Below, one piece after another: positions 1 to 64,000 of a stretch of DNA of 64,000 nucleotides; position 1 is the stretch's first letter, and every line of letters begins with the position of its first letter. Made by a program: the position numbers and the translations under genes. Below the pieces are notes generated by a model that ran no database searches, was not told where the DNA came from, and saw only the letters and a list, made by a program, of their open reading frames with translations. Source of the DNA: Pontibacter oryzae. GTDB taxonomy: Bacteria; Bacteroidota; Bacteroidia; Cytophagales; Hymenobacteraceae. The DNA is taken from positions 620,001-684,000 of the forward strand of contig NZ_QWGE01000003.1 of assembly GCF_003576375.1 (NCBI RefSeq), given 5' to 3'.

Positions 1-39
1 ATGCAAAATTAGACAAAGACCTGTAAAACTAAAATTAAG

Positions 40-1239
40 ATGCACACTGCTTATATAGTTGATATACTTAGAACACCGGTTGGCAAGTTTGGCGGCACCC
101 TGAGCACTGTTCGCCCCGACGACATGGCCGCTTTGGTGATGAAGGAAATCGTGGCCCGCAACTCCAACCTGGACCCTGCTATGATTGAGGACGTGGTGAT
201 GGGCGCTGCCAATCAGGCTGGTGAGGATAACCGCAACGTAGCGCGTATGGCGCTGCTGCTGGCAGGTCTGCCGCAGGAGATAGGCGGCGTAACCGTAAAC
301 CGGCTGTGCGCATCGGGTTTGCAGGCTATCATGGATGCCTCGCGGGCAATTAGCTGCGGCGACGGCGAAGTATACTTAGCCGGTGGCGTGGAAAGTATGA
401 CGCGCGCCCCGTTTGTGATGGCAAAATCAGAAACAGCCTTTGGCCGCACCGCCGAGATCTATGATACCACCATTGGCTGGCGCTTCACCAACCCTGCACT
501 ATCTAAGCTGCATTACCCGTTTGGCATGGGCGAAACGGCAGAGAATGTGGCTGAGCGATACGGCATTTCACGTGAAACTCAGGATGAGTTCGCACATCAG
601 TCGCAGGTGAAGTATAAGGCTGCTGCAGAGGCAGGTAAGTTCAGTGATGAGATCGTGCCGGTGCATATTCCGCAGCGCAAAGGCGAGGATATAGTGTTTG
701 ATACGGATGAGCACCCAAGGCTGTCGTCGGTGGAGAAGCTGGCAAGCCTGAGCCCGGCTTTTAAGAAGGGAGGCACGGTAACGGCTGGCAATGCATCCGG
801 CATAAACGACGGCGCAGCGGTATCCATTATCGTGAGCGAGGAAACCCTGAAGCGCTACAACCTGACGCCGATGGCGCGTGTGGTGGCTACCGCTATAGCC
901 GGCGTAGACCCTGCGCACATGGGCATCGGCCCGATACCAGCCACACAGAAAGCCTTGAAGCGTGCCGGCCTAAGTATAAACGACATCGGACTGGCCGAGA
1001 TAAACGAGGCATTCGCGGCCCAGGCCATTCCGTGCATCCAGCAGTTGGGTGTTAACCCGGACATCGTGAACGTAAACGGCGGCTCTATTGCCATCGGTCA
1101 CCCGCTAGGGGCCAGCGGCACGCGTATTTCGGCTACGCTGCTGCACGAGATGAAACGCCGCGATAACGTGAAGTATGGCCTGGCAACCATGTGTGTGGGT
1201 GTGGGCCAGGGCGCCGCCGTTATCTACGAGAAAGTATAA
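40..1239 (+). CDS. pcaF: 3-oxoadipyl-CoA/acetyl-CoA-type thiolase (PcaF/PaaJ-like)
   Basis: Thiolase of 399 residues, the usual length. It cleaves a 3-oxoacyl-CoA with CoA to acetyl-CoA and a shortened acyl-CoA in the cytoplasm. The nucleophilic Cys90 sits in NRLCASGLQAI, the catalytic His354 in GHPLGASG and the second Cys385 in CVGVGQG. The stretches ANQAGEDNRNVARMALLLAG and TTIGWRF are, from family knowledge, typical of 3-oxoadipyl-CoA thiolases of aromatic (phenylacetate or beta-ketoadipate) catabolism rather than of biosynthetic acetoacetyl-CoA thiolases. Substrate is therefore inferred, not proven. Start is the ATG at 40. The gene ends AAA-GTA-TAA, one copy of the AAGTATA word. No pathway partner is visible inside the window, and the upstream neighbour is outside it. 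Confidence 0.9.
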   Translation: MHTAYIVDILRTPVGKFGGTLSTVRPDDMAALVMKEIVARNSNLDPAMIEDVVMGAANQAGEDNRNVARMALLLAGLPQEIGGVTVNRLCASGLQAIMDASRAISCGDGEVYLAGGVESMTRAPFVMAKSETAFGRTAEIYDTTIGWRFTNPALSKLHYPFGMGETAENVAERYGISRETQDEFAHQSQVKYKAAAEAGKFSDEIVPVHIPQRKGEDIVFDTDEHPRLSSVEKLASLSPAFKKGGTVTAGNASGINDGAAVSIIVSEETLKRYNLTPMARVVATAIAGVDPAHMGIGPIPATQKALKRAGLSINDIGLAEINEAFAAQAIPCIQQLGVNPDIVNVNGGSIAIGHPLGASGTRISATLLHEMKRRDNVKYGLATMCVGVGQGAAVIYEKV

Positions 1240-1311
1240 GTTAAAGCCTGGCAGCGTGCGCACCCTTCCCGAAACGTTTTGGAGGAGGTATGCGTGCCTA
1301 AAGCAAGTATA

Positions 1312-1368
1312 AGTTTCGACTAAAAAGCGCCTGCTCATGTTCTAAGCAGGCGCTTTTTAGTTGAAACT
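1312..1368. terminator. Long hairpin terminator after thiolase gene
   Basis: Near-perfect inverted repeat: arms 1312-1335 and 1345-1368, with AAAAAGCGCCTGCT pairing with AGCAGGCGCTTTTT around a 9-nt loop. Runs of A on one side and T on the other let it work from either strand. It separates the thiolase gene from truA. Confidence 0.85.
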
Positions 1369-1408
1369 GTCGTGAGTCTTTTGCCCTTCTACTTTTGCGT
1401 CAAAATCA

Positions 1409-1416
1409 TACCTTTG
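1409..1416 (+). promoter_or_regulatory. Candidate -7 element of truA (possibly leaderless)
   Basis: TACCTTTG matches the Bacteroidota -7 consensus TAnnTTTG and ends four bases before the truA ATG at 1421. No TTG lies at the expected 19-21 bases upstream. If real, the transcript would start at or next to the start codon. Confidence 0.35.
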
Positions 1417-1420
1417 CTTT

Positions 1421-2173
1421 ATGCGGTATTTTTTAGAAATAGCTTACGACGGAACCCGGTTTCATGGGTGGCAGGTGCAGCCCAATGCAATTTCGGTGCA
1501 GGAAGTGTTGGACGATAGCCTGACGAAGATTCTGCGGGAGCCAATTAGCAGCACCGGCAGCGGCCGCACCGACACTGGCGTGCACGCCAGCCAGCAGTTC
1601 GTACACTTCGACAGCGCGCAGCACCTAGACCCGGAGCAAGTAATTTACCGCCTCAACCGCATCCTGCCCGACGATGTGTCTGCGATACAATTATACTTGG
1701 TGCAGGAAGATGCCCATGCACGTTTCCATGCCTTTGCCCGCACCTACCATTACTACATTACGCGCCGCAAAAACCCGTTTAGCCGCTACCATGCTTGGCA
1801 CCACAGCCGGCCCCTGGACGTTGAAAAAATGAACGAGGCCGCGGCCATACTGCTAAAGTATGAGGATTTTACTACCTTCAGCAAAGTAAAGGGCGATACA
1901 AAGCATTACCGCTGCGACATGTATGAGGCCGTTTGGCAACAGGAGGGCGAGGATCTGAAGTTCACGATACGGGCCAACCGCTTTTTAAGAGGCATGGTGC
2001 GCCTGATAGTAGGCGCGCTGGTCGACGTTGGCCGCGGTAAGCTAAGCGTAGAGGCCTTTGAGCAGATCATTGCCAGCCAGGACAGGAGCAAAGCCAGCGG
2101 GGCGGCTCCGGCAGAGGGCTTGTTTCTGGCAAAAGTAGAGTATCCCCCCGAGCTTTTTATACAGAAAAACTAA
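1421..2173 (+). CDS. truA: tRNA pseudouridine(38-40) synthase TruA
   Basis: Protein of 250 residues that isomerises uridines 38-40 in the anticodon arm of many tRNAs to pseudouridine. The catalytic Asp51 is in the signature GSGRTDTGVHA (residues 46-55). The N-terminal YDGTRFHGWQVQ and the central RANRFLRGMVR are also typical of the TruA family. Length fits the family. The ATG at 1421 is the first possible start and gives the standard N-terminus MRYFLEIAYDG. No Shine-Dalgarno sequence is seen, which is normal in this phylum. It stands alone between a terminator and the trans-sulfuration gene 25 bases downstream. Confidence 0.95.
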   Translation: MRYFLEIAYDGTRFHGWQVQPNAISVQEVLDDSLTKILREPISSTGSGRTDTGVHASQQFVHFDSAQHLDPEQVIYRLNRILPDDVSAIQLYLVQEDAHARFHAFARTYHYYITRRKNPFSRYHAWHHSRPLDVEKMNEAAAILLKYEDFTTFSKVKGDTKHYRCDMYEAVWQQEGEDLKFTIRANRFLRGMVRLIVGALVDVGRGKLSVEAFEQIIASQDRSKASGAAPAEGLFLAKVEYPPELFIQKN

Positions 2174-2198
2174 TCAACCTAACCCAAAACTAACCTAC

Positions 2199-3482
2199 AT
2201 GCAACTGGAAGAAGATCATCAGGGGCCGCACATCAATGGTAAACACCTGCGGCCCGAAAGCTTAATGATGAGCTATGGGTATAACCCGGAATGGTCTGAG
2301 ATGGCCGTTAAAGCTCCAATTTATCAAACCTCCACCTTTGTTTTTAAGAATGCCGAAGAGGGCAAAGCCTTTTTTGAGCTAGCCTATGGCCTGCGCGAGA
2401 AAAATGCCGAAGAGCAACTAGGCTTGATCTACAGCCGCCTGAACAACCCCGACCTGGAGATACTCGAGAACCGCCTTCGCTTCTGGGACGGTGCCGAGGA
2501 TGCAGCGGTCTTTGCCAGCGGCATGGCCGCCATCAGCACCACACTTTTGGCCCTGCTTAAGCCCGGCGACGTGATCCTGCACAGCGAGCCCATTTATGGC
2601 GGCTCGGACTACTACATCAAAAACATCCTACCTAAATTCGGCATCCAAAGTATAGGTTTTCAGGCAAGCGCCACAGCCGAGGAGGTTTCGCAGCTGCTGG
2701 ATGCCTCTGGCGTAGCCGATAAGCTGGCCATGGTATACGTGGAAACGCCTGCCAACCCAACCAACCATTTAGTGGATATTGAGGCTTGCGCCGCGCTGGC
2801 CAAAAAGCACTCTACCCCGGATAAGAAAGTAGTGGTTGCTGTAGACAATACCTTCTTAGGCCCGGTTTTCTCGCACCCACTCAAGCATGGAGCCGACTTG
2901 GTTCTATACTCTGCCACCAAGTACATCGGCGGCCACTCCGACCTGATAGCCGGGGCCTGCGCCGGCTCCGCCGATCTGATGAAGGCCGTGAAAGGCATGC
3001 GCACCTTTACAGGCTCTATGGCTAGCCCCTGGACCGGCTGGATGCTGATGCGAAGCCTAGAAACGCTGAAAATACGCATGGAAGCGCAAAGCCGTGGTGC
3101 CGAAACGGTAGCCGCATACCTAAAGGAGCATCCCAAAGTGGAGAAAATCTACTACCTCGGCGACCTGGCGCACAACCCGCACCAGCAGGCGATCTACGAA
3201 AAGCAGTGCAGCGCTGCCGGCTCCATGATTGCCTTCGACCTGAAAGGCGGCGAGGCAGAAGCGTTCCGTTTCCTGAACAGCCTGAAGCTGATAAAGCTGG
3301 CAGTAAGCCTAGGCGGAACAGAATCGCTGGCTGAGCACCCTGCCTCCATGACGCACTCCGATATTTGCCTGGCCGACCGCGCCAAAATGGGCATCGGCGA
3401 AGGGATGGTGCGCATCTCAGTAGGTATTGAGCACCCCGACGATATCATCTCTGACATAGAACAGGCGCTGACTAAAGTATAA
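2199..3482 (+). CDS. Cystathionine gamma-synthase/methionine gamma-lyase family PLP enzyme
   Basis: Protein of 427 residues of the Cys/Met-metabolism PLP fold. The PLP lysine is Lys241 in LYSATKYIGGHSDLIAG. The ring-stacking and phosphate-binding segments are seen at SGMAA (107-111) and YSRLNNP (78-84), and DNTF at 216-219 contributes the Asp to the pyridine nitrogen. The family includes synthases and lyases acting on cystathionine, homoserine esters or methionine, and sequence alone does not say which. It is about 30-40 residues longer than classical MetB, with extra sequence around residues 55-75 (GKAFFELAYGLREKNAEEQ). No SAM riboswitch or Met-pathway partner is visible nearby. The gene ends AAA-GTA-TAA. 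Confidence 0.85.
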   Translation: MQLEEDHQGPHINGKHLRPESLMMSYGYNPEWSEMAVKAPIYQTSTFVFKNAEEGKAFFELAYGLREKNAEEQLGLIYSRLNNPDLEILENRLRFWDGAEDAAVFASGMAAISTTLLALLKPGDVILHSEPIYGGSDYYIKNILPKFGIQSIGFQASATAEEVSQLLDASGVADKLAMVYVETPANPTNHLVDIEACAALAKKHSTPDKKVVVAVDNTFLGPVFSHPLKHGADLVLYSATKYIGGHSDLIAGACAGSADLMKAVKGMRTFTGSMASPWTGWMLMRSLETLKIRMEAQSRGAETVAAYLKEHPKVEKIYYLGDLAHNPHQQAIYEKQCSAAGSMIAFDLKGGEAEAFRFLNSLKLIKLAVSLGGTESLAEHPASMTHSDICLADRAKMGIGEGMVRISVGIEHPDDIISDIEQALTKV

Positions 3483-3523
3483 AAAGAGTTCTGAGCCTTG
3501 AGTGCTGAGTTACGAATTTACAG

Positions 3524-3560
3524 AGGCCGGTGCCATACGTTATGGTGCCGGCCTTTTTTT
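3524..3560 (+). terminator. Rho-independent terminator after PLP enzyme gene
   Basis: AGGCCGG and CCATA pair with TATGG and CCGGCCT around a CGT loop, with a 2-nt internal mismatch, and seven T follow. The rest of the 366-base gap (3561-3843) shows no ORF or RNA gene that I can support. Confidence 0.85.
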
Positions 3561-3843
3561 GTACATAATGCATTGCTGCCGCAAGTTTTTAAATCGTGGC
3601 TCTTTTTGAGGTAAGCTTTCAGCTTGCAGCAGGAAGATTTCTTAATTTTTGTTCTGGTCGTAGTCTCGGAAGTAGGGGCTAGGGCTGGTTAGATGGTTGT
3701 TACTGAAGTATAAATCCGGTTCGTCCCAAAATCCTGAAAATCCTGATCCGAAACCATTAACTTTGCAGCCGGTTAAGACTAAGCGCCCGTACAGAAGAAT
3801 CGCTGCGGCTTGCGCTTAAAATTTGCCCATGTAACCTGATTTA

Positions 3844-3851
3844 TACTTTTG
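3844..3851 (+). promoter_or_regulatory. Candidate -7 element at the start of the ABC exporter gene
   Basis: TACTTTTG fits TAnnTTTG but overlaps the only usable start codon (TTG at 3849). It also contains part of the recurrent TATACTT word. Either the element is fortuitous, or the mRNA starts inside the annotated gene and translation begins further in. Confidence 0.2.
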
Positions 3852-5618
3852 GAAGATAAACCTAAAAATAGCGGTAAGGTATTCGACTCTGATGTGCTGA
3901 AGCGGCTTTTCACGTTTGTGAAGCCCTACATCAAGATCTTCTACTTTATCATATTCCTGACCTTTGCCTCGGCCATACTTGCCGCGCTGCGCCCCTTCCT
4001 AATTCAGTACACCGTAGACCACGAGATCCTGAACAACGACTGGGAGGGCCTGAACCGCATGTTTGTGGTGCTGGGGGTGCTGCTGGTGGTGCATGCCATT
4101 GTGCAGTATCTGCATACTTATTTCGCCGGCTGGTTGGGGCAGCACGTGGTGCGCGACATCCGCATCAAGCTATACCGCCACATCCTTGACCTGCGCCTTA
4201 AGTTCTTCGACCGCACGCCAATCGGCACGCTGGTTACCCGGAATGTGTCCGATGTAGAAACGCTGTCTGATGTATTCAGCGAGGGGCTGGCCGCCATGAT
4301 CGGCGATGTGCTGCAGCTGGTGTTTATACTTGGCTTCATGTTTTACATTGATTGGGAACTGGCGCTAGTGAGCCTTTCCACGTTTCCGCTCATGATCATC
4401 AGCACGTACATCTTCAAGGAAAAGATCAAGCATACCTTTCAGGAGGTGCGCACGGCTGTTGCCCGGCTAAACTCTTTTGTGCAGGAACATATCACCGGCA
4501 TGAGCATCGTGCAGATCTTCAATAACGAGAAGCGCGAGATGGATAAGTTTCAGGAGATCAACAAAGAGCATACTCGCGCCAACATTCGGTCGGTACTGTA
4601 TTATTCGGTATACTTCCCGATCGCGGAGATTATCGGGGCGGCTGGCCTGGGCCTGCTGGTGTGGTATGGTGCCTATGGTGTAGTAGAGGACGAAACCTCA
4701 CTGGGTACACTGATGGCTTTTATCATGTACATTCAAATGTTCTTCCGCCCGATACGCCAGATAGCCGACCGCTTTAACACACTACAATTGGGCGTGGTAA
4801 GCACCGAGCGCCTGATGCGCCTGCTGGACAGCAAGGAAATGATTGCCGACAACGGCAGCTACGCCCCCGAAAAGATAAAAGGCAACGTGCGCTTCGAGAA
4901 TGTATGGTTTGCTTACCAAGACGAGGACTGGGTGCTGCGCGATATCTCTTTTGATGTGAAAGCAGGCGAGGCCGTGGCGTTTGTGGGCGCAACTGGTGCC
5001 GGCAAAACCTCTGTCATCAACCTCCTCAACCGCTTTTACGACATCAACAAAGGCCACATCATCATCGACGGGCACGATTTGCAGGACTATGACTTGAGCG
5101 TGCTGCGCCACCACATTGGCGTGGTGCTGCAGGATGTGTTCCTGTTCTCGGGAAGTATAGCCGATAACATTAGCCTGGGCAACAAGGCCATAACAGAGGA
5201 GCAGATGTGGCACGCCGCCGATCTGGTTGGCGCGCGCAAGTTTATTGAGCGCCTGCCCGGCGGTTTGCACTACCAGGTAATGGAGCGCGGTGCCACGCTA
5301 TCCGTGGGCCAGCGCCAGCTAATCTCCTTTGTGCGGGCCATGGTGTACAACCCCGAGATCATCATCCTGGATGAGGCCACCTCCAGCGTAGACTCCGAAA
5401 CCGAAGAACTGATACAATACGCCATAGACCAATTGATGCATGGCCGCACCTCCATCGTGATCGCGCACCGCCTCAGCACCATCCAAAAAGCCGATAAGAT
5501 CATTGTACTGGACCGTGGCGAGCTGAAGGAAATGGGCAACCACGAAGAGCTTTTGCGCCAGAATGGGTACTATGCACAGCTGCACCAGATGCAGTACAAG
5601 AACATGATTGATTTATGA
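3849..5618 (+). CDS. ABC half-exporter (TMD-NBD), subunit with LSVGQ signature
   Basis: Inner-membrane ABC exporter half of 589 residues: six transmembrane helices (about 28-300), then an ATPase domain. Walker A is GATGAGKTS (Lys386), Walker B IIILDEATSSVD with catalytic Glu509, and the H-loop is in IVIAHRLST. The ABC signature is LSVGQ (484-488) instead of LSGGQ. In heterodimeric exporters such as TM287/288, a modified signature in one subunit faces a defective Walker B in the other. The half-exporter at 7466-9250 has exactly that defect, so I infer a pair. The start is the TTG at 3849; an in-frame stop at 3831 excludes anything further upstream. Its stop overlaps the next gene by four bases (ATGA). 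Substrate is unknown. Confidence 0.88.
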   Translation: MEDKPKNSGKVFDSDVLKRLFTFVKPYIKIFYFIIFLTFASAILAALRPFLIQYTVDHEILNNDWEGLNRMFVVLGVLLVVHAIVQYLHTYFAGWLGQHVVRDIRIKLYRHILDLRLKFFDRTPIGTLVTRNVSDVETLSDVFSEGLAAMIGDVLQLVFILGFMFYIDWELALVSLSTFPLMIISTYIFKEKIKHTFQEVRTAVARLNSFVQEHITGMSIVQIFNNEKREMDKFQEINKEHTRANIRSVLYYSVYFPIAEIIGAAGLGLLVWYGAYGVVEDETSLGTLMAFIMYIQMFFRPIRQIADRFNTLQLGVVSTERLMRLLDSKEMIADNGSYAPEKIKGNVRFENVWFAYQDEDWVLRDISFDVKAGEAVAFVGATGAGKTSVINLLNRFYDINKGHIIIDGHDLQDYDLSVLRHHIGVVLQDVFLFSGSIADNISLGNKAITEEQMWHAADLVGARKFIERLPGGLHYQVMERGATLSVGQRQLISFVRAMVYNPEIIILDEATSSVDSETEELIQYAIDQLMHGRTSIVIAHRLSTIQKADKIIVLDRGELKEMGNHEELLRQNGYYAQLHQMQYKNMIDL

Positions 5619-6133
5619 AAAAGCTACTCTATGTAATGGCGGGCTTCGCCATCCTGCTCATGGTGTTTTACACATACATTGGCGGTTTCACAGAGCCAGA
5701 GGTAACCATGGCCACCTCCCAGGCCATGTATGTGGCCGGCGCACCCTTTGAGGGTTCTGTGGAGGATGAGGCCATGGGGCAGCTCTTTCAGCGGGCGGCT
5801 AAAGTGCTGGACCAAAAAGAGCTGGAAGGCATGCTGGGTAACATCTATTACAACGACCCCGACAAGAGCGGCGACAGCATCCGGGCATTTATCGGCATCA
5901 TCATCCCTGATTCTTCTGTGGTGCTGCCTTCCGGCTATACCTTGCGCACCGTGCCGGGTGGCCGCCGCGTTGTGCGTGCCGAGGTAAACGCCAGCGTGGC
6001 TATGTCGCCCCGCAAGCTCTACGCCGCCGTGTTTGATTATGCCGAAGAAGAAAAGTTGAAGCTGGAAGAGTTCTATGTAGAGTGGTTTCCGGCCGATGAT
6101 CAAGGCGTGCTGGAGGTGCCCGTTAAGCAGTAG
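5615..6133 (+). CDS. Membrane-anchored GyrI-like (effector-binding fold) protein
   Basis: 172 residues. Residues 4-24 form one hydrophobic N-terminal segment, a membrane anchor or uncleaved signal. The remainder resembles the GyrI-like small-molecule-binding domain found at the end of AraC/MerR regulators: GNIYYNDPDKSGDS (76-89) followed by a beta-strand FIGIIIP. No DNA-binding domain is present. The start codon overlaps the stop of the ABC exporter gene by four bases, so the two are translationally coupled and probably act together. A plausible role is sensing or handing over a hydrophobic ligand to the exporter at the membrane; this is inference. The family call rests on motif resemblance only. 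Confidence 0.6.
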   Translation: MKKLLYVMAGFAILLMVFYTYIGGFTEPEVTMATSQAMYVAGAPFEGSVEDEAMGQLFQRAAKVLDQKELEGMLGNIYYNDPDKSGDSIRAFIGIIIPDSSVVLPSGYTLRTVPGGRRVVRAEVNASVAMSPRKLYAAVFDYAEEEKLKLEEFYVEWFPADDQGVLEVPVKQ

Positions 6134-6141
6134 CGCCATAC

Positions 6142-6171
6142 TTGTAAGTATGGATTTATACTTTATCTTTG
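6142..6171 (+). promoter_or_regulatory. Bacteroidota-type promoter for the TetR gene
   Basis: TTG at 6142-6144, a 19-base spacer, then TATCTTTG at 6164-6171: an exact match to the sigma-ABfr consensus TTG-N19-TAnnTTTG. The predicted start is near 6178, about 60 bases before the TetR gene. The spacer contains AAGTATG and TATACTT. Confidence 0.7.
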
Positions 6172-6237
6172 GTGAGATAAAGGAAACCGCTGCAAACGCA
6201 CATTTCGGTTTCCGGTAACCACAGCAGCTATTGTATT

Positions 6238-6852
6238 TTGGGCAAGAAGGCAGAAGCTAAAAAAGAACTGATTTTAGAGGCGGCAAAAACCGTGTTCGGC
6301 AGGATGGGCTACAGCAAAGCCACCCTCGACGACATTGCCGCGGCTATCGGTATGAAAAAGCCCTCGCTGTACTACTATTACAAAAGCAAGGAGCTGCTCT
6401 ACATCGAGGCCTTTTCGCAGGAGTGGAAAGCGCGCCTCTCACACATCAAGCAGCTTGCCGAGCACGAGCCAAACCCACACAAGCGCCTGCTGCTCTACAT
6501 CCAGTCCTCGCTGCGTTACTATCAGGAAATCGTGTCGGAGCATACTATCTCCATCAAGGTGCTGATCGAGACGCGCATTATGTTTCAGGAGCTTTTCCGG
6601 GAATCCCGGGCGAAAGAGGCCAACTACTACGCCGCGGTTATTAAAGAAGGGGTTGCAAAAAGCATTTTTATACCTTGCGAGGCCGAGCGGGTAGGTTACT
6701 CCATGATGGTGGTAAAAGACCTGATCCAGTTTGAGGAGTTCCAGCGGACCGATTTCCATAAGCTGCCTTCCATCGACTTCGAGAAGATAGAGCGAGATGT
6801 GGTCTACACCATCAACCTTATACTTAACGGAATAGCGGCGCAGCAAGAATAA
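6238..6852 (+). CDS. TetR/AcrR family transcriptional regulator
   Basis: 204 residues. The N-terminal TetR helix-turn-helix spans about residues 10-57, including GYSKATLDDIAAAIGMKKPS and YYYYKSKELLYIEAF. The C-terminal two thirds are the variable helical ligand-binding part. The only reasonable start is the TTG at 6238, because no ATG or GTG lies in frame upstream. It follows the ABC exporter/GyrI-like gene pair on the same strand but has its own promoter. TetR proteins often repress a neighbouring efflux system, so control of the exporter genes on either side is a fair guess. No operator palindrome was identified. Confidence 0.88.
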   Translation: MGKKAEAKKELILEAAKTVFGRMGYSKATLDDIAAAIGMKKPSLYYYYKSKELLYIEAFSQEWKARLSHIKQLAEHEPNPHKRLLLYIQSSLRYYQEIVSEHTISIKVLIETRIMFQELFRESRAKEANYYAAVIKEGVAKSIFIPCEAERVGYSMMVVKDLIQFEEFQRTDFHKLPSIDFEKIERDVVYTINLILNGIAAQQE

Positions 6853-6860
6853 ATACATAA

Positions 6861-6888
6861 TGGCTGAGCCGCCTAAACAGTTCAGCCA
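6861..6888. terminator. Short hairpin between convergent genes
   Basis: TGGCTGA (6861-6867) pairs with TCAGCCA (6882-6888) between the convergent TetR and XRE-type genes. No T-run follows, so the terminator role is tentative. Confidence 0.4.
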
Positions 6889-6908
6889 CTATAAGATAGA
6901 GTTTTATA

Positions 6909-7319
6909 CTATTCAGTTGCTTTCAACTGGTCAAGTTTGGCTTTTAGCGCATCAATGTCGGGTTTGTGGCCTTTGGCTACCTCAGCGGCATCAAGCTCTA
7001 TCAGCATATCCTTCATTTGCTTCAGGTAAGCAGCTTTGTCCTTTTTCAGGCAGCCTTTCTGGTGATCGTGGCAGTTGCCGTTTTCATCCATGGGCTTAAA
7101 CATACTGCCCTCGCCGTAAATCAGCCATTGTGGGTTCAGGTCCTTGAAGTTTTTAATGATCGTAACCAGCTCATCCAGCACAATGTTGCGGCCATAGATG
7201 ATGTGACTCAGGGTTTCCTCGTCGCTGCCGGTCATAGCCTTCAAGTCTTCCATTTCCAGTTCTTTCAGGTTAGTGTAAAACCTGAACCGTTTACCGATTT
7301 GCTGCAAGTCAATAGCCAT
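6909..7319 (-). CDS. XRE-type helix-turn-helix regulator with C-terminal coiled coil
   Basis: 136 residues from the ATG at 7319; the open frame continues upstream to 7436 but that part does not look like protein. Residues 5-65 resemble a lambda-repressor-type HTH of Bacteroidota regulators, ending in the characteristic LNPQWLIYGEGSMF (61-74). Residues 90-136 are charged and helical (KAAYLKQMKDMLIELDAAE, LKAKLDQLKATE), probably a dimerisation coiled coil. A Cys/His-rich bridge (NGNCHDHQKGCLKK) lies between and could bind metal. No phage genes surround it. It is downstream of the minus-strand ABC half-exporter (147-base gap) and could be co-transcribed. Confidence 0.75.
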   Translation of the reverse strand: MAIDLQQIGKRFRFYTNLKELEMEDLKAMTGSDEETLSHIIYGRNIVLDELVTIIKNFKDLNPQWLIYGEGSMFKPMDENGNCHDHQKGCLKKDKAAYLKQMKDMLIELDAAEVAKGHKPDIDALKAKLDQLKATE

Positions 7320-7465
7320 AAGCAGTTTGTTTAAGTGAATTTTATGTTGATCGTAGATTGCTATACGTAAGCATAACAGATTACGAACTAAAAAAATCCC
7401 AAGTGCCGCTTTTGGCATGCCTGCGGAGCCAAACAAGTGGCTAACAGTACAAATAGGCTGGCCGG

Positions 7466-9250
7466 CTATTCTGAGTCTTCCTGTTGCAGCTGGCGCTCAT
7501 AGAGCTGCTTATACAAACCCTCCTGGTTGATGAGGTCTTCGTGTGTGCCGTGCTGTACAATCGCTCCGTCTTCCATCACAAGTATGGTGTCAGCCAGCTT
7601 CACCGACGATACGCGGTGCGAGATGATGATGCTGGTGCGGTCTTTCATGATGCGGTGCAGGCTGTTAAGTATGGCGTTCTCCGTTTTGGTATCTACCGCC
7701 GAAAGCGAATCATCCAGGATAAGTATGCTTGGTTCCCGCACCAGTGCCCGGGCAATAGAAACACGCTGCTTCTGCCCGCCCGATAGCGTAATGCCGCGCT
7801 CGCCCAGTTTGGTGTTGAAGCCTTCCGGGAAGCGCTGGATATTCTCGTAGACGTCGGCATCTTTGGCAGCCTGTACCATCTGCTCCTCAGTTATACTTGG
7901 CAGGCCAAAGCCGATGTTGTTTCTGATAGAGTCGGAGAACAGAAACACATCCTGTGGCACATAGCCAATCTGGCTGCGCAGGTTATGTATGTTATAGTCA
8001 CGTACATCCACGCCGTCAATCATAATGCGGCCGCCAGTGGCATCATACATACGCGGCAGCAGGTTGGCAATCGTGCTCTTACCCGAACCGGTATTGCCGA
8101 TCACGGCCAGCGTTTCGCCATGCCTGATGCTAAAGGATATATTCTTCAGGGCATGGATGTTTGTGTCAGGGTATACGAAGTCTACGTTCTCGAACCGTAT
8201 GTCGCCCACAATAGGCTTGCTCACGTTTTCACGGGAAACGATATTGTTCTTGGTGTGCATGAACTCGTTGATACGCTCCTGCGAGGCAGCTGCGCGCTGC
8301 ACCAGACTGGCCGTCCAGCCTAGCGAGGTTACCGGCCAGGTCAGCATGTTCACGTAAATGATAAACTCGGCAATATTACCCGTAGTTATGCTTCCGTTGA
8401 TTACCTCCTGGCCGCCAATGTATACCGTAATGATCGTGCTGAGGCCCACCAGGAACAGTACCAGCGGGAAGAACAGCGAGTTCACGAAGTTCAGCTCCAG
8501 CGATTTGTCTTTGTACGTGTTGCTGGCCGTGGTAAATTTGCTGTACGAGTCATCTTCGCGCACAAAGGATTTAAGCACTCGGATACCGGAGAAAGCCTCT
8601 TGCACAAAGGTGTTTATACCTGAGAGGCTGCGCTGGATCTCATCAGACTTACGCTGGATAATATTGTTGACGTAGTAAATGCTGATGGCAAGTATAGGCA
8701 GCGGAATCAAAGTATACATGGTCAGCTTCACGTTTACTGAGAGCATGTACGGGATCACCATCAAGAAAAGCACCACCAGGTTCATGCCGTACATAATGGC
8801 CGGCCCCACGTACATGCGCACGCGGCTCACGTCCTCAGAAATGCGGGCCATCAGGTCGCCGGTGTTGTTTTTGCGGTAAAAGCTGAGCGGCAGGCTTTGG
8901 TAGTGCTCGTAAATCTCATTCTTGAGGTCGTTCTCAATCAGGCGGCTCATCACAATAATGGTCTGGCGTACAAAAAAGAGGAAAACCCCGCGCAGCAGCG
9001 CCATCAACAGAATAATAACGCCGTAAACAAGAATACTCTTGGTAAAAATATCATACACCAGTTCCTGCTGCGCCATACCCTTATAGAGGCCGTGCAGGTT
9101 TATACCCTCTTTTATCAGATTAAAGGCGTGGCGAACCACCTGCGCTGGCAGAATCTGAAAAAAGTTGGAAATAACAGTGAAGATAAGCCCCAGCAGGAGC
9201 CTATACTTATATTTGAGAAGGTATTTATTTAAATATCGTAACGATTTCAC
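7466..9250 (-). CDS. ABC half-exporter (TMD-NBD), subunit with degenerate Walker B
   Basis: 594 residues from the GTG at 9250: six transmembrane helices followed by an ATPase domain. Walker A is GNTGSGKST and the signature is canonical LSGGQ (489-493). Walker B reads ILILDDSLSAVD, so the catalytic Glu is replaced by Asp514. This substitution marks the weakly active subunit of heterodimeric exporters (TM287-like). The complementary half, with an altered LSVGQ signature, is encoded at 3849-5618 on the other strand. Start is uncertain: the frame is open to 9394, and an ATG at 9355 is preceded by AGGAGG, but the extra residues (rich in R, K and S) do not resemble the family N-terminus, so the GTG is preferred. 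Confidence 0.88.
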   Translation of the reverse strand: MKSLRYLNKYLLKYKYRLLLGLIFTVISNFFQILPAQVVRHAFNLIKEGINLHGLYKGMAQQELVYDIFTKSILVYGVIILLMALLRGVFLFFVRQTIIVMSRLIENDLKNEIYEHYQSLPLSFYRKNNTGDLMARISEDVSRVRMYVGPAIMYGMNLVVLFLMVIPYMLSVNVKLTMYTLIPLPILAISIYYVNNIIQRKSDEIQRSLSGINTFVQEAFSGIRVLKSFVREDDSYSKFTTASNTYKDKSLELNFVNSLFFPLVLFLVGLSTIITVYIGGQEVINGSITTGNIAEFIIYVNMLTWPVTSLGWTASLVQRAAASQERINEFMHTKNNIVSRENVSKPIVGDIRFENVDFVYPDTNIHALKNISFSIRHGETLAVIGNTGSGKSTIANLLPRMYDATGGRIMIDGVDVRDYNIHNLRSQIGYVPQDVFLFSDSIRNNIGFGLPSITEEQMVQAAKDADVYENIQRFPEGFNTKLGERGITLSGGQKQRVSIARALVREPSILILDDSLSAVDTKTENAILNSLHRIMKDRTSIIISHRVSSVKLADTILVMEDGAIVQHGTHEDLINQEGLYKQLYERQLQQEDSE

Positions 9251-9300
9251 AGTCAGAACTTGAAGCCCTTGCGCTTTTCCGGAGACTTGACGTGGGCAAA

Positions 9301-9330
9301 TTGAAATAATAAAAAAAAGAACTAATTTTG
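9301..9330 (+). promoter_or_regulatory. Bacteroidota-type promoter for leucine dehydrogenase
   Basis: TTG at 9301-9303, a 19-base spacer, then TAATTTTG at 9323-9330, matching TTG-N19-TAnnTTTG exactly. The predicted start is near 9337, giving a leader of about 65 bases before the ATG at 9403. Confidence 0.65.
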
Positions 9331-9369
9331 AGGCGCGAAACCGGGAGGGTGCCATTAGCCTCCTCTTCG

Positions 9370-9377
9370 CAAAGATA
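9370..9377 (-). promoter_or_regulatory. Candidate -7 element for the minus-strand ABC gene
   Basis: The minus strand reads TATCTTTG from 9377 to 9370, fitting TAnnTTTG. A TTG lies only 14 bases upstream, shorter than usual. A start near 9363 would produce a leader that includes AGGAGG and both candidate starts (9355 and 9250). Confidence 0.35.
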
Positions 9378-9402
9378 GAACAACCCCTAATCAAAACTAT
9401 AA

Positions 9403-10503
9403 ATGGTCGAATTAAAAGAAGTTGAACTGAAAAAAGACAAGTCAGTCTTTGATCAAATATCAGAACACAATCACGAGAAGGTTGTTTTCTGCCATGACAA
9501 AGAAACTGGTCTGAAAGCCATCATCGGCATTCACAACACAGTGCTGGGCCCAGCGCTGGGTGGTACCCGCATGTGGTCTTACGCTTCTGAGGCAGAGGCA
9601 CTTGACGATGTGCTGCGCCTGTCAAGAGGGATGACCTACAAGGCAGCCATCTCTGGCCTTAACCTGGGTGGTGGTAAAGCAGTTATCATCGGCGACGCTA
9701 AAAAAGATAAGAACGAGGCACTGCTTCGTAAGTTCGGCCGTTTCATCAAAAACCTGAACGGCGCTTACATCACAGCCGAAGACGTGGGCATGACAACCAA
9801 AGATATGGAGTTCATCCATATGGAGACAGAGCACGTGGCCGGTTTGCCTGAGTCTATGGACGGTAGCGGGGACCCTTCTCCAGTTACAGCCTATGGTACA
9901 TACATGGGTATGAAAGCCGCAGCCAAGAAAGCTTTTGGCTCAGACTCTCTGGAAGGCAAGAAGATTTCTGTGCAAGGTGTTGGCCATGTAGGCGGATACC
10001 TGGTAGAGCTGCTTGCCAAAGAGAACGCCGAGGTTTTCATCACGGATATTTACGAGGACCGTCTGCGCGAAGTGTCTGAGAAGTATGGCGCCAAAGTAGT
10101 AGGCATGGATGAAATCTACGACCTGGATGTAGACATATACTCTCCGTGCGCACTTGGTGGAACGATCAACGATAACACACTGGACCGCTTGAAGTGCCAG
10201 GTTATTGCTGGTAGCGCTAACAACCAACTGCGCGAAGAGAAAGTGCACGGACCTGCTCTAATAGAGAAAGGCATTGTTTACGCACCGGATTTCCTGATCA
10301 ACGCTGGCGGTTTGATCAACGTGTACTCGGAGCTGATTGGCTACAATCGTGAAAGCGCTTATGCCCAGACCGAGCGCATCTACGGCTATACGCAGGATAT
10401 CTTTGCGCTTGCCGAGAAAGAGGGCATCCATAACCAAGCCGCTGCCATGAAAATGGCCAAGCAGCGTATCGAGAGCATCGGTAAGGTTCGCTCAACTTTT
10501 TAG
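9403..10503 (+). CDS. ldh: Leucine dehydrogenase (Glu/Leu/Phe/Val dehydrogenase)
   Basis: 366 residues, the size of octameric leucine dehydrogenases. It oxidatively deaminates leucine, valine and isoleucine to 2-oxo acids with NAD+. Substrate lysine Lys80 is in MTYKAAISG and catalytic Lys92 in LNLGGGKAVIIGD; these correspond to Lys68 and Lys80 of Bacillus LeuDH. The family segments ITAEDVGMT and GLPESMDGSGDPSPVTAYG are present. The NAD-binding domain has VQGVGHVGGYL (about residues 190-200). It is preceded by a consensus promoter and followed by a terminator, so it is probably monocistronic. It is one of three members of this superfamily in the window. Confidence 0.92.
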   Translation: MVELKEVELKKDKSVFDQISEHNHEKVVFCHDKETGLKAIIGIHNTVLGPALGGTRMWSYASEAEALDDVLRLSRGMTYKAAISGLNLGGGKAVIIGDAKKDKNEALLRKFGRFIKNLNGAYITAEDVGMTTKDMEFIHMETEHVAGLPESMDGSGDPSPVTAYGTYMGMKAAAKKAFGSDSLEGKKISVQGVGHVGGYLVELLAKENAEVFITDIYEDRLREVSEKYGAKVVGMDEIYDLDVDIYSPCALGGTINDNTLDRLKCQVIAGSANNQLREEKVHGPALIEKGIVYAPDFLINAGGLINVYSELIGYNRESAYAQTERIYGYTQDIFALAEKEGIHNQAAAMKMAKQRIESIGKVRSTF

Positions 10504-10534
10504 TGTTAACTGTAACTTACAGATACCGTTAAAG

Positions 10535-10569
10535 TCAAAAGTGCTGCATTAACCTGTGGCACTTTTGCT
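10535..10569 (+). terminator. Terminator of the leucine dehydrogenase gene
   Basis: AAAAGTGC (10537-10544) pairs with GCACTTTT (10559-10566) around a 14-base loop. The remaining leader up to nusB (10570-10698) shows no other clear feature. Confidence 0.7.
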
Positions 10570-10698
10570 TTACATACCTTAACCCTTCGGAACTATAGCC
10601 CCGCATTTGGGTTTGTACTGAAGGCAACAATTTTAAGACGGGCACCTGCCCACCCAAGTAGAATTTACCCAACCACACACGTTCTTTAAAATTAGATT

Positions 10699-11871
10699 AT
10701 GCTCAACCGCAGAACACTACGAATTAAGGCTATGCAGGCCATTTATGCCTATCAGCAAGCCGTAGGTTCAGATTATCTGCTGGCCTTAGACCAGATTAGC
10801 GAAGATTTCGCCCCAGACCTTAACTCCATGGAGGTGCAGGACAGAAAACTGCTCGAAGGCAAGAAACAAATGGCTACCCTTATGTTTAAGGAGTGGTACG
10901 AAACCCAACAGTACGACGAGGAAGGTGCTGATAAGGAAGTTATCGATGCGGTGAACAGAGCAATTGTATTCTACAACAACGCCACCAAAAAAGACTTCAA
11001 GTATTACGGCAACCAGATGCTGAGCGCCGTGGAACGCATCTACGACCATTACCTGGGCACACTACAGGTGCTGGAGGTGGTCACCAGCCTGATCCAGGAA
11101 GAGGAAGAGAAAAAAGCCAACCGCTTTACTGCCTCCGAAGGCCCGGACACAACCAGCTTCCTGCAAAACAAGGTGGTGCAGCTCCTGCTGCAGAGCAAAT
11201 CATACCAGGATAGCATCATTCGCCGCAACATAAGCTGGGGCTCTGATATCAGCGAGATTCGCGCTGTGTACAAAAATATCCTGAAGAAAGACGAAGCCTT
11301 TCTAGCCTATGTAAGCCAGCCACAGCACACCCTCGAAGAGGACGTAGAAGTGGTGAAACATATTTTCAAAAACATTATCTTTAAAGAAAAAAACTTACAA
11401 TCTTTGTTTGAGGAGCAAGACCTGAACTGGGTAGAGAACAAATCGATTGTAAAAAGCCTGGTAAACAAGACAGTAAAAATCTTTGGCGAAGAAGCCGAAG
11501 AGGAGAAGCAACTGCTTGACCTGTCTGCAAATTGGGAGGACGATAAAACCTTCTTCGAGGATTTATACTTCCAGACGGTGGATGAGGATGAGAAGTATGA
11601 GGCCATGATCAGTGCCAGCGTGAAGAACTGGGATGTGGAGCGCGTGGCCTTGCTCGATAAAATCATACTTAAGATGGCGCTCTGCGAGATGCACATCTTC
11701 CGCAGCATACCGGTAAAGGTAACCATCAATGAGTACATCGAGATCTCGAAGCTGTACAGTACTCCAAAAAGCAAGCAGTTCATAAATGGTGTGCTGGACA
11801 AAATGGCCCAGGAACTTACCACCAGTGGCGATATCCGCAAGTCAGGACGTGGCTTGATAGACAACAAGTAG
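10699..11871 (+). CDS. nusB: Transcription antitermination factor NusB (long form)
   Basis: 390 residues, far longer than the roughly 140 of E. coli NusB; the extended form is the norm in Bacteroidota. The N-terminus LNRRTLRIKAMQAIYAYQQ looks like a NusB first helix. The C-terminal block (about 310-375) holds the conserved core: WDVERVALLDKIILKMALCE, then IPVKVTINEYIEISKLYST and FINGVLDK. NusB binds boxA RNA with NusE/S10 during rRNA antitermination. It heads a compact plus-strand run (nusB, ytxH, isocitrate dehydrogenase, DUF1573, yajC, ybbR, coaE) with gaps of at most about 90 bases, likely one transcription unit or several overlapping ones. Confidence 0.9.
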   Translation: MLNRRTLRIKAMQAIYAYQQAVGSDYLLALDQISEDFAPDLNSMEVQDRKLLEGKKQMATLMFKEWYETQQYDEEGADKEVIDAVNRAIVFYNNATKKDFKYYGNQMLSAVERIYDHYLGTLQVLEVVTSLIQEEEEKKANRFTASEGPDTTSFLQNKVVQLLLQSKSYQDSIIRRNISWGSDISEIRAVYKNILKKDEAFLAYVSQPQHTLEEDVEVVKHIFKNIIFKEKNLQSLFEEQDLNWVENKSIVKSLVNKTVKIFGEEAEEEKQLLDLSANWEDDKTFFEDLYFQTVDEDEKYEAMISASVKNWDVERVALLDKIILKMALCEMHIFRSIPVKVTINEYIEISKLYSTPKSKQFINGVLDKMAQELTTSGDIRKSGRGLIDNK

Positions 11872-11958
11872 GCCAATGAGCGCCTACGGTGGCTTTTATA
11901 TCGGATTCTCCGTAGAAGAAGAAAAAATTTGTACCCGATTATTAAGTATACACAAACT

Positions 11959-12264
11959 ATGAGCAAAAAGACCAATACATTACTGGCCTTTATGTCTGGC
12001 GCTGCCGTAGGTGCCGCGGCCGGTTTACTTTTCGCCCCTGAAAAAGGAAGAGAAACACGCAACTGGCTGAGCTACCGCCTAGAGAAATACCGCGACACGC
12101 TTTCTGACCTGTTGGAACAACTGATTGCCAAAGGCGAAGGAATGCCATCTTCAGCTAAATCCGAAGGGCAGCGGGTAATACAGGATGCAAAAGAAAAAGC
12201 GGAAAAACTGCTTGGCGATGTAGACTCACTTATCAATGAAATAAATAGCAGGAAAGAACTGTAA
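11959..12264 (+). CDS. YtxH domain-containing protein
   Basis: 101 residues from the ATG at 11959. A glycine/alanine-rich hydrophobic N-terminal segment (LLAFMSGAAVGAAAGLLFAP, about 8-27) precedes EKGRETRN, the typical YtxH pattern. The rest is a charged amphipathic helix. In other bacteria YtxH proteins are small general-stress membrane proteins of unknown biochemistry. Only two bases separate it from the following dehydrogenase gene. A frame extension back to 11929 is possible but adds nothing family-like. Confidence 0.8.
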   Translation: MSKKTNTLLAFMSGAAVGAAAGLLFAPEKGRETRNWLSYRLEKYRDTLSDLLEQLIAKGEGMPSSAKSEGQRVIQDAKEKAEKLLGDVDSLINEINSRKEL

Positions 12265-12266
12265 AT

Positions 12267-13265
12267 ATGAAACAAGTAACCCTTATACCCGGCGACGGGA
12301 TAGGCCCTGAGATCACAGAAGCTGTAAAGGCTATTTTTAGTGCGGCAAACGTTCCCGTTTCCTGGGAAGAAGAAAATGCCGGACAAACCACGTTCGAATC
12401 AATCGGTGAGCTGATCCCTGCTACCCTAATTGCTTCTCTTGAGAAAAACAAAGTAGCTTTGAAAGGCCCGATTACCACACCAGTGGGCAAAGGCTTTAAA
12501 AGTATAAATGTACAGCTGCGCCAGAAGTTTGACTTATACTCTAACGTGCGCCCTGCTAAAACCACAAAAGGTATTGAGACGCGTTTCGATAACGTGAACT
12601 CTGTGCTGTTCCGTGAGAACACCGAGGGCTTATACTCTGGCCTGGAGATGTTTGACGAGCGCTTGCAGATCTCTGACTCTGTGGCACGCATCACGCGTGT
12701 AGGTTGCCAGAAGATCATCCGCGCCGCTTTTGAGTATGCCAGCAAACATGGCTGCAAAAAAGTAACGGCAGTGCACAAAGCCAACATCCTGAAAAGTGCT
12801 GGCGCGATGTTCCTGGGCGAGTTTAACCAAATTGCAAAGGACTACCCGAACATACAAGCCGACGATAAGATCATCGACAATATGTGCATGCAGCTGGTGG
12901 CAAAGCCAGAGCAGTTCGATGTGATCGTGACAACAAACTTGTTCGGTGATATCCTGTCTGACCTGTGCGCAGGCCTGGTAGGTGGCCTTGGCGTGGTAGC
13001 CGGTGCCAACATCGGCGATGATATGGCTATTTTTGAGGCTGTGCACGGTTCTGCTCCGGATATCGCGGGCAAAGGCATTGCTAACCCAACGGCTTTGCTT
13101 CGTTCTGCCATCATGATGCTGCACCACCTCGAGCTGAAAGAGGAGGCAAACCGCATTGAGGCTGCCCTGGAAGCTACGCTTGCCAACCAGCAAGAGTGCA
13201 CCGGCGACCTTGGCGGCAAGGCAAGCACCATGGAGTTCGCGCAAAACATCATTTCTAAGCTTTAA
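12267..13265 (+). CDS. NAD-dependent isocitrate dehydrogenase (isocitrate/isopropylmalate family)
   Basis: 332 residues, the short form of the beta-decarboxylating dehydrogenase family. Visible motifs: [11 protein letters not shown] at the N-terminus, the substrate loop [13 protein letters not shown] (about 113-125), [14 protein letters not shown], and the metal-binding Asp region DNMCMQLV, followed by [19 protein letters not shown] and the nucleotide-site [18 protein letters not shown]. The NTEGLYSG loop fits NAD-type isocitrate dehydrogenases better than LeuB. No leu genes are nearby, so a TCA-cycle role is inferred. A homoisocitrate-like or tartrate-type specificity cannot be excluded from sequence. 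Confidence 0.85.
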
Positions 13266-13276
13266 TTTAAGGTAAG

Positions 13277-13816
13277 ATGAAAAAGAATCTGTTTATGGCC
13301 GCTGGCCTGGCAATGGCTTTCTTTGCCACCAGCTGCGACAATAATGCAGGCAATGATACGGTAACCGAGAGCACTGCCAGCGCTGAAATGGCCCCACCGC
13401 CACCGCCGGTTAGCAACCCTAACGTAGCTGGCGAGACTAATGCTGTAGCCTCAGAGGACGCACCAGTGATGACGTTTGAGCAGACAGAGTATGACTTTGG
13501 AAGCATCAAGCAAGGCGAGACAGTAGAGCATACATTTGAGTTCACTAACACAGGAGCCACTCCGCTTATCATCGAGAATGCCTCTGCTACCTGCGGTTGC
13601 ACCGTGCCTGAGTGGACGCGCACCCCAGTTGCCCCAGGCGAGAAAGGCACAGTTGCCGTTAAGTTTAACAGCACTGGCAAAATGGGCCAGCAGCAGCCAA
13701 CCGTAACTATCCGCGCCAATACGCAGCCAAATATCGTAAAGGTATCGATGAAGGGAAGCGTAGAGGCTAGCAGCATTCCTGCCGCCGGCTCTGACGGACC
13801 TGTGCGCCGTAACTAA
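13277..13816 (+). CDS. DUF1573 lipoprotein
   Basis: 179 residues. The signal peptide ends in a lipobox with Cys20 (FFATSC), so it is a lipoprotein. A linker rich in Pro, Ala and Glu (about 35-60) leads to a DUF1573 immunoglobulin-like domain: FEQTEYDFGSIKQGETVEHT, then FTNTGATPLII and ATCGCTVPEW. DUF1573 proteins are abundant in Bacteroidota; their function is unknown, though the ASPM/SPD-2/Hydin-like fold suggests protein binding. It lies 11 bases after the dehydrogenase gene. Confidence 0.88.
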   Translation: MKKNLFMAAGLAMAFFATSCDNNAGNDTVTESTASAEMAPPPPPVSNPNVAGETNAVASEDAPVMTFEQTEYDFGSIKQGETVEHTFEFTNTGATPLIIENASATCGCTVPEWTRTPVAPGEKGTVAVKFNSTGKMGQQQPTVTIRANTQPNIVKVSMKGSVEASSIPAAGSDGPVRRN

Positions 13817-13851
13817 GAAACACTTTTAAAGCTGATTAGAGAATACACTAC

Positions 13852-14160
13852 ATGAATACACTACTTCTTCAGGCCCCGGATGCAGGCATGCTACCACAGC
13901 TGCTTATGTTCGGAGCAATTATCCTTGTGTTTTATTTCTTCATGATCCGCCCGCAGCAAAAAAAGGCGAGCGACCAAAAGAAATTCCGCGAGGAGCTGAC
14001 CAAAGGCATGTCAATCGTAACAATTGGCGGCTTGCACGGCAAACTGATTGCAATATACGACGACACGATTACGTTAGAGGTTGACAAAGGCGTTCGTCTG
14101 ATGTTCGATAAATCTGCTGTCTCTATGGAGGCAACCATGAAAGCTCAAAAGGTACAGTAA
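13852..14160 (+). CDS. yajC: Preprotein translocase accessory subunit YajC
   Basis: 102 residues with a single membrane helix (about 14-32, LLMFGAIILVFYFFMIRPQQ). The RPQQKKASDQKKFREEL motif and then a cytoplasmic beta-rich part (GMSIVTIGGLHGKLI) are the YajC signature. YajC associates with SecDF and supports protein export. No secDF is beside it here; instead the YbbR and coaE genes follow directly, an arrangement I recognise from other Bacteroidota. Confidence 0.92.
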   Translation: MNTLLLQAPDAGMLPQLLMFGAIILVFYFFMIRPQQKKASDQKKFREELTKGMSIVTIGGLHGKLIAIYDDTITLEVDKGVRLMFDKSAVSMEATMKAQKVQ

Positions 14161-14162
14161 CA

Positions 14163-15137
14163 TTGCCATTTGAAGGAGTTAGAAATATAGCTATTTGGTT
14201 TCTGAGGCCATTTCAGCCACGGACAAAGCAGTACTGGCGAGTAGTACTGCTTTGTTTTGTGGCGGCCTCTACTTTTTGGCTGCTTAATGCCCTTAACAAA
14301 AGTTACAATACGCAAACTACCTATCCTATCCGGTTTGTGTATGATGAGGAAGAGCTCATCCCCATAAAACCCCTTCCCGAGGAAATCACAATCAATGTTA
14401 CCGGAAAAGGCTGGAAGCTGCTACGCAAAAGCCTGATGCTGGAAGTGCAGCCCGCCGAAGTATACATCCGTAACATGCCACGCAACAATTACCTGCTGGG
14501 CTCAGCATTACGGCCTGCCTTGGTAAATGCCCTGGATGGCTTGCAGCTAAACTTTGTGGTAACGGATACCATCTACTTTAACTTTAACCAGAAGGTAGAG
14601 AAACGGGTAGCCCTGCGCCTTGCGCCCAACCAAAGGCTGACGGATAACCAACACGTAGTCATTGGCCGGGTAAGTATAAAACCGGACTCTATAACGTTTA
14701 CCGGGCCATCTACTTTAGTGGAAAGCCTGCCAGACCCATTCCTGCTGCAGTTGCCTACACAAAGCCTCACTGAGCCTTCTAAAATACCTGTGCCCATCAA
14801 CTATGACTATAAATCTTTGGTGAAAGCGGATATTGAAAGGGCAGAGGTATCGGTAAATGTAAGAAGCCTGGTGCCTGAGGAGCGGCAAGTGCTGCCGGAG
14901 TTGGTAAATGTGCCGGAAGGCATGCTGCTTAACTTGCGGCCGCCAATTGTGGTAGTGCGCTACCAGGTGTTGCAAGACTCGGTGCCGTTGCTTAACCGCG
15001 AGGCGTTTAAAGTGGTCTTGGACTATAACCGCTACAACCCCATCGACTCCACGCTAGTGCCTGAATTGGTGCAGCAACCACGCGGCATCCGCAATGTGCA
15101 AGTGTGGCCAAACCGCATAAAAATTTCCAGACGATAA
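14163..15137 (+). CDS. YbbR-like domain protein (CdaR-related)
   Basis: 324 residues. One membrane helix near residues 25-45 (WRVVLLCFVAASTFWLLNAL) is followed by an extracytoplasmic part with tandem YbbR-type beta domains, for example LPEEITINVTGKGWKLL and VSIKPDSITFTGPSTLVE. In Firmicutes the YbbR protein CdaR regulates diadenylate cyclase; no such cyclase gene is visible here. The start is a TTG at 14163, three bases after the yajC stop. Its stop codon shares one base with the coaE start (TAATG), so the genes are coupled. Confidence 0.82.
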   Translation: MPFEGVRNIAIWFLRPFQPRTKQYWRVVLLCFVAASTFWLLNALNKSYNTQTTYPIRFVYDEEELIPIKPLPEEITINVTGKGWKLLRKSLMLEVQPAEVYIRNMPRNNYLLGSALRPALVNALDGLQLNFVVTDTIYFNFNQKVEKRVALRLAPNQRLTDNQHVVIGRVSIKPDSITFTGPSTLVESLPDPFLLQLPTQSLTEPSKIPVPINYDYKSLVKADIERAEVSVNVRSLVPEERQVLPELVNVPEGMLLNLRPPIVVVRYQVLQDSVPLLNREAFKVVLDYNRYNPIDSTLVPELVQQPRGIRNVQVWPNRIKISRR

Positions 15138-15739
15138 TGCTGAAAGTAGGTATCACCGGTGGCATTGGCGTTGGCAAGACCATCGTGACGCGTATGTTTG
15201 CCATACTTAGCGTGCCTGTTTATGATGCAGACACACGTGCAAAATGGGTAATGCATCATAACCAGGCCCTGCGCCAGGAACTGGAGCAAGCCTACGGCCC
15301 GGATACCTTCACAAGCGAAGGCGAATTAAACCGGCCATACCTGGCAAGTGTGGTCTTTAACGACCCGCAACGCCTGGAGCAGCTCAACGCGCTAGTGCAC
15401 CCACACGTGCGCGATGATTTTGAAGCATGGGTAATGGCGCAAAAGAACGCGCCATATGTACTCAAGGAGGCAGCTTTGATGTATGAGTCTGAGGCCTGGA
15501 AGCAGATGGATGAGATCATTGCGGTTTACGCGCCCATGGAGGTGCGCCTGAAGCGGCTGCTGCAACGCGACACGCACCGCACAGAGGCAGATATCCGATC
15601 AATTATTGCCAAGCAACTGAGCGAAGAGGAGAAAATGCGCCGTGCGGAGCACATCATCTATAACGACGATGCGCGGCTGCTTATCCCGCAGGTGCTCAAA
15701 CTGCACAAGCAATTTCTGGGGCGCAAGCCTAAAGTATAA
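15137..15739 (+). CDS. coaE: Dephospho-CoA kinase CoaE
   Basis: 200 residues from the ATG at 15137. It phosphorylates dephospho-CoA with ATP, the last step of coenzyme A synthesis. The P-loop is GITGGIGVGKT (residues 5-15). The adenylate-kinase-like lid and substrate segments include YDADTRAKWVM, LVHPHVRDDF, and RLKRLLQRDTHRTEADI. The start overlaps the ybbR stop by one base. The gene ends AAA-GTA-TAA and is followed by a long non-coding stretch with the tRNA gene. Confidence 0.93.
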   Translation: MLKVGITGGIGVGKTIVTRMFAILSVPVYDADTRAKWVMHHNQALRQELEQAYGPDTFTSEGELNRPYLASVVFNDPQRLEQLNALVHPHVRDDFEAWVMAQKNAPYVLKEAALMYESEAWKQMDEIIAVYAPMEVRLKRLLQRDTHRTEADIRSIIAKQLSEEEKMRRAEHIIYNDDARLLIPQVLKLHKQFLGRKPKV

Positions 15740-15887
15740 ATCCGATTTATTTCGTGGAGTAAGTATGCCGGCTGTAAACTAACAGGCGGGCAGGGTATAC
15801 TATACTTGTAGCCAAGGCGTTTCTGAAGTATGGAAGTGCTAAGAAACAGGCAGTTAAGCAGGGAGAATAGAAAAGTATGGATATAAA

Positions 15888-15915
15888 AAAAGGACAACTT
15901 TGCAGTTGTCCTTTT
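15888..15915. terminator. Terminator downstream of tRNA-Val
   Basis: AAAAGGACAACT (15888-15899) pairs perfectly with AGTTGTCCTTTT (15904-15915) around a 4-base loop, directly behind the tRNA 3' end on the minus strand. On the minus strand it is followed by a T-rich run. Confidence 0.85.
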
Positions 15916-15916
15916 G

Positions 15917-15991
15917 TGGGGCGTACTGGATTCGAACCAGTGACCCCCTGCTTGTAAGGCAGGTGCTCTGAACCAGCTGAGCTAACACCCC
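15917..15991 (-). tRNA. tRNA-Val (anticodon UAC)
   Basis: 75-nt cloverleaf on the minus strand without encoded CCA. Acceptor GGGGTGT pairs with ACGCCCC (one G-U), discriminator A. The D arm contains TAGCTCAGCTGGTT, the anticodon stem CCTGC/GCAGG encloses CTTACAA with anticodon TAC, and the T arm has GGTTCGAATCC. All standard tRNA positions are present. Confidence 0.97.
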
Positions 15992-16032
15992 GTTTTTTGT
16001 TTTTGAAGACCTTTTGTCCCCTTTTGATGATG

Positions 16033-16062
16033 CAAATATGGGGCATATTTTTTTAACTGCAA
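16033..16062 (-). promoter_or_regulatory. Promoter of the tRNA-Val gene
   Basis: On the minus strand TTG (16062-16060), a 19-base spacer, then CATATTTG (16040-16033), one mismatch from TAnnTTTG. A start near 16026 leaves about 35 bases of 5' leader before the tRNA. Confidence 0.55.
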
Positions 16063-16111
16063 AACATTTGATGAAAATTTCTTAAAAATTTTTTCTGCCC
16101 AGTAGTTCCTG

Positions 16112-16142
16112 TTGTACGCAAGTTATTGCTGCAGTACCTTTA
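16112..16142 (+). promoter_or_regulatory. Promoter of the AsmA-like gene
   Basis: TTG (16112-16114), a 20-base spacer, then TACCTTTA (16135-16142), one mismatch from the -7 consensus. The predicted start is about 30 bases before the GTG start codon at 16180. Confidence 0.5.
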
Positions 16143-16179
16143 GGTTTTATAAGATGCTATAAATCTGAACTTTCGGCGC

Positions 16180-18693
16180 GTGAGAAAAGGAGCGGTAAAA
16201 AAAGTGCTATTTTATGGGGCCACAGGATTAGTTGTGGCGGTGGGCATGGCGTTGGCACTGGTGTATGCATATCAGGATAAAATAATCGAGCTTTTTGTGG
16301 CCGAAGCCAACAAGCACATCAAAACAAAAGTGGATGTGCAGCAAATCTCGCTCTCGCTGTTCGATAAGTTTCCGCAGGTGGCCGTAACCCTGGACCAGGT
16401 AAACGTGCACGAGGGGCTACCGGAAAGCGAGGAGTCTTTGGCGCGGGCCGATAAGCTATACTTTACATTCAGCCTCTGGGATGTGGTGCGGGGCAAGTAT
16501 AGCGTAAAGCAGTTTTACATGGAACAAGGCGAAGTATACGTCAAGGTGCTTCCCGATGGCACCGTGAACTACCAGGTCATCGCTACAGACACTACGACTA
16601 CCGAAGAAAGCGAATTTTCTTTTGACCTGGAACAGATAAACCTGGATGAGGTGCGGCTGCACTACATCGATCAGCAGCAAAAGCAGACCTATGAGGTAAG
16701 CGCGCATAGCCTGGCGGCTGCGCTGGCCATTTCACCGGAAACCATAGCTATCGAAGCAAAGGGGCAGGCCACGATCCAGACGATCAAGCTCAGCACCGGA
16801 GAATACTTTAAGGACAAGCGCGTAAACCTGGCCACGGCGCTAAGTATAAACCGGCAGGCGCAAACAATAGCCTTGCAACCCTCGGTAGTGGAGGTAGAGC
16901 AGGCAGCTTACGAGTTGGGCGGCACAATTGCCTATGGAGGGAAAGACACAGAGCTGGACCTGAAACTAGAGGGCAAGAACACGAACATACAGTCGCTGCT
17001 TTCGTTGCTGCCCCAATCCATGACGCAGGAGCTGGCGCAGTACCGCAGCGAAGGCGAGATATACTTTAACGGCACTGTAAAAGGGAAGGCCTCCGGAAAG
17101 TATACGCCTCAGGTTAACGTTAGCTTCGGTGCGCGCAATGCCTCCTTTTTCCACCCCGATGTGCAACAGCGTGTGGATAAGATCAACCTGAAAGGGAGTT
17201 TTACCAATGGTGAGAAGCATACTGCAGCAACCTCTGCCTTAGAGCTGAAAGAACTGAGCGGCGTGCTTAATGGGCGCCCGTTTAAAGGCAACCTAAAGTA
17301 TAGCAACTTCGAGAACCCCTACATTGCCTTTGATGTGCAGGGCATGCTGGATGTAGGCTATATACTGGGCCTGGCTAAGCTGGAGCAGGTACGGAGTGGC
17401 AGTGGCCTGGCCGATGTGCGCATTGCCTTCTCGGGTAACGTTAATGAGTTTAAGGCCCGCCCTGGCAACAGCACCCTGAACACTACCGGCGAAGTAACGC
17501 TGCACAACGTATCGCTGGCGTTGCAGGAGCTGCCACTGCCTTTAAGTAACCTGAGCGGCAACTTCATGTTCAAACGGAATGATGTTGGCGTATCGGATTT
17601 TAAGGGCAAGCTGGGCGAGTCTGACTTTGCCGTTAACGGGATGTTTAAGAACGTTATGGCTTGGTTGCTGCTGGAGAACCAACGCCTGCTCGTAGAAGCT
17701 GACTTCAGTAGCAAGTACCTGAACTTCGATCAGCTGCTAAGCGAGGAGCTGAACACACCGGAAGCAGCCCGCACCGGCGAAAGCTACAAGCTCATCGTGT
17801 CGCCAAACATTGCTTTCGACCTGAGCGCCTCCATCGACAGGCTCCGGTTCCGTAGGTTCAGGGGCAAGAACATCCGGGGCGAGGTAAAGCTGCGCAACCA
17901 GGTGCTATCTACGGCAAATATCTCGTTTCGGGCCATTGGCGGCGACTTTGCGGTGCGCGGTAACCTGGATGCCCGCTCGCGCAACCATATTAAGGTGAGC
18001 ACCGCCGCAAAGCTGAATAACATGAACGTGGATAGCCTCTTCTACGTGTTCGAGAACTTTCATCAGAATTTTATTGAGCAGCGGCACCTGCGCGGCCAAC
18101 TAACGGCCAACATCGTGTCGGATGTATACTTTGACAGCCAGCTTAACCCGATCACTGATTTGCTGCAGGCCGAGATAGTGGCAACCGTGCGCAGCGGGCA
18201 GCTGATCAACTTCCCGCCCATGCAGAAGATGTCTGCCTTCGTGAAGCGCACAGAATTGGCCAATATGAATTTTGCGGAGCTGCATAACTCGTTCTGGATA
18301 CAGCAGGGCACCATTTTTATACCTGAAATGGATATCCGCTCAAACCTGTCCGCAGCGCCTGTGGTGTCGGTATCCGGCACGCATACTTTTGACCAGCGAA
18401 TGGACTACAAGATCAAACTCCCACTTTTCCATAGCCGCCGCCCGGACAAGGACGCACGCTACGGCACCGTGGCTGAGGACCCAAATGCCGGCAACAGCAA
18501 CCTCTTCCTGACCTTGAAGGGCAGCGAGAGCGATTTTAAGATTGCTTATGACGACGAGCGCGTGCGGCAAAAGATTAAAACAGACCTGAAGCAGGAGGGG
18601 CAGGAGCTGCGCGACCTACTGCGAGGCAAGAAGCCGCAAACCAAGGAAAAAGAGGTGGAACTCCAAGAAAACGAATACTTCGATTTCGACTAA
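16180..18693 (+). CDS. AsmA family protein
   Basis: 837 residues. One N-terminal membrane helix (about 8-30) anchors a long periplasmic beta-rich chain, the bridge-like architecture of AsmA/TamB-type proteins thought to move phospholipids between membranes. The AsmA N-terminal signature is visible as KTKVDVQQISLSLFDKFPQV followed by LDQVNVHEG (residues 49-85). The C-terminus is charged (KKPQTKEKEVELQENEYFDFD region). The start is a GTG at 16180 preceded by a plausible promoter. It appears monocistronic, and the terminator at 18966 closes it. Confidence 0.85.
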   Translation: MRKGAVKKVLFYGATGLVVAVGMALALVYAYQDKIIELFVAEANKHIKTKVDVQQISLSLFDKFPQVAVTLDQVNVHEGLPESEESLARADKLYFTFSLWDVVRGKYSVKQFYMEQGEVYVKVLPDGTVNYQVIATDTTTTEESEFSFDLEQINLDEVRLHYIDQQQKQTYEVSAHSLAAALAISPETIAIEAKGQATIQTIKLSTGEYFKDKRVNLATALSINRQAQTIALQPSVVEVEQAAYELGGTIAYGGKDTELDLKLEGKNTNIQSLLSLLPQSMTQELAQYRSEGEIYFNGTVKGKASGKYTPQVNVSFGARNASFFHPDVQQRVDKINLKGSFTNGEKHTAATSALELKELSGVLNGRPFKGNLKYSNFENPYIAFDVQGMLDVGYILGLAKLEQVRSGSGLADVRIAFSGNVNEFKARPGNSTLNTTGEVTLHNVSLALQELPLPLSNLSGNFMFKRNDVGVSDFKGKLGESDFAVNGMFKNVMAWLLLENQRLLVEADFSSKYLNFDQLLSEELNTPEAARTGESYKLIVSPNIAFDLSASIDRLRFRRFRGKNIRGEVKLRNQVLSTANISFRAIGGDFAVRGNLDARSRNHIKVSTAAKLNNMNVDSLFYVFENFHQNFIEQRHLRGQLTANIVSDVYFDSQLNPITDLLQAEIVATVRSGQLINFPPMQKMSAFVKRTELANMNFAELHNSFWIQQGTIFIPEMDIRSNLSAAPVVSVSGTHTFDQRMDYKIKLPLFHSRRPDKDARYGTVAEDPNAGNSNLFLTLKGSESDFKIAYDDERVRQKIKTDLKQEGQELRDLLRGKKPQTKEKEVELQENEYFDFD

Positions 18694-18965
18694 ATTATAC
18701 CACCAAGCCCAAGGTTTAGGATAATATATATGCTTCCCTATTATTTGTTTACACAGAGATAGGGCACGTTTACTTCTAAAATAAGTAGTTAAGTAGGAAA
18801 AATTATACTTTTAATGAAACTAAGGCTACAAATGGTCGTTATAAGAAACCAAAACTGCAATTAAGTTACTATTGTAAACTTTCGTTGAACATAATTAGAG
18901 AGAAGATAAATTACATTTTTTCAAATCAATGGAGATCATATGAATCTTAAGAAATAAGGGTGAAA

Positions 18966-18992
18966 AAAAAGCCGGAGCTTCTCCGGCTTTTT
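18966..18992. terminator. Bidirectional terminator between asmA and mscS genes
   Basis: AAAAAGCCGGAG pairs perfectly with CTCCGGCTTTTT around a CTT loop, between convergent genes. The preceding A+T-rich stretch 18694-18965 contains no ORF or RNA that I can support. Confidence 0.92.
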
Positions 18993-19001
18993 TATTTCTG
19001 C

Positions 19002-20180
19002 TTATTTGAAATCAGTATTATTAAAGTGTGCAGCCGATGCAAGAGGCTTTGGCTTATCAGGTGTCTGCGTGTGCATGTATAGAGTTTGTGTTGGGAAGGC
19101 AAACTCTGCTCCATGCCGTTCTACAATCTCCACAATGCGGTAATTAATCTCCTCCTTAATGTCGATAAACTCATTCCAGTCCATTGTATCCACAAAGTAT
19201 AGCACCATTACATCTTTAGAGTGCGCGCCAAGGTTCAGGAAGCGAATGCGGCCATCCTGATTGGTACGCGGGTGCTGATCAATGTATTCCTGTATGTCGC
19301 GGGTAATGGCCCGGATCTGCTCAGAAGTAGTGTCGTACGTTAGATTGATGTCGAACTTGGCTCGGCGGAACGTGCGCAGCGTCAGGTTATCTAATGGCTT
19401 ATCAATCATGTGCTTGTTTGGCAGCGTTACGAAGCTTTTCTCCAGCGTGCGCAGGCGCGTGCTCCGGAAGCCGATCTTTTCTACAACACCAACCAGATCG
19501 CCTACCTGCACCAGGTCGCCTACCATAAAGGGCTGATCGAGAAAGATGGTGAAGGATGCTAAGAGGTTTTCCAGGCTCTCTTTGGCGGCAAATGCAATGG
19601 CCAGGCCACCCACACCAAGTCCGGCAACAAGGCCAGTCACGTTCACATCAAACACAGAGCCAAGCATCACCAAGAAAGAGAAAACCACGACCATCACCTT
19701 CGTGAAATCCTTGAAAAATGGCACAAGCTGGTCATCCAGCTTCGAGGCGGTTAACTCGGCGCGATGCTTGAATACCAAGCCTATAAAATCCACGAAGCGC
19801 AACAGCACCCAGGTTAGCGCTACAATCACAAATACCTGGTAGGTGCGAAATAAGAAGGTCTTCAGGAACGGGTCGCCTTTGCGCAGGTCGCTTGGCTCCA
19901 AAGGGTAATCTAGCACCTGAAACGACAAGTATAAAAACACCAGAAACAGCAACACTTCCAGCGGCTGTATAAGCAGGCGCCTAAATGCAGGCAGGTTCTC
20001 CTCACTCCAGAAGCGGCTTCCGAGCCTGTACATCAACCCGGAAAGCAGGCGCGATAGAACGGTCTTGAAGATAAAGCCAAATAGTAAGATGCCTGCAGAA
20101 ATCAGGTACTCGGCCAGCGTATTGCCTAGAAACTCGTATTGCAACACCCTGCTGTCTAAAAAAAACTTTTCCAGGTTCAT
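19002..20180 (-). CDS. MscS-type mechanosensitive ion channel
   Basis: 392 residues. Several N-terminal membrane helices precede the pore-lining TM3 (GLVAGLGVGGLAIAFAAKESLENLLASF, about 190-217), with the Gly/Ala packing pattern of MscS. The beta domain follows with DQPFMVGDLVQVGDLVGVVEKIGFRSTRLRT and LPNKHMIDKPLDNLT. The channel opens under membrane tension to release solutes during hypo-osmotic shock. It is the second gene of a two-gene operon: only 10 bases separate it from the upstream amino-acid dehydrogenase homologue, an unexpected partnership. Confidence 0.92.
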   Translation of the reverse strand: MNLEKFFLDSRVLQYEFLGNTLAEYLISAGILLFGFIFKTVLSRLLSGLMYRLGSRFWSEENLPAFRRLLIQPLEVLLFLVFLYLSFQVLDYPLEPSDLRKGDPFLKTFLFRTYQVFVIVALTWVLLRFVDFIGLVFKHRAELTASKLDDQLVPFFKDFTKVMVVVFSFLVMLGSVFDVNVTGLVAGLGVGGLAIAFAAKESLENLLASFTIFLDQPFMVGDLVQVGDLVGVVEKIGFRSTRLRTLEKSFVTLPNKHMIDKPLDNLTLRTFRRAKFDINLTYDTTSEQIRAITRDIQEYIDQHPRTNQDGRIRFLNLGAHSKDVMVLYFVDTMDWNEFIDIKEEINYRIVEIVERHGAEFAFPTQTLYMHTQTPDKPKPLASAAHFNNTDFK

Positions 20181-20190
20181 AGGTGAAGAT

Positions 20191-21423
20191 TTAGAGCAGT
20201 TGGCTCAGGGCAATCTCAAAACTGGTTTTTGCAATCTCAGTGCGTTGCACCTGCTTTTCATGGGATTTCTCCAGTGCTACCCGAATAGTGTCTGAGATGT
20301 CGGTAAAGATTGCTTCATCGGTAATTTCCACTTCACTCTCCATAAGGTAAGCAAATACACGGGCCATACCACAGTTCGCAATAAAATCCGGGATCAGGGA
20401 CAGGTTGCGGTCGGCAAACTCACCGGTTGGGCCGAAGAAGATCTCTGGGTCCTGGAAGGGAACGTTGGCGCCACAAGAGATTACTTCCATGCCACTGCTG
20501 ATCATGCGCTCTACCTGCTCGCGCGATACAAGCCTGGAGGCCGCCGCAGGTATGAAAATCTCGGCAGATAAATCCCAGATGCGGCTGTTCGCCTCCTCAA
20601 ATGGTATGATGCCTGCTGTGTCTGGGTTCAAGGCATTGCCCTGGCGACTCAGAAACAGATCAGTGATCTCCTCGAAAGTATAGCCACTCTCTTTGACCAA
20701 ACCACCGGCCCGGTCAATAATGCCAACTACTTTTACGCCTTTCGAGGCAAGGTAATATGCTGCTGCTGCACCCACATTTCCCCAGCCTTGTATAATGGCG
20801 CGCTTGCCCTCAAACTTGCCACCCCAGATGCTATAAAAATGGCGCACGGCCTCGGCCACACCAAACCCCGTAATCATATCAGCGATGGTATACTTGCGAG
20901 CCGTGGAAGGGGAGAAGTGCGGGTCTTCTATAACTTTGATCACACCCTGGCGCAGCTGCCCGATCTTGTTTATCTTCTGAGGCTCTGTGGCGTTAAAATG
21001 CCCGTTTACCACACCCTCCTGCGGGTGCCACAGGCCATAGTCCTCCGTAATAGGGATTACCTCGTGTATCTCGTCCACGTTCAGGTCGCCGCCTGTGCCG
21101 TAGTAGCTTTTTAGCAGAGGAATAACGGCTTTGTACCAACGCTCCAGCACGCCACGCTTGCGCGGGTCAGCAGGATCGAAATTAATGCCGGACTTAGCGC
21201 CTCCGATGGCCGGGCCAGACACGGTAAATTTTACTTCCATGGTTTTCGCCAACGATTCCACCTCACGCTTATCCAAGCCCTTGCGCATACGCGTACCACC
21301 GCCGGCCGCGCCGCCGCGCAGCGAGTTTATCACTACCCAGCCCTCTGCTTCAGTCTCGGGGTCTTTCCACTCAAAAACTATTTCAGGTTGCTTATTCTCG
21401 AATTTGGCAAGTAAGTCTTTCAT
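20191..21423 (-). CDS. Glu/Leu/Phe/Val dehydrogenase family protein (divergent)
   Basis: 410 residues. The dimerisation domain carries RGGAAGGGTRM, and the two lysines expected for catalysis appear in MEVKFTVSGPAIGGAKSGINFDP (about 86-108). A Rossmann domain follows with IIQGWGNVGAAAAYYLASKG. It differs from glutamate dehydrogenases: the loop usually reading IPAPDxGT is replaced by GGDLNVDEIHEVIPITEDYG, so the catalytic Asp is not placed with certainty. Substrate is unknown. It has its own promoter inside the anmK 3' end and is co-transcribed with mscS. Confidence 0.82.
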   Translation of the reverse strand: MKDLLAKFENKQPEIVFEWKDPETEAEGWVVINSLRGGAAGGGTRMRKGLDKREVESLAKTMEVKFTVSGPAIGGAKSGINFDPADPRKRGVLERWYKAVIPLLKSYYGTGGDLNVDEIHEVIPITEDYGLWHPQEGVVNGHFNATEPQKINKIGQLRQGVIKVIEDPHFSPSTARKYTIADMITGFGVAEAVRHFYSIWGGKFEGKRAIIQGWGNVGAAAAYYLASKGVKVVGIIDRAGGLVKESGYTFEEITDLFLSRQGNALNPDTAGIIPFEEANSRIWDLSAEIFIPAAASRLVSREQVERMISSGMEVISCGANVPFQDPEIFFGPTGEFADRNLSLIPDFIANCGMARVFAYLMESEVEITDEAIFTDISDTIRVALEKSHEKQVQRTEIAKTSFEIALSQLL

Positions 21424-21455
21424 GCTATTATCTTATTGTAATGCAGTTATGTAAG

Positions 21456-21487
21456 CAAAGCTACGAAATTAAGCAGGGCCTTAGCAA
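21456..21487 (-). promoter_or_regulatory. Promoter of the dehydrogenase-mscS operon
   Basis: The minus strand shows TTG (21487-21485), a 21-base spacer and TAGCTTTG (21463-21456). The start would be near 21449, 26 bases before the ATG at 21423. The -33 part overlaps the last codons of anmK. Confidence 0.55.
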
Positions 21488-22554
21488 AGGTAAATAGCGC
21501 CGCCAATGTTGTTTTGGCTGGCACCGGTTACGCTGCTCAGGCAGTTATACTCCCCGCGCCAGCGCAATACCCCCAGAAAGGCAAAAATCAACGCCTCTTT
21601 AAACGAAACCACCTCCGGGCTTGGGACCTCCACAGTATACTTTGGCCCCAGCTGCTCACGGATCAGCTCCACCAAGTATAAATTAAAGGCACCACCGCCG
21701 GTTAACAGTACGCGGTGCTGCCCATCGTGGAGTAGCGGCAAAGCCAGTTTTATCTGCTGCGCGATATGCACACAGGTGGTATGTAATTTGTCAGCTACAG
21801 GCGTATTGCTTTCTGCTATACTTTTGAGGCTATACTCTAGCACCCATTCCTTGCCCAAAGACTTTGGTGCAGGCTCAGAAAAGTATGCTGGCTTGTTAAG
21901 TTGCTCTAAAAGAGTTTCTTGTAAGGAACCGGAGCGGGCCAAATCACCGTTGTTATCATAGGGCTTGCCCACGCTGTTAGCCAATGAGTTGAGCAGCATA
22001 TTGCAAGCGCTAATGTCAAAAGCCAGGCGTTTGCCCTGTTGTGCATAAGAAACATTGGCAATACCTCCCAGGTTTATACAGTAGTCATAGTCCCCGAAAA
22101 GAAGCGCATCACCAATTGGTACCAGTGGTGCGCCCTGCCCGCCAAGAGCTATGTCCAGCGTTCGGAAGTCACAGATGACGGGTAAATTGGAGTTTGCCGC
22201 GATGTATGCTCCATGTCCCAGCTGCAACGAGATGTGTTTGCCGGGCTGGTGGAAGATAGTATGGCCGTGCGAGGCAACAAAATCTGGCTGTATCTCGTGT
22301 TGTTGTACAAATTCCTGAACCCGTTGGCCGATAAAACTGCCGAAGGCATGGTCTAACGCTACCAACTCAAGGGCGGTTGCAGTCTCGGCGCCTTGGAGTT
22401 GGCCAATTAGTTCATCGGAATATATTAATGTAGTAGTATTTAGTATATCATATATCCAATTTTTGGATTCATACGTAAATCTACAATGTGCTATGTCCAG
22501 GCCGTCTAACGAGGTGCCTGACATTAGCCCGATTACATGATAAGAAGTATCCAT
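21481..22554 (-). CDS. anmK: Anhydro-N-acetylmuramic acid kinase AnmK
   Basis: 357 residues from the ATG at 22554. AnmK hydrolyses and phosphorylates 1,6-anhydro-MurNAc released from peptidoglycan, giving MurNAc-6-phosphate for recycling. The N-terminal phosphate-binding loop VIGLMSGTSLDGLDIAH (5-21), the central FDISACNMLLNSLAN and the C-terminal VLLTGGGAFNLYL with EALIFAFLGVLRW are family hallmarks. No murQ lies beside it. The frame is open nine codons further up, but the family N-terminus and a -7 element at 22559-22566 favour 22554. Confidence 0.93.
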   Translation of the reverse strand: MDTSYHVIGLMSGTSLDGLDIAHCRFTYESKNWIYDILNTTTLIYSDELIGQLQGAETATALELVALDHAFGSFIGQRVQEFVQQHEIQPDFVASHGHTIFHQPGKHISLQLGHGAYIAANSNLPVICDFRTLDIALGGQGAPLVPIGDALLFGDYDYCINLGGIANVSYAQQGKRLAFDISACNMLLNSLANSVGKPYDNNGDLARSGSLQETLLEQLNKPAYFSEPAPKSLGKEWVLEYSLKSIAESNTPVADKLHTTCVHIAQQIKLALPLLHDGQHRVLLTGGGAFNLYLVELIREQLGPKYTVEVPSPEVVSFKEALIFAFLGVLRWRGEYNCLSSVTGASQNNIGGAIYLC

Positions 22555-22558
22555 TAGC

Positions 22559-22566
22559 CAAAAATA
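22559..22566 (-). promoter_or_regulatory. Candidate -7 element abutting the anmK start
   Basis: The minus strand reads TATTTTTG, ending four bases before the anmK ATG, the same spacing as at truA. No TTG lies 19-21 bases upstream. It suggests a leaderless mRNA, tentatively. Confidence 0.3.
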
Positions 22567-22675
22567 GTAAAAGCACGGCAATGATTTTCAGCCAAATAGT
22601 GCAGGCTTCGTATATATCTTATTATGAATGAGATTGAAAATTGATTTGTAGAAACTGTTAGGTATAATTTTAATT

Positions 22676-22984
22676 ATGAAAAGTTTGTTGTCAAGAGTTG
22701 AGTCGAAGAAGATAGATAAGGCGGCAGCCATGCTTAAAGTGTTGGCCCACCCTAAAAGATTAGCGATAGTGGATTTACTCGGGAAAGAGGATAAAATGAC
22801 TGTTACCGAAATATATAAGCAGTTAGACCTGCCTCAGGCTATCGCATCGCAACACCTGATTACACTGAAAGACAAGGGCGTGCTCTCGTCTTTTAAAGTG
22901 GGAACGAAGATTTACTACTCCTTGGCTATTCCAAAGCTGATCGATGTGATCGACTGCCTGGAAGAATGCTGCATCGATATTTAA
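22676..22984 (+). CDS. ArsR-family winged-helix regulator
   Basis: 102 residues. A single winged-helix domain: AAAMLKVLAHPKRLAIVDLL (helix 1-2), VTEIYKQLDLPQAIASQHLITLKDKGVL (recognition helix about 47-74) and the wing FKVGTKIYYSLA. The Cys pair near the C-terminus (LEECCIDI) could bind metal or act as a thiol sensor, but the classical ELCVCDL metal site is absent. No resistance gene is adjacent; neighbours are anmK (divergent) and hemA (convergent), so the target is unknown. Confidence 0.85.
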   Translation: MKSLLSRVESKKIDKAAAMLKVLAHPKRLAIVDLLGKEDKMTVTEIYKQLDLPQAIASQHLITLKDKGVLSSFKVGTKIYYSLAIPKLIDVIDCLEECCIDI

Positions 22985-23024
22985 GCGCTACAAGCAACCG
23001 AAGGCTACCATTCTCTGCCAGGAG

Positions 23025-23090
23025 AAAAAACGGCTGCGGTCTCCGTATTTCACACTAAGTGAAAATTCGCGGAGGCCGCAGCCGTTTTTT
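23025..23090. terminator. Bidirectional terminator between arsR-type gene and hemA
   Basis: Arms 23025-23045 and 23070-23090 pair over about 20 bases (AAAAAACGGCTGCGG with CCGCAGCCGTTTTTT), with one mismatch. The genes on either side converge. Confidence 0.9.
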
Positions 23091-23110
23091 TACTAAAAAA
23101 AATGTACCGT

Positions 23111-24394
23111 TTACACAGATTTATGATCTGCTTCTTCGGGTTGGTTTTCGAGGTTAAACAGGTCGTTCAGCAGATCGATCAGTGTTTCGGCCTCGCCGCG
23201 CTTACAGGCAGCCTTCAGTTGAAGCACTGGTAACTTAATGATTTTCTGCATCATAGACTTTGTGATGTTGTCGATCAGCTTCGTTTCTTTCGGGCCCATC
23301 TTTTTCATGTAGCGGGCCATCTCCTCCTGCCGAATAGTTTCCAACGCGTTCTTCAAGCGGTTGATCGTCGGCGACACCATCATCTCTTTCGACCAGTCGT
23401 TGAACTGCTCAATGGATTCTGTGATAATCTCCTTAACCTTCGGTACAGAGTTGATGCGGCGCTGCAATGCCTCCGATGCTTTATTCTGAATGGTATCAAT
23501 GTTATAAACCAACACGCCCGGCACGTTCTCTACATCCTGCTCTACGCTGCGCGGCACAGACAGGTCGATAAAGAACTTAAACGTGAGCACGTTCAGGCGC
23601 TGGATCATTTCTTTGGTGAAGAAAGGCGTTTCGCGGGCTACTGATGAGATGATCACATCGGCATCCTTCAGGCCTTGAACGATATTCTCAAACGGAAGCA
23701 CTTCCATGCCGCATTCCTGGGCCAGTGCTGTTGCTTTGGCCTGGGTACGATTCGTGATTTTTACGTTTTTATACCCAAGATCCTTAAGGTTACGGCAAAC
23801 ATCGGCACCAATCTCGCCTAAGCCTACCACCAAAATGCTTGGGTTAATAATATCTGTCGTGAGCTCCTCGATCAATTCAATAGCGGCATACGAGGTAGAG
23901 GCGGCACCATCGCGGAAGGAGGTTTCCTGCACTACGCGCTTGTTGGTGAAGAAAATCGTGTGCATCAGGCGGTGAAGGAAAGGGCCGGCGGTTTCGTTGT
24001 CGGCACTCCACTGGTACGCCGTCTTCACCTGGTTCGAGATCTGCATATCGCCTACCACCTGAGACTCCAGCCCCATCGAAACATCAAAAAGATGCTGCAC
24101 AGCATCGTCGTGCTCGTTCACGATGGTGAAAAAATCGAAGTACTTGGTAATATTATCAATGCCCTTGGTAATGCCAAGCAGCTTTACAATTTCGGTACTA
24201 TAATCAATATCAGCGTTGTAGTATACTTCGGTGCGGTTGCAGGTAGAGAGTACTAATATGTCAGAAGCCTGAATAAAGCCTTTGAGCGTCTGTAGAAAAA
24301 GCCTGCAGGAGGTTTCGTCTAAGGCAATCAGTTCCCTGATATCCAACGGCGCTTTCTTATACGACAGGCTGATTGCTTTAAAATTCTGAAGCAT
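23111..24394 (-). CDS. hemA: Glutamyl-tRNA reductase HemA
   Basis: 427 residues from the ATG at 24394. It reduces glutamyl-tRNA(Glu) with NADPH to glutamate-1-semialdehyde, the first step of C5 tetrapyrrole synthesis. The nucleophile Cys52 lies in LVLSTCNRTEVYY. The tRNA/active-site segment reads DVSMGLESQVVGDMQISNQVKTAY, and the NADPH domain has ILVVGLGEIGADVCRNL. The C-terminal helical dimerisation domain follows. The frame extends to 24421, but the -7 element at 24419-24426 would place the transcript start downstream of that, supporting 24394. No other hem gene is adjacent. Confidence 0.95.
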   Translation of the reverse strand: MLQNFKAISLSYKKAPLDIRELIALDETSCRLFLQTLKGFIQASDILVLSTCNRTEVYYNADIDYSTEIVKLLGITKGIDNITKYFDFFTIVNEHDDAVQHLFDVSMGLESQVVGDMQISNQVKTAYQWSADNETAGPFLHRLMHTIFFTNKRVVQETSFRDGAASTSYAAIELIEELTTDIINPSILVVGLGEIGADVCRNLKDLGYKNVKITNRTQAKATALAQECGMEVLPFENIVQGLKDADVIISSVARETPFFTKEMIQRLNVLTFKFFIDLSVPRSVEQDVENVPGVLVYNIDTIQNKASEALQRRINSVPKVKEIITESIEQFNDWSKEMMVSPTINRLKNALETIRQEEMARYMKKMGPKETKLIDNITKSMMQKIIKLPVLQLKAACKRGEAETLIDLLNDLFNLENQPEEADHKSV

Positions 24395-24418
24395 AATAAC
24401 GTGGGTTCTACTAGGGTA

Positions 24419-24426
24419 CAAAGGTA
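24419..24426 (-). promoter_or_regulatory. Candidate -7 element of hemA
   Basis: The minus strand reads TACCTTTG, matching TAnnTTTG; the start would be near 24412, 18 bases before the hemA ATG. No clean TTG at -33. Confidence 0.4.
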
Positions 24427-24507
24427 AAGCTCAATTTTTTAAAATGAAACTTACTTGCCCGCTATGTTTAATTTATACTAATTTCAAATAAATTACGTGT
24501 TTACTGC

Positions 24508-25689
24508 ATGATTCCCATCTACTCCCAGAAGAACAGGATAAAGCTTATAGTTGTTATCATTGCTCTGATTATTGGTGCCGCTACCATTACCTATACAAAC
24601 ATACTTGTCAGCAAGTTATCGGAACGCGAGCAGGAGCTAGTGCAGCTGTACGCCAAGGGCTTACGCTACATGATAAATGCTCCCAGCGACGACAACATCG
24701 TGTTCATCGAAGAAGAGATTCTTTCCTCCAACACCACGGTTCCTGTTATCCTGACGGATGAAAACGAGAATATTCTCGATTCCAAGAACATAAGTATACC
24801 CGAAAACATTTCGGATAAGCCTGATAAAATAAATAATTACCTGCAGGGCGAAATAGAGAAGATGAAAGCCCAGCACGAGCCGATTGTGGTGCCCTGGGCT
24901 GAAGGGTCGGTTAACTACGTGTTTTACAAGGATTCAGAGTTGCTTTCGCAGTTGCGTTACTACCCTTATGTGCAGCTGATCGTTATTTCCTGTTTCGCGT
25001 TGGTGGCATACTTTGCCTTTAGTTACTCGCGCCGCGCCGAGCAGAACAGGGTATGGGTAGGCCTGGCCAAGGAAACAGCGCACCAACTGGGCACGCCACT
25101 CTCCTCGCTTATGGCCTGGTACGAGTACATCAAGGCTAACCCGAAGTTTGAGAACGAGCCAATTCTGGAGGAGCTGGGCAAAGACGTGCGCCGATTGGAG
25201 GTGATTACGGAGCGCTTTTCTAATATTGGCTCGGTGCCAACCCTGCGCGACGAGAACATCCTGGAGGTTACGGAAAACGCTATCAATTACCTGCAAAACC
25301 GAATCTCACGAAAAGTTACCTTTACTGTGGAGTCGGCTTTTGCGCCCGAAATTACTGCTAAGGTCAACGTGTCGTTGTATGATTGGGTGATCGAGAACAT
25401 CTGCAAAAATGCTGTGGATGCGATGGAGGGCCGCGGAAGTATAAACATACAGTTAGTGTTACTGGGGAAAGGCAGCATTGCCGTAGATATCACGGATACG
25501 GGCAAAGGCATTCCCAAGAGCAAAGTCGATTCTGTTTTCCTGCCTGGCTATACTACTAAGCGGCGTGGCTGGGGCTTGGGCCTGGCGCTTGCCAAACGCA
25601 TCATCGACAATTACCACGAGGGCAAACTTTACGTGAAATGGTCGGAGGTAGGAAAAGGCACCACTTTCCGTATCGTGCTGAACAGGTAG
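24508..25689 (+). CDS. Sensor histidine kinase
   Basis: 393 residues. Two membrane helices (about 11-31 and 155-177) enclose an extracytoplasmic sensor segment of roughly 120 residues. The phospho-acceptor His192 sits in an H-box of the form KETAHQLGTPLSSLMAW. The ATPase domain has the N box IENICKNAVDAM, the G1 box DITDTGKGIP and the G2 box GWGLGLALAKR. No response regulator is adjacent, so it is an orphan kinase. The His-box with HQLGTPLSSL is a type I recall from Bacteroidota. The downstream gap 25690-25796 holds a short repeat tract. Confidence 0.88.
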   Translation: MIPIYSQKNRIKLIVVIIALIIGAATITYTNILVSKLSEREQELVQLYAKGLRYMINAPSDDNIVFIEEEILSSNTTVPVILTDENENILDSKNISIPENISDKPDKINNYLQGEIEKMKAQHEPIVVPWAEGSVNYVFYKDSELLSQLRYYPYVQLIVISCFALVAYFAFSYSRRAEQNRVWVGLAKETAHQLGTPLSSLMAWYEYIKANPKFENEPILEELGKDVRRLEVITERFSNIGSVPTLRDENILEVTENAINYLQNRISRKVTFTVESAFAPEITAKVNVSLYDWVIENICKNAVDAMEGRGSINIQLVLLGKGSIAVDITDTGKGIPKSKVDSVFLPGYTTKRRGWGLGLALAKRIIDNYHEGKLYVKWSEVGKGTTFRIVLNR

Positions 25690-25690
25690 G

Positions 25691-25730
25691 GTAGAGAGTT
25701 AAAGAGTTAGAGAGTTAAAAAGTTAGAGAA
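25691..25730. repeat. Short degenerate tandem repeat (GTTAGAGA/GTTAAA units)
   Basis: About four to five imperfect units of AGAGTTA/AAGTTAG in tandem between the histidine kinase and GNAT genes. The word GTTAAAAAGTTAG recurs exactly in the ribD-prmC intergenic region at about 42629, so the two tracts are related. Confidence 0.6.
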
Positions 25731-25796
25731 TTCAGGGCGGATGAAAAGTATGAGAAATGTCTTTTGTTCTTTGTCTCGTAATCTTTTGTCAAGCTA

Positions 25797-26732
25797 ATGC
25801 TGGAAGTAGTAAAGTATAGCGCAACGCATAAACTGAATTGGAATGCCTTTGTGCGGACATCAAAGAATGGCACCTTTTTGCTGCTGCGCGATTACATGGA
25901 GTATCATGCCGAACGCTTTACCGACCACTCGCTGCTGTTTTACCATAAGAGCAAGCTGGTTGCACTGCTGCCCGCAAATGAGGCGGAGGAGGGGATTGAG
26001 AGCCACGGCGGCCTGAGTTATGGCGGTTTTATCACGGATAAACGCATGAAGGCCGCGCTGATGCTGGAGGTTGTAAAAGCCATGAAAACATACTTTGCCG
26101 GGCTGGGTTTCCGAAGTATAAAGTATAAAGCCATCCCGCATATTTATCACCAGTTACCCGCCGAGGAAGACCTGTACGCCCTTTTCAGGCATGAAGCCAT
26201 ACTTTACAGAAGAGACGTAAACTCGGTAATAGCTATGGCTAACGCTTTGACTTATAGTAAAACCCGTAGGTGGGAGGTGCGCAAGGCCAGCAAAAGCGAA
26301 CTGCAGTTGCAATTAGCTACATCCTATGGGGCCTTTATGCAGCTGGAGCAGCAGGTGCTGCAGGAGCGCTATAACCTGGTGCCAGTGCATACGGCAGCCG
26401 AAATAGAACTGCTGGCGGCGCGCTTCCCGGAAAACATAAAGCTGTACACGGCAACTTTGGGTGATGAACTGCTTGCCGGCATACTCGTGTATGAAACAGC
26501 AACGGTAGCGCACTGCCAATACATGGGAGCCTCTGCAGAGGGCCGCAAGGCAAGTGCTTTAGACCTGTTGGTAGATTGGCTTCTACAAGAAGTATACTCC
26601 CACAAATCATACTTTAGCTTTGGTATTTCTACGGAGCAGGCCGGCAAGTATCTAAACGAAGGGTTGGTGTGGAACAAGGAAAGCTACGGCGCACGCGCTG
26701 TAATGCACGATTTTTACGAATTGAGGCTCTAG
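25797..26732 (+). CDS. GNAT/FemAB-like acyltransferase-fold protein
   Basis: 311 residues. The sequence looks like a double-GNAT (FemAB-type) protein: an N-terminal half with FVRTSKNGTFLLLRDYMEYH and LSYGGFITD, and a C-terminal half with LLAGILVYETATVAHCQYMGAS followed by ALDLLVDWLLQEVY and YFSFGISTEQAGKYLNEGL. Such proteins occur in Bacteroidota near polysaccharide genes and are annotated as GNAT acetyltransferases; the substrate is unknown. It stands alone here, closed by a strong terminator. Confidence 0.7.
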   Translation: MLEVVKYSATHKLNWNAFVRTSKNGTFLLLRDYMEYHAERFTDHSLLFYHKSKLVALLPANEAEEGIESHGGLSYGGFITDKRMKAALMLEVVKAMKTYFAGLGFRSIKYKAIPHIYHQLPAEEDLYALFRHEAILYRRDVNSVIAMANALTYSKTRRWEVRKASKSELQLQLATSYGAFMQLEQQVLQERYNLVPVHTAAEIELLAARFPENIKLYTATLGDELLAGILVYETATVAHCQYMGASAEGRKASALDLLVDWLLQEVYSHKSYFSFGISTEQAGKYLNEGLVWNKESYGARAVMHDFYELRL

Positions 26733-26756
26733 CCAAAGTATAAAGTATAAGCATGA

Positions 26757-26801
26757 AAAAAGCGTCGAGCTACTTCAGATAGGGGTAGCCCGACGCTTTT
26801 T
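26757..26801. terminator. Bidirectional terminator between GNAT gene and nhaC-type gene
   Basis: AAAAAGCGTCG and GCTAC pair with GTAGC and CGACGCTTTTT, with one bulged mismatch. It lies between convergent genes. The two AAAGTATAA words just before it (26735-26750) are copies of the recurrent motif. Confidence 0.9.
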
Positions 26802-26828
26802 AATTTAAGGTAAGATGAATAGATAGCT

Positions 26829-28817
26829 TTATGCCATTTCTGTGGCAGGAACAACTACCTCCTCGTTCTTCTTACCGAAAATCTTAATGAAGCCCCAAAG
26901 TATAACTGCGCCGATCAGGTAAACCAGTAGCCAGTGCACCCCAAAGCTGGAAAGATTCGTGCAGACAATGTTAGCTACCAGTGCTACTGTAACAGCATAG
27001 GGCAGTTGCGTTTTTACGTGGTCTATGTGGTTACAGCCTGAGGCAAGCGAGCTCAAAATAGTAGTGTCTGAGATTGGGGAGCAGTGGTCGCCGAAAACGG
27101 AGCCAGCCAGTACCACTGAGATTACATTGTAGATGATCGGCATGGTCTCATCCATCGGGTAGCCTTGTTGCTGGCACACATACCAGGCAGCGGGTAGCAT
27201 CAGCGGGTAAAGTATGGCCATAGTGCCCCAGCTAGAGCCCGTCGAGAACGCGATGATGGCAGCCAGGAAGAACGTAATTTCCGGCAGGAACTGCGGCGAA
27301 ATGTTGCCTGAGAACAGCGAAGTAAGGTACTCGGCCGTATACAGCTCCTTGGTTACAGCCGCCAAAGACCAGGCCAGCACAAGTATAAGTATGGCCGGGA
27401 GCATCGTTTTAAAGCCTACCACCAGTGATTCCATGGTAGATGTGAGGCTCATGATGCGCTGGCTTACCGTTAAGGCAATAGCCACAATCACACCACTCAG
27501 GGAGGCCCATACCAATGCTACATATGAGTTGGAATCGCCGATGGTAGTTGATAGCTTACGCAGAAAGCCCATGCTGGTATCAGCCCATACTTCGGGGGCA
27601 TAACCCGTATAAAGTAACCCGATAACTGTGCCGAAAATAACGGTAAGCACCGGGAGCAAGGCATTAACCGCACGGGTGCGTGTGGCGTCTACGGGCTCAA
27701 ACTCGGCCATTTCCTGTTGCTGTCTTTCCTGGCCACTTTCATCCAGGCTGGACGAGGTAACGGCACCCGTGGTGCGGGCACGCATCTCGGCTTTGTGCAT
27801 GGTGCCAAAGTCGCGGTTCATCAGGATCAGCATCAGCATAAATACCAATGTAAGCACTGGGTAGTAAGCATACTCCAGCGAGTGGAAGAACATGGAATAA
27901 GCGCCTTCTTCAATGCCAAGGCTGATGGCTGCATCTTTGATGTATCCTAGCTCTGCACCGATCCAGGTGGTTACGAAGGCAATGGCCGCTACCGGGGCAG
28001 CTGTGCTGTCAACGAGGTAAGCCAGTTTCTCGCGGGATACGCGGTGCCCGTCGGTTACGGGGCGCATGGTGTTGCCCACGATCAGCGTGTTTGCATAATC
28101 ATCAAAAAATATTGCCACGCCCAGCACCCAGGTTACCACCTGCGAGCTTTTAGCTGATTTGGCATAGCGTGAGAGCAGGTTTACCACTCCGGCCATGCCT
28201 CCGTTTTTAGAGATAATGGCCACCATGCCGCCAATCAGCATCGAGAAGATGATTACAGAAACGTGGTCTCCGTCGGTGAGCGCCTCCATCAGGTACGTAT
28301 CGCCAACAGCCAGCAAGCCTGTGAAAAAAGACTTAACGGATAACCCGTAAATCACGAAGCCGCCTACCCAAATGCCTGCAAAGAGCGCCAGCAGTACCTC
28401 CCTGAAAATAAGGGCCAGCACAATGGCAATGAGTGGTGGAAGTATGGAAAGCCACATCGGAAACTCGCGCACGCCATTCTCTGCCTCCGGGTTGAGGCGA
28501 TAGAGCCTTGCCAGGGTGTGGGTGCCCATGTTAGCGCTAACTTGCACCAATTCTGCGCGCTCGGAGAGCGAGAACGTTGCCTCGCCATTTAGGAATGCCG
28601 TTTCCAGCAGATCCCCGTTGACCCGGAGGGGTAGCGGCCCGTTATACTTTACCAGGTTGCCCTCCTCAGAGGTGGTGCGCAGGGTAAAGGCCGTGTCATT
28701 GATGGCTTGCAGTTGTAATTCTTCTATAGCGTCTTTCGAGATTGCATCCTGGGCCATGGCTTGCACGGTAAGCAGCAGGAGCAGCAAAAAGCTCAGGAGG
28801 GGCTTATGTAGCTTCAT
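26829..28817 (-). CDS. NhaC-family Na+/H+ antiporter with exported N-terminal domain
   Basis: 662 residues, about 150-200 more than a typical NhaC. The first 22 residues look like a cleavable signal peptide ending in AMA-QD. About 95 residues without membrane segments follow, then at least ten membrane helices from about residue 120. The antiporter core has VTWVLGVAIFFDDYANTLIVGNTMRPVTD, STAAPVAAIAFVTTWIG and SVFGDHCSPISDTTILSSLASG, which are family signatures. It exchanges Na+ for protons at the inner membrane; substrate specificity (Na+, Li+ or a malate/lactate-type solute) is not certain. The extra periplasmic N-domain is discussed among the findings. Confidence 0.85.
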   Translation of the reverse strand: MKLHKPLLSFLLLLLLTVQAMAQDAISKDAIEELQLQAINDTAFTLRTTSEEGNLVKYNGPLPLRVNGDLLETAFLNGEATFSLSERAELVQVSANMGTHTLARLYRLNPEAENGVREFPMWLSILPPLIAIVLALIFREVLLALFAGIWVGGFVIYGLSVKSFFTGLLAVGDTYLMEALTDGDHVSVIIFSMLIGGMVAIISKNGGMAGVVNLLSRYAKSAKSSQVVTWVLGVAIFFDDYANTLIVGNTMRPVTDGHRVSREKLAYLVDSTAAPVAAIAFVTTWIGAELGYIKDAAISLGIEEGAYSMFFHSLEYAYYPVLTLVFMLMLILMNRDFGTMHKAEMRARTTGAVTSSSLDESGQERQQQEMAEFEPVDATRTRAVNALLPVLTVIFGTVIGLLYTGYAPEVWADTSMGFLRKLSTTIGDSNSYVALVWASLSGVIVAIALTVSQRIMSLTSTMESLVVGFKTMLPAILILVLAWSLAAVTKELYTAEYLTSLFSGNISPQFLPEITFFLAAIIAFSTGSSWGTMAILYPLMLPAAWYVCQQQGYPMDETMPIIYNVISVVLAGSVFGDHCSPISDTTILSSLASGCNHIDHVKTQLPYAVTVALVANIVCTNLSSFGVHWLLVYLIGAVILWGFIKIFGKKNEEVVVPATEMA

Positions 28818-28914
28818 TTAGTTTTTGTGGGGTTTTTACAAAACTCCCTAAGTTAAGAAAGAATTGATAAACATTGAAATAATGCCATCGCGGCTATACT
28901 TGCGGCTTGGTTAA

Positions 28915-28957
28915 AACAAAACCGCCCCTGCACCAATGGCGCAGGGGCGGTTTTGTT
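28915..28957. terminator. Terminator of the secreted protease gene
   Basis: AACAAAACCGCCCCTGC (28915-28931) pairs perfectly with its complement at 28941-28957 around a 9-base loop. It lies 15 bases beyond the protease stop codon. Confidence 0.93.
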
Positions 28958-28972
28958 AAATATTAGAAAGAG

Positions 28973-31900
28973 CTAGTGCCTTACCACTACTTTTCTGGTA
29001 ACGGTTCGGTTGCCTTGCTGCAGGTGCAGCACATACATGCCGTCGGCCAGGTTTGGCAGGTTAAGCTCACGGGTGTAGGTGGCGCCAACGTTTTTAGCAG
29101 TTTCCACAAACACTACCTTGCCAACCATACTTACTAGGCGTACCTGTACTGGCGCTGCACTGGTGGTGGAATACTTGATCGAGAACTTCCCGTTAGTTGG
29201 GTTAGGTGTTACCTGTAACCCGTTTTCAGCAGAGAAGTCCCTCAGGCCAGTCAGTGTCAGGTTTAGATCTGCGGATAGGTTGGAGCAACCCTGCGCTGAT
29301 GTAACCTGCACGTTGTACTTGCCGCTTGCTGTGGCAGTGTGCGTTTGGCCGGTAGCGCCTTCTATAGCCACGCCATTCAGGAACCACTGGTTGCCTTCTG
29401 CAGCAGAAGAGCTAAGTTCAGCGCTGTTTTGCGTTATAGTTGGCTTAGCTGGTAGCGGTTGGATGATAACCTCAATAGCTTCAGAGGTAACCTGGCATGA
29501 TTTGCTGGTAAGAGTAACTGTGTAGCTGCCGCCGGCACTTGCTGTAATGCTCGGCGTGGTAGCGCCGTTAGACCAGAGGTAAGTATAACCATTGGTCAAT
29601 GCTTCTTCTGAACTTACGCCTGTGTTTGCGCTCAGTACCACGCTGCCGCCTTCGCAGAACTCGGTAGGGCCTTCTGCTACAATAGCCGCCGACAGGGTAG
29701 TAACGGTTACCGGAACCTCCGTGCGGGCTGCAGTGGCACAGCTTGGCGTGCTTACCTGCCACTCGTACAGGAAGTAATAGAAGCTGGTTGGCGCCGTCTG
29801 GTTGTTGCCCGTGATGCTTACTAAACCGTCAAGCTTATAAGGGTAAGTGGCTGCGTTTGCAGTATTGTTACGGTAAGCCGTAGCGCCGCCGCCAAAATCA
29901 ATCACTTGTATGCCGTAGTCCGTGCCTGCATTTGGTACTACCAGGTTTAAAGTATACTCTTTAACGCCAGGGGTTACCTCTATCGTTACACGATTCACGA
30001 TCACATCGCTCTTGCCCATGTCCATGATTCCGATTGTCATGGTGCCGGCAGTGGCTACGTTGATGGTGGCTTTCTCCAGAACAAAAGGTGCAGCGGCATC
30101 GAAATACATGCGGCCTCCGGTAAAGGAAGAATAGGAGCCCCCGGTTGTGCTGCTAGGGGAGTTTAACTTGCCTCCTGTAGCGTTGCTGGCAGCTACAAAA
30201 TAACTAGTGCCTCTTTCCAGTTTAGGCGTTGTAAAGCTATTTCCTGTGTAGAGCAACTCGCCGCCAGTGGCTGCGCTGTACCAATACAATTGCCCGCTGC
30301 TTGTTTGGGCGTTGATGGTGGCGCTGCTGTTAGCACAAGCGCTTGCATTTTCCACAGTTATCTGGGCCACATCGTTGTTAAGTACTACTGGCTGTGAAAC
30401 AGTGCTTCCGCAGGTTGTAGCTACGGCAAGGGTATAGCTGCCTTTGGCTGTGGCCGTGTACGTGCTTTGGTCTGCTCCGGCAATTGGAGCACCGTCTTTA
30501 TACCATTGGTAAGTATAAATGGCGTTTTGGGTGCTAAGCTTTGCGCGTAGTGTCTGCGAGAACGCATCACCAAGGCAAATGCCAGGGGTGAAGTCCTTCT
30601 CAATCACAACGGTGGCAGGAGGCAATGCATTGACTGTAACTGTGGTTGGCGCCGATGTGGCATCGCAGCCCAGTTCGTTAGTAACCTTTACTGTGTACTC
30701 GGCTGAAGTGGTAGCTGTGTATGTAGCTGCAGTGGCTCCGGCAATAGCCTGCCCGCCCTTGAACCAGGCATAAGTATAACCCGTGCCTGTGTTCGACTTC
30801 AACACTACTGAGTTTCCTTCGCAGAAAGTTGTAGCGCCCTCTGCTGTGATAGTAGCCTGAACAGGAGCAGAGGTATTAACTGGAACCACCACGCGCGGAC
30901 CGGCGCAGCCGTAGGCTTTTACTTTTACATTGTAGAAGTAGTAGTAAGAAGCTGCTGTCGCGCTGTTGCCTGTAATAGACATCACGTTAGGGATTGTAAA
31001 CGGATAGCCCGTTACGCCTGCGTTGTTTCTGAAAATGGTAGCGCCATTCTCATACGCAATAGAGATGCGATAGTCGCCAGCACTAGGGAAGGCCAGGTTA
31101 AGCGGATATACAGCGCCTTGGTCAGTCGGGTCGTCTGCAACGCTTCCTGCGGCTGCCGGAGTGCGGGTATTTGTCACATCCAACGTGGTTGTTGAAACAG
31201 GCACGCCAGCAAGTGTCTCCACTGTGAAGGTAATCTTACCGGGGTTGCCAATATATAACCTTGCACTCTCCAATATGAATGGCACTTTGGCGGTTACATA
31301 TACAGAAGGGCCATACTGGTTGTAGCCACCGCCTGTAAAGCTAGTCTTGGCAGCCGGGCCAACCTGCCCTGTAAAATCATTAAGGGCAGCAAAGAGTACG
31401 TTGCCAGCCGGGGCTGCCGGAATGCTTGTGTTGTTGCCGGCGGCAAGCAGATTGCCTCCTATAGCGGCATCATACCAGAACGTTGTTCCGTCGCCAGCGC
31501 TCTTTAGCGCTACCTGCGTGCCTGCGCAAATGCTGGCGGTGGCGGTAGGCGCTGCAGCCGGGTTGCTGGCTACGCGAGTTTCAGTTTTAGCGTTGTTAGC
31601 CGGGTTCTGGTCATCAGCAAGCGAGGTATGCATGGCAAAAGTATATGTCTTGCCAGCCTGTGCATTAAAGCTGCCCTGCATGTAGAAGCGTGCTTCACCG
31701 TTTGCAGGAAGCGAACTAGTGTAGGTGCCCGTCAGTGTAGTAGTTTGCCCGTTATTGTTGGTTATGGCAACCGTAACAGGAATGTTTGATTGTGCCACTG
31801 TACCATAGTTGCGCAGCAGCACAATAATGCCTTGGCTTGGGTTTGCGCACAGGTTCTGATCCGGGAAGGCCAGGCTGGCCACACCCACATCTTTAGAGGC

Positions 31901-34135
31901 TTGTGCAAAACGCAGTAAGTAGTCCTGGGTTTCTCCTTTGGCATAAGTGCCGCAGGCCTTTACATCGGCTGCATCATTCGTCTCAACCAACACCACGCGC
32001 ATTCTTGTCTGGGTATTTGGAGTTACTGAGGATGGCACGGTAATGCTTGTGTTGAATGTAGCACTGCCGCTTACGGTGCCGCTGGTCGCAACCAGTTCAC
32101 CAGCATCGTCAAAGCTGCTGTTTCCGTTCCAATCGATGAATACTTTAGCGATTTTGTTGTTTTCCGCGCCGCAAGTGCCTAAGCCTATGCTTAACGGCAA
32201 GGTTTGGCCAGGTTCTGCAGTGCCAGTAAGGTTTGTGAAGTCAGCAAAGGCAGAGCAGCTAGTGCCTGAAGTGTTGCTGATTCCCGCAAAAGAGAAGCTG
32301 TCGATCTTGGAGTCGGCATCAGAAGTTGCGCCGGAGGCACAATATGCTGAGCCTCCTACTCCGCTAGCTAAAATGGAATATGCCTGTGGGCCACGGGTTA
32401 ATGTGCCTTTGTGCGATACAGTTACAGTATAGCTGGCGCCAGGCACAGCATTGGCAATATATACTTGCTCCACATTGTCAAGGATGTTGTCGCCAAAGCC
32501 AGCCGGGTTGGCAGGGTTAGCTGGGTCTAGTACCCAAGGTTTATACTCTTCAAGGCCTTTGCTTATGCGCAGGTCCAGGTCGTTTACCAGCCTTGGGGCG
32601 CGGTTGTTAAGCATTGCAGCCGTAAATGGCAGTGTCTCGCCCTCCACGTCCGTCCAGGAAATGGTTATCATTAGCGGGCCTTTACCGGAAGCAGTAACAT
32701 TAAAAGTATAAGTTTCGCCTTCGGCCAGCGTTTTCTCGGCCAGTTGGTAGTTGTTGCCTTTGTTAGATAGTAGATTGGCAGCGCGCTCCATGTTTACCAA
32801 TCCCCAGCCATATACATAGTCCGGGCCAGGAGATGCACCTGCCTCATCGGCAGTATGTATGGCCAAGCCTTTCAGGGTAGCGGCACGCATAAAGTTGCCG
32901 TTTAGCTTGTGATAATATTCCTGAAGCAGGTTAAGAGAGCCTGAGACGTTCGGAGAAGACATAGAGGTGCCGTTGTAACTGGCATATGTGTTGTCTGCTG
33001 TACCTATCGAGGACAGAAGTCCAACACCATTACCGACTACATCGGGCTTGATACGGCCATCATCAGTAGGTCCCCAAGAGCTGAACGAGGATATCTTCAC
33101 ATCTTCCTTGGCGCGGTAGCCATTAGCGATCGGCTCCACAGCACCTACTGTAAGTATATTTTTAGCGTTTCCGTAGGTTGAGATAATGTCGTAGCCATTA
33201 TTACTGCTGATACCTGCAGGGCGTGCAGTTACCAGCGTCCAGTAACCGTTAGCGTCTAGCTTCCAGAAAGGCTGCCCTATAGCCGGGCCGTTTTCGCTGC
33301 GGTTGTTGCCCGCCGATTTTACAATGAGGTAATATGGGGCATTGTAAGCAATCTGGTCCCACTCACGAGCGCGGTCATTGTAATAGCCAAAGTTGGCATC
33401 TTCCGTAGTGCTGACGTTTGGGTTGCCATAAAATTCCCAGTATGGGTTAGAAGTGGTGCCAGCACGGCTAGAGTTGTAGCGCCAGCCCGCAATAGTGCCA
33501 TACGAGTGGTTAGAGATGAGGAGCCCGGCAGCGGCAGCGGCCATTTCCGGGCCATCGTTGCTAAAGTCCCAGGCCTGCAGGTTAAGCGCGCCAAATGACA
33601 TGCCTTTAGCCAGCGCGTTTACACCTGAACCGATCATCGTGCCCGACACGTGGGTGGCATGGTCACTAATGCTTGTTACATTATCGCGCTGCACAATGCG
33701 GCCCGTTAATTCTTGGTGCGTGGCGCGTACAGCGCCGCCATCCCAAACGCCTAGCTTGCCCGATAGAATCGCACTGTTTCCGCTCAGGTTAAGGCCTGTA
33801 GAGCCACCTGCCCAAAGCTGGTTAGTGCTGATAGTGGCAGCCGCACGGGTATTGTTCTGAGTGATGTAGTATACCGGAAAACCAAGTGCATCAATGCCTT
33901 CGAGAGAGGCAAGCGTGCCATCTTCTTGCACCTGCTGCACTGCCCAATTGCGTTGCTTTGCCATTTGCAAGGCCAAGTCTTTGTTGCGCGAGTACTTCTC
34001 GCCTAGCACGGTGCGCATGCGCTGCAGCTCTGTCTGGTTTGCTTTTAGCGCACTTTTACCGGTTGTCTGGGCATGGGCGCCCCCTGTAGCCATAACCATT
34101 ATTGCCACAGAAATATATGAAAGTAGCTTTTTCAT
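28973..34135 (-). CDS. Giant secreted subtilisin-like (S8) protease with T9SS sorting tail
   Basis: 1,720 residues. Signal peptide 1-22 (ends AHAQ). The S8 catalytic domain (about 110-450) has Asp132 in GVWDGG, His162 in DHATHVSG and Ser393 in NGTSMSSP, so it should be active. After a beta-sandwich (about 465-590) comes a GEVED-type domain (about 655-745, FIDWNGNSSFDDAGELV), a CARDB-like region (750-855), and several Ig/PKD-like modules with repeated patterns such as TFCEGNSVVL and YTYAWFKGGQAIAGAT. The final 75 residues form a type IX sorting domain: NPTNGKFSIKY, then LADGMYVLHL. Cell-surface or secreted proteolysis is inferred. It is monocistronic, with a promoter at 34311-34340. Confidence 0.93.
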   Translation of the reverse strand: MKKLLSYISVAIMVMATGGAHAQTTGKSALKANQTELQRMRTVLGEKYSRNKDLALQMAKQRNWAVQQVQEDGTLASLEGIDALGFPVYYITQNNTRAAATISTNQLWAGGSTGLNLSGNSAILSGKLGVWDGGAVRATHQELTGRIVQRDNVTSISDHATHVSGTMIGSGVNALAKGMSFGALNLQAWDFSNDGPEMAAAAAGLLISNHSYGTIAGWRYNSSRAGTTSNPYWEFYGNPNVSTTEDANFGYYNDRAREWDQIAYNAPYYLIVKSAGNNRSENGPAIGQPFWKLDANGYWTLVTARPAGISSNNGYDIISTYGNAKNILTVGAVEPIANGYRAKEDVKISSFSSWGPTDDGRIKPDVVGNGVGLLSSIGTADNTYASYNGTSMSSPNVSGSLNLLQEYYHKLNGNFMRAATLKGLAIHTADEAGASPGPDYVYGWGLVNMERAANLLSNKGNNYQLAEKTLAEGETYTFNVTASGKGPLMITISWTDVEGETLPFTAAMLNNRAPRLVNDLDLRISKGLEEYKPWVLDPANPANPAGFGDNILDNVEQVYIANAVPGASYTVTVSHKGTLTRGPQAYSILASGVGGSAYCASGATSDADSKIDSFSFAGISNTSGTSCSAFADFTNLTGTAEPGQTLPLSIGLGTCGAENNKIAKVFIDWNGNSSFDDAGELVATSGTVSGSATFNTSITVPSSVTPNTQTRMRVVLVETNDAADVKACGTYAKGETQDYLLRFAQASKDVGVASLAFPDQNLCANPSQGIIVLLRNYGTVAQSNIPVTVAITNNNGQTTTLTGTYTSSLPANGEARFYMQGSFNAQAGKTYTFAMHTSLADDQNPANNAKTETRVASNPAAAPTATASICAGTQVALKSAGDGTTFWYDAAIGGNLLAAGNNTSIPAAPAGNVLFAALNDFTGQVGPAAKTSFTGGGYNQYGPSVYVTAKVPFILESARLYIGNPGKITFTVETLAGVPVSTTTLDVTNTRTPAAAGSVADDPTDQGAVYPLNLAFPSAGDYRISIAYENGATIFRNNAGVTGYPFTIPNVMSITGNSATAASYYYFYNVKVKAYGCAGPRVVVPVNTSAPVQATITAEGATTFCEGNSVVLKSNTGTGYTYAWFKGGQAIAGATAATYTATTSAEYTVKVTNELGCDATSAPTTVTVNALPPATVVIEKDFTPGICLGDAFSQTLRAKLSTQNAIYTYQWYKDGAPIAGADQSTYTATAKGSYTLAVATTCGSTVSQPVVLNNDVAQITVENASACANSSATINAQTSSGQLYWYSAATGGELLYTGNSFTTPKLERGTSYFVAASNATGGKLNSPSSTTGGSYSSFTGGRMYFDAAAPFVLEKATINVATAGTMTIGIMDMGKSDVIVNRVTIEVTPGVKEYTLNLVVPNAGTDYGIQVIDFGGGATAYRNNTANAATYPYKLDGLVSITGNNQTAPTSFYYFLYEWQVSTPSCATAARTEVPVTVTTLSAAIVAEGPTEFCEGGSVVLSANTGVSSEEALTNGYTYLWSNGATTPSITASAGGSYTVTLTSKSCQVTSEAIEVIIQPLPAKPTITQNSAELSSSAAEGNQWFLNGVAIEGATGQTHTATASGKYNVQVTSAQGCSNLSADLNLTLTGLRDFSAENGLQVTPNPTNGKFSIKYSTTSAAPVQVRLVSMVGKVVFVETAKNVGATYTRELNLPNLADGMYVLHLQQGNRTVTRKVVVRH

Positions 34136-34310
34136 GATGTGCTAATAATCAGTGTGTTGAAAAAGCCGCGTTACGGCATCTGGAGGCGCAGGCAGCATGT
34201 TGCTGGCGCACAGCAGGGGCAATAGCCCTGCGTTAAAGTACAGGTGATTCATCAATAAAGGTGATAGGTTAGAAAATTGGTAGAAGAGCTCGAGTAAATT
34301 TTGAGCACGC

Positions 34311-34340
34311 TAAATGTATAGCAATATTCTGATATTGCAA
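34311..34340 (-). promoter_or_regulatory. Promoter of the secreted protease gene
   Basis: The minus strand has TTG (34340-34338), a 19-base spacer and TACATTTA (34318-34311), one mismatch from TAnnTTTG. The spacer holds an AT-rich palindrome (CAATAT-CAGA-ATATTG) that could be an operator. The leader to the ATG at 34135 would be about 170 bases; no ORF is supported in 34136-34471. Confidence 0.55.
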
Positions 34341-34471
34341 GCTATTAGGGTAGTAAAACTTTATAAAGAAAATTTGTGCTATACCGGAGACGCCCTATAA
34401 ACCTGATTGATGTTGTGCTGTTAATGTAAAAGGCTCGCTGTGTGCCTACTAGGCCCTGTGGGGCAGAAGAC

Positions 34472-35308
34472 TTACTTGGCTCGGTTTACTATAAATACAC
34501 CGGCAAGTATAATCACCATGCCCAAATAGTGCCAGAGCTCAATGGTTTCGCCATCCAACACACCCCACATTAAGGCCACAATTGGAATAAGGTAAGTTGT
34601 GGAGCTGGCAAACAGCGTAGTGGAAATGTGGATGAGCTTGTTGAAAAGCACCAGGGCAATGGCCGTGCTGAACACGGCAAGTATGGCAATGTACATGAGG
34701 GCCTCCCAGGCGCCGGGCGTATGCTGCAGTTTATGCGCAAAGTCTGTGGTAAGCAGATAGCCCAGCGAAATTGGGCCAACGGTAAGCAGAGCCAGGCCGG
34801 AGATTACGTAAGGCTTGAGGTCGTGGAGGCGGTGCTTGATGATGTTAACACTGCCGCCGTAGCAAATTGTGGCGATAACAATATATAGGCCGTAGTACTT
34901 GTTATCGAGGTCGGCGCTGCCATTTCCTGAAAAAATAAGTATGGCTGTACCGGCAATGCCCACCAAAATGCCAAGCATACGCAGCCAGGTAATAGACTGC
35001 CGGAAAAACATGGCGCCAACCAGCAGGGTGAAAAGCGCCGTTAAGGAGTTAAGCACGCCGGCCAGCCCACTTGCCAGTCGGGTTTCAGCGTAGGCAAACA
35101 GAAACGCAGGCAGAAAATTACCCAACACCCCGCTACCCGCTAGGTACTTCCAGCGGCTTGGCTCCACCTTCCGGATGTGCTGCAAAGAGAATGGCAACAA
35201 GGCCATGCAGGCAATCACCATGCGCAACGCGCCCAGCTCCCCCGAAGAGTAAACTACCAAACCCTTTTTCATAAGTATGAATGAGGTGCCCCAGATCAGC
35301 GTGAGCAC
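34472..35308 (-). CDS. DMT-superfamily (EamA) transporter
   Basis: Ten-helix drug/metabolite transporter made of two EamA repeats: LIWGTSFILMKKGLVVYSSGELGALR at the N-terminus and GLALLTVGPISLGYLLT later. From the GTG at 35308 it has 278 residues, but this start cuts the first membrane helix in half. The frame stays open upstream and encodes the expected helix (NNALSWLLIIVLTLIWGTSF), yet contains no ATG, GTG or TTG before a -7-like element TACTTTTG at 35417-35410. The real start may be a rare codon such as ATT at 35401 or CTG. Substrate unknown. Confidence 0.85.
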   Translation of the reverse strand: MLTLIWGTSFILMKKGLVVYSSGELGALRMVIACMALLPFSLQHIRKVEPSRWKYLAGSGVLGNFLPAFLFAYAETRLASGLAGVLNSLTALFTLLVGAMFFRQSITWLRMLGILVGIAGTAILIFSGNGSADLDNKYYGLYIVIATICYGGSVNIIKHRLHDLKPYVISGLALLTVGPISLGYLLTTDFAHKLQHTPGAWEALMYIAILAVFSTAIALVLFNKLIHISTTLFASSTTYLIPIVALMWGVLDGETIELWHYLGMVIILAGVFIVNRAK

Positions 35309-35472
35309 GATAATTAGGAGCCAAGACAGCGCGTTATTAGTGGCTTTGGCCGGGGCAGGAGTAGTTGCAGTTTTGATGGCGGTAAAAGTTAGGCGTTTAA
35401 TATCCTGGGCAAAAGTATAAGAATGATCTGAAAGGAGGGCGATGGTGCAAAACTAATAGCAAGAAACAGAAA

Positions 35473-35508
35473 AAAGCCCTCGCAGTGGCTGGTGCTTGCA
35501 AGGGCTTT
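35473..35508 (-). terminator. Terminator of dusB
   Basis: AAAGCCCT and GCA (35473-35484) pair with TGCAAGGGCTTT (35497-35508), one mismatch. On the minus strand a short T-rich stretch follows. It lies just beyond the dusB stop codon. Confidence 0.75.
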
Positions 35509-35520
35509 AGTATAGCTGTT

Positions 35521-36516
35521 TTATCTTTCCACGGCCTCGTAACTCATGGTTTGGGCAATCTCGTCCAGTGTGTCGTAGATTTCCTGGATGTCCTCGGACT
35601 GCACCAGCTTCATGCGCAGGGGCTTAAAGTGCGGCAGCCCCCGGAAGTAGTTGGTGTAGTGGCGGCGCATCTCAAAAATGCCGAGTTTGTCGCCCTTCCA
35701 CTCCAGCGAGTGCGTAAAGTGCTGGCGGCATACTTCCACACGCTCCTCCAGGGTTGGCCCCGGTAAAATCTCGCCGGTTTTCATATAATGTTTGATCTCG
35801 TTAAAGATCCAGGGGTAACCTATACTTGCGCGGCCGATCATGATGCCGTCCACGCCATACTTGTTGCGGTACTCCAGGGCCTTCTGCGGCGAGTCGATGT
35901 CACCGTTTCCGAAGATCGGGATGTGCATGCGCGGGTTATTCTTGACCTCTGCAATCAGGCTCCAGTCGGCTTCGCCCTTATACATCTGCACGCGGGTGCG
36001 GCCATGTATACTCAGGGCTTTAATGCCGATGTCCTGCAGTCTTTCGGCGGTTTCTACAATAAATTTGGTGTTCTCGTCCCAGCCCAGGCGGGTTTTCACG
36101 GTAACCGGTAGGTTGGTCGCTTTCACGATCTCCTCGGTCATCTTTACCATTTTAGGGATATCGCGCAACAAAGCGGCACCTGCGCCCTTGCAGGCCACGT
36201 TTTTGACCGGGCAACCGTAGTTTATATCTATCAGGTCGGGGCCAGCCTGCGATGAAACAATGGCCGCCTCGCGCATCGACTCGATGTCAGAACCGAAAAT
36301 CTGAATACCGATAGGGCGCTCGTAGTCAAAAATGTCGAGTTTTTGTACGCTTTTGGCAGCGTCACGTATCAAACCCTCAGAAGAGATAAACTCCGTGTAC
36401 ATCAGGTCGGCACCGTTGGCTTTGCATACCTTACGGAACGGCGGGTCGCTTACGTCCTCCATGGGGGCAAGCAGCAACGGAAACTCTCCTAGCTCTATGT
36501 TAGCAATCTTTACCAA
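35521..36516 (-). CDS. dusB: tRNA-dihydrouridine synthase DusB
   Basis: 331 residues. This FMN enzyme reduces uridines in the tRNA D-loop with NADPH. N-terminal LLLAPMEDVSDPPFR, the catalytic Cys102 in INYGCPVKNVACKGAGAALL, VTVKTRLGW and LSIHGRTRVQMYKGEADW are Dus signatures; the FMN-phosphate loop is FGNGDI and GVDGIMIGRASIGYPW. The start is a TTG at 36516 giving the common Bacteroidota N-terminus MVKIxNIELGEFPLLLAPME. Divergent from the CPBP protease gene, with only 53 bases between the starts. Confidence 0.93.
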   Translation of the reverse strand: MVKIANIELGEFPLLLAPMEDVSDPPFRKVCKANGADLMYTEFISSEGLIRDAAKSVQKLDIFDYERPIGIQIFGSDIESMREAAIVSSQAGPDLIDINYGCPVKNVACKGAGAALLRDIPKMVKMTEEIVKATNLPVTVKTRLGWDENTKFIVETAERLQDIGIKALSIHGRTRVQMYKGEADWSLIAEVKNNPRMHIPIFGNGDIDSPQKALEYRNKYGVDGIMIGRASIGYPWIFNEIKHYMKTGEILPGPTLEERVEVCRQHFTHSLEWKGDKLGIFEMRRHYTNYFRGLPHFKPLRMKLVQSEDIQEIYDTLDEIAQTMSYEAVER

Positions 36517-36569
36517 AGCAAAATCTATATTTTCGCGTAAATTTACGTCAACTAAACCTAATTACCAGT

Positions 36570-37535
36570 ATGAAAGGTTTCATCTCCAAAGATCTGCATC
36601 CAAGTTGGGTATTATTACTGCTGATAGTATACATGGCGGGCGGCTATTTTATAGCCATGTTTGTGGTAGGCCTGCTGGCAGATTGGATCTTCGGTATCAG
36701 CCTTTTTCAGCTGGCCGATGTGGCCACGAACCCTGCCGCGCACCCGCAGGGCCCCGGCGTAATGTTGCTGCTACAGGGCGTATTGCAGTTCTTTGCCTTT
36801 ATCGTTACGCCGTTGTTTCTGCTGATGTCGTTGGGCTACAAGTTGGATAACTACCTGAACTGGAAAGTGCGGCCGGCCTGGCTGCTGGTGCTGCTCAGCG
36901 GAGCGCTTATCGTGCTGATTATGCCAGCCAACTCCGTGATCATCAACTGGAACGCCAACCTGAACTTCCCGGATTTTATGAGTGGCTTTGAGCAGTGGGC
37001 CCGGCAACAGGAAGACCAATTGGCAGAGCTTACCAAACTAATTACGCGCTTCGAAACGGTACCGCAGCTGCTGGTGGGTTTGCTGGTTTTTGCAGCCATA
37101 CCTGCTATTGGCGAGGAGCTGGTGTTTCGGGGCATTACGCAGCGGCAGCTGTATCGCTGGAGCGGCAATATGCACGTGGCCATTTGGGTAACGGGCATCA
37201 TCTTCGGGGCGATACACGTGCAGTTCTTCGGGTTTGTGCCGCGGGCCATACTTGGGGCGCTGTTCGGTTACCTATACTTCTGGTCCGGGCGCATCAGCGT
37301 GCCTATAATAGCGCACTTTGTTAACAACGGGTTTACTGTATTTATGCTATACTTGCATCAAACCCGCACCATCGACGCAGATATTGAGAGCACGGACACA
37401 ATGCCGCTCTATAGTATAGCGTTGTCGGTGCTGATAAGTGCGGCAATTCTATACTACCTTTACCAGAACTTTGCCCGCCTGCCCCTGCGGCAGGAGAGCC
37501 TGGCCGAGGCCAACGAGATAGAGGAGCGAACCTAA
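36570..37535 (+). CDS. CPBP-family intramembrane glutamic endopeptidase
   Basis: 321 residues with about eight membrane helices. The CPBP (Rce1/Abi-like) motifs are complete: the catalytic Glu pair in GEELVFRGITQRQL (181-194), His216 in IIFGAIHVQFFG and the last motif VPIIAHFVNNGFTVFML. Members process prenylated or membrane proteins or serve as bacteriocin immunity proteins; the substrate here is unknown. It precedes cdsA by 54 bases on the same strand and may share its transcript. Confidence 0.9.
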   Translation: MKGFISKDLHPSWVLLLLIVYMAGGYFIAMFVVGLLADWIFGISLFQLADVATNPAAHPQGPGVMLLLQGVLQFFAFIVTPLFLLMSLGYKLDNYLNWKVRPAWLLVLLSGALIVLIMPANSVIINWNANLNFPDFMSGFEQWARQQEDQLAELTKLITRFETVPQLLVGLLVFAAIPAIGEELVFRGITQRQLYRWSGNMHVAIWVTGIIFGAIHVQFFGFVPRAILGALFGYLYFWSGRISVPIIAHFVNNGFTVFMLYLHQTRTIDADIESTDTMPLYSIALSVLISAAILYYLYQNFARLPLRQESLAEANEIEERT

Positions 37536-37589
37536 ACAAGCTAAAACCTAACCCTTACACTTGCCGCAGCGCCGGCGCAATTCCTGTTC

Positions 37590-38417
37590 ATGAGTAAAAA
37601 GATCTCCACCCTCAGCAATCTAAACCAACGAATCATAGTAGGGGTGCTGGGCGCCGCTGTTTTTATAGGCGGCATCTGGTATAGCGAGTGGACCTATTTT
37701 CTGCTATTTCTGGGGCTCACGCTGCTGGGCATTTCCGAGTTCTACAATTTAGTGCGGGTGCAGGGTATAAAGCCAAACAAACCATTGGGGCTTATACTTG
37801 GCGGGATGTTTTTTGTCTCGATGTTTCTGGTGCAAAAAGAATCCATGCCCGGCGAGGTGCTATACTTATCGTTGCCTGTGTTGTTCCTGACGCTGATTCT
37901 GGAGATGTATCGCAAAAAAGCGCAGCCTTTCACTAACATTGCCTTTACCATCACTGGTGTGGCCTACGTGGCCGGGCCATTTGGCTTGCTTAACCTGCTG
38001 GGCTACCTGCACGGCGAGTATAGCTGGCAACCCATACTTGGCCTGATGCTGCTTATCTGGGCGGCCGACACGGGGGCCTACATCTTTGGCAAAAGCTTTG
38101 GCAAGCATAAACTTTTTGAGCGTATTTCGCCGGGCAAAACCTGGGAGGGCTGGGGTGGCGGCACACTGCTGGCCGTGCTGGTAGGCTACGGCATGTCTTT
38201 TTCGTTCGTGGATCTGCAATTGTACCAGTGGGTAGGCATGGCCGTTATCGTGGCTGTGTTTGGCGTGCTCGGCGACTTAACCGAATCCATGCTGAAGCGC
38301 AGCTTGGGCGTAAAAGACTCTGGTACACTGCTGCCGGGCCATGGCGGATTATTAGATCGTTTTGACAGCCTTTTGATGGCAATTCCGTTTATAGTTACTT
38401 TCCTGGAGATCTTCTGA
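37590..38417 (+). CDS. cdsA: Phosphatidate cytidylyltransferase CdsA
   Basis: 275 residues with seven to eight membrane helices. It makes CDP-diacylglycerol from phosphatidic acid and CTP, the branch point of phospholipid synthesis. The C-terminal signature is clear: ESMLKRSLGVKDSGTLLPGHGGLLDRFDSLL, with the conserved KDxGxxxPGHGGxxDRxDS. The psd gene for phosphatidylethanolamine synthesis lies 1.5 kb downstream, separated only by glutamate dehydrogenase; pssA is not in the window. Confidence 0.95.
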   Translation: MSKKISTLSNLNQRIIVGVLGAAVFIGGIWYSEWTYFLLFLGLTLLGISEFYNLVRVQGIKPNKPLGLILGGMFFVSMFLVQKESMPGEVLYLSLPVLFLTLILEMYRKKAQPFTNIAFTITGVAYVAGPFGLLNLLGYLHGEYSWQPILGLMLLIWAADTGAYIFGKSFGKHKLFERISPGKTWEGWGGGTLLAVLVGYGMSFSFVDLQLYQWVGMAVIVAVFGVLGDLTESMLKRSLGVKDSGTLLPGHGGLLDRFDSLLMAIPFIVTFLEIF

Positions 38418-38519
38418 AAAAAATTGCAGCCGCCCTGTAGGAGGTTGTAAGTATAATTCTCAACTTTGCCCCGAAATTCATACAATGATTGATTACTCAC
38501 CCCTAAATTTTTTGAGTAG

Positions 38520-39797
38520 ATGATGTTATATAAAGAGCCAGCACCGATAAAGGACAGAGAAAATCCTTTCGAGTCGATGATGTCGCGCTTCAACATAGCA
38601 GCTGAGGTGCTTGGGTTAGATGAGGAAGTGTACAACGTCCTTAAATCTCCTACTCGCCAGGTAATCGTGAACGTGCCCGTTACGATGGATGACGGCAAAG
38701 TGCGCGTGTTCGAAGGCTTCCGTGTAATGCACTCTAACATTCTGGGGCCATCAAAGGGCGGTATCCGCTATGCACCGGACGTTTTCCTGGATGAAGTAAA
38801 GGCCCTGGCTGCCTGGATGACCTGGAAGTGCGCTGTTGTGGACATACCTTACGGTGGTGCCAAAGGCGGTATCATCTGCGACCCATACTCTATGTCGGCT
38901 GGCGAGATTGAGCGCTTAACAAGAGCCTATACATCTTCGTTGGTAGATATCTTTGGCCCCGACCAGGATATTCCGGCGCCGGATATGGGCACAGGCCCAC
39001 GCGAGATGGCCTGGCTGATGGACGAATACTCTAAAACCAAAGGTTCAACCACGCACGCTGTGGTAACAGGCAAGCCGCTTGTACTTGGTGGCTCGTTGGG
39101 CCGCGTAGAAGCTACCGGTCGTGGCGTGATGGTATCGGCGATGGCTGCCATGGAGAAGCTAGGCATGGACCCGCATAAATCTACTGCCGTGGTGCAGGGC
39201 TTTGGTAACGTAGGCTCATGGGCTGCTAAACTGATGGCCGAGCGCGGTGTTAAAATACTTGGCGTAAGCGACGTAAGCGGAGCATACTGGAACGATAAAG
39301 GCATCGATATAGAAGAAGCCATCGAGTATAAAAACGCACACAATGGCCGCTTAGAAGGCTTTACCGGCGCCGAGCAAATGAACCCGGACGACCTACTGAC
39401 TGCTAAGGTAGACGTGTTGGTGCCTGCCGCCGTGGAAGATGTGATCACGATCCATAACGTGGATAAAATCCAGGCCCGCCTGATTGTGGAGGGTGCCAAC
39501 GGCCCTACTTCTTACAAGGCCGATAACATCATCAACGAAAAAGGCATTATGGTTGTGCCGGATATCCTAGCGAACTCTGGTGGTGTAACCGTATCATACT
39601 TTGAGTGGGTACAGAACCGCATGGGCTTTAAATGGACGCTGGACCGCGTAAACGAACGCGCCGAGCGCATTATGAATGAAGCCTTTGAGCGCGTTTATGC
39701 GGCATCACAAAAATATAATGTGCCAATGCGAATAGCGGCCTACATCGTTGCAATCGACAAAGTAGCGATGACATATAAGTACCGCGGCGGATTCTAA
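38520..39797 (+). CDS. gdhA: Glutamate dehydrogenase
   Basis: 425 residues, hexameric GDH type. It interconverts glutamate and 2-oxoglutarate plus ammonia. The substrate loop PSKGGIRY (78-84), Lys103 in MTWKCAVVDIPYGGAKGG with Lys115, and the catalytic Asp145 in IPAPDMGT are all in place. The Rossmann domain has VVQGFGNVGSWAAKL. Cofactor preference cannot be set from sequence alone; the Asp in VSDVSGA might favour NAD. It sits between the phospholipid genes cdsA and psd with gaps of about 100-120 bases. Confidence 0.93.
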   Translation: MMLYKEPAPIKDRENPFESMMSRFNIAAEVLGLDEEVYNVLKSPTRQVIVNVPVTMDDGKVRVFEGFRVMHSNILGPSKGGIRYAPDVFLDEVKALAAWMTWKCAVVDIPYGGAKGGIICDPYSMSAGEIERLTRAYTSSLVDIFGPDQDIPAPDMGTGPREMAWLMDEYSKTKGSTTHAVVTGKPLVLGGSLGRVEATGRGVMVSAMAAMEKLGMDPHKSTAVVQGFGNVGSWAAKLMAERGVKILGVSDVSGAYWNDKGIDIEEAIEYKNAHNGRLEGFTGAEQMNPDDLLTAKVDVLVPAAVEDVITIHNVDKIQARLIVEGANGPTSYKADNIINEKGIMVVPDILANSGGVTVSYFEWVQNRMGFKWTLDRVNERAERIMNEAFERVYAASQKYNVPMRIAAYIVAIDKVAMTYKYRGGF

Positions 39798-39847
39798 AAT
39801 ATATTTTTTAGAAGAATAAGCGAAAGATTATATAATTTTGAAGCAGG

Positions 39848-39881
39848 TAATAGCCCATCCATAAAACTGGATGGGCTATTA
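39848..39881. terminator. Perfect 14-bp hairpin after glutamate dehydrogenase gene
   Basis: TAATAGCCCATCCA pairs perfectly with TGGATGGGCTATTA around a TAAAAC loop. No T-run follows on either strand, so it could end transcription weakly, stabilise the gdhA mRNA 3' end or regulate psd. Confidence 0.6.
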
Positions 39882-39918
39882 TGAGTTATAAAAGTACCTG
39901 CGGCAAACACATAAACGG

Positions 39919-40602
39919 ATGAAAATTCATAAAGAAGGACGGAGAATTTTATTTATCACATTGTTAATTCTGGTAGTGCTAAACCTGCTGCTTTATAACT
40001 TTAATGCAGAGAATGGCACCTTTAACAGAATATTCTCCGCCGTTTCAGCCGTTCTCTTCCTGCTGATCCTGCAGTTTTTCCGTAGCCCTTACCGCAACCT
40101 GTTGCTGCACGAAGACTTGATTATTGCCCCAGCCGATGGCAAGGTGGTAGTGATTGAGGAAGTGGAAGAGCCAGAATATTTCCAGGACAAGCGCAAGCAG
40201 ATCTCGATCTTCATGTCGCCGATCAACGTGCACATTACGCGCAACCCAGTTTCTGGCATCGTAAAGTATTTCAAGTATCACCCGGGCAACTACTTTGTGG
40301 CCTGGCACCCAAAATCGAGCACGCAAAATGAGCGTACTACTGTTGTGGTGGAGTCTACGGCTGGGCCTGAGGTGCTTTTCCGCCAGATTGCCGGAGCCAT
40401 GGCGCGCCGCATCGTATGGTATGTAAGCGAAGGTGATGAAGTAAGCCAGGGCGAGGAATTCGGGTTTATTAAATTCGGCTCCCGCGTAGATATCTTCGTG
40501 CCACTGGATACAGAGATTAAAGCAGAGCTAGGCCAGAAAACCAAAGGCGGGCAAACGGTAATCGCGCAGCTAAAAACGCCAGCACCTACGCTGTTTGGGT
40601 AA
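39919..40602 (+). CDS. psd: Phosphatidylserine decarboxylase (short form)
   Basis: 227 residues. The proenzyme cleaves itself between Gly187 and Ser188 in FIKFGSRVDIFVP to create the pyruvoyl group, then converts phosphatidylserine to phosphatidylethanolamine. Two N-terminal hydrophobic stretches (about 10-27 and 38-54) place it at the membrane. The conserved PADGKVV, FMSPINVHITRNPVSG and ARRIVWYVSEGDEVSQGEEFG segments belong to the short archaetidyl/phosphatidylserine decarboxylase type common in Bacteroidota. It is followed by a terminator and a repeat element. Confidence 0.93.
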   Translation: MKIHKEGRRILFITLLILVVLNLLLYNFNAENGTFNRIFSAVSAVLFLLILQFFRSPYRNLLLHEDLIIAPADGKVVVIEEVEEPEYFQDKRKQISIFMSPINVHITRNPVSGIVKYFKYHPGNYFVAWHPKSSTQNERTTVVVESTAGPEVLFRQIAGAMARRIVWYVSEGDEVSQGEEFGFIKFGSRVDIFVPLDTEIKAELGQKTKGGQTVIAQLKTPAPTLFG

Positions 40603-40609
40603 TACTTCT

Positions 40610-41003
40610 GCGTATCACGACACACGTATTACGTATCACGATAGTTAATTAAAAAGGCCGCTGCAAGTATAAACTGCAGCGGCCTTCTTAATTTATCTGA
40701 ATCAGGATTCGCATGAGCGCCTTGCCCTGCCGCGAGTTTAGCGTAAGCGTAACTCGTGGCTAAGTATAAGATTGAGTTGTCAACTCAACTGTCCCGAAGG
40801 GACAAAGCAAACCATGAGAGCACTTCTGCTTTGCAATGATGCATATCTATAGTCTTTTGCCTTCTCTCTTATCGCCCAGAACGCAAGTTGAAAACTTGCC
40901 CCATTTCAGCCACGAGTTACGCTTACGCTAAACTCGCGGCAGTAACTGCAGTAATTGTAACTATCTGGAAGTCGTACTACGTGTGTCGTGCTACCTGATA
41001 CGC
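40610..41003. repeat. Inverted-repeat element (REP/BIME- or MITE-like), about 395 bp
   Basis: Two 35-base arms, 40727-40761 and 40908-40942, are exact reverse complements of each other; each is itself an imperfect palindrome (CGAGTT...AACTCG around GCGTAAGCG). Outside them lie degenerate terminal repeats: 40610-40633 (GCGTATCA then GACACACGTATTACG) and, inverted, 40973-41003. Between the arms are smaller palindromes (GAGTTGTCAACTC, TGTCCCGAAGGGACA). No ORF is present. The form fits a non-coding mobile or RAYT-associated repeat; copies elsewhere in the genome would decide. It fills the gap between psd and msrC. Confidence 0.7.
40654..40686 (+). terminator. Terminator of psd, with the AAGTATAA word in its loop
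   Basis: AAGGCCGCTGCA pairs perfectly with TGCAGCGGCCTT; the 9-base loop reads AGTATAAAC, a copy of the recurrent motif. It is located inside the larger inverted-repeat element 40610-41003. Confidence 0.85.
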
Positions 41004-41008
41004 TAAAT

Positions 41009-41491
41009 CTAATACCAGCTTTCTACCAGCTTCATAACCTGCTCCAGGTATTTCTGATCTACCTCATCGAAGTCGTTTAGCTTGTCGCTGTCTACATCCA
41101 AAACCAGTTTTACCTCGCCGTTTACGATGGCTGGCAGTACAATTTCTGATTTAGAGTCGCTGCTGCAGGCGATGTGCCCCGGGAAAGCCTCCACATCGGG
41201 TACCAGCATGGTTTTTTGCTGTGTGTAACAAGCGCCGCAAACGCCTTTGTGGTAGGGGATGCGCGTGCAGGCAATCGGCCCCTGAAACGGACCCAGCACC
41301 AACTGCCCCTCCTTGTTAAAGTATACGCCCACCCAAAAGAAGCCCATACCCTGGCGCAAGGCAGCCACCAGATTGGATATATTGGCAATCAGGTCGGTCT
41401 CGCCAGTTGTGAGTGCCTCGATCTGCGGGAGAAGTGCTTTGTATTTTTCCTCTTTGCTGAGGTTTGCATCTATCAAAAGTGATTCTGCCAT
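41009..41491 (-). CDS. msrC: Free methionine-(R)-sulfoxide reductase (GAF domain)
   Basis: 160 residues forming one GAF domain. It reduces free methionine-R-sulfoxide through thiol chemistry. Cys75, Cys85 and Cys109 have the same spacing (10 and 24) as Cys84, Cys94 and Cys118 of E. coli fRMsr. The surrounding sequence GPIACTRIPYHKGVCGACYT and VPDVEAFPGHIACSSDSKSEI is typical. An extra Cys88 is present. It follows ribD on the same strand after 71 bases. Confidence 0.92.
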   Translation of the reverse strand: MAESLLIDANLSKEEKYKALLPQIEALTTGETDLIANISNLVAALRQGMGFFWVGVYFNKEGQLVLGPFQGPIACTRIPYHKGVCGACYTQQKTMLVPDVEAFPGHIACSSDSKSEIVLPAIVNGEVKLVLDVDSDKLNDFDEVDQKYLEQVMKLVESWY

Positions 41492-41562
41492 GTGATAATT
41501 TTGAATGAGTGATGTATGAATGACTGAATAAGTAAGTCCGGATCTGTGAAATCGGCTAAAGT

Positions 41563-42594
41563 CTACTGCCTAAGGAAATGCAACAGCTGGTCGGGGCCTA
41601 ATGTTTGAATGCTTTTTAGCTGGCCGTAAACCATACTTGGTGCTTTTATGCCGGCAGCCAGTGTTTTATGCAGACTTTTAAAAACCATTGCCTCGTCCCA
41701 GAGGTTTGCCTGTAGCAGACTTTCCAGCAAAAACGTGCCACCCTCAACTAGTACAGAAAGAACGTTGCGCTGGTACAGGTCCTGCATAATCTGCGGAAGG
41801 ATAGGCTGTTGCTCGTCTAGCTGCGCAAAGTATACATTCTCGCGGTTTTCCTGTTGCTTGTAAGTATAAACTACCGTAGGCTGGCTGCCATCAAACAGGT
41901 GGAGGTGCGGTGGTAGTAGCAGTTGCTTGTCGATAACCAGGCGCAGGGGAGGCTGCCCGTGCCAGAGGCGGGTGTTCAGGCGCGGGTTATCGTAAAGGGC
42001 TGTGCGGCTGCCTACCATAATTGCTTGCTCCTCGGAGCGCCACTTGTGCACCAGCCGCTGCGCCAGCTTGCCACTGATTTGCTCTTGCTGATAATTTGCC
42101 GCAGCAATAAACCCATCGGCGGTTTCGGCCCACTTTAAGAGTATAAAAGGGCGCTTCTGGCTATGAAACGTGAAGAAACGCTTGTTCAGCTCTAGTCCCT
42201 CGTCTTCCAGCATGCCAACTTTAACCATAGCGCCAGCCTCGAAAAGCTTCCTGATGCCTCGGCCTGCCACCAGTGGGTTCGGGTCGGTGTTGCATATAAC
42301 CACATCTTTCACGCCATGGCTGATGAGCAAATCGGCACAAGGAGGCGTTTTGCCGTAGTGCGAGCAGGGCTCCAACGTAACATATATCCGGCTTTTAGGC
42401 AACAGGCTTTTATCTGCCACGGCGGCTATAGCGTTTACCTCGGCATGCGGCCCGCCATACTTCCGGTGCCAGCCTTCCCCGATAATCTGCCCCTTGTGCA
42501 CCACCACGCAGCCAACCATTGGGTTTGGGCTAGCGTGGTCGGCACCTAACCGGGCCTGTTCCAAAGCGCGTCGCATGTATCGTTCGTCAGACAT
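41563..42594 (-). CDS. ribD: Bifunctional riboflavin biosynthesis deaminase/reductase RibD
   Basis: 343 residues. The N-terminal deaminase has the zinc ligands His50 (PHAEVNAI, with catalytic Glu52), Cys77 and Cys86 (EPCSHYGKTPPC). The C-terminal reductase (about 145-343) includes RPFILLKWAETADGFIA and VLVEGGTFLLESLL. Together they carry out the second and third steps of riboflavin synthesis from GTP. No FMN riboswitch or other rib gene is seen in the window. It is divergent from prmC across a repeat-containing spacer. Confidence 0.94.
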   Translation of the reverse strand: MSDERYMRRALEQARLGADHASPNPMVGCVVVHKGQIIGEGWHRKYGGPHAEVNAIAAVADKSLLPKSRIYVTLEPCSHYGKTPPCADLLISHGVKDVVICNTDPNPLVAGRGIRKLFEAGAMVKVGMLEDEGLELNKRFFTFHSQKRPFILLKWAETADGFIAAANYQQEQISGKLAQRLVHKWRSEEQAIMVGSRTALYDNPRLNTRLWHGQPPLRLVIDKQLLLPPHLHLFDGSQPTVVYTYKQQENRENVYFAQLDEQQPILPQIMQDLYQRNVLSVLVEGGTFLLESLLQANLWDEAMVFKSLHKTLAAGIKAPSMVYGQLKSIQTLGPDQLLHFLRQ

Positions 42595-42604
42595 AGGGAA
42601 AGTT

Positions 42605-42690
42605 GGGAAGTTTGGAAGTTAGAAGGTTAAAAAGTTAGTGTGTTAGAGAGTATAACTCCTAAACTCTATAACTCTTCAGCTTTCTAACTC
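42605..42690. repeat. Degenerate GTTAGA/AACTCT repeat tract
   Basis: Imperfect units such as GGAAGTTAGAAGG, GTTAAAAAGTTAG and GTTAGAGAG, followed by their complements (CTCTATAACTCT, TTTCTAAC), so the tract can fold into a loose hairpin. It resembles the tract at 25691-25730. Located in the ribD-prmC divergent spacer. Confidence 0.5.
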
Positions 42691-42698
42691 AAATAGTT

Positions 42699-42714
42699 TA
42701 TTTTTGCAAAGATA
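42699..42714. promoter_or_regulatory. Back-to-back -7 elements for prmC (+) and ribD (-)
   Basis: TATTTTTG (42699-42706) on the plus strand abuts CAAAGATA (42707-42714), which reads TATCTTTG on the minus strand. Both fit TAnnTTTG. No TTG at the ideal distance is found for either, so the strength is uncertain. Confidence 0.4.
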
Positions 42715-42738
42715 CCTAAATCAACAGAAAGTATAACC

Positions 42739-43593
42739 GTGGCTACCATCCAACAGTTGCAGCAGCATATTAGGGCAAGTATACAGGATGTTTATCCTGA
42801 GCCGGAGGCAGGAAGTATAACCCAGTTGGTGTTGGAGCATATGCTTCATAAAGACAGACTGCAGCTTTCGCTGGCGCAGCAGGAGCTTGTGGCCCCGGCG
42901 CAGGAGGCGCAAGCGGAACAGGTTATTAAGCGTTTGCAGGCCCAGGAGCCGGTGCAGTATGTGCTGGGCACGGCGCATTTCTATGGCTTGGACCTGGATG
43001 TAGATGAACGGGTGCTGATCCCGCGGCCCGAAACAGAAGAGCTGGTGCACCTGGCGCTGAAAGAGCATGAAGGCCGGGATAACCTGCACGTGCTGGATAT
43101 TTGCACTGGCAGCGGCTGTATTCCGTTGGCGCTAGCCGCAAACCTATACCAAGCCAAGGTGTATGGACTGGAGGTATCGGAAGGGGCGCTGGCGGTAGCG
43201 CGTGCCAACGCGGCAAAGTATAACCTGCCCGTTACCTGGCTGCACGCTGATATTTTTGAGCCGGTTTCGGGTATAAATCCAAACTCCCTAGATATCATCA
43301 CCAGTAACCCTCCGTATGTGCTGGAGGAGGAAAAGCTGCAGATGCGTGAAAACGTGCTGCAGTATGAACCGCACTTGGCGCTTTTCGTACCTGACCAGGA
43401 TCCGCTGAAATATTACAGGAGAATAGCCGAAGTAGCTTTTGAGCTGCTGCGCGAAGGTGGCAAGCTATACTTTGAGATAAACGAACGCTATGGGCAGGAG
43501 GTGAAAGAGCTGCTATTGGCAGTGAGGTTTAGACAAGCGCAAGTCGTATCAGACCTGTTCGGCAAAGACCGTATGGTACGTGCCGTTCGCTAA
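42739..43593 (+). CDS. prmC: Peptide chain release factor N5-glutamine methyltransferase PrmC
   Basis: 284 residues. It methylates the Gln of the GGQ motif in release factors RF1 and RF2 with S-adenosylmethionine. The SAM-binding motif is VLDICTGSGCIPLALA (about 118-133), and the substrate motif NPPY is residues 190-193. The N-terminal helical release-factor-binding domain contains PVQYVLGTAHFYGL and the linker RVLIPRPETEELV. The start is a GTG at 42739; there is no ATG nearby. Confidence 0.93.
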   Translation: MATIQQLQQHIRASIQDVYPEPEAGSITQLVLEHMLHKDRLQLSLAQQELVAPAQEAQAEQVIKRLQAQEPVQYVLGTAHFYGLDLDVDERVLIPRPETEELVHLALKEHEGRDNLHVLDICTGSGCIPLALAANLYQAKVYGLEVSEGALAVARANAAKYNLPVTWLHADIFEPVSGINPNSLDIITSNPPYVLEEEKLQMRENVLQYEPHLALFVPDQDPLKYYRRIAEVAFELLREGGKLYFEINERYGQEVKELLLAVRFRQAQVVSDLFGKDRMVRAVR

Positions 43594-43719
43594 GAGTACA
43601 TACCTTTTTAAGATGAAATCATCAAAAGTATAGCTTTAAATTGTACTTTTGAAGTAAGCTGGCCAAAGGAGCCGGATATAAAAGTATAAAGGGCAGTCGA
43701 TAAGCTGCCCATATGTATA

Positions 43720-44295
43720 ATGGACCATTTTGCCCACGAAACCGCTGTGATAGATGCCGGCAGTATGATTGGCCGGGGTAGCAAAATATGGCACTTCGCC
43801 CATTTAATGGCAGGCTGCCGGCTGGGTGATGAATGTAACATTGGGCAAAACGTGGTAGTGTCGCCGGGTGTGGTGTTGGGCCGCAACGTGAAGGTACAGA
43901 ACAATGTGTCGATCTACACTGGCGTTATCTGCGAGGACGATGTGTTTCTGGGTCCATCCATGGTCTTTACCAACGTCACCAACCCACGCAGCTTTGTGAA
44001 CCGCAAAGAGGAGTTCAGGCAAACGTTGGTGCGGCGTGGCGCAAGCATCGGTGCGAATGCCACCGTAATATGCGGCCTGGAGATTGGAGAGTATGCCATG
44101 ATAGGAGCCGGGGCAGTAATCACTAAAACAGTACCTGCCTATGCATTGGTGTATGGTAACCCTGCCCGGCAGCATGGTTGGGTGAGCCGCAACGGACATA
44201 AATTAGCTTTTAACGCTAACGGAGAGGCACAGTGCCCCGAAACAGGGGAGCGTTATATGCTTCAGGCCGGAGCGTGTAAATTTGTATCAGTATAA
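43720..44295 (+). CDS. Hexapeptide-repeat N-acetyltransferase (WbpD/WlbB-like)
   Basis: 191 residues of left-handed beta-helix repeats. The stretches [48 protein letters not shown] and [18 protein letters not shown], with [31 protein letters not shown], are characteristic of the UDP-2-acetamido-3-amino-glucuronate acetyltransferase family. If the specificity holds, it acts on UDP-linked diamino-uronic acids, but the matching aminotransferase and oxidase (WbpE, WbpB) are missing from the window. A small hairpin (GGGCAG/CTGCCC, 43691-43710) precedes the start. First gene of the nucleotide-sugar cluster. Confidence 0.85.
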
Positions 44296-44310
44296 AAAAC
44301 AATAGATAGC

Positions 44311-45600
44311 GTGTACGAACAACTGCTTAACAAAGAAGCCAAACTTGCCGTGATCGGCCTGGGCTATGTAGGTTTGCCTATTGCACTGGCATTTGCTAAA
44401 AAGATAAAAGTGATCGGTTTCGATATCAACGCAAAGCGCGTGGAGATGATGCGCAACAGCATTGACCCAAGCGGTGAACTGGAGAGCAATGATTTTGAGG
44501 GAGCTGATATTGAATTTACCGATAGTCTGGAGGTGTTGCGCGAGGCAAAGTTCTTTATCATGGCTGTGCCAACGCCTATCGACAGCTATGCGCAACCGGA
44601 CCTGAAACCACTGCTAGCAGCATCAAGCACTGTAGGGAAAGTACTGAAAAAAGGTGATTACGCCGTGTTTGAGTCTACGGTATACCCTGGCTGCACCGAA
44701 GAAGATTGTGTGCCAGTGCTGGAGCGCGAGTCAGGCCTTAAGTTCGGAGATGACTTTAAAGTTGGCTACTCGCCGGAGCGCATCAACCCAGGCGATAAGG
44801 AGCATACTTTGGCTAAGATCGTGAAAGTAGTTTCTGGCAGCGATGCCGGGGCAGCCGAGGAAATTGCCAAAGTATACGAGCTGGTGATTGATGCGGGCGT
44901 GCACCGTGCGTCATCTATAAAAGTGGCCGAGGCCGCCAAAGTAATCGAGAATACGCAGCGCGACCTTAACATCGCCCTGATGAACGAGTTATCGATCATC
45001 TTCGAGAAAATGAACATCAATACCTACGAGGTGCTGGAAGCAGCCGGGACAAAATGGAACTTCCTGCGCTTCTCGCCAGGACTGGTGGGGGGCCACTGCA
45101 TCGGCGTGGACCCATACTACCTTACTTACAAAGCAAAAGCGCTGGGTTACGATGCCAAAGTGATCCTGAGCGGCCGCAGCACCAACGATAACATGGGCGC
45201 GCACATTGCCAACAAACTGGTGAAGATGATGATCATGCGCGGCAAGAACATCTCCCAAACCAAAGTGCTGGTGATGGGTGCCACGTTTAAGGAGAATGTA
45301 GAGGATATCCGTAACTCCAAAGTGGTAGATGTGATCCGTGAGCTGCAAAGCTTTGGGGTAAACGTTGAGGTAGTAGACCCCTATGCAAGCTCTGAGGAAC
45401 TGCAGCACGAGTATGGCTTTGGGCTGGTAGAAGAAGCTGGCAAAGATTACGATGCAGTGGTAGTGGCGGTGCCGCACCAACCATACCTGGAGCTAGACGA
45501 GAATTATTTCAAGAGGATCATGAACGACACCCCGATCCTGGTAGACTTGAAGGGAATTCTGCGCGGCAAAATTAACGAGATAGAATATACAAGCTTATAA
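44311..45600 (+). CDS. UDP-N-acetyl-hexosamine 6-dehydrogenase (WbpA/TviB-like)
   Basis: 429 residues. It oxidises C6 of a UDP-HexNAc to the uronic acid using two NAD+. The Rossmann loop is VIGLGYVGLPIALAF (14-28), the catalytic Cys263 sits in GLVGGHCIGVDPYY, and VYPGCTEEDCVP with VGYSPERINPGD are typical of the TviB branch acting on UDP-GlcNAc or UDP-GalNAc. The start is a GTG at 44311, 15 bases after the acetyltransferase stop. Together with the 4-epimerase at 47710 it could supply UDP-GalNAc uronic acid. Confidence 0.9.
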   Translation: MYEQLLNKEAKLAVIGLGYVGLPIALAFAKKIKVIGFDINAKRVEMMRNSIDPSGELESNDFEGADIEFTDSLEVLREAKFFIMAVPTPIDSYAQPDLKPLLAASSTVGKVLKKGDYAVFESTVYPGCTEEDCVPVLERESGLKFGDDFKVGYSPERINPGDKEHTLAKIVKVVSGSDAGAAEEIAKVYELVIDAGVHRASSIKVAEAAKVIENTQRDLNIALMNELSIIFEKMNINTYEVLEAAGTKWNFLRFSPGLVGGHCIGVDPYYLTYKAKALGYDAKVILSGRSTNDNMGAHIANKLVKMMIMRGKNISQTKVLVMGATFKENVEDIRNSKVVDVIRELQSFGVNVEVVDPYASSEELQHEYGFGLVEEAGKDYDAVVVAVPHQPYLELDENYFKRIMNDTPILVDLKGILRGKINEIEYTSL

Positions 45601-45603
45601 GCT

Positions 45604-46638
45604 ATGGCAAACGAAAAGATTCTGGTAACAGGAGGCGCAGGCTATATTGGTTCCCACACGGTGGTAGCACTAGTAGAAGCTGGTTACGAGCCTATTATTA
45701 TTGATAACTTCTCAAATTCTGAGGAAAGTGCACTGGAAGGAATAGCCGCCATACTTGGCCGCAACATTCCGTGCCACCGCATTGATTGCACCAATGCCGA
45801 GGCGCTGCGTGAGGTGTTTGCGCAGGAGCAGGACATCAAAGGCGTAATTCATTTTGCGGCTTACAAGGCTGTGGGCGAATCGGTGGCAGAGCCGCTGAAG
45901 TATTACCACAACAATGTAGGTTCTTTGGTAACGCTGCTGCAGGTGATGGCTGAGTTTAGCGTGTTTAACCTGGTATTTTCTTCGTCGTGCACAGTGTATG
46001 GTATTCCGGATACTTTACCGGTAACCGAGCAAACGCCGGTGCAGAAAGCCAACTCACCTTACGGTAACACCAAAAAAGTATGCGAGGAAATCCTGACGGA
46101 CCTGGCCAACAGCGGCAATAGCCATATCAAAGCCACGGCGCTGCGTTACTTCAACCCGATTGGGGCGCATCCATCTGCAAAGATTGGGGAATTACCGCTT
46201 GGCATTCCAAACAACTTGGTGCCTTTTATCACACAAACCGCCGCAGGTATACGCGAACAGCTAACTGTTTTCGGTAAAGATTATGATACACCGGACGGCA
46301 CGTGTATTCGTGACTACATCCATGTGGTAGACCTGGCCAAAGCGCATGTGGTGGCAGTAGAGCGTCTGCTGCAAGGCAAAGCCGAAAGTATAGAGTTCTT
46401 TAATGTGGGCACCGGCAACGGCAACACTGTGTTAGAAGCAATTCATGCGTTTGAGAAGGCATCCGGCCAAAAGCTCAACTATAAAGTAGGCCCGCGCCGC
46501 GCCGGCGATGTGCCGAAAATTTATGCCGACGTGACAAAAGCCACGCAGGAGCTTGGCTTCAGAACCACCAGCACTCTGGAAGAGGCTATGAAAAGCGCCT
46601 GGGATTGGCAGTTATCCCTTCAAAAAGAAAAAGTATAA
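45604..46638 (+). CDS. galE: UDP-glucose 4-epimerase GalE
   Basis: 344 residues, extended short-chain dehydrogenase fold. It interconverts UDP-glucose and UDP-galactose using bound NAD+. NAD loop TGGAGYIGSHT (8-18), catalytic Ser/Tyr/Lys in SSSCTVYG and NSPYGNTKK, and the C-terminal YNVGTG-equivalent FNVGTGNG. It begins three bases after the preceding dehydrogenase gene and ends AAA-GTA-TAA two bases before rfbB. Confidence 0.93.
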   Translation: MANEKILVTGGAGYIGSHTVVALVEAGYEPIIIDNFSNSEESALEGIAAILGRNIPCHRIDCTNAEALREVFAQEQDIKGVIHFAAYKAVGESVAEPLKYYHNNVGSLVTLLQVMAEFSVFNLVFSSSCTVYGIPDTLPVTEQTPVQKANSPYGNTKKVCEEILTDLANSGNSHIKATALRYFNPIGAHPSAKIGELPLGIPNNLVPFITQTAAGIREQLTVFGKDYDTPDGTCIRDYIHVVDLAKAHVVAVERLLQGKAESIEFFNVGTGNGNTVLEAIHAFEKASGQKLNYKVGPRRAGDVPKIYADVTKATQELGFRTTSTLEEAMKSAWDWQLSLQKEKV

Positions 46639-46640
46639 GT

Positions 46641-47690
46641 ATGAAAATATTGATTACAGGCGGTGCGGGCTTCATTGGCTCGCATGTGGTGCGCTTGTTC
46701 GTAACCAAGTACCCGAATTACCAGATCTACAACCTCGACAAGCTTACCTATGCGGGTAACCTGCAGAACCTGTCGGACATAGAGGAGCGCGAGAACTATA
46801 CTTTCCTGAAGGGTGACATTGTGGATGCGGCTTTTTTGGAGGAGGCTTTCGCAAAGTATAAGTTTGATGCGGTGATTCACCTGGCGGCCGAGTCGCATGT
46901 GGACCGTTCCATTTCTGATCCGTTGGCCTTTGTGCAGACAAACGTGATCGGCACGGTAAACCTCCTGAACACAGCGCGCAAGCACTGGGCCGATGACCTG
47001 AGCAAGCACCTGTTCTACCACATCTCCACCGACGAAGTATACGGCTCGCTGGGCGAGGACGGCCTATTTACCGAAGAGACGGCTTATGACCCGCGTTCTC
47101 CGTACTCAGCCTCAAAAGCAAGCTCTGACCACTTCGTGCGGGCATACTTCCATACATATGGCCTGCCGGTGAAGATCTCGAACTGCTCGAACAACTACGG
47201 CCCGAACCACTTCCCAGAGAAGCTGATTCCGCTGGCTATCAACAACATCAAAAACGAGCGCCCGGTGCCTGTATATGGCAAAGGCGAGAACGTGCGCGAC
47301 TGGCTCTACGTGCTGGACCACGCACGCGCGATCGATGTAATATTCCATGAGGGGAAATTGGGCGATACCTACAACATTGGGGGCGTAAACGAGTGGAAGA
47401 ACCTGGACCTGATCGAGCTGCTTTGCGACCAGATGGACGAGAAGCTGAACCGCGAGAAAGGCCACTCCCGCAAGCTGATCACCTTCGTGAAGGACCGCGC
47501 CGGCCACGACCTGCGCTATGCCATCGACTCCTCCAAGCTGATGGACGAGCTGGGCTGGAAACCATCGGTGACTTTTGAAGAAGGCCTGAGCAAAACAGTG
47601 GACTGGTACCTACAAAACCCGGAATGGCTCGAAAACGTGACCTCTGGCAACTACCAGAGTTACTACGAGCAGCAATACACTGATCGCTAA
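46641..47690 (+). CDS. rfbB: dTDP-glucose 4,6-dehydratase RfbB (RmlB)
   Basis: 349 residues from the ATG at 46641. It converts dTDP-glucose to dTDP-4-keto-6-deoxyglucose with tightly bound NAD+. Motifs: ITGGAGFIGSHVVR at the N-terminus, LAAESHVDRSI, the active-site STDEVYGSLG with Asp/Glu pair, YSASKASSDH and SNNYGPNHFPEKLIP. The next enzymes of dTDP-rhamnose synthesis (RfbC and RfbD) are not in the window, so the final sugar is open. The 3' half is more GC-rich than most neighbours. Confidence 0.94.
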   Translation: MKILITGGAGFIGSHVVRLFVTKYPNYQIYNLDKLTYAGNLQNLSDIEERENYTFLKGDIVDAAFLEEAFAKYKFDAVIHLAAESHVDRSISDPLAFVQTNVIGTVNLLNTARKHWADDLSKHLFYHISTDEVYGSLGEDGLFTEETAYDPRSPYSASKASSDHFVRAYFHTYGLPVKISNCSNNYGPNHFPEKLIPLAINNIKNERPVPVYGKGENVRDWLYVLDHARAIDVIFHEGKLGDTYNIGGVNEWKNLDLIELLCDQMDEKLNREKGHSRKLITFVKDRAGHDLRYAIDSSKLMDELGWKPSVTFEEGLSKTVDWYLQNPEWLENVTSGNYQSYYEQQYTDR

Positions 47691-47709
47691 TTTATCAAGC
47701 AAAGTATAC

Positions 47710-48738
47710 ATGTACGATTTTCCTTACCACGAGAAACCACTCGAGAACCTGTCTTTTTTAGTAACCGGAGGCGCCGGCTTTATCGGCTCTAACCTTGTAG
47801 AGTACCTGCTCAAGTATAACGTGGGCAAGGTGCGTGTGCTGGACAACTTCTCGAATGGCTTCCGCAAAAACATTGAGCAATTTCTGGATAACCCTGCCTT
47901 TGAATTATTAGAAGGCGACATCCGCGACCCGCAGACCTGTATGGATGCCTGCGCCGGAATGGACGTGGTGCTGCACCAGGCGGCGCTGGGTTCTGTGCCG
48001 AGAAGTATAAACGACCCGATCACGAGTAACAACGTGAACGTGGGCGGCTTTGTGAACATGTTGGTCGCGGCCAAGGAGAACAATATCAAACGCTTTGTAT
48101 ACGCGGCCTCATCCTCCACCTACGGCGACAGCAAGGAGCTGCCGAAAGTGGAAGACCGCATCGGCAAGCCGCTCTCGCCGTACGCCGTGACCAAGTATGC
48201 CAACGAGCTGTATGCGGATGTATTCGGTAAAACCTATGGCATGGAGATTATCGGGCTGCGCTACTTCAATATTTTCGGGCCGAAGCAGGACCCTAACGGA
48301 GCCTACGCGGCCGTTATTCCTTTGTTTATTGATGCCCTGATTCATAACCAATCGCCGAAGATTAACGGCGATGGTGGCCAAACCCGCGATTTTACATTTG
48401 TGGAGAATTGCGTGCAGGCCAATATCAGAGCAGCGCTGGTAGAGAATCCGGAGGCTGTGAACCAAGTATACAACATTGCCGTGGGCGATAGAACCTCGCT
48501 GCTGGAGATGTTCAACATCCTGAAAGAAACGGCAGGAGCCGATGTGGAGCCTATCCATGGCCCAGACCGCCCCGGCGACATCCGCGACAGTCTGGCTGAT
48601 ACCTCCAAGGCGCAAGGCCTGCTGGGCTACGACCCGAAAGTACGCATTGGCGAAGGCCTGAAGCTAACTTTTGAGTGGTTCAAGCACAACCAGGAATTTA
48701 TTTACAGAGATACCGATAAAGCAGCTGCTATAAAGTAA
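47710..48738 (+). CDS. UDP-N-acetylglucosamine(-uronate) 4-epimerase (WbpP/TviC-like)
   Basis: 342 residues, extended SDR epimerase. NAD loop VTGGAGFIGSNLVEYLL, then HQAALGSVPRSINDPITSNNVNV, AASSSTYGDS and SPYAVTKYANELYA; the GSVPRSI stretch and LRYFNIFGPKQDPNGAYAAVIPLFI are typical of the WbpP/TviC branch that epimerises N-acetylated substrates. With the TviB-like dehydrogenase in the same cluster it resembles the Vi-antigen precursor pair. The ATG at 47710 follows an AAAGTATACATG context. Confidence 0.9.
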   Translation: MYDFPYHEKPLENLSFLVTGGAGFIGSNLVEYLLKYNVGKVRVLDNFSNGFRKNIEQFLDNPAFELLEGDIRDPQTCMDACAGMDVVLHQAALGSVPRSINDPITSNNVNVGGFVNMLVAAKENNIKRFVYAASSSTYGDSKELPKVEDRIGKPLSPYAVTKYANELYADVFGKTYGMEIIGLRYFNIFGPKQDPNGAYAAVIPLFIDALIHNQSPKINGDGGQTRDFTFVENCVQANIRAALVENPEAVNQVYNIAVGDRTSLLEMFNILKETAGADVEPIHGPDRPGDIRDSLADTSKAQGLLGYDPKVRIGEGLKLTFEWFKHNQEFIYRDTDKAAAIK

Positions 48739-48755
48739 CCTAAAGTATAAATAAT

Positions 48756-49625
48756 ATGAAGGGAATCATACTTGCCGGCGGCTCCGGCACCAGGCTGCAC
48801 CCGCTTACGCTGGCCGTGAGCAAGCAGCTTATGCCGGTTTACGACAAGCCGATGATCTACTACCCGCTTTCCACGCTCATGCTGGCGGGCATCCGCGAGA
48901 TCCTGATCATCTCCACGCCCCACGACCTGCCAATGTTTGAGCGCCTGCTGGGCGACGGCAGCCAGATCGGCTGCAGGTTCAGCTACAAGGTGCAGGAGGA
49001 GCCTAACGGGTTGGCGCAGGCCTTCGTGATCGGGGAGGAGTTTATCGGTACGGACAAGGTGGCGCTGGTGCTGGGCGATAACATCTTCTACGGCTCGGGC
49101 ATGAGCAAGCTGCTGCAGGCTAACGCAGACCCGGACGGCGGCGTGATCTACGCCTACCACGTGCACGACCCAGAGCGCTACGGCGTGGTGGAGTTTGATG
49201 AGCAAATGAAGGCCATCTCGATAGAGGAGAAGCCCCGGGAGCCGAAGAGCAGCTACGCGGTGCCCGGTTTATACTTCTATGACAACGAGGTTGTGGAGAT
49301 TGCCAAGAACCTGAAACCAAGCCCTAGGGGCGAGTACGAGATCACGGACGTGAACAAGGAGTACCTGAAACGGGGCAAGCTGCAGGTGGGCGTGCTCAAC
49401 CGCGGCACCGCCTGGCTCGACACGGGCACCATCCAGTCCCTGATGCAGGCGGCTACCTTTGTGCAGGTGATCGAGGAGCGGCAGGGCCTCAAGATCGGGT
49501 GCATCGAGGAGGTGGCCTGGCGCATGGGATTCATCAACGGGGAGCAGCTGCGCGAGGTGGCTGAGCCGCTGCGCAAGAGCGGCTATGGCGAGTATCTGCT
49601 CCGGATGCTGAAAGAGAAAATATAA
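48756..49625 (+). CDS. rfbA: Glucose-1-phosphate thymidylyltransferase RfbA (RmlA)
   Basis: 289 residues. It couples glucose-1-phosphate and dTTP to dTDP-glucose, the substrate of RfbB. The nucleotide loop [39 protein letters not shown] and LGDNIFYG are signatures; length matches. It is the last gene of the cluster. Two sampled 60-base lines show 63-67 % GC, and only one TATACTT word occurs in 870 bases, against about one per 450 bases in the first 9.5 kb. Confidence 0.95.
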
Positions 49626-49630
49626 CATGG

Positions 49631-49657
49631 AAGGCTACCTGAGAGGGTGGCCTTTTT
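49631..49657. terminator. Terminator at the end of the nucleotide-sugar cluster
   Basis: AAGGCTACC pairs with GGTGGCCTT (one G-U type pair) and TTT follows, six bases after the rfbA stop and before the convergent chrA gene. Confidence 0.75.
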
Positions 49658-49718
49658 ACTTGTCGAGCAAACTTATAGATAGAGTATTCCTTCCTTAAGG
49701 TATATCAAAACCCTTCCC

Positions 49719-50888
49719 TCAAATTAAGAACCCCAGCAATAACCCGGTAAGTATAAGCACTGGCGCAGGGATTTTGGTGAACATGAGGAGGCAAAATGTA
49801 GCCACTACAATACTGAAATTGATGATAGTATTTTCGATGGGGTGATAGAGCAGAATGGCGGCAGCCACCACCATGCCCGAGCTCACGGCACTTATGCCCT
49901 CCAGCGAGGCACGCACCACTCTATACTTCTTCAGTTCATCCCAAAACCGAATCACGAAGAAGATCAGGAATGTGCCCGGCAAGAATATGCCCACCGTGGC
50001 CACAAAGGAGCCCAATAGTTGCCCGCCAAGGCCATACTCCCGCATGGCCAGGTTACCGATAAAGGAAGTGAAAGAGAAAGTTGGCCCCGGCAGCGCCTGC
50101 ACAATGGCATAGCCCGACAGAAACTCCTCTCCGGTGAGGTATTCCTTAAAATCCACGAACTCGGAGTAGAGCAGCGGGATGAGCACCTGGCCGCCACCGA
50201 ACACCAGGCTGCCGTTACGGTAAAAGTTCTCGAACAAGCGCACTGGCAACGATGAAGTATAGGCACCCAGCACAGCGGCTACCACTAGCACCGCCACATA
50301 AAGTATAAAGTTGGCCCACTGTATCTTGAGTTGCTTATCCTTTTCCATGGGGTGCTGCTTAAAGCGCAGCGCTGTTACGGCGCCTCCTGCAATCAGTAAG
50401 GCCGGAAATACCCACGGCGAAGAAAAGAAGTAGGCAAGTATAGCCGAAATCACCATCAGTACCACCGCTGTTTTGGTATGGATTACTTTAGAGCTGATCA
50501 TATAGGCGGCATAGGCCACAAAGCCCACGGCCATGGGCTGAATAATGCGCAGAAACTCCAGCGAGATACCCTGTTCCTGCAAGTATGAAATAGCAAGCGC
50601 AGCCACGGCCATAATGGAGGCAGCAGGCAAAATCCAGATCAGGAGGGTGAGGTATGCTAGGTTGGGCCCACCGATCTTAAACCCGATGGCGGTGATGGTT
50701 TGCGTGGAGGTTGGCCCCGGAAGTATGGAGCAGAGGGCGTTGAGCTCTATCAGTTCCTGCTCGGTAACATAGCGGCGCTTATCCACGAGTAGCTTAAACA
50801 TGAGGGCAATATGCGCCTGTGGCCCGCCAAACGCAGTGAGGGCCAGCAACAGTACGTCTTTTAGGAAGATGTAGTAGCGCAAACTCAT
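49719..50888 (-). CDS. chrA: Chromate transporter family protein ChrA (fused two-domain)
   Basis: 389 residues with about ten to twelve membrane helices in two homologous halves. Each half has the ChrA signature: first half FGGPQAHIALMF and CSILPGPTSTQTI, second half VFGGGQVLIPLLYSEF and GYAIVQALPGPTFSF. The family exports chromate, but many members lack demonstrated chromate resistance, so the substrate is provisional. No chrB or chrR gene is adjacent. Confidence 0.9.
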   Translation of the reverse strand: MSLRYYIFLKDVLLLALTAFGGPQAHIALMFKLLVDKRRYVTEQELIELNALCSILPGPTSTQTITAIGFKIGGPNLAYLTLLIWILPAASIMAVAALAISYLQEQGISLEFLRIIQPMAVGFVAYAAYMISSKVIHTKTAVVLMVISAILAYFFSSPWVFPALLIAGGAVTALRFKQHPMEKDKQLKIQWANFILYVAVLVVAAVLGAYTSSLPVRLFENFYRNGSLVFGGGQVLIPLLYSEFVDFKEYLTGEEFLSGYAIVQALPGPTFSFTSFIGNLAMREYGLGGQLLGSFVATVGIFLPGTFLIFFVIRFWDELKKYRVVRASLEGISAVSSGMVVAAAILLYHPIENTIINFSIVVATFCLLMFTKIPAPVLILTGLLLGFLI

Positions 50889-50902
50889 AATCGCATAAAA
50901 AT

Positions 50903-50942
50903 AAAAAAAGAGAGACAGCTTTTCAGCCGACTCTCTTTTTTA
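50903..50942 (-). terminator. Terminator of the 2-oxoglutarate oxygenase gene
   Basis: AAAAAAGAGAG pairs with CTCTCTTTTTT, with an inner GCT/AGC pair, between the chrA start and the oxygenase stop codon. Confidence 0.8.
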
Positions 50943-50958
50943 TAGTAAATTTTTATAC

Positions 50959-51942
50959 TTAGGCTTTTTTAAGACCCAGCTCAATCAGGCGCTCATTCAG
51001 GTACTCGCCTGCGGTTGCATCCGGGTAAGCTTTAGGGTTTTTCTCATCAATGCAACTCTCCAGGCAGGTAAGGTCCATTTCGGAGCGTGGGTGCATAAAG
51101 AACGGAATAGAGTAGCGTGAGGTGTGCATCAGCTCGCGCGGCGGGTTAACTACACGGTGGATAGTAGACTTCAGCTTGTTGTTGGTCAAGCGCGCCAGCA
51201 TGTCGCCCACGTTCACGATCACCTGCTCCGGCAAGGCCGTTATCGGAATCCATTGGCCATCGCGGCGTAATACCTGCAGGCCATCGGCGCTGGCACCCAT
51301 TAGTAGGGTGATCAGGTTAATGTCGCCGTGCTCGGCAGCTCTTACCGCATCAGCCGGTACGCTGTCCGGGTTCTCGATCGGGAAGTAATGGATAGGGCGC
51401 AAAATGCTGTTGCCATACTTTACTTTCTCATCAAAGTAGGTTTCCTCTAAACCTAAATGGATGGCAATGGCACGCAGCACTTGTTTGCCGGCTGCCTCTA
51501 GCTTGCGGTAAGCCTCCAGCGACACGGTTTTAAAATCAGGAACTTCTTCTGGAAAGATATTTTCAGGATACTCTGCCTTAATCGGGTCACTGTCTGGAAT
51601 GTCGCTCAGTTCTTGGCCCACATGGAAGAACTCTTTCAGGTCGCCGGTGTTAAAGCCTTTGGCCTTTTCTTTTCCTTTACCAATGTAGCCGCGCTGGCCG
51701 GCAAGCTCCGGGTTCTCATACTTTTGTTTTACCTCGTCTGGCAAGGCAAAGAACTCTTTAGTGGCTGCGTAAAGCTGTTCTGTCAGCTTGTCGCTAAGGC
51801 CGTGGTTGCGTAGGGCTATAAAGCCGATATTCTGATAGGCATCGCCTAACTGCTTTACAAACCGAGCCCTTTTTTCTGCATCTCCAGAGGTGAAATCCGC
51901 CAAGTCAAGGGAAGGGATCTCGTCAAACAAAATCTCGCTCAT
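50959..51942 (-). CDS. 2-oxoglutarate/Fe(II) oxygenase, isopenicillin N synthase family
   Basis: 327 residues of the double-stranded beta-helix fold. The iron ligands are His205, Asp207 (AEHGDINLITLL) and His262 (STIHRVVNP); the 2-oxoglutarate-binding Arg276-x-Ser278 is in TSRYSIPFF. The N-terminal DIOX_N part includes GFIALRNHGLS. All catalytic residues are present, so an oxygenase or oxidase is expected; the substrate is unknown. There is no antibiotic gene cluster around it, so the isopenicillin name refers to the fold only. Confidence 0.9.
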   Translation of the reverse strand: MSEILFDEIPSLDLADFTSGDAEKRARFVKQLGDAYQNIGFIALRNHGLSDKLTEQLYAATKEFFALPDEVKQKYENPELAGQRGYIGKGKEKAKGFNTGDLKEFFHVGQELSDIPDSDPIKAEYPENIFPEEVPDFKTVSLEAYRKLEAAGKQVLRAIAIHLGLEETYFDEKVKYGNSILRPIHYFPIENPDSVPADAVRAAEHGDINLITLLMGASADGLQVLRRDGQWIPITALPEQVIVNVGDMLARLTNNKLKSTIHRVVNPPRELMHTSRYSIPFFMHPRSEMDLTCLESCIDEKNPKAYPDATAGEYLNERLIELGLKKA

Positions 51943-52039
51943 ATTATTCTAGCGTATACTTTTTTGTGATGTTCACGTACTTCGCAATATACGAAGAAAA
52001 TCACTAAATTAGCTGAATTGCTAACCAAACACTTTATAC

Positions 52040-52879
52040 ATGAAAAAAACGTATTTACTCCTGGCCTCAGCCGCAATGCTCTGCTTTTCTGCCTGTGATA
52101 CTGCACGCCAGACGCAGGAAGCCGAAACACAGCAGCCTAATGAGGGCACGGTGAGTGAAGGCCCGGAACCCGTAGGAGCAGTAATGAGTAAGAATGGCCT
52201 CCGGGTTTTTGCTTTTGATAATTCGCAGCGCTACCCTGAGTCGCAGTTGCGTTTAAACACGCCCGCTGCAAACAGCGTAGTGGAGCCCGGCCCCGTGCAG
52301 TTCTCCTATACGTTATCTAACTACCAGCTCACGCGCATGACGCCGCACTCCAATGCAGACCACATGGCCAACTCGCAGCAAGGGCAGCACATCCATAACA
52401 TCGTGGATAACGAGCCCTATACAGCACACTACGAGACTGAGTTCACCAAAGACATTGCGGAAGGCGAGCACGTAATACTTTCGTTCTTATCGCGCTCATA
52501 CCACGAAAGCCTTAAGCACAAAGGCGCTTATGACTTGCGCAAGATAACCGTAGGCCGCCCGGCACAGCAACTGGATATTGACTTGGATGCCCCGCACATG
52601 TTCTACAGCCGCCCGAAAGGCGAGTATGTTGGTAAGGATACAGAGCAAGTGATGCTGGATTTCTACCTGGTAAATACTAACCTGTCTACTACTGGCAACA
52701 AAGTGCGCGCTACCATAAACGGTACCGAATTTATGCTTGACCGCTGGATGCCATACATTATGGAAGGCTTGCCAATGGGTGAGAATACCGTTAAGCTAGA
52801 GCTGATCGGCAACAATGGCAACGTGCTGCCTGGCCCATATAACAGCGTAACCCGTACGTTTACCCTAAAGGCGCAATAA
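52040..52879 (+). CDS. Lipoprotein of unknown function
   Basis: 279 residues. Signal peptide with lipobox Cys19 (CFSAC), then a Gln/Glu-rich linker to about residue 50 and a beta-rich domain. The centre has HANSQQGQHIHNIVDNEPYTAHYET-like His-rich sequence at about 108-137 and EGEHVILSFLSRSYHES. This faintly resembles DUF4399-type domains (GHHHLLID... GxHTL), but I cannot confirm it. Genes like this are found in Bacteroidota and often left as hypothetical or phosphopeptide-binding protein. Divergent from the oxygenase gene, about 100 bases apart. Confidence 0.7.
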   Translation: MKKTYLLLASAAMLCFSACDTARQTQEAETQQPNEGTVSEGPEPVGAVMSKNGLRVFAFDNSQRYPESQLRLNTPAANSVVEPGPVQFSYTLSNYQLTRMTPHSNADHMANSQQGQHIHNIVDNEPYTAHYETEFTKDIAEGEHVILSFLSRSYHESLKHKGAYDLRKITVGRPAQQLDIDLDAPHMFYSRPKGEYVGKDTEQVMLDFYLVNTNLSTTGNKVRATINGTEFMLDRWMPYIMEGLPMGENTVKLELIGNNGNVLPGPYNSVTRTFTLKAQ

Positions 52880-53019
52880 TATTTATCGCCTTAAAGTATT
52901 ACCTAAAAGGCCCGGTTCTTAAATGAGCAGGGCCTTTTGGGTTTTTAGGGAATATGCCGCAGAATATGAGTTGCACTTGTATCCGAAGTATACTTAACTT
53001 AACCCGGAGACAAAGAGCT

Positions 53020-53598
53020 ATGACTATGGCAGAAAGTATAATTGAAGACGAAGTATTTGAGCGGGTTGACTATACAAATCGTGCGTTGCCAAAAGGAGAG
53101 TATGAGCACTGCACCTTCCTGAACTGCGATTTCTCAGGCTCCGACCTGGCGGGAGTGGTTTTTATGGAGTGCACATTCCGGGAATGTAACCTCAGTATGG
53201 CAAACCTCCGCGGCACGGCGCTGAAGGATGTGAAGTTCAGCAATTGCAAGCTTTTGGGCCTGAGCTTTAACAATTGTAGCAGTTTTTTGCTGTCGGTTGG
53301 GTTTGAGGACTGTGTGCTTAACCTGGCATCGTTCTACAAGCTAAAACTGAAGAACACCGCCTTTAAAAACTGTAGCCTGCGCGAAGCCGATTTTACCGAA
53401 GCCGACCTTACCAAAGCCAGCTTTGAAAACTGCGACCTGGCCAGTGTCACCTTCGATGGCTCGGTGCTAGAGAAAGCTGACTTCCGGATGGCATACAACT
53501 ACTCTATCAACCCCGAGAATAACCGCATGAAAGGCGCACGCTTTTCGGCTGATGGCTTGGCTGGGCTGCTAGATAAGTATAAACTGGTTATTAGCTGA
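53020..53598 (+). CDS. Pentapeptide-repeat protein
   Basis: 192 residues from the ATG at 53020 (a second ATG at 53026 is equally possible; the frame is open to 52954). The chain is built of A(D/N)Lxx-type pentapeptide units: CDFSGSDLAGVVFMECTF, CNLSMANLRGTALKDV, and READFTEADLTKASFENCDL. Such proteins form a right-handed quadrilateral beta-helix; the Qnr/MfpA branch protects DNA gyrase, and others have no known function. Spaced Cys residues (ENC, NCS, KNCS) are regular along the helix. No gene next to it suggests a role. Confidence 0.85.
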   Translation: MTMAESIIEDEVFERVDYTNRALPKGEYEHCTFLNCDFSGSDLAGVVFMECTFRECNLSMANLRGTALKDVKFSNCKLLGLSFNNCSSFLLSVGFEDCVLNLASFYKLKLKNTAFKNCSLREADFTEADLTKASFENCDLASVTFDGSVLEKADFRMAYNYSINPENNRMKGARFSADGLAGLLDKYKLVIS

Positions 53599-53625
53599 GG
53601 CTTATGCTGCACCGTATAAATCTGC

Positions 53626-53672
53626 ATAAACAAAGAGGCCGCCTCAGTAACTGAGGCGGCCTCTTTGTTTAT
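53626..53672. terminator. Perfect 22-bp bidirectional terminator
   Basis: Arms 53626-53647 and 53651-53672 are exact complements around a TAA loop (core GAGGCCGCCTCAG). It separates the convergent pentapeptide and floA genes. Confidence 0.95.
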
Positions 53673-53690
53673 TGTATACTTTACTTTTAA

Positions 53691-54680
53691 TTACTCTTTC
53701 GGCTTACCAGAACTGCCTTGGTCGCCGGGGTTGGCAATGTTGTTGCGCATATCAGTATCAGACTGGATATTCTGCATACGGTAGTAGTCCATAATGCCTA
53801 GGTTGCCGTTGCGGAAAGCCGCCGCGATGGCCTGCGGCACCTCCACCTCGGCTTGAATTACGTTAGCACGGGCTTCCTGTGCCTTGGCTTTCATTTCCTG
53901 CTCCACGGCTACGGCCATAGCGCGGCGCTCTTCGGCTTTAGCCTCCGCTACACGCAGGTCGGCTCCGGCCTGGTCTATCTGAAGTTTGGCGCCAATGTTT
54001 TCACCCACGTCAATGTCGGCAATATCAATCGAGAGAATTTCGTAGGCCGTGCCCGCATCGAGGCCTTTCTGCAATACCAGCTTCGAGATCATGTCCGGGT
54101 TTTCGAGCACGCTCTTATGTGAGGTAGAAGAACCGATAGAGGTTACGATACCCTCGCCAACACGGGCCAGAATCGTTTCCTCGCCAGCACCACCCACCAA
54201 TTGCATAATATTGGCGCGCACCGTTACACGGGCCTTGGCAATCAGCTGAATGCCATCCTGGGCTACGGCTGCCACATTTGGCGTATTAATTACTTTCGGG
54301 TTTACCGAAGTAGTTACGGCCTCAAACACGTTACGGCCCGCAAGGTCTATGGCGGTTGCCTGTTTAAACGATAGCGGGATGTTAGCTTTGTCAGCAGAAA
54401 TAAGCGCTTTGATAACGTTTGGCACGTTACCGCCAGCCAGATAGTGCGTTTCCAGTTCGGTGGTGGTTACGTCGATGCCGGCTTTGGTGGCGTTGATCAT
54501 GGAGTTCACGATCAGGCTTGGCGGCACCTTCCGGATGCGCATGAACACGAGCTCCAGCAGGCCTACTTTCACGCCCGAGAACAGCGCTGTTATCCATAGG
54601 CTGATCGGCACGAAGTATAAAAAGATGATGAGCAGGATAATTCCGCCTGCCACTAAAAATAATACGGATAGGTTTTCCAT
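53691..54680 (-). CDS. floA: Flotillin-like protein FloA
   Basis: 329 residues. An N-terminal membrane hairpin (about 5-40) precedes an SPFH-type domain and a C-terminal Ala/Glu-rich coiled coil ([33 protein letters not shown]). [34 protein letters not shown] and [25 protein letters not shown] are hallmarks of the FloA (former UPF0365) family, which organises membrane microdomains. Translated 10 bases after the NfeD-like gene, the usual partner in bacteria. Confidence 0.94.
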
Positions 54681-54690
54681 CTGAAAAGGG

Positions 54691-55164
54691 TTAGGAGATT
54701 GCTTCTACAATTATCTTGTTTTGGTTAAGCCTGATAATGCGCACGGGTGTGCTTGGCGCTACAAACTCGCCGCGGGTTTGCACCTCGTGGTGGCGCTCGG
54801 CAAACAGAGCAGTGCCTTGGGGCCGCAGCGCAGATACGGTCTTGCCAGTGACGCCCACTTCCAGGGTGTGCTGGTGGTCTTCGTTAACGCGGCCTTTATT
54901 TTGGTTTTTCAGGGCAAAGCGCGCCCAACTATCCGACCGGAAACTATAGAAAAAGGCCAGGCCACTTATCAGCACAGTGGCTCCAAGTATGATATGGCCT
55001 GTTTCGGTGCCCAAGGCTGCGTAGCCAATCCAGATGCCGATAGCGGTAAGTATAAATCCCAGCACGCCTACTATGGTAGTGCCCGGCACAAATATGAGCT
55101 CCACCACTACAAGTAGCAGGCCGATGCCGATGAGCAGTATTACCGTTATCCAGTCCAGTAGCAT
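54691..55164 (-). CDS. NfeD family membrane protein
   Basis: 157 residues. Three or four membrane helices (about 5-25, 27-50, 56-72) lead to a C-terminal OB-fold (about 90-157): [21 protein letters not shown] and [26 protein letters not shown]. This is the short NfeD type without the ClpP-like protease domain. It heads the two-gene nfeD-floA operon; NfeD proteins interact with flotillins. Confidence 0.9.
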
Positions 55165-55206
55165 AAGTTTGTGTGCTTGTTAAGTAAATATAGAGATTTT
55201 TAGATA

Positions 55207-55248
55207 GAATTACGAATTACGAATTACGAATTACGAATTACGAATTAC
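55207..55248. repeat. Six perfect tandem copies of GAATTAC
   Basis: The 7-base unit GAATTAC is repeated six times without error from 55207 to 55248, upstream of nfeD. A single related copy (TACGAATTTA) occurs at 3511. Apart from this and the terminator, 55165-55452 contains nothing I can call. Confidence 0.9.
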
Positions 55249-55368
55249 CGTTTGTTATGCAACCCTATCTCGTGCGCGGCAGAGTTTTATACTTCTGCAA
55301 CTTAAATAGAGTAGTTATACTTATATCTACGGATTCTGGGTGGTGTAGGCATGAATGCTGTAATGCAA

Positions 55369-55400
55369 AAGCGCCGCCTGCTTGTGTGCAGGTGGCGCTT
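55369..55400 (-). terminator. Terminator of proS
   Basis: AAGCGCCGCCTGC (55369-55381) pairs with GCAGGTGGCGCTT (55388-55400), one wobble; TTTT follows on the minus strand. Confidence 0.8.
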
Positions 55401-55452
55401 CAAGTATAAATATGTTAAAGCCGATCAACAATCAGCCACAAACAAGCAGCAA

Positions 55453-56931
55453 TTAATACGCTTTGGCAAAGTATACGCGCTGTTTGCTTGGCTTGCCAGT
55501 TAGCATGTCCACGCCTTCTTCTTCCTGCGTATCCAGGGCGATGCAACGGATAGTGGCTTTAGTCTCTTCCTTAATGCGCTCCTCTGTTTCTGGTGTGCCA
55601 TCCCAGTGAGCCAGTACAAATCCACCCTTGTTTTCCAGCACGTCCTTAAACTCTTCGTAGGTATCAACTTTGGTAGTGTGCTCCTCGCGGTAAGTAAATG
55701 CCTTGTTGTAAATATTCTCTTGGATCTCGTCTAGCAAGGCAGGGATATAGTTGGCCAAGCCGGCGAACTCCTGTGAGCTTTTCTCTTTGGTGTCGCGGCG
55801 GGCAATTTCGGCAGTGCCATTTGCCAGGTCGCGTGCCCCGATGGCTACGCGCACCGGCACACCTTTCAGCTCCCACTCAGCAAACTTAAAGCCTGGTCGC
55901 TCTGTGTCGCGGTCATCATACTTTACACTTATGCCTTTAGATTCGAGTTCGCGCTTCAGTTGGTGTACTTTCTCAGATATCTGTGCCAGCTGCTCTTCGC
56001 CTTTATAAATCGGCACAATTACAACCTGTATCGGAGCCAGCTTTGGAGGAAGCACAAGCCCCTCGTCGTCGGAGTGAGCCATAACCAGGGCGCCCATCAT
56101 GCGTGTGCTCACGCCCCACGAGGTGCCCCATACATATTCTAAGCCGCCTTCCTTGGTAGCATACTTCACATCAAACGCTTTGGCAAAGTTCTGGCCCAGG
56201 AAGTGAGATGTGCCTGCCTGCAGTGCTTTTCCGTCTTGCATCAGACCCTCGATGCAATAAGTGTCTAGGGCGCCGGCGAAGCGCTCGTTTGGTGTTTTAA
56301 CGCCTCGGATAACCGGAAGCGCCAGGTACTGCTCAGCAAAGGTGGCGTATACTTCCAGCATTTGCTCTGTCTCGGTTACGGCTTCTTCGGCGGTGGCGTG
56401 AGCCGTGTGGCCTTCCTGCCACAGGAACTCCGCTGTGCGCAAAAACAGGCGCGTGCGCATTTCCCAGCGTACTACGTTTGCCCACTGGTTTACCAGCAGG
56501 GGCAGGTCGCGGTAGCTTTGGATCCAGTTTTTATAAGTGCTCCAGATAATCGCTTCGGAGGTAGGGCGTACAATCAGTTCCTCTTCCAGTTTGGCGGCTG
56601 GGTCAACGCGCAGCTTGCCGGCTTTATCCGGGTCGGTTTGTAAACGGTAATGGGTTACCACGGCGCACTCCTTGGCAAAGCCTTCTGCGTTCTGCTCCTC
56701 GGCCTCGAACAAGCTTTTGGGCACAAACAGCGGGAAGTACGCATTCTGGTGGCCGGTTGCCTTAAACATATCATCCAGCACACGCTGCATCTTCTCCCAA
56801 ATGGCATAGCCGTATGGCTTGATCACCATACACCCGCGCACGGCTGAGTTCTCAGCCAGGCCCGCCTTCTTCACTAGCTCGTTGTACCACAGAGAGTAAT
56901 CTTCGCTTCTTTTAGGTAACCCTTTGCTCAT
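55453..56931 (-). CDS. proS: Prolyl-tRNA synthetase, short (type 3) form
   Basis: 492 residues, class II synthetase charging tRNA(Pro). It is the archaeal/eukaryotic-like form without the long editing insertion, which is standard for Bacteroidota. Motif 1 to 3 regions are visible: [11 protein letters not shown], the motif-2 loop [26 protein letters not shown], and the proline-site sequences [30 protein letters not shown]. The C-terminal anticodon-binding domain starts at about 290, and the zinc-binding-like extension ends in VYFAKAY. Confidence 0.95.
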
Positions 56932-57075
56932 TTTTCTTTAATATTATCTTATATGGCTAATTTATGATGCTTTTGGAACAAAGTTTGCAGCGTTAGTATG
57001 AGGGCTGGACATCATTCCGGCCCAAAAATACGTTAATATATTATACTATGATAAGGTTTTGCCCCATTGTGTGCT

Positions 57076-57083
57076 TATCTTTG
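57076..57083 (+). promoter_or_regulatory. Candidate -7 element of the Tyr/Ser-rich lipoprotein gene
   Basis: TATCTTTG matches TAnnTTTG exactly; the start would be near 57090, 36 bases before the ATG at 57126. A TTTTG lies upstream at a 14-base spacing, shorter than the optimum. Confidence 0.4.
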
Positions 57084-57125
57084 ATATAGAACCAGTTAAT
57101 CCCAGCAGAACAACAGCAGAAGGCC

Positions 57126-58337
57126 ATGAAAAAGTATACGATTTTTACCATAGCCCCCGCGCTCGCTTTACTGGCAGCTGGCTGTAGCAGCCCCACTGCA
57201 ATGCAATCGTCGGAGTACGACGATATGTATTACAGCTCAGCCGACCAGACCGTGTACGTAGAGCCGGAGGCACAATCCTCGGGGCGGGCTTACCAAACTT
57301 ATAACGATAACACCTCCGCTTACAGCAACGATCAGCTTGCCGAAGGAGAGGTGCTTAACCCGGAATACTCCGATAACTCTATCACTCAAAATTATAGCGG
57401 CGATGAGTATTACGATGGGCGCGATTATAACCCTCGCGATAACTGGTATCGGCCTGATTACTCTTTCGTAGATCCTTATTGGGGCGCAGCTTATGTGCCT
57501 CGCCGCGCAAGTTATGCCTTTTATGATCCTTTCTACGACCCGTTTTATTACGATCCTTTTTACTATGATCCTTTCTGGGGGCCATCGCGCTACAGAAGCG
57601 GCCTGACAGTAAGCATTAGCTACGGTGTAGGATGGGGCGGTGGTTTTTATGGCTATCCGCGTTACGGGTATAGTAACTGGTGGCCAAACAGCTATGGGCA
57701 CGGCTTTTATAATGGCTACTACAGAGGCTATGCTAATGGCTATTACGCCCATAACCCATATAATTGGTACCACGACAGACCCGTTGTTTTTGGCAAGGCT
57801 GCTAAAGTGCAGTATGGGCCACGCGACAGCCGCAGAACCTCTGTGGATAACAGCAGTGCCGCCGGGCGCCCAGATAGAGGCCGTGTAAACCGTGGTGAAA
57901 GCACGGGGCAGCAGCAAACAGAGGGAGTGGTCGGCCGCCAATCGCGCAGCAGCCGCAGTACAGTATCTCCGGCCAGAGGCACTGAGTCTGCTAAGCCCTC
58001 GTTGCCAAGCAGGCCAAGCCGCAATACTACGGTGCAGCCCCGTGAGCAAAATGTACAGCCACAGCCAGAAAACGCTAACCGCAGCCGCCGCACCCGTGAG
58101 TATACGCCAAGCCGTTCACCGGAGCAACGCGAAAGACCAGCACGCACTATTGAACGCCGACCGAGCCGCACGATAGAGAGCAGACCAAGCCGTACCATAG
58201 AAAGCCGGCCGAGCCGGACTTTTGAGAGCCGCCCAAGCAGCACGCCATCACGCACTGTTGAGCGCAGCAGCAGTTCATCGTCCTCTTCTTCGTCTGGGGA
58301 GAGTAGCGGGCGATCATCAAGAAGAGGAAACAATTAA
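57126..58337 (+). CDS. Low-complexity lipoprotein (Tyr/Gly-rich, then Arg/Ser-Pro repeats)
   Basis: 403 residues. Lipobox with Cys20 (LLAAGCSS). Residues 25-110 are Tyr/Asn/Asp-rich; 118-220 are Tyr/Gly/Trp-rich with near-repeats DPFYDPFYYDPFYYDPF and GYYRGYANGYYAHNPYN. The C-terminal 170 residues are basic and disordered, with four copies of a 9-residue unit RTIESRPS (about 342-375) and a poly-Ser run. No enzymatic domain is recognised. It may be a surface or periplasmic matrix-binding protein; the basic tail could bind polysaccharide or nucleic acid. It lies 25 bases upstream of the beta-barrel gene, probably the same operon. Confidence 0.75.
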   Translation: MKKYTIFTIAPALALLAAGCSSPTAMQSSEYDDMYYSSADQTVYVEPEAQSSGRAYQTYNDNTSAYSNDQLAEGEVLNPEYSDNSITQNYSGDEYYDGRDYNPRDNWYRPDYSFVDPYWGAAYVPRRASYAFYDPFYDPFYYDPFYYDPFWGPSRYRSGLTVSISYGVGWGGGFYGYPRYGYSNWWPNSYGHGFYNGYYRGYANGYYAHNPYNWYHDRPVVFGKAAKVQYGPRDSRRTSVDNSSAAGRPDRGRVNRGESTGQQQTEGVVGRQSRSSRSTVSPARGTESAKPSLPSRPSRNTTVQPREQNVQPQPENANRSRRTREYTPSRSPEQRERPARTIERRPSRTIESRPSRTIESRPSRTFESRPSSTPSRTVERSSSSSSSSSSGESSGRSSRRGNN

Positions 58338-58362
58338 TCTAGCATAAACTTCCTATAAGCAT

Positions 58363-60018
58363 ATGAAGAAGACACTTTTGGCCAGCCTGGCGCTTTTGCT
58401 GGGCTGGGGTGGTACTGCTTTTGCCCAAACCGAGGTAGACGCCCTGCGCTACTCTCAGACCGGGGTATCAGGTACTGCGCGCATTCAGGGTATGGGTGGC
58501 GCCCAAACAGCCCTCGGAGCAGATATTTCCAGCCTTTCCGGCAACCCTGCGGGTTTGGGCATGTTCCGCCGTTCTGAGTTTACTATTACGCCGGGCATCC
58601 AGTCTGCTAACTATAATAATTCAATAAGACTGTCAGACGGTTCCTCTGAACGTAGCACAGGTAGCAGCAGTAATTTTGTCTTCCCGCAGCTAGGTGTTGT
58701 CATATCCAACAGAAAAGGCGACAGCGATGGCAGCGATTGGCGCGGTACGACCTTCGGGATTGGCATAACCAGGCTCAATGATTTTAATGAGCGTTATACT
58801 TCCTATCGAACTAATACAAATATTAATGGGGAAATGTATCAGCAAAAGTATGGTCAGTATCTAGAAGCTATGAAAGCTTGGGAGGATAATAATTTTGAAG
58901 GGGCAATGCCGCTTATATCTGAGTTTGATCCTACGATAGTTGGATACTTTGCTGATTTAGCAGAGTATAATGCAAGGACAGAAGCTAGTTTGAATCAAGA
59001 ATACGATGATGGAATTACGTCGTTGGAAGGCTTAGCATACGGAAGCTTCTTGTTTGGGTATAATAATGATGGATATATTCTGCCTGAGTATAGAAATGGT
59101 CTAATAACACATCGCGAGGAAATTATCAGAAAAGGATCTCAGAACCAGATTGACATTGGAATAGGTTCCAGCTACAAGGACAAGCTATATATAGGCGCGT
59201 CGCTTGGCATCGTAACCGTGGATTTCTCGCAAGAAACCATTTACACAGAATCCGAAGGCGACCCAACCACACCCTTTGCCAGCTTAGAGTACAGAGATGA
59301 GTTTTCGACTACGGGTGCAGGTGTAAACCTTAAAGTGGGTATGATTGCCCGCCCGATAGATGCGCTTCGGTTAGGTGTGAGCGTACAAACCCCAACAGCT
59401 TATACATTTGACGACGATTACCAGCGCTCCATAATAACAACCTTTGATGATGGGATAGAGGGCGCAGCAGAAGTGCCCGGGCAATTTTCTTACCGTTTGG
59501 TAACTCCCTTTAAAGCAACGGGCGGCGTGGCTTATTTCATTGGTAAGTATGGCTTTATCACCGCCGATGTGGAGTATGTAGATTATGGCGACGCGAAGTT
59601 CCGCGAAGATGATGACTTCTCGTCTGGCGGTTTTTTTGATGACATCAACAACGGTATAGCAACAAACAACAGATCAGCAGTAAACTATAAATTAGGCGCT
59701 GAGGGTAGATATGATGTGTTTCGGTTGCGAGCAGGCTATGCATATAATGCCGAGCTTGATAACGGCTCCAGTTACAGAGATGGGTTCATTAACTACAAGT
59801 ACGGTGCCACCAAGCATTATACTTTAGGGGCTGGTGTAAGGCTGCAAAAATTTTATGTGGATGCTGCCTATGTGCACTCACAGCAGGATCAAGTATATGC
59901 GCCTTTCGTGAGCGGTACCAGCTACTCACCGTATACCTTTAAAACAACCGGGGAGCCTGCCGTGAACATCGATAAAAAACAGAATACAGTGCTTGTAACG
60001 CTGGGCTTTAACTTCTAA
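58363..60018 (+). CDS. Outer-membrane beta-barrel protein (OmpP1/FadL-like)
   Basis: 551 residues. Signal peptide 1-21 (TAFAQ). The N-terminus with GVSGTARIQGMGGAQTALGADISSLSGNPAGLG is typical of FadL/OmpP1-type or Bacteroidota aromatic-hydrocarbon-uptake barrels, and alternating beta-strands run to the C-terminal NTVLVTLGFNF. It is expected in the outer membrane as a channel for hydrophobic compounds, by analogy only. A segment of roughly 130 codons (58780-59190) is much richer in A+T than the rest of the gene and encodes a loop-like acidic stretch (see findings). Confidence 0.8.
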   Translation: MKKTLLASLALLLGWGGTAFAQTEVDALRYSQTGVSGTARIQGMGGAQTALGADISSLSGNPAGLGMFRRSEFTITPGIQSANYNNSIRLSDGSSERSTGSSSNFVFPQLGVVISNRKGDSDGSDWRGTTFGIGITRLNDFNERYTSYRTNTNINGEMYQQKYGQYLEAMKAWEDNNFEGAMPLISEFDPTIVGYFADLAEYNARTEASLNQEYDDGITSLEGLAYGSFLFGYNNDGYILPEYRNGLITHREEIIRKGSQNQIDIGIGSSYKDKLYIGASLGIVTVDFSQETIYTESEGDPTTPFASLEYRDEFSTTGAGVNLKVGMIARPIDALRLGVSVQTPTAYTFDDDYQRSIITTFDDGIEGAAEVPGQFSYRLVTPFKATGGVAYFIGKYGFITADVEYVDYGDAKFREDDDFSSGGFFDDINNGIATNNRSAVNYKLGAEGRYDVFRLRAGYAYNAELDNGSSYRDGFINYKYGATKHYTLGAGVRLQKFYVDAAYVHSQQDQVYAPFVSGTSYSPYTFKTTGEPAVNIDKKQNTVLVTLGFNF

Positions 60019-60030
60019 CGGCCCGAGTAT

Positions 60031-60076
60031 AAACCAAAAGCGGCAGTCCATTTACATGGGCTGTCGCTTTTGGTTT
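60031..60076 (+). terminator. Terminator of the beta-barrel gene
   Basis: AAACCAAAAGCG-CAG-CCAT pairs with ATGG-CTG-CGCTTTTGGTTT, two mismatches, 13 bases after the stop codon. Confidence 0.85.
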
Positions 60077-60242
60077 AAGCTTTGTGAGCCAGCGTTAAAG
60101 TATGAGCAGCTCTCCGGGTCATTCAATCAATTATCCATTCAAAACTATTCAAACCCCAGGTATGGTTTTGGATGTGCTATTATGGCGAAACCACATTATT
60201 CTTCTAACTTAGAGGAGCAAAAACTAAACTTCAACTAAAAAC

Positions 60243-62480
60243 ATGCATATCAGACTTAGATCAAACCTTTTGGCTGCCATGCTTCTGTGTTTTGCCTTTG
60301 TGGCGCAGGCGCAGCAGAAGAAAGATATAACCCTGGAGGATATCTACAAGAAAGGTACTTTCCGTAGCCAGTCGGTGTACGGCGTAAACTGGATGAACGA
60401 CGGCCGCTACTACAGCTCGCAGGTGCCGGATGCCACCAACAAAGTATACGACATCGTAAAGTATGATGTAACTACCGGCAAGCCCGTAGCCACCATCATC
60501 GAAGGCGAGAACCTGGTACCAACTGGCAGCAACCAGCCAATTCAGTACGACGATTATACCTTCTCTTCGGATGAGCAGAAGGTGCTTTTTTCTACCGATA
60601 CCGAGCAGATCTACCGCCGTTCTTCCAAGGCAGAGTTCTACATCTACGACATCGCCTCTAAAAAACTGACCAAGCTGAGCGACGGCGGCAAGCAACTGTA
60701 TGCCTCTTTCTCGCCGGATGCCAAGCGCGTTGCCTTTGCCCGTGGCAACAACATGTTCGTGACGGACCTGAGCAGCATGCAGGAAACGCAGATTACCACG
60801 GATGGCAAGTTCAACGCCATCATAAACGGGTATGCGGACTGGGTGTATGAGGAGGAGTTCTCTTTTGCCAAAGGCTTCCACTGGTCGCCGGATGGTAAAA
60901 AGATAGCTTTTTATACTTTTGATGAGGCCAACGTGCCAGAATTTAACATGCAGATGTGGGGCGAGCTGTATCCGCAGGATAACAAGTTTAAGTACCCGAA
61001 AGCCGGCGAGGCCAACTCTACAGTAAAAGTATCGGTGTATGACGTGAACAGCGGCAAAACCGTGAAAATGGATACCGGCAACGAGGCCGATATCTACATC
61101 CCGCGCATTAAGTGGACGAACGATGCCAACCTGCTGTCGATCCAGAAGATGAACCGCCTGCAGAACACATTGGAAATTCTGCACGCCAACGCTACCACCG
61201 GCAAAACCAGCGTGGTGCTGAAGGAAACCGACAAAGCCTACATCGACATCACCGACGACCTGACCTATCTGAAAGATGGCAAGTATTTTATCCACTCATC
61301 AGAAGTAAAAGGCTACAACCACCTGTACCTGTATAGCATGAACGGTAAGCTGGTGCGCCAGATCACGGATGGCAACTGGGAGGTAAGCGAGTACGTGGGC
61401 TACGACGAGAAGAACGACCGCCTGTACTACATGTCTACGGAGGTGTCGCCGCTGGAACGCCACTTGTACAGCATCAGCAGCAAAGGCAAAAAGAAGCAGC
61501 GCCTGACCGACAAGGAAGGAACGCACCACGTGAACATGAGCAACGACTTTACCTACTACTTGGACTATTATTCGGCTGCCAACCAGGTGCCTACCGTTAG
61601 CCTGCACACCGCCAAAGACGGAAAACTGATCAAGATGCTGGAGGATAACCAGAAGCTGCAGAACACACTGGCGCAGTATGACCTTGCCAAGCAGGAGTTC
61701 TTTACCATGAGCACTTCGGAAGGTAATAAGTTGAACGGCTGGATGATTAAGCCAACCGATTTTGACCCGAACAAGAAGTACCCGGTGCTGATGTTTGTGT
61801 ACGGTGGCCCGGGCTCGCAAACGGTAACCAACAGCTGGGGCGGAAGCAACTACCTATGGTACCAGGTGCTGGCCGACAAAGGCCTGATTGTGGTGAGCGT
61901 GGACAACCGCGGTACAGGTGCCCGTGGCGCAGACTTCAAGAAAGTGACCTACGCCAACCTGGGCAAGTATGAGATCGAGGATCAGATTGAGGCTGCCAAG
62001 TGGTTAGGTAACCAATCTTACGTAGATAAAAACCGCATCGGTATCTGGGGCCACAGCTTTGGCGGCTACATGACGCTGCTGGGCCTTACCAAAGGCGAGG
62101 GCGTGTTTAGAGCGGGTATCTCGGTGGCTCCGGTTACGAACTGGAGATTTTACGATACCATCTACACGGAGCGCTACCTGAAAACACCACAGGAAAATGC
62201 TGCAGGGTATGATGATAACTCCCCGCTGTTCTTTGCCGACAAACTGAAGGGCGAGCTGCTGCTCATCCACGGTACCGGCGATGATAACGTGCACTTCCAA
62301 AACGCAGTGGCCATGCAGGATGCCCTGATCGATGCCAACAAGCAGTTCGAGAGCTTTTACTACCCGAACCGTAACCACGGCATCTATGGAGGCAACACCT
62401 ACATGCACCGCTTCACCATGATGACTGACTTCCTGGAGCGCAACCTGATCAACCCGAAAGGGGAATCTGTGAACCAGTAA
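60243..62480 (+). CDS. Dipeptidyl-peptidase IV (S9B family)
   Basis: 745 residues. Signal peptide 1-23 (AQAQQ), then an eight-bladed beta-propeller (about 40-480) and an alpha/beta-hydrolase domain. The catalytic triad is Ser605 in GHSFGGYMT, Asp680 or Asp681 in GTGDDNVHFQ and His712 in NHGIYG; the substrate-binding Glu pair is in DWVYEEEF. The enzyme removes Xaa-Pro dipeptides from peptide N-termini, most likely in the periplasm, and may finish digestion of peptides released by secreted proteases such as the one at 28973-34135. Confidence 0.94.
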   Translation: MHIRLRSNLLAAMLLCFAFVAQAQQKKDITLEDIYKKGTFRSQSVYGVNWMNDGRYYSSQVPDATNKVYDIVKYDVTTGKPVATIIEGENLVPTGSNQPIQYDDYTFSSDEQKVLFSTDTEQIYRRSSKAEFYIYDIASKKLTKLSDGGKQLYASFSPDAKRVAFARGNNMFVTDLSSMQETQITTDGKFNAIINGYADWVYEEEFSFAKGFHWSPDGKKIAFYTFDEANVPEFNMQMWGELYPQDNKFKYPKAGEANSTVKVSVYDVNSGKTVKMDTGNEADIYIPRIKWTNDANLLSIQKMNRLQNTLEILHANATTGKTSVVLKETDKAYIDITDDLTYLKDGKYFIHSSEVKGYNHLYLYSMNGKLVRQITDGNWEVSEYVGYDEKNDRLYYMSTEVSPLERHLYSISSKGKKKQRLTDKEGTHHVNMSNDFTYYLDYYSAANQVPTVSLHTAKDGKLIKMLEDNQKLQNTLAQYDLAKQEFFTMSTSEGNKLNGWMIKPTDFDPNKKYPVLMFVYGGPGSQTVTNSWGGSNYLWYQVLADKGLIVVSVDNRGTGARGADFKKVTYANLGKYEIEDQIEAAKWLGNQSYVDKNRIGIWGHSFGGYMTLLGLTKGEGVFRAGISVAPVTNWRFYDTIYTERYLKTPQENAAGYDDNSPLFFADKLKGELLLIHGTGDDNVHFQNAVAMQDALIDANKQFESFYYPNRNHGIYGGNTYMHRFTMMTDFLERNLINPKGESVNQ

Positions 62481-62496
62481 GCATATCGTATAAACC

Positions 62497-62538
62497 AAAG
62501 TATAAAGGCCTGCCGGAAACGGTGGGCCTTTATACTTT
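62497..62538. terminator. Bidirectional terminator made from an inverted pair of AAGTATA words
   Basis: AAAGTATAAAGGCC (62497-62510) pairs perfectly with GGCCTTTATACTTT (62525-62538) around a CCG-GAAA-CGG apical hairpin, between convergent genes. The stem ends are exactly AAGTATA and TATACTT. Confidence 0.85.
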
Positions 62539-62554
62539 ACAAAGGATCTGAAAG

Positions 62555-63409
62555 CTACTGTTGCCTGCTTGCGCTGGAGATTAAAGTATAAAGCTGTTGT
62601 TTTTCTGCTTGCGTAAGAGGCAGGTTGGCGAGCTGTGCATACAAGGCATCTAGGGCGGCCGGGTGCTTGCAGGAATGCAGCGCAATCGTAAGTTGGCGCA
62701 TAAACGAGGCCATGGCATCGGACTGGCTGGTAAACCTGTTTAGTATTTGAAGCAGCAGGTTGGTAAGCTCGTTGTTGTTATGGTCGGGGTACCGCAGGCT
62801 GTGGTCTATCTCGCTCCAACCTTCCTCAAACAAGGTGCGCAGCTGTATCTCGGCAAAGTATCGCTGCCTGCCCGGTTGGGTCTCTATCACAAAGTGCACA
62901 GCCTTATATCCCGAAGGGTGCGGCATTATCTGGCAACCAAACCTCCCGAAAGTATGGGGCACTAGGTTGCTCTCGCTGCTAACCACATAGGCGTATGGCG
63001 GCCTTTTAAGCTGCCAATGCTTGTTTATGTAATGCCCGGTTTTTGCCCAGTGCCCCTTGTACAGGTGCAGTACCCGCATGCCTATCAGATCGTTAATCAG
63101 GTGCAGGTATGTATGGCGGTTAAAGTGGCGGTTTGGGTACTCCCGTTTCTTTCGGATGATCTTTTTGAGCAGGTGCTGTGGCTCTTTCACCCTGAATTTT
63201 ATACTATGCACATGGCTTGCTCCCTCCAGTATCCGGGAAATATAGATGGCTGTATCAGTGAGTTCGGCTTGCCTTTGTACATAGTCCTGGTAAATGGCCA
63301 GTAACTCGTGCGGGTTTATATGCAGTGCGCGCAGTTCCTGCTCACTTTTGTTAACAACGGAAAGTATGAATGATACAGTGGCGGTATGGGCAGGTTTGTG
63401 TTGGCGCAT
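62555..63409 (-). CDS. Stand-alone RelA/SpoT-domain protein (small alarmone synthetase-like)
   Basis: 284 residues. The nucleotidyltransferase core spans about 60-230: IKFRVKEPQHLLKKIIRKKRE (ATP-site R-x-K pattern), INDLIGMRVLHL (metal-binding Asp), PSGYKAVHFVIE and the catalytic Glu in YFAEIQLRTLFEEGWSEIDHSLRYP. No HD hydrolase, TGS or ACT domain is present, so it is neither a long Rel nor SpoT. A C-terminal helical tail (235-284) follows. It could make (p)ppGpp or a related alarmone, or be a toxic ToxSAS-type tRNA modifier; no antitoxin gene is adjacent. Confidence 0.85.
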   Translation of the reverse strand: MRQHKPAHTATVSFILSVVNKSEQELRALHINPHELLAIYQDYVQRQAELTDTAIYISRILEGASHVHSIKFRVKEPQHLLKKIIRKKREYPNRHFNRHTYLHLINDLIGMRVLHLYKGHWAKTGHYINKHWQLKRPPYAYVVSSESNLVPHTFGRFGCQIMPHPSGYKAVHFVIETQPGRQRYFAEIQLRTLFEEGWSEIDHSLRYPDHNNNELTNLLLQILNRFTSQSDAMASFMRQLTIALHSCKHPAALDALYAQLANLPLTQAEKQQLYTLISSASRQQ

Positions 63410-63492
63410 TACAAGAGGGGTTTAGTATGGCCCTCCTGTAAATTATAATCCGTTTTGGGTGGAAATGTTGCGTAAAGGCGTAACTAGCTGGG

Positions 63493-64000
63493 TTATAGCT
63501 TTACGCAAACGTTTTGCGGCTCGGTAAAGAAGCGCAGCGCCTCAAACCCTCCTTCGCGGCCCACGCCGGAGCTTTTCATGCCGCCAAAGGGTGTGCGGAG
63601 GTCGCGCAGCAGCCAGGTGTTCACCCAAACAATACCGCTGTGCACCTGGTGCGCCACGCGGTGGGCGCGCTGCAGGTTCTGTGTCCAGATGGTGGCGGAG
63701 AGGCCGTAATCGGTACAGTTGGCATAGCGAATCACTTCCTCTTCAGAGTCGAAGGGCGTGAGCGTAACCACTGGGCCAAATATTTCCTCGGTGTTGGTGC
63801 GGCAATCTGGTAGCAGGCCCTCTATAACGGTTGGCGCTATAAACCAGCCGTTGGCGCAGCGGCCCTCAACCTGCACCTGGTGCCCACCGGTAAGTATGAT
63901 GCCGCCTTCCTGTTTTGCGAGCGCAATATAAGAAAGGACTTTTTGCATGTGCTGCTCCGACACCACAGCGCCCTGTTTGGTTCCGTCCTCCAGGGGGTCG
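63493..64000 (-). CDS. 2-aminomuconate/2-hydroxymuconate semialdehyde dehydrogenase (C-terminal part)
   Basis: The last 168 or so residues of an aldehyde dehydrogenase; the gene continues beyond the right edge, and the frame is open to base 64000 (DPLEDGTKQGAVVSEQH). EEIFGPVVTLTPF contains the conserved Glu-Ile-Phe-Gly-Pro. NCTDYGLSATIWTQNLQRAH, GIVWVNTWLLRDLRTPFGGMKSSGVGREGG and NVCVKL at the end match the XylG/AmnC branch, which oxidises ring-cleavage semialdehydes in meta-cleavage or kynurenine (tryptophan) degradation. The nucleophilic Cys lies outside the window. Confidence 0.88.
   Translation of the reverse strand, partial: DPLEDGTKQGAVVSEQHMQKVLSYIALAKQEGGIILTGGHQVQVEGRCANGWFIAPTVIEGLLPDCRTNTEEIFGPVVTLTPFDSEEEVIRYANCTDYGLSATIWTQNLQRAHRVAHQVHSGIVWVNTWLLRDLRTPFGGMKSSGVGREGGFEALRFFTEPQNVCVKL

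Follow-up and report, generated by a model that had tools for sequence, protein, structure and literature searches.

An iterated heptamer with lineage-specific spellings in Pontibacter and its possible role as a self-DNA tag

INTRODUCTION

A stretch of 64,000 nucleotides from Pontibacter oryzae, referred to here as the window, is crowded with the word AAGTATA and its complement TATACTT, which raises the question of whether this excess goes beyond codon choice and what would keep the word in place. An earlier note, made by eye from the letters, had compared the word with the DNA-uptake sequences of Neisseria (DUS) and of the Pasteurellaceae (USS). The DUS receptor of Neisseria is ComP, a type IV minor pilin, and the USS are spaced more evenly than random. 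The DUS dialects of the Neisseriaceae vary at one to a few letters, follow phylogeny, and keep a CTG core, and Simonsiella muelleri carries two DUS dialects in one genome, according to the parts of the published description available here (PMC3630211). A search of the open-licence literature turned up neither a report of such a word in Pontibacter or elsewhere in its family nor an uptake experiment in Pontibacter.

EXCESS OF THE WORD AND CODON CONTROLS

The window holds 125 sites of AAGTATA/TATACTT (82 forward and 43 reverse), compared to 7.3, 6.6, 11.2, and 22.4 expected under Markov models of orders 0, 1, 2, and 3, respectively. The shorter AGTATA occurs 160 times in both orientations, and AAGTATG is indeed the frequent variant that it had been taken for, with 62 sites. 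The maximal-order Markov model of the 7-mer is uninformative and leaves AAGTATA unflagged because the subwords AAGTAT (207 versus 148.5 expected in the window) and AGTATA (160 versus 117.5) already hold the excess. Codons do not explain the count: the 53 called open reading frames (ORFs) of the window contain 100 AAGTATA sites, compared to 13.4 ± 3.3 after synonymous-codon shuffling (z 26), and the top value among 300 shuffles is 25. AAGTATA stands at 19 times expectation, whereas most of its 21 one-letter neighbors stand at 0.6 to 3 times, the strongest being AAGTATG (5.6 times) and AACTATA (3.95 times). All six strand and frame phases are used alike in the window (15, 17, 19, 14, 15, and 19 words), with differences of up to twofold in the larger G000 set. 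The described density in both genes and spacers and on both strands holds, at 1.70 words per kb in ORFs and 4.62 per kb in spacers. Genome-wide, AAGTATA/TATACTT reaches 6,705 sites (3,343 + 3,362), compared to 422 (213 + 209) for the reversed word, and the enrichment extends well past the window. The excess of the word in Pontibacter, genome-wide and on both strands, is confirmed, and, as with DUS and USS, a short word lies far above expectation across the genome with codons offering no explanation.

The individual sites named in the earlier note are largely where it had placed them. Its count of 21 AGTATA/TATACT places in bases 1 to 9,500 captured the density and is corrected to 23, with 611 and 371 (overlapping 369) having been omitted; the in-gene examples are real, some of them lying a few bases away (14,673 instead of 14,680 and 16,843 instead of 16,847). 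The proposed override of codon habits at Ser-Ile is borne out by 22 of 92 such pairs, across 18 genes, being written AGT-ATA in a window where 116 of 1,222 codons for Ser are AGT and 277 of 1,290 for Ile are ATA. The four genes listed as ending in AAA-GTA-TAA do so to the base (Table 1), and the Ala-Ile-Leu examples are found, as a match of letters rather than of frame, with GCCATACTT at 15,200, 37,246, and 45,747.

Table 1. Word sites and arrangements in the window
Feature	Positions	Strand	Basis
Word field: AAGTATA at 125 sites in all (82 forward and 43 reverse), with the lesser form AAGTATG at 62	1..64000		Counts, Markov models, codon shuffle
Overlapping inverted pair AAGTATACTT	368..377		Head-to-head arrangement in excess
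Word at gene end, AAA-GTA-TAA	1231..1239	+	
Word at gene end, AAA-GTA-TAA	3474..3482	+	
GCCATACTT, AAGTATG form within gene	15200..15208	+	
Word at gene end, AAA-GTA-TAA	15731..15739	+	
Tandem of two words, AAGTATAAAGTATA	26114..26127	+	
Word at gene end, AAA-GTA-TAA	46630..46638	+	

DIALECTS AND CONSERVATION OF THE WORD

Fifty genomes were compared, with dialects taken from whole genomes plus sampled stretches. Besides AAGTATA (A type), other spellings occur in Pontibacter at similar densities, namely, AACTATAG (B type), AGGTATAG (C type), and ATATATRR, with GGGTATRR appearing weakly, and in sister genera a small number of genomes have ACCTAGGG, CCCTAGGG, or GGGTAGGG. None of the A, B, and C words is a palindrome; CCCTAGGG of G116 is one. 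The C type and the B group each form a single clade in both trees, and the dialects track phylogeny as DUS dialects do. Two dialects are found together within one genome in G027, G033, G065, and the A+B-type genome G071, and 8 of the 50 genomes, on several branches, are wordless. The wordless genomes have a mean size of 5.9 Mb, compared to 4.6 Mb for 39 word-bearing genomes (three weak-word genomes left out; P = 1.4e-5 in a comparison that ignores phylogeny). The candidates CCCCTAAACG and AAAACGCTA of Rufibacter and genus g23 were rejected as dialects, their appearance being that of terminator tails or of small families of repeats.

Conservation at word sites is roughly double that of other 7-mers: 61% of A, 55% of C, and 40% of B words are unchanged across three species, compared to 28%, 29%, and 20% of random 7-mers, respectively. 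When compared with B species, orthologous A sites are spelled AACTATA in 139 of 1,011 cases; the corresponding figures are 1 of 2,712 for C species and 13 of 4,764 for comparisons between A species, all from pooled, nonindependent pairs. Taken one species pair at a time, the majority of A sites (12 to 21 of 16 to 23) have neither the A nor the B spelling in the B species. A close relative without the word differs there by at least 3 letters more often than at random 7-mers in small samples; block replacement as the source of word gain was set aside, the samples being small and wobble positions a possible explanation.

ORIENTATION, SPACING, AND SECOND REPLICONS

Words oriented by replication number 678 versus 614 in the complete genome G031 and 351 versus 310 in G000, so neither shows polarity. 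Genome-wide, the word lies on both strands in the manner of DUS and USS, with the window itself at 82:43. An identity as KOPS (FtsK-orienting sequences), which require strong replichore polarity, was rejected on these counts. Spacing is near random, and even spacing of the words was not seen.

Four 20-kb stretches from the second replicons of three A-type genomes contain 3 words in 20 kb, 4 in 20 kb, and 12 in 40 kb, compared to about 25, 16, and 69 expected from the genome means. One of these replicons encodes TraG, a relaxase, and ArdC. On these three replicons, the word shows the scarcity on accessory or foreign DNA that is associated with DUS and USS; alternatively, they could just be recent arrivals.

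UPTAKE MACHINERY

The pilus ATPase profile PilB/PilT/GspE (PF00437) gives only fragment matches in all 50 genomes, at 18.8 to 25.9 bits; three genomes lie just above the cutoff of 24.9 bits with fragments all the same. Judged by this profile, there is no sign of reading by a type IV (minor) pilin, and the Neisseria way of reading a word looks unavailable here. The inner-membrane DNA channel ComEC (PF03772), present as in DUS and USS systems, is matched in all 50 genomes, including the wordless ones, with an in-frame stop in the word-bearing genomes G022 and G009. With pilus ATPase fragments only and ComEC throughout, the reader would therefore be part of a pilus-free machinery, as in Riemerella. 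A screen in R. anatipestifer yielded no pilus genes among its transformation hits (PMC8459023). In the available parts of the reports, Riemerella transforms without a pilus (PMC8459023, PMC7965970), and R. columbina favors its own DNA in competition, the putative DUS k-mers listed for it being A/T-rich runs (PMC7965970). A rough signature of a Riemerella-like receptor pair found none at the scanned loci, the barrels there being either TonB receptors or a protein with DUF5686.

POSSIBLE EXPLANATIONS FOR THE WORD

The best explanation, with a nearly even chance of being correct, is that the word acts as a self-DNA tag working like the DUS dialects of Neisseria. The word would be retained because word-bearing DNA is favored when the DNA of kin is taken up or incorporated, this uptake or incorporation being the presumed driver. 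The putative reader may be a receptor, at the surface or in the periplasm, that passes DNA to ComEC, comparable to the pilus-free transformation of Riemerella. The spellings appear to have a common TA core, and one protein family might read them all; a change in the reader would switch the dialect, after which the sites would be respelled, and the two-dialect species would represent the halfway stage. The excess under codon control, the dialects, the conservation, the respelling of some sites in place, the absence of polarity, and the word-poor second replicons strengthen this explanation. Counted against it are the near-random spacing, the wordless genomes keeping ComEC, the ComEC stops in G022 and G009, the local strand runs, the A sites that are mostly neither A nor B in B species, and the Riemerella pair unseen at the scanned loci. 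The uptake idea of the earlier note is partly supported: it is uncontradicted by the sequence tests and gains from the dialects, the respelling, and the second replicons; the pilin by which Neisseria reads its words looks unavailable.

An abundant nucleoid or chromosome-organizing protein that needs thousands of sites, and whose specificity drifts between lineages, would account for words on both strands at near-random spacing and for spacers that are two to four times denser than ORFs. It would also fit the overlapping head-to-head pairs in excess in the A and B types (17 pairs less than 8 bases apart across the window plus 20 G000 stretches, where 2.7 would be expected). Such a protein, the other suggestion of the earlier note, is nevertheless unlikely, as 8 of 50 genomes live without the word, the second replicons are word-poor, and effective selection would be needed at each of about 10,000 sites. 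Chi sites are short, nonpalindromic, over-represented, and biased to the leading strand. A Chi-like signal for AddAB, by which broken or incoming DNA would be degraded unless it bears the word and word DNA would hence be recombined in, finds support in the short, nonpalindromic word and in an AddB-like protein matched in all 50 genomes, with residue 61 being R in 10 of 12 A rows, T in all 10 C rows, and C in all 4 B rows. However, leading-strand bias is absent from G031 and G000, wordless genomes also carry AddB, and residue 61 follows the clades only partly, being T in A-type G006, C in A-type G030, and R in wordless G024. The N-terminal region of AddB, where the position of the Chi pocket is presumed from B. 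subtilis AddB aligned by eye, is common across dialects: the stretch SPEVSGMEDFITRLAKT occurs in A+B-type G071 and in C-type G003 and G016, and D-type G069 has its stretch in common with wordless G025 and G064. The Chi identity was set aside on these grounds and is judged improbable.

A methylation-linked word, created or kept by the DNA methylase of a lineage and linked repair, has its model in what is proposed for cyanobacterial HIP1, where iterated words can be replaced together with a methylase, according to the available part of that work (PMC4390886). At least a weak match to PF07669 in 47 of 50 genomes and a match to PF02384 in all 50 agree with it, but no adenine-methylase family among the four searched is strong in all word-bearing genomes. 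PF01555 is found in 31 of 50 genomes and is absent from G000 and the four B-type genomes; PF07669 reaches at least 90 bits in only 24 of 50 (none in A-type G022); PF02384 scores just 22 to 23 bits in the A-type genomes G006 and G061, a range that includes the PrmC-like gene of the window; and PF02086 is found in 13 of 50. G061 is without a match above 41 bits in all four families, and the ATATATAA form is without cytosine, which leaves this explanation with little probability. Hardly credible is a mutational or codon-usage artifact, for which nothing specific speaks apart from spacers being denser than genes, as with an unconstrained process. It is opposed by the use of all six phases in the window (up to twofold differences in the larger G000 set), the z of 26 against the codon shuffle, the 19-fold excess beside neighbors mostly at 0.6 to 3 times expectation, the doubled conservation, and the poor second replicons.

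RELATION TO OTHER ITERATED WORDS

The Pontibacter word resembles the DUS of the Neisseriaceae in being a short word with thousands of copies, dialects, two-dialect genomes, and wordless relatives, and it differs in having a TA core, by the alignment made here, instead of the CTG core given in the available part of the DUS description (PMC3630211). DUS have 10 to 12 letters, a known uptake role, and a pilin receptor, whereas the Pontibacter word has 7 to 8 letters, is denser (about 1 to 3 per kb), and has a proposed function. The USS are likewise iterated on both strands but have a longer motif and belong to another phylum with pilus-based uptake. HIP1 and the alternate HIPs are also highly iterated and replaced by another word in some relatives; they are palindromic and tied to methylases in the accessible part of the source (PMC4390886), in contrast to the nonpalindromic A, B, and C words, which no tested methylase family tracks. 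Chi sites share shortness, over-representation, and an AddB-like protein with the Pontibacter case and differ by their strand bias, and the AddB region is untied to the dialects. R. columbina, with its own-DNA preference, is likewise a member of the Bacteroidota with pilus-free transformation (PMC7965970, PMC8459023); no iterated word of the Pontibacter kind is reported in the available part of the study (PMC7965970).

A wider reading, possible though rather doubtful, is that Pontibacter and some sister-genus genomes would have the first dialected self-DNA uptake code in Bacteroidota, read by a pilus-free surface receptor whose specificity left of the TA core was rewritten several times, with thousands of sites respelled each time and loss of the code accompanying larger genomes. 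If the self-DNA tag is real, a dialected word on the scale of the DUS in a genus without a detected pilus ATPase would mean that self-DNA tagging arose separately from that of the Neisseriaceae. Some forty sequenced species, with several dialects, two-dialect intermediates, and losses, would then allow tests of the forces behind such words and of the way in which an entire chromosome comes to be respelled, and the word could be the signal that has been lacking for the own-DNA preference of a Bacteroidota member.

INVERTED PAIRS AND LOCAL STRAND RUNS

Use of the word in a terminator stem, cited earlier as a hallmark of uptake sequences, is a weak one here. Inverted TATACTT...AAGTATA pairs 25 to 59 bases apart are in excess in the G000 stretches (23 versus 12.2 expected) and in deficit at other A-type loci (6 versus 14.7); as possible terminators, inverted pairs number 8 versus 8.6 expected for the B word and 6 versus 6.5 for the C word. 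The word also forms local strand runs, as in the window and at locus L148, where the two orientations stand at 53:22.

Occurrence and placement of the word

The window is assigned to Pontibacter (Hymenobacteraceae, Bacteroidota) on the protein identity of its MsbA-like gene (see the table) and the position of this gene in a tree, where it is placed among Pontibacter with P. anaerobius as the nearest species (86% DNA identity). It covers positions 620,001 to 684,000 of contig 3 in a genome of 4.23 Mb (G000). AAGTATA occurs in it 125 times, against predictions of 7.3, 6.6, 11.2, and 22.4 from Markov models of orders 0, 1, 2, and 3, and synonymous codon shuffling within each of the 53 called open reading frames (ORFs) yields 13.4 ± 3.3 copies compared to 100 observed. 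The whole genome contains 6,705 copies and 422 of the reversed word. The density reported in an earlier note therefore exceeds what Markov and codon models predict and extends beyond the window. Most one-letter neighbors are near their expected counts, which makes the word sharp.

The described spread through genes and spacers on both strands is borne out by densities and strand counts based on a simple ORF caller. Words in the window occupy all six strand/frame phases alike, with 51 on the gene's strand and 48 on the opposite strand, and are 2.7 times as dense in spacers as in ORFs. In the window and 20 further 20-kb stretches together, the strand counts are 264 and 282, the densities are 3.19/kb in spacers and 1.40/kb in ORFs, and phase use differs up to 2-fold. 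The window has a strand ratio of 82:43 (P = 0.0006); none of 20 other stretches of G000 reaches a P value of 0.05, so this skew is local. A check for replichore bias, proposed in the earlier note, revealed no overall bias: 678 words lie on the skew-favored strand versus 614 on the opposite strand in G031, a complete B-dialect genome with replichores assigned by GC skew (P = 0.08), and 351 versus 310 in G000 without the window (P = 0.12). One of 20 stretches of G031, L148, is strongly one-sided (53:22). L148 and the window are thus two strongly one-strand stretches in genomes without overall bias; 95% of the genes of L148 lie on one strand, which is not so in the window. L090 (G000:C1:500001-520000; GC 0.40; 0.5 words/kb) and L147 (G031:C1:710001-730000; GC 0.42; 1.3 words/kb), both low in GC and poor in words, are possibly islands. 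Type IX secretion in G000 is indicated by two entries of the table, the sorting-tail protein and the PorV-family match.

Features located in the window
Feature	Position	Strand	Remarks
MsbA-like gene	3,849-5,618		Protein identity to named Pontibacter species up to 94%
tRNA gene	15917-15991	-	One gene; sole Rfam match within the window
1,720-aa protein	28973-34135	-	Type IX secretion sorting tail
Protein with PorV-family match	58363-60018	+	Match below cut-off

Dialects and conservation within Pontibacter

The top 7-mer of the MsbA region varies by species. AAGTATA (dialect A) is found 661 times versus 49 expected, pooled over 14 loci of this region; AACTATA (B) 268 times versus 15 at 4 loci, with AACTATAG at 146 versus 2.6; and AGGTATA (C) 398 times versus 37 at 12 loci, with AGGTATAG at 239 versus 7.5. 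No comparable word was found at 9 MsbA-region loci of a wordless group. T is rare after TATA (6 of 125 A sites in the window, 7 of 268 B sites, and 9 of 398 C sites), and alignment by eye suggests the shared form NNN-TA-(T or G)-purine-purine. Gaps between words are about random except that A and B show more overlapping head-to-head pairs than expected.

Counts on both strands of 50 whole genomes show 17 A-type (4,114 to 11,818 copies each), 12 C-type (5,748 to 9,303), and 4 B-type genomes (12,524 to 13,168), with reversed words as a control at ∼230 to 1,100 per genome; G061 and G062 were assigned to A by sampling 20 and 3.8 kb. Four genomes carry both A and B: G027 (7,552 and 8,118), G033 (9,116 and 6,094), G065 (5,110 and 11,674), and G071 (10,614 and 3,531). 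G069 shows ATATATAA (79 versus 8.9) and ATATATGG (56 versus 9.8) in 120 kb sampled, G036 a weak GGGTATRR, and G007 a weak A. Eight genomes are near background (G002, G024, G025, G026, G028, G034, G064, and G068), with A at most ∼2.5 times its control where counted; G064 and G068 were called wordless on 20 and 8 kb of sampled sequence. The 8 wordless genomes average 5.9 Mb and 39 word-bearing ones 4.6 Mb (P = 1.4e-5), in rounded sizes uncorrected for phylogeny and excluding three weak genomes.

In a tree of AddB from 40 genomes, the C genomes form one side of a branch at 100/100, beside the A-type G006 and the A+B-type G071, and another such side (100/100) unites G027, G033, and G065 with the B genomes; the labels A and wordless each require at least four changes. 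C and the B group, with 12 and 5 rows, are also clades in the MsbA tree (100/100 each). A would presumably be the ancestral spelling. When overlapping species pairs are pooled, an A site compared between A species keeps its spelling in 2,506 of 4,764 cases and reads AACTATA in 13; against B species it reads AACTATA in 139 of 1,011 cases, and against C species in 1 of 2,712. Within six single species pairs, 2 to 5 of 16 to 23 A sites are respelled B, the remainder being mostly neither. Of the words compared across three species, 112 of 183 are unchanged for A, 93 of 168 for C, and 40 of 100 for B, compared to 28%, 29%, and 20% of random 7-mers, respectively.

Possible role of the word

Preferential incorporation of kin DNA would maintain such a word, and it predicts one that is chromosome-wide, kept in place, respelled by lineage, absent on several branches, and scarce on second replicons. 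Three A-type genomes have second replicons whose samples contain 3 words in 20 kb of 116, 4 in 20 kb of 204, and 11 plus 1 in 40 kb of 74, where genome means would predict ∼25, 16, and 69; TraG, relaxase, and ArdC genes are located on the third. Unless these replicons are recent arrivals, they should also have been marked if the cause were purely mutational. None of four adenine methylase families gives strong matches throughout the word-bearing genomes (for PF02384, among the matches listed).

Dialects, two-dialect genomes, and wordless relatives are shared with the Neisseriaceae DUS, whose dialects, according to PMC3630211, differ by one letter around a fixed core, with two in one genome and some relatives without any. 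The pilus motor family PF00437 (PilB/PilT/GspE) gives only fragment matches in the 50 genomes (18.8 to 25.9 bits; best ∼60 of 370 positions), and 3 of these genomes exceed the cut-off of 24.9. Bacteroidota are not altogether devoid of such machinery, since PMC6668835 notes a pilus-like system in some of them. As the PF00437 search gives no indication of a pilin reader, the word is not claimed as a member of the DUS, and its uptake role is putative. According to PMC8459023, transformation of Riemerella anatipestifer depends on ComEC, DprA, ComF, and RecA and also on a DUF5689 surface protein, a protein of the outer membrane, an HhH protein, and a DUF1343 protein. R. columbina favors its own DNA, and the putative DUS listed for it in PMC7965970 are A/T-rich k-mers only. 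The distribution of the word, the Neisseriaceae dialects, and Riemerella transformation with its own-DNA preference lead us to propose a code for DNA uptake or incorporation without a pilus, to which we give about an even chance. ComEC is matched in all 50 Pontibacter genomes; in-frame stops in the word-bearing G022 (G022:C1:2771217) and G009 (G009:C76:160505) could be true decay or sequence error.

Next in rank are a nucleoid-protein site, already considered in the earlier note, and a Chi-like signal. An AddB-like protein is matched in 50 of 50 genomes, and its N-terminal region, tentatively aligned by eye to the Chi pocket of Bacillus subtilis AddB, is common to different dialects. In the AddB loci L244 to L283, residue 61 (G031 numbering) of this otherwise conserved region is R, C, T, or Q and follows the clades in part.

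Words in other genera and other bacteria

Relative to its control, AAGTATA stands at 0.9 to 2.5 in 45 genomes from five further Hymenobacteraceae genera and at 0.4 to 1.8 in 22 Cytophagales genomes outside this family. Outside Pontibacter, ACCTAGGG is present in G074 (43 versus 1.4 in 80 kb) and G083 (35 versus 0.7 in 40 kb), GGGTAGGG in G112 (65 versus 3.6 in 80 kb), and the palindrome CCCTAGGG in G116 (28 versus 0.8 in 20 kb, with both strands counted at every place). Such a word was not found in 60 kb each of G087, G084, G073, and G081, nor in the majority of two sets of other-genus stretches (18 and 19, a single sample each, leaving out two and one short stretches, respectively). In other bacteria (30 loci), z scores of the top 7-mer are 4 to 12, compared to ∼9 to 40 at word-bearing Pontibacter loci. 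ATTCGTAA in Brumimicrobium salinarum (L072; 17 versus 1.0 expected in 17.8 kb) is perhaps a further iterated word in the phylum, and AGGGCCCC in G114 (L217; 21 versus 1.9 in 20 kb) and the palindrome GGCTAGCC in G096 (L212; 20 versus 3.5 in 20 kb) are possible further words of genus g26. The longer repeated words AAAACGCTA, CCCCTAAACG, and CGCATGCG, present in few copies in G072 (L164, L241, and L242) and Rufibacter immobilis (L046), are possibly terminators or small repeats.
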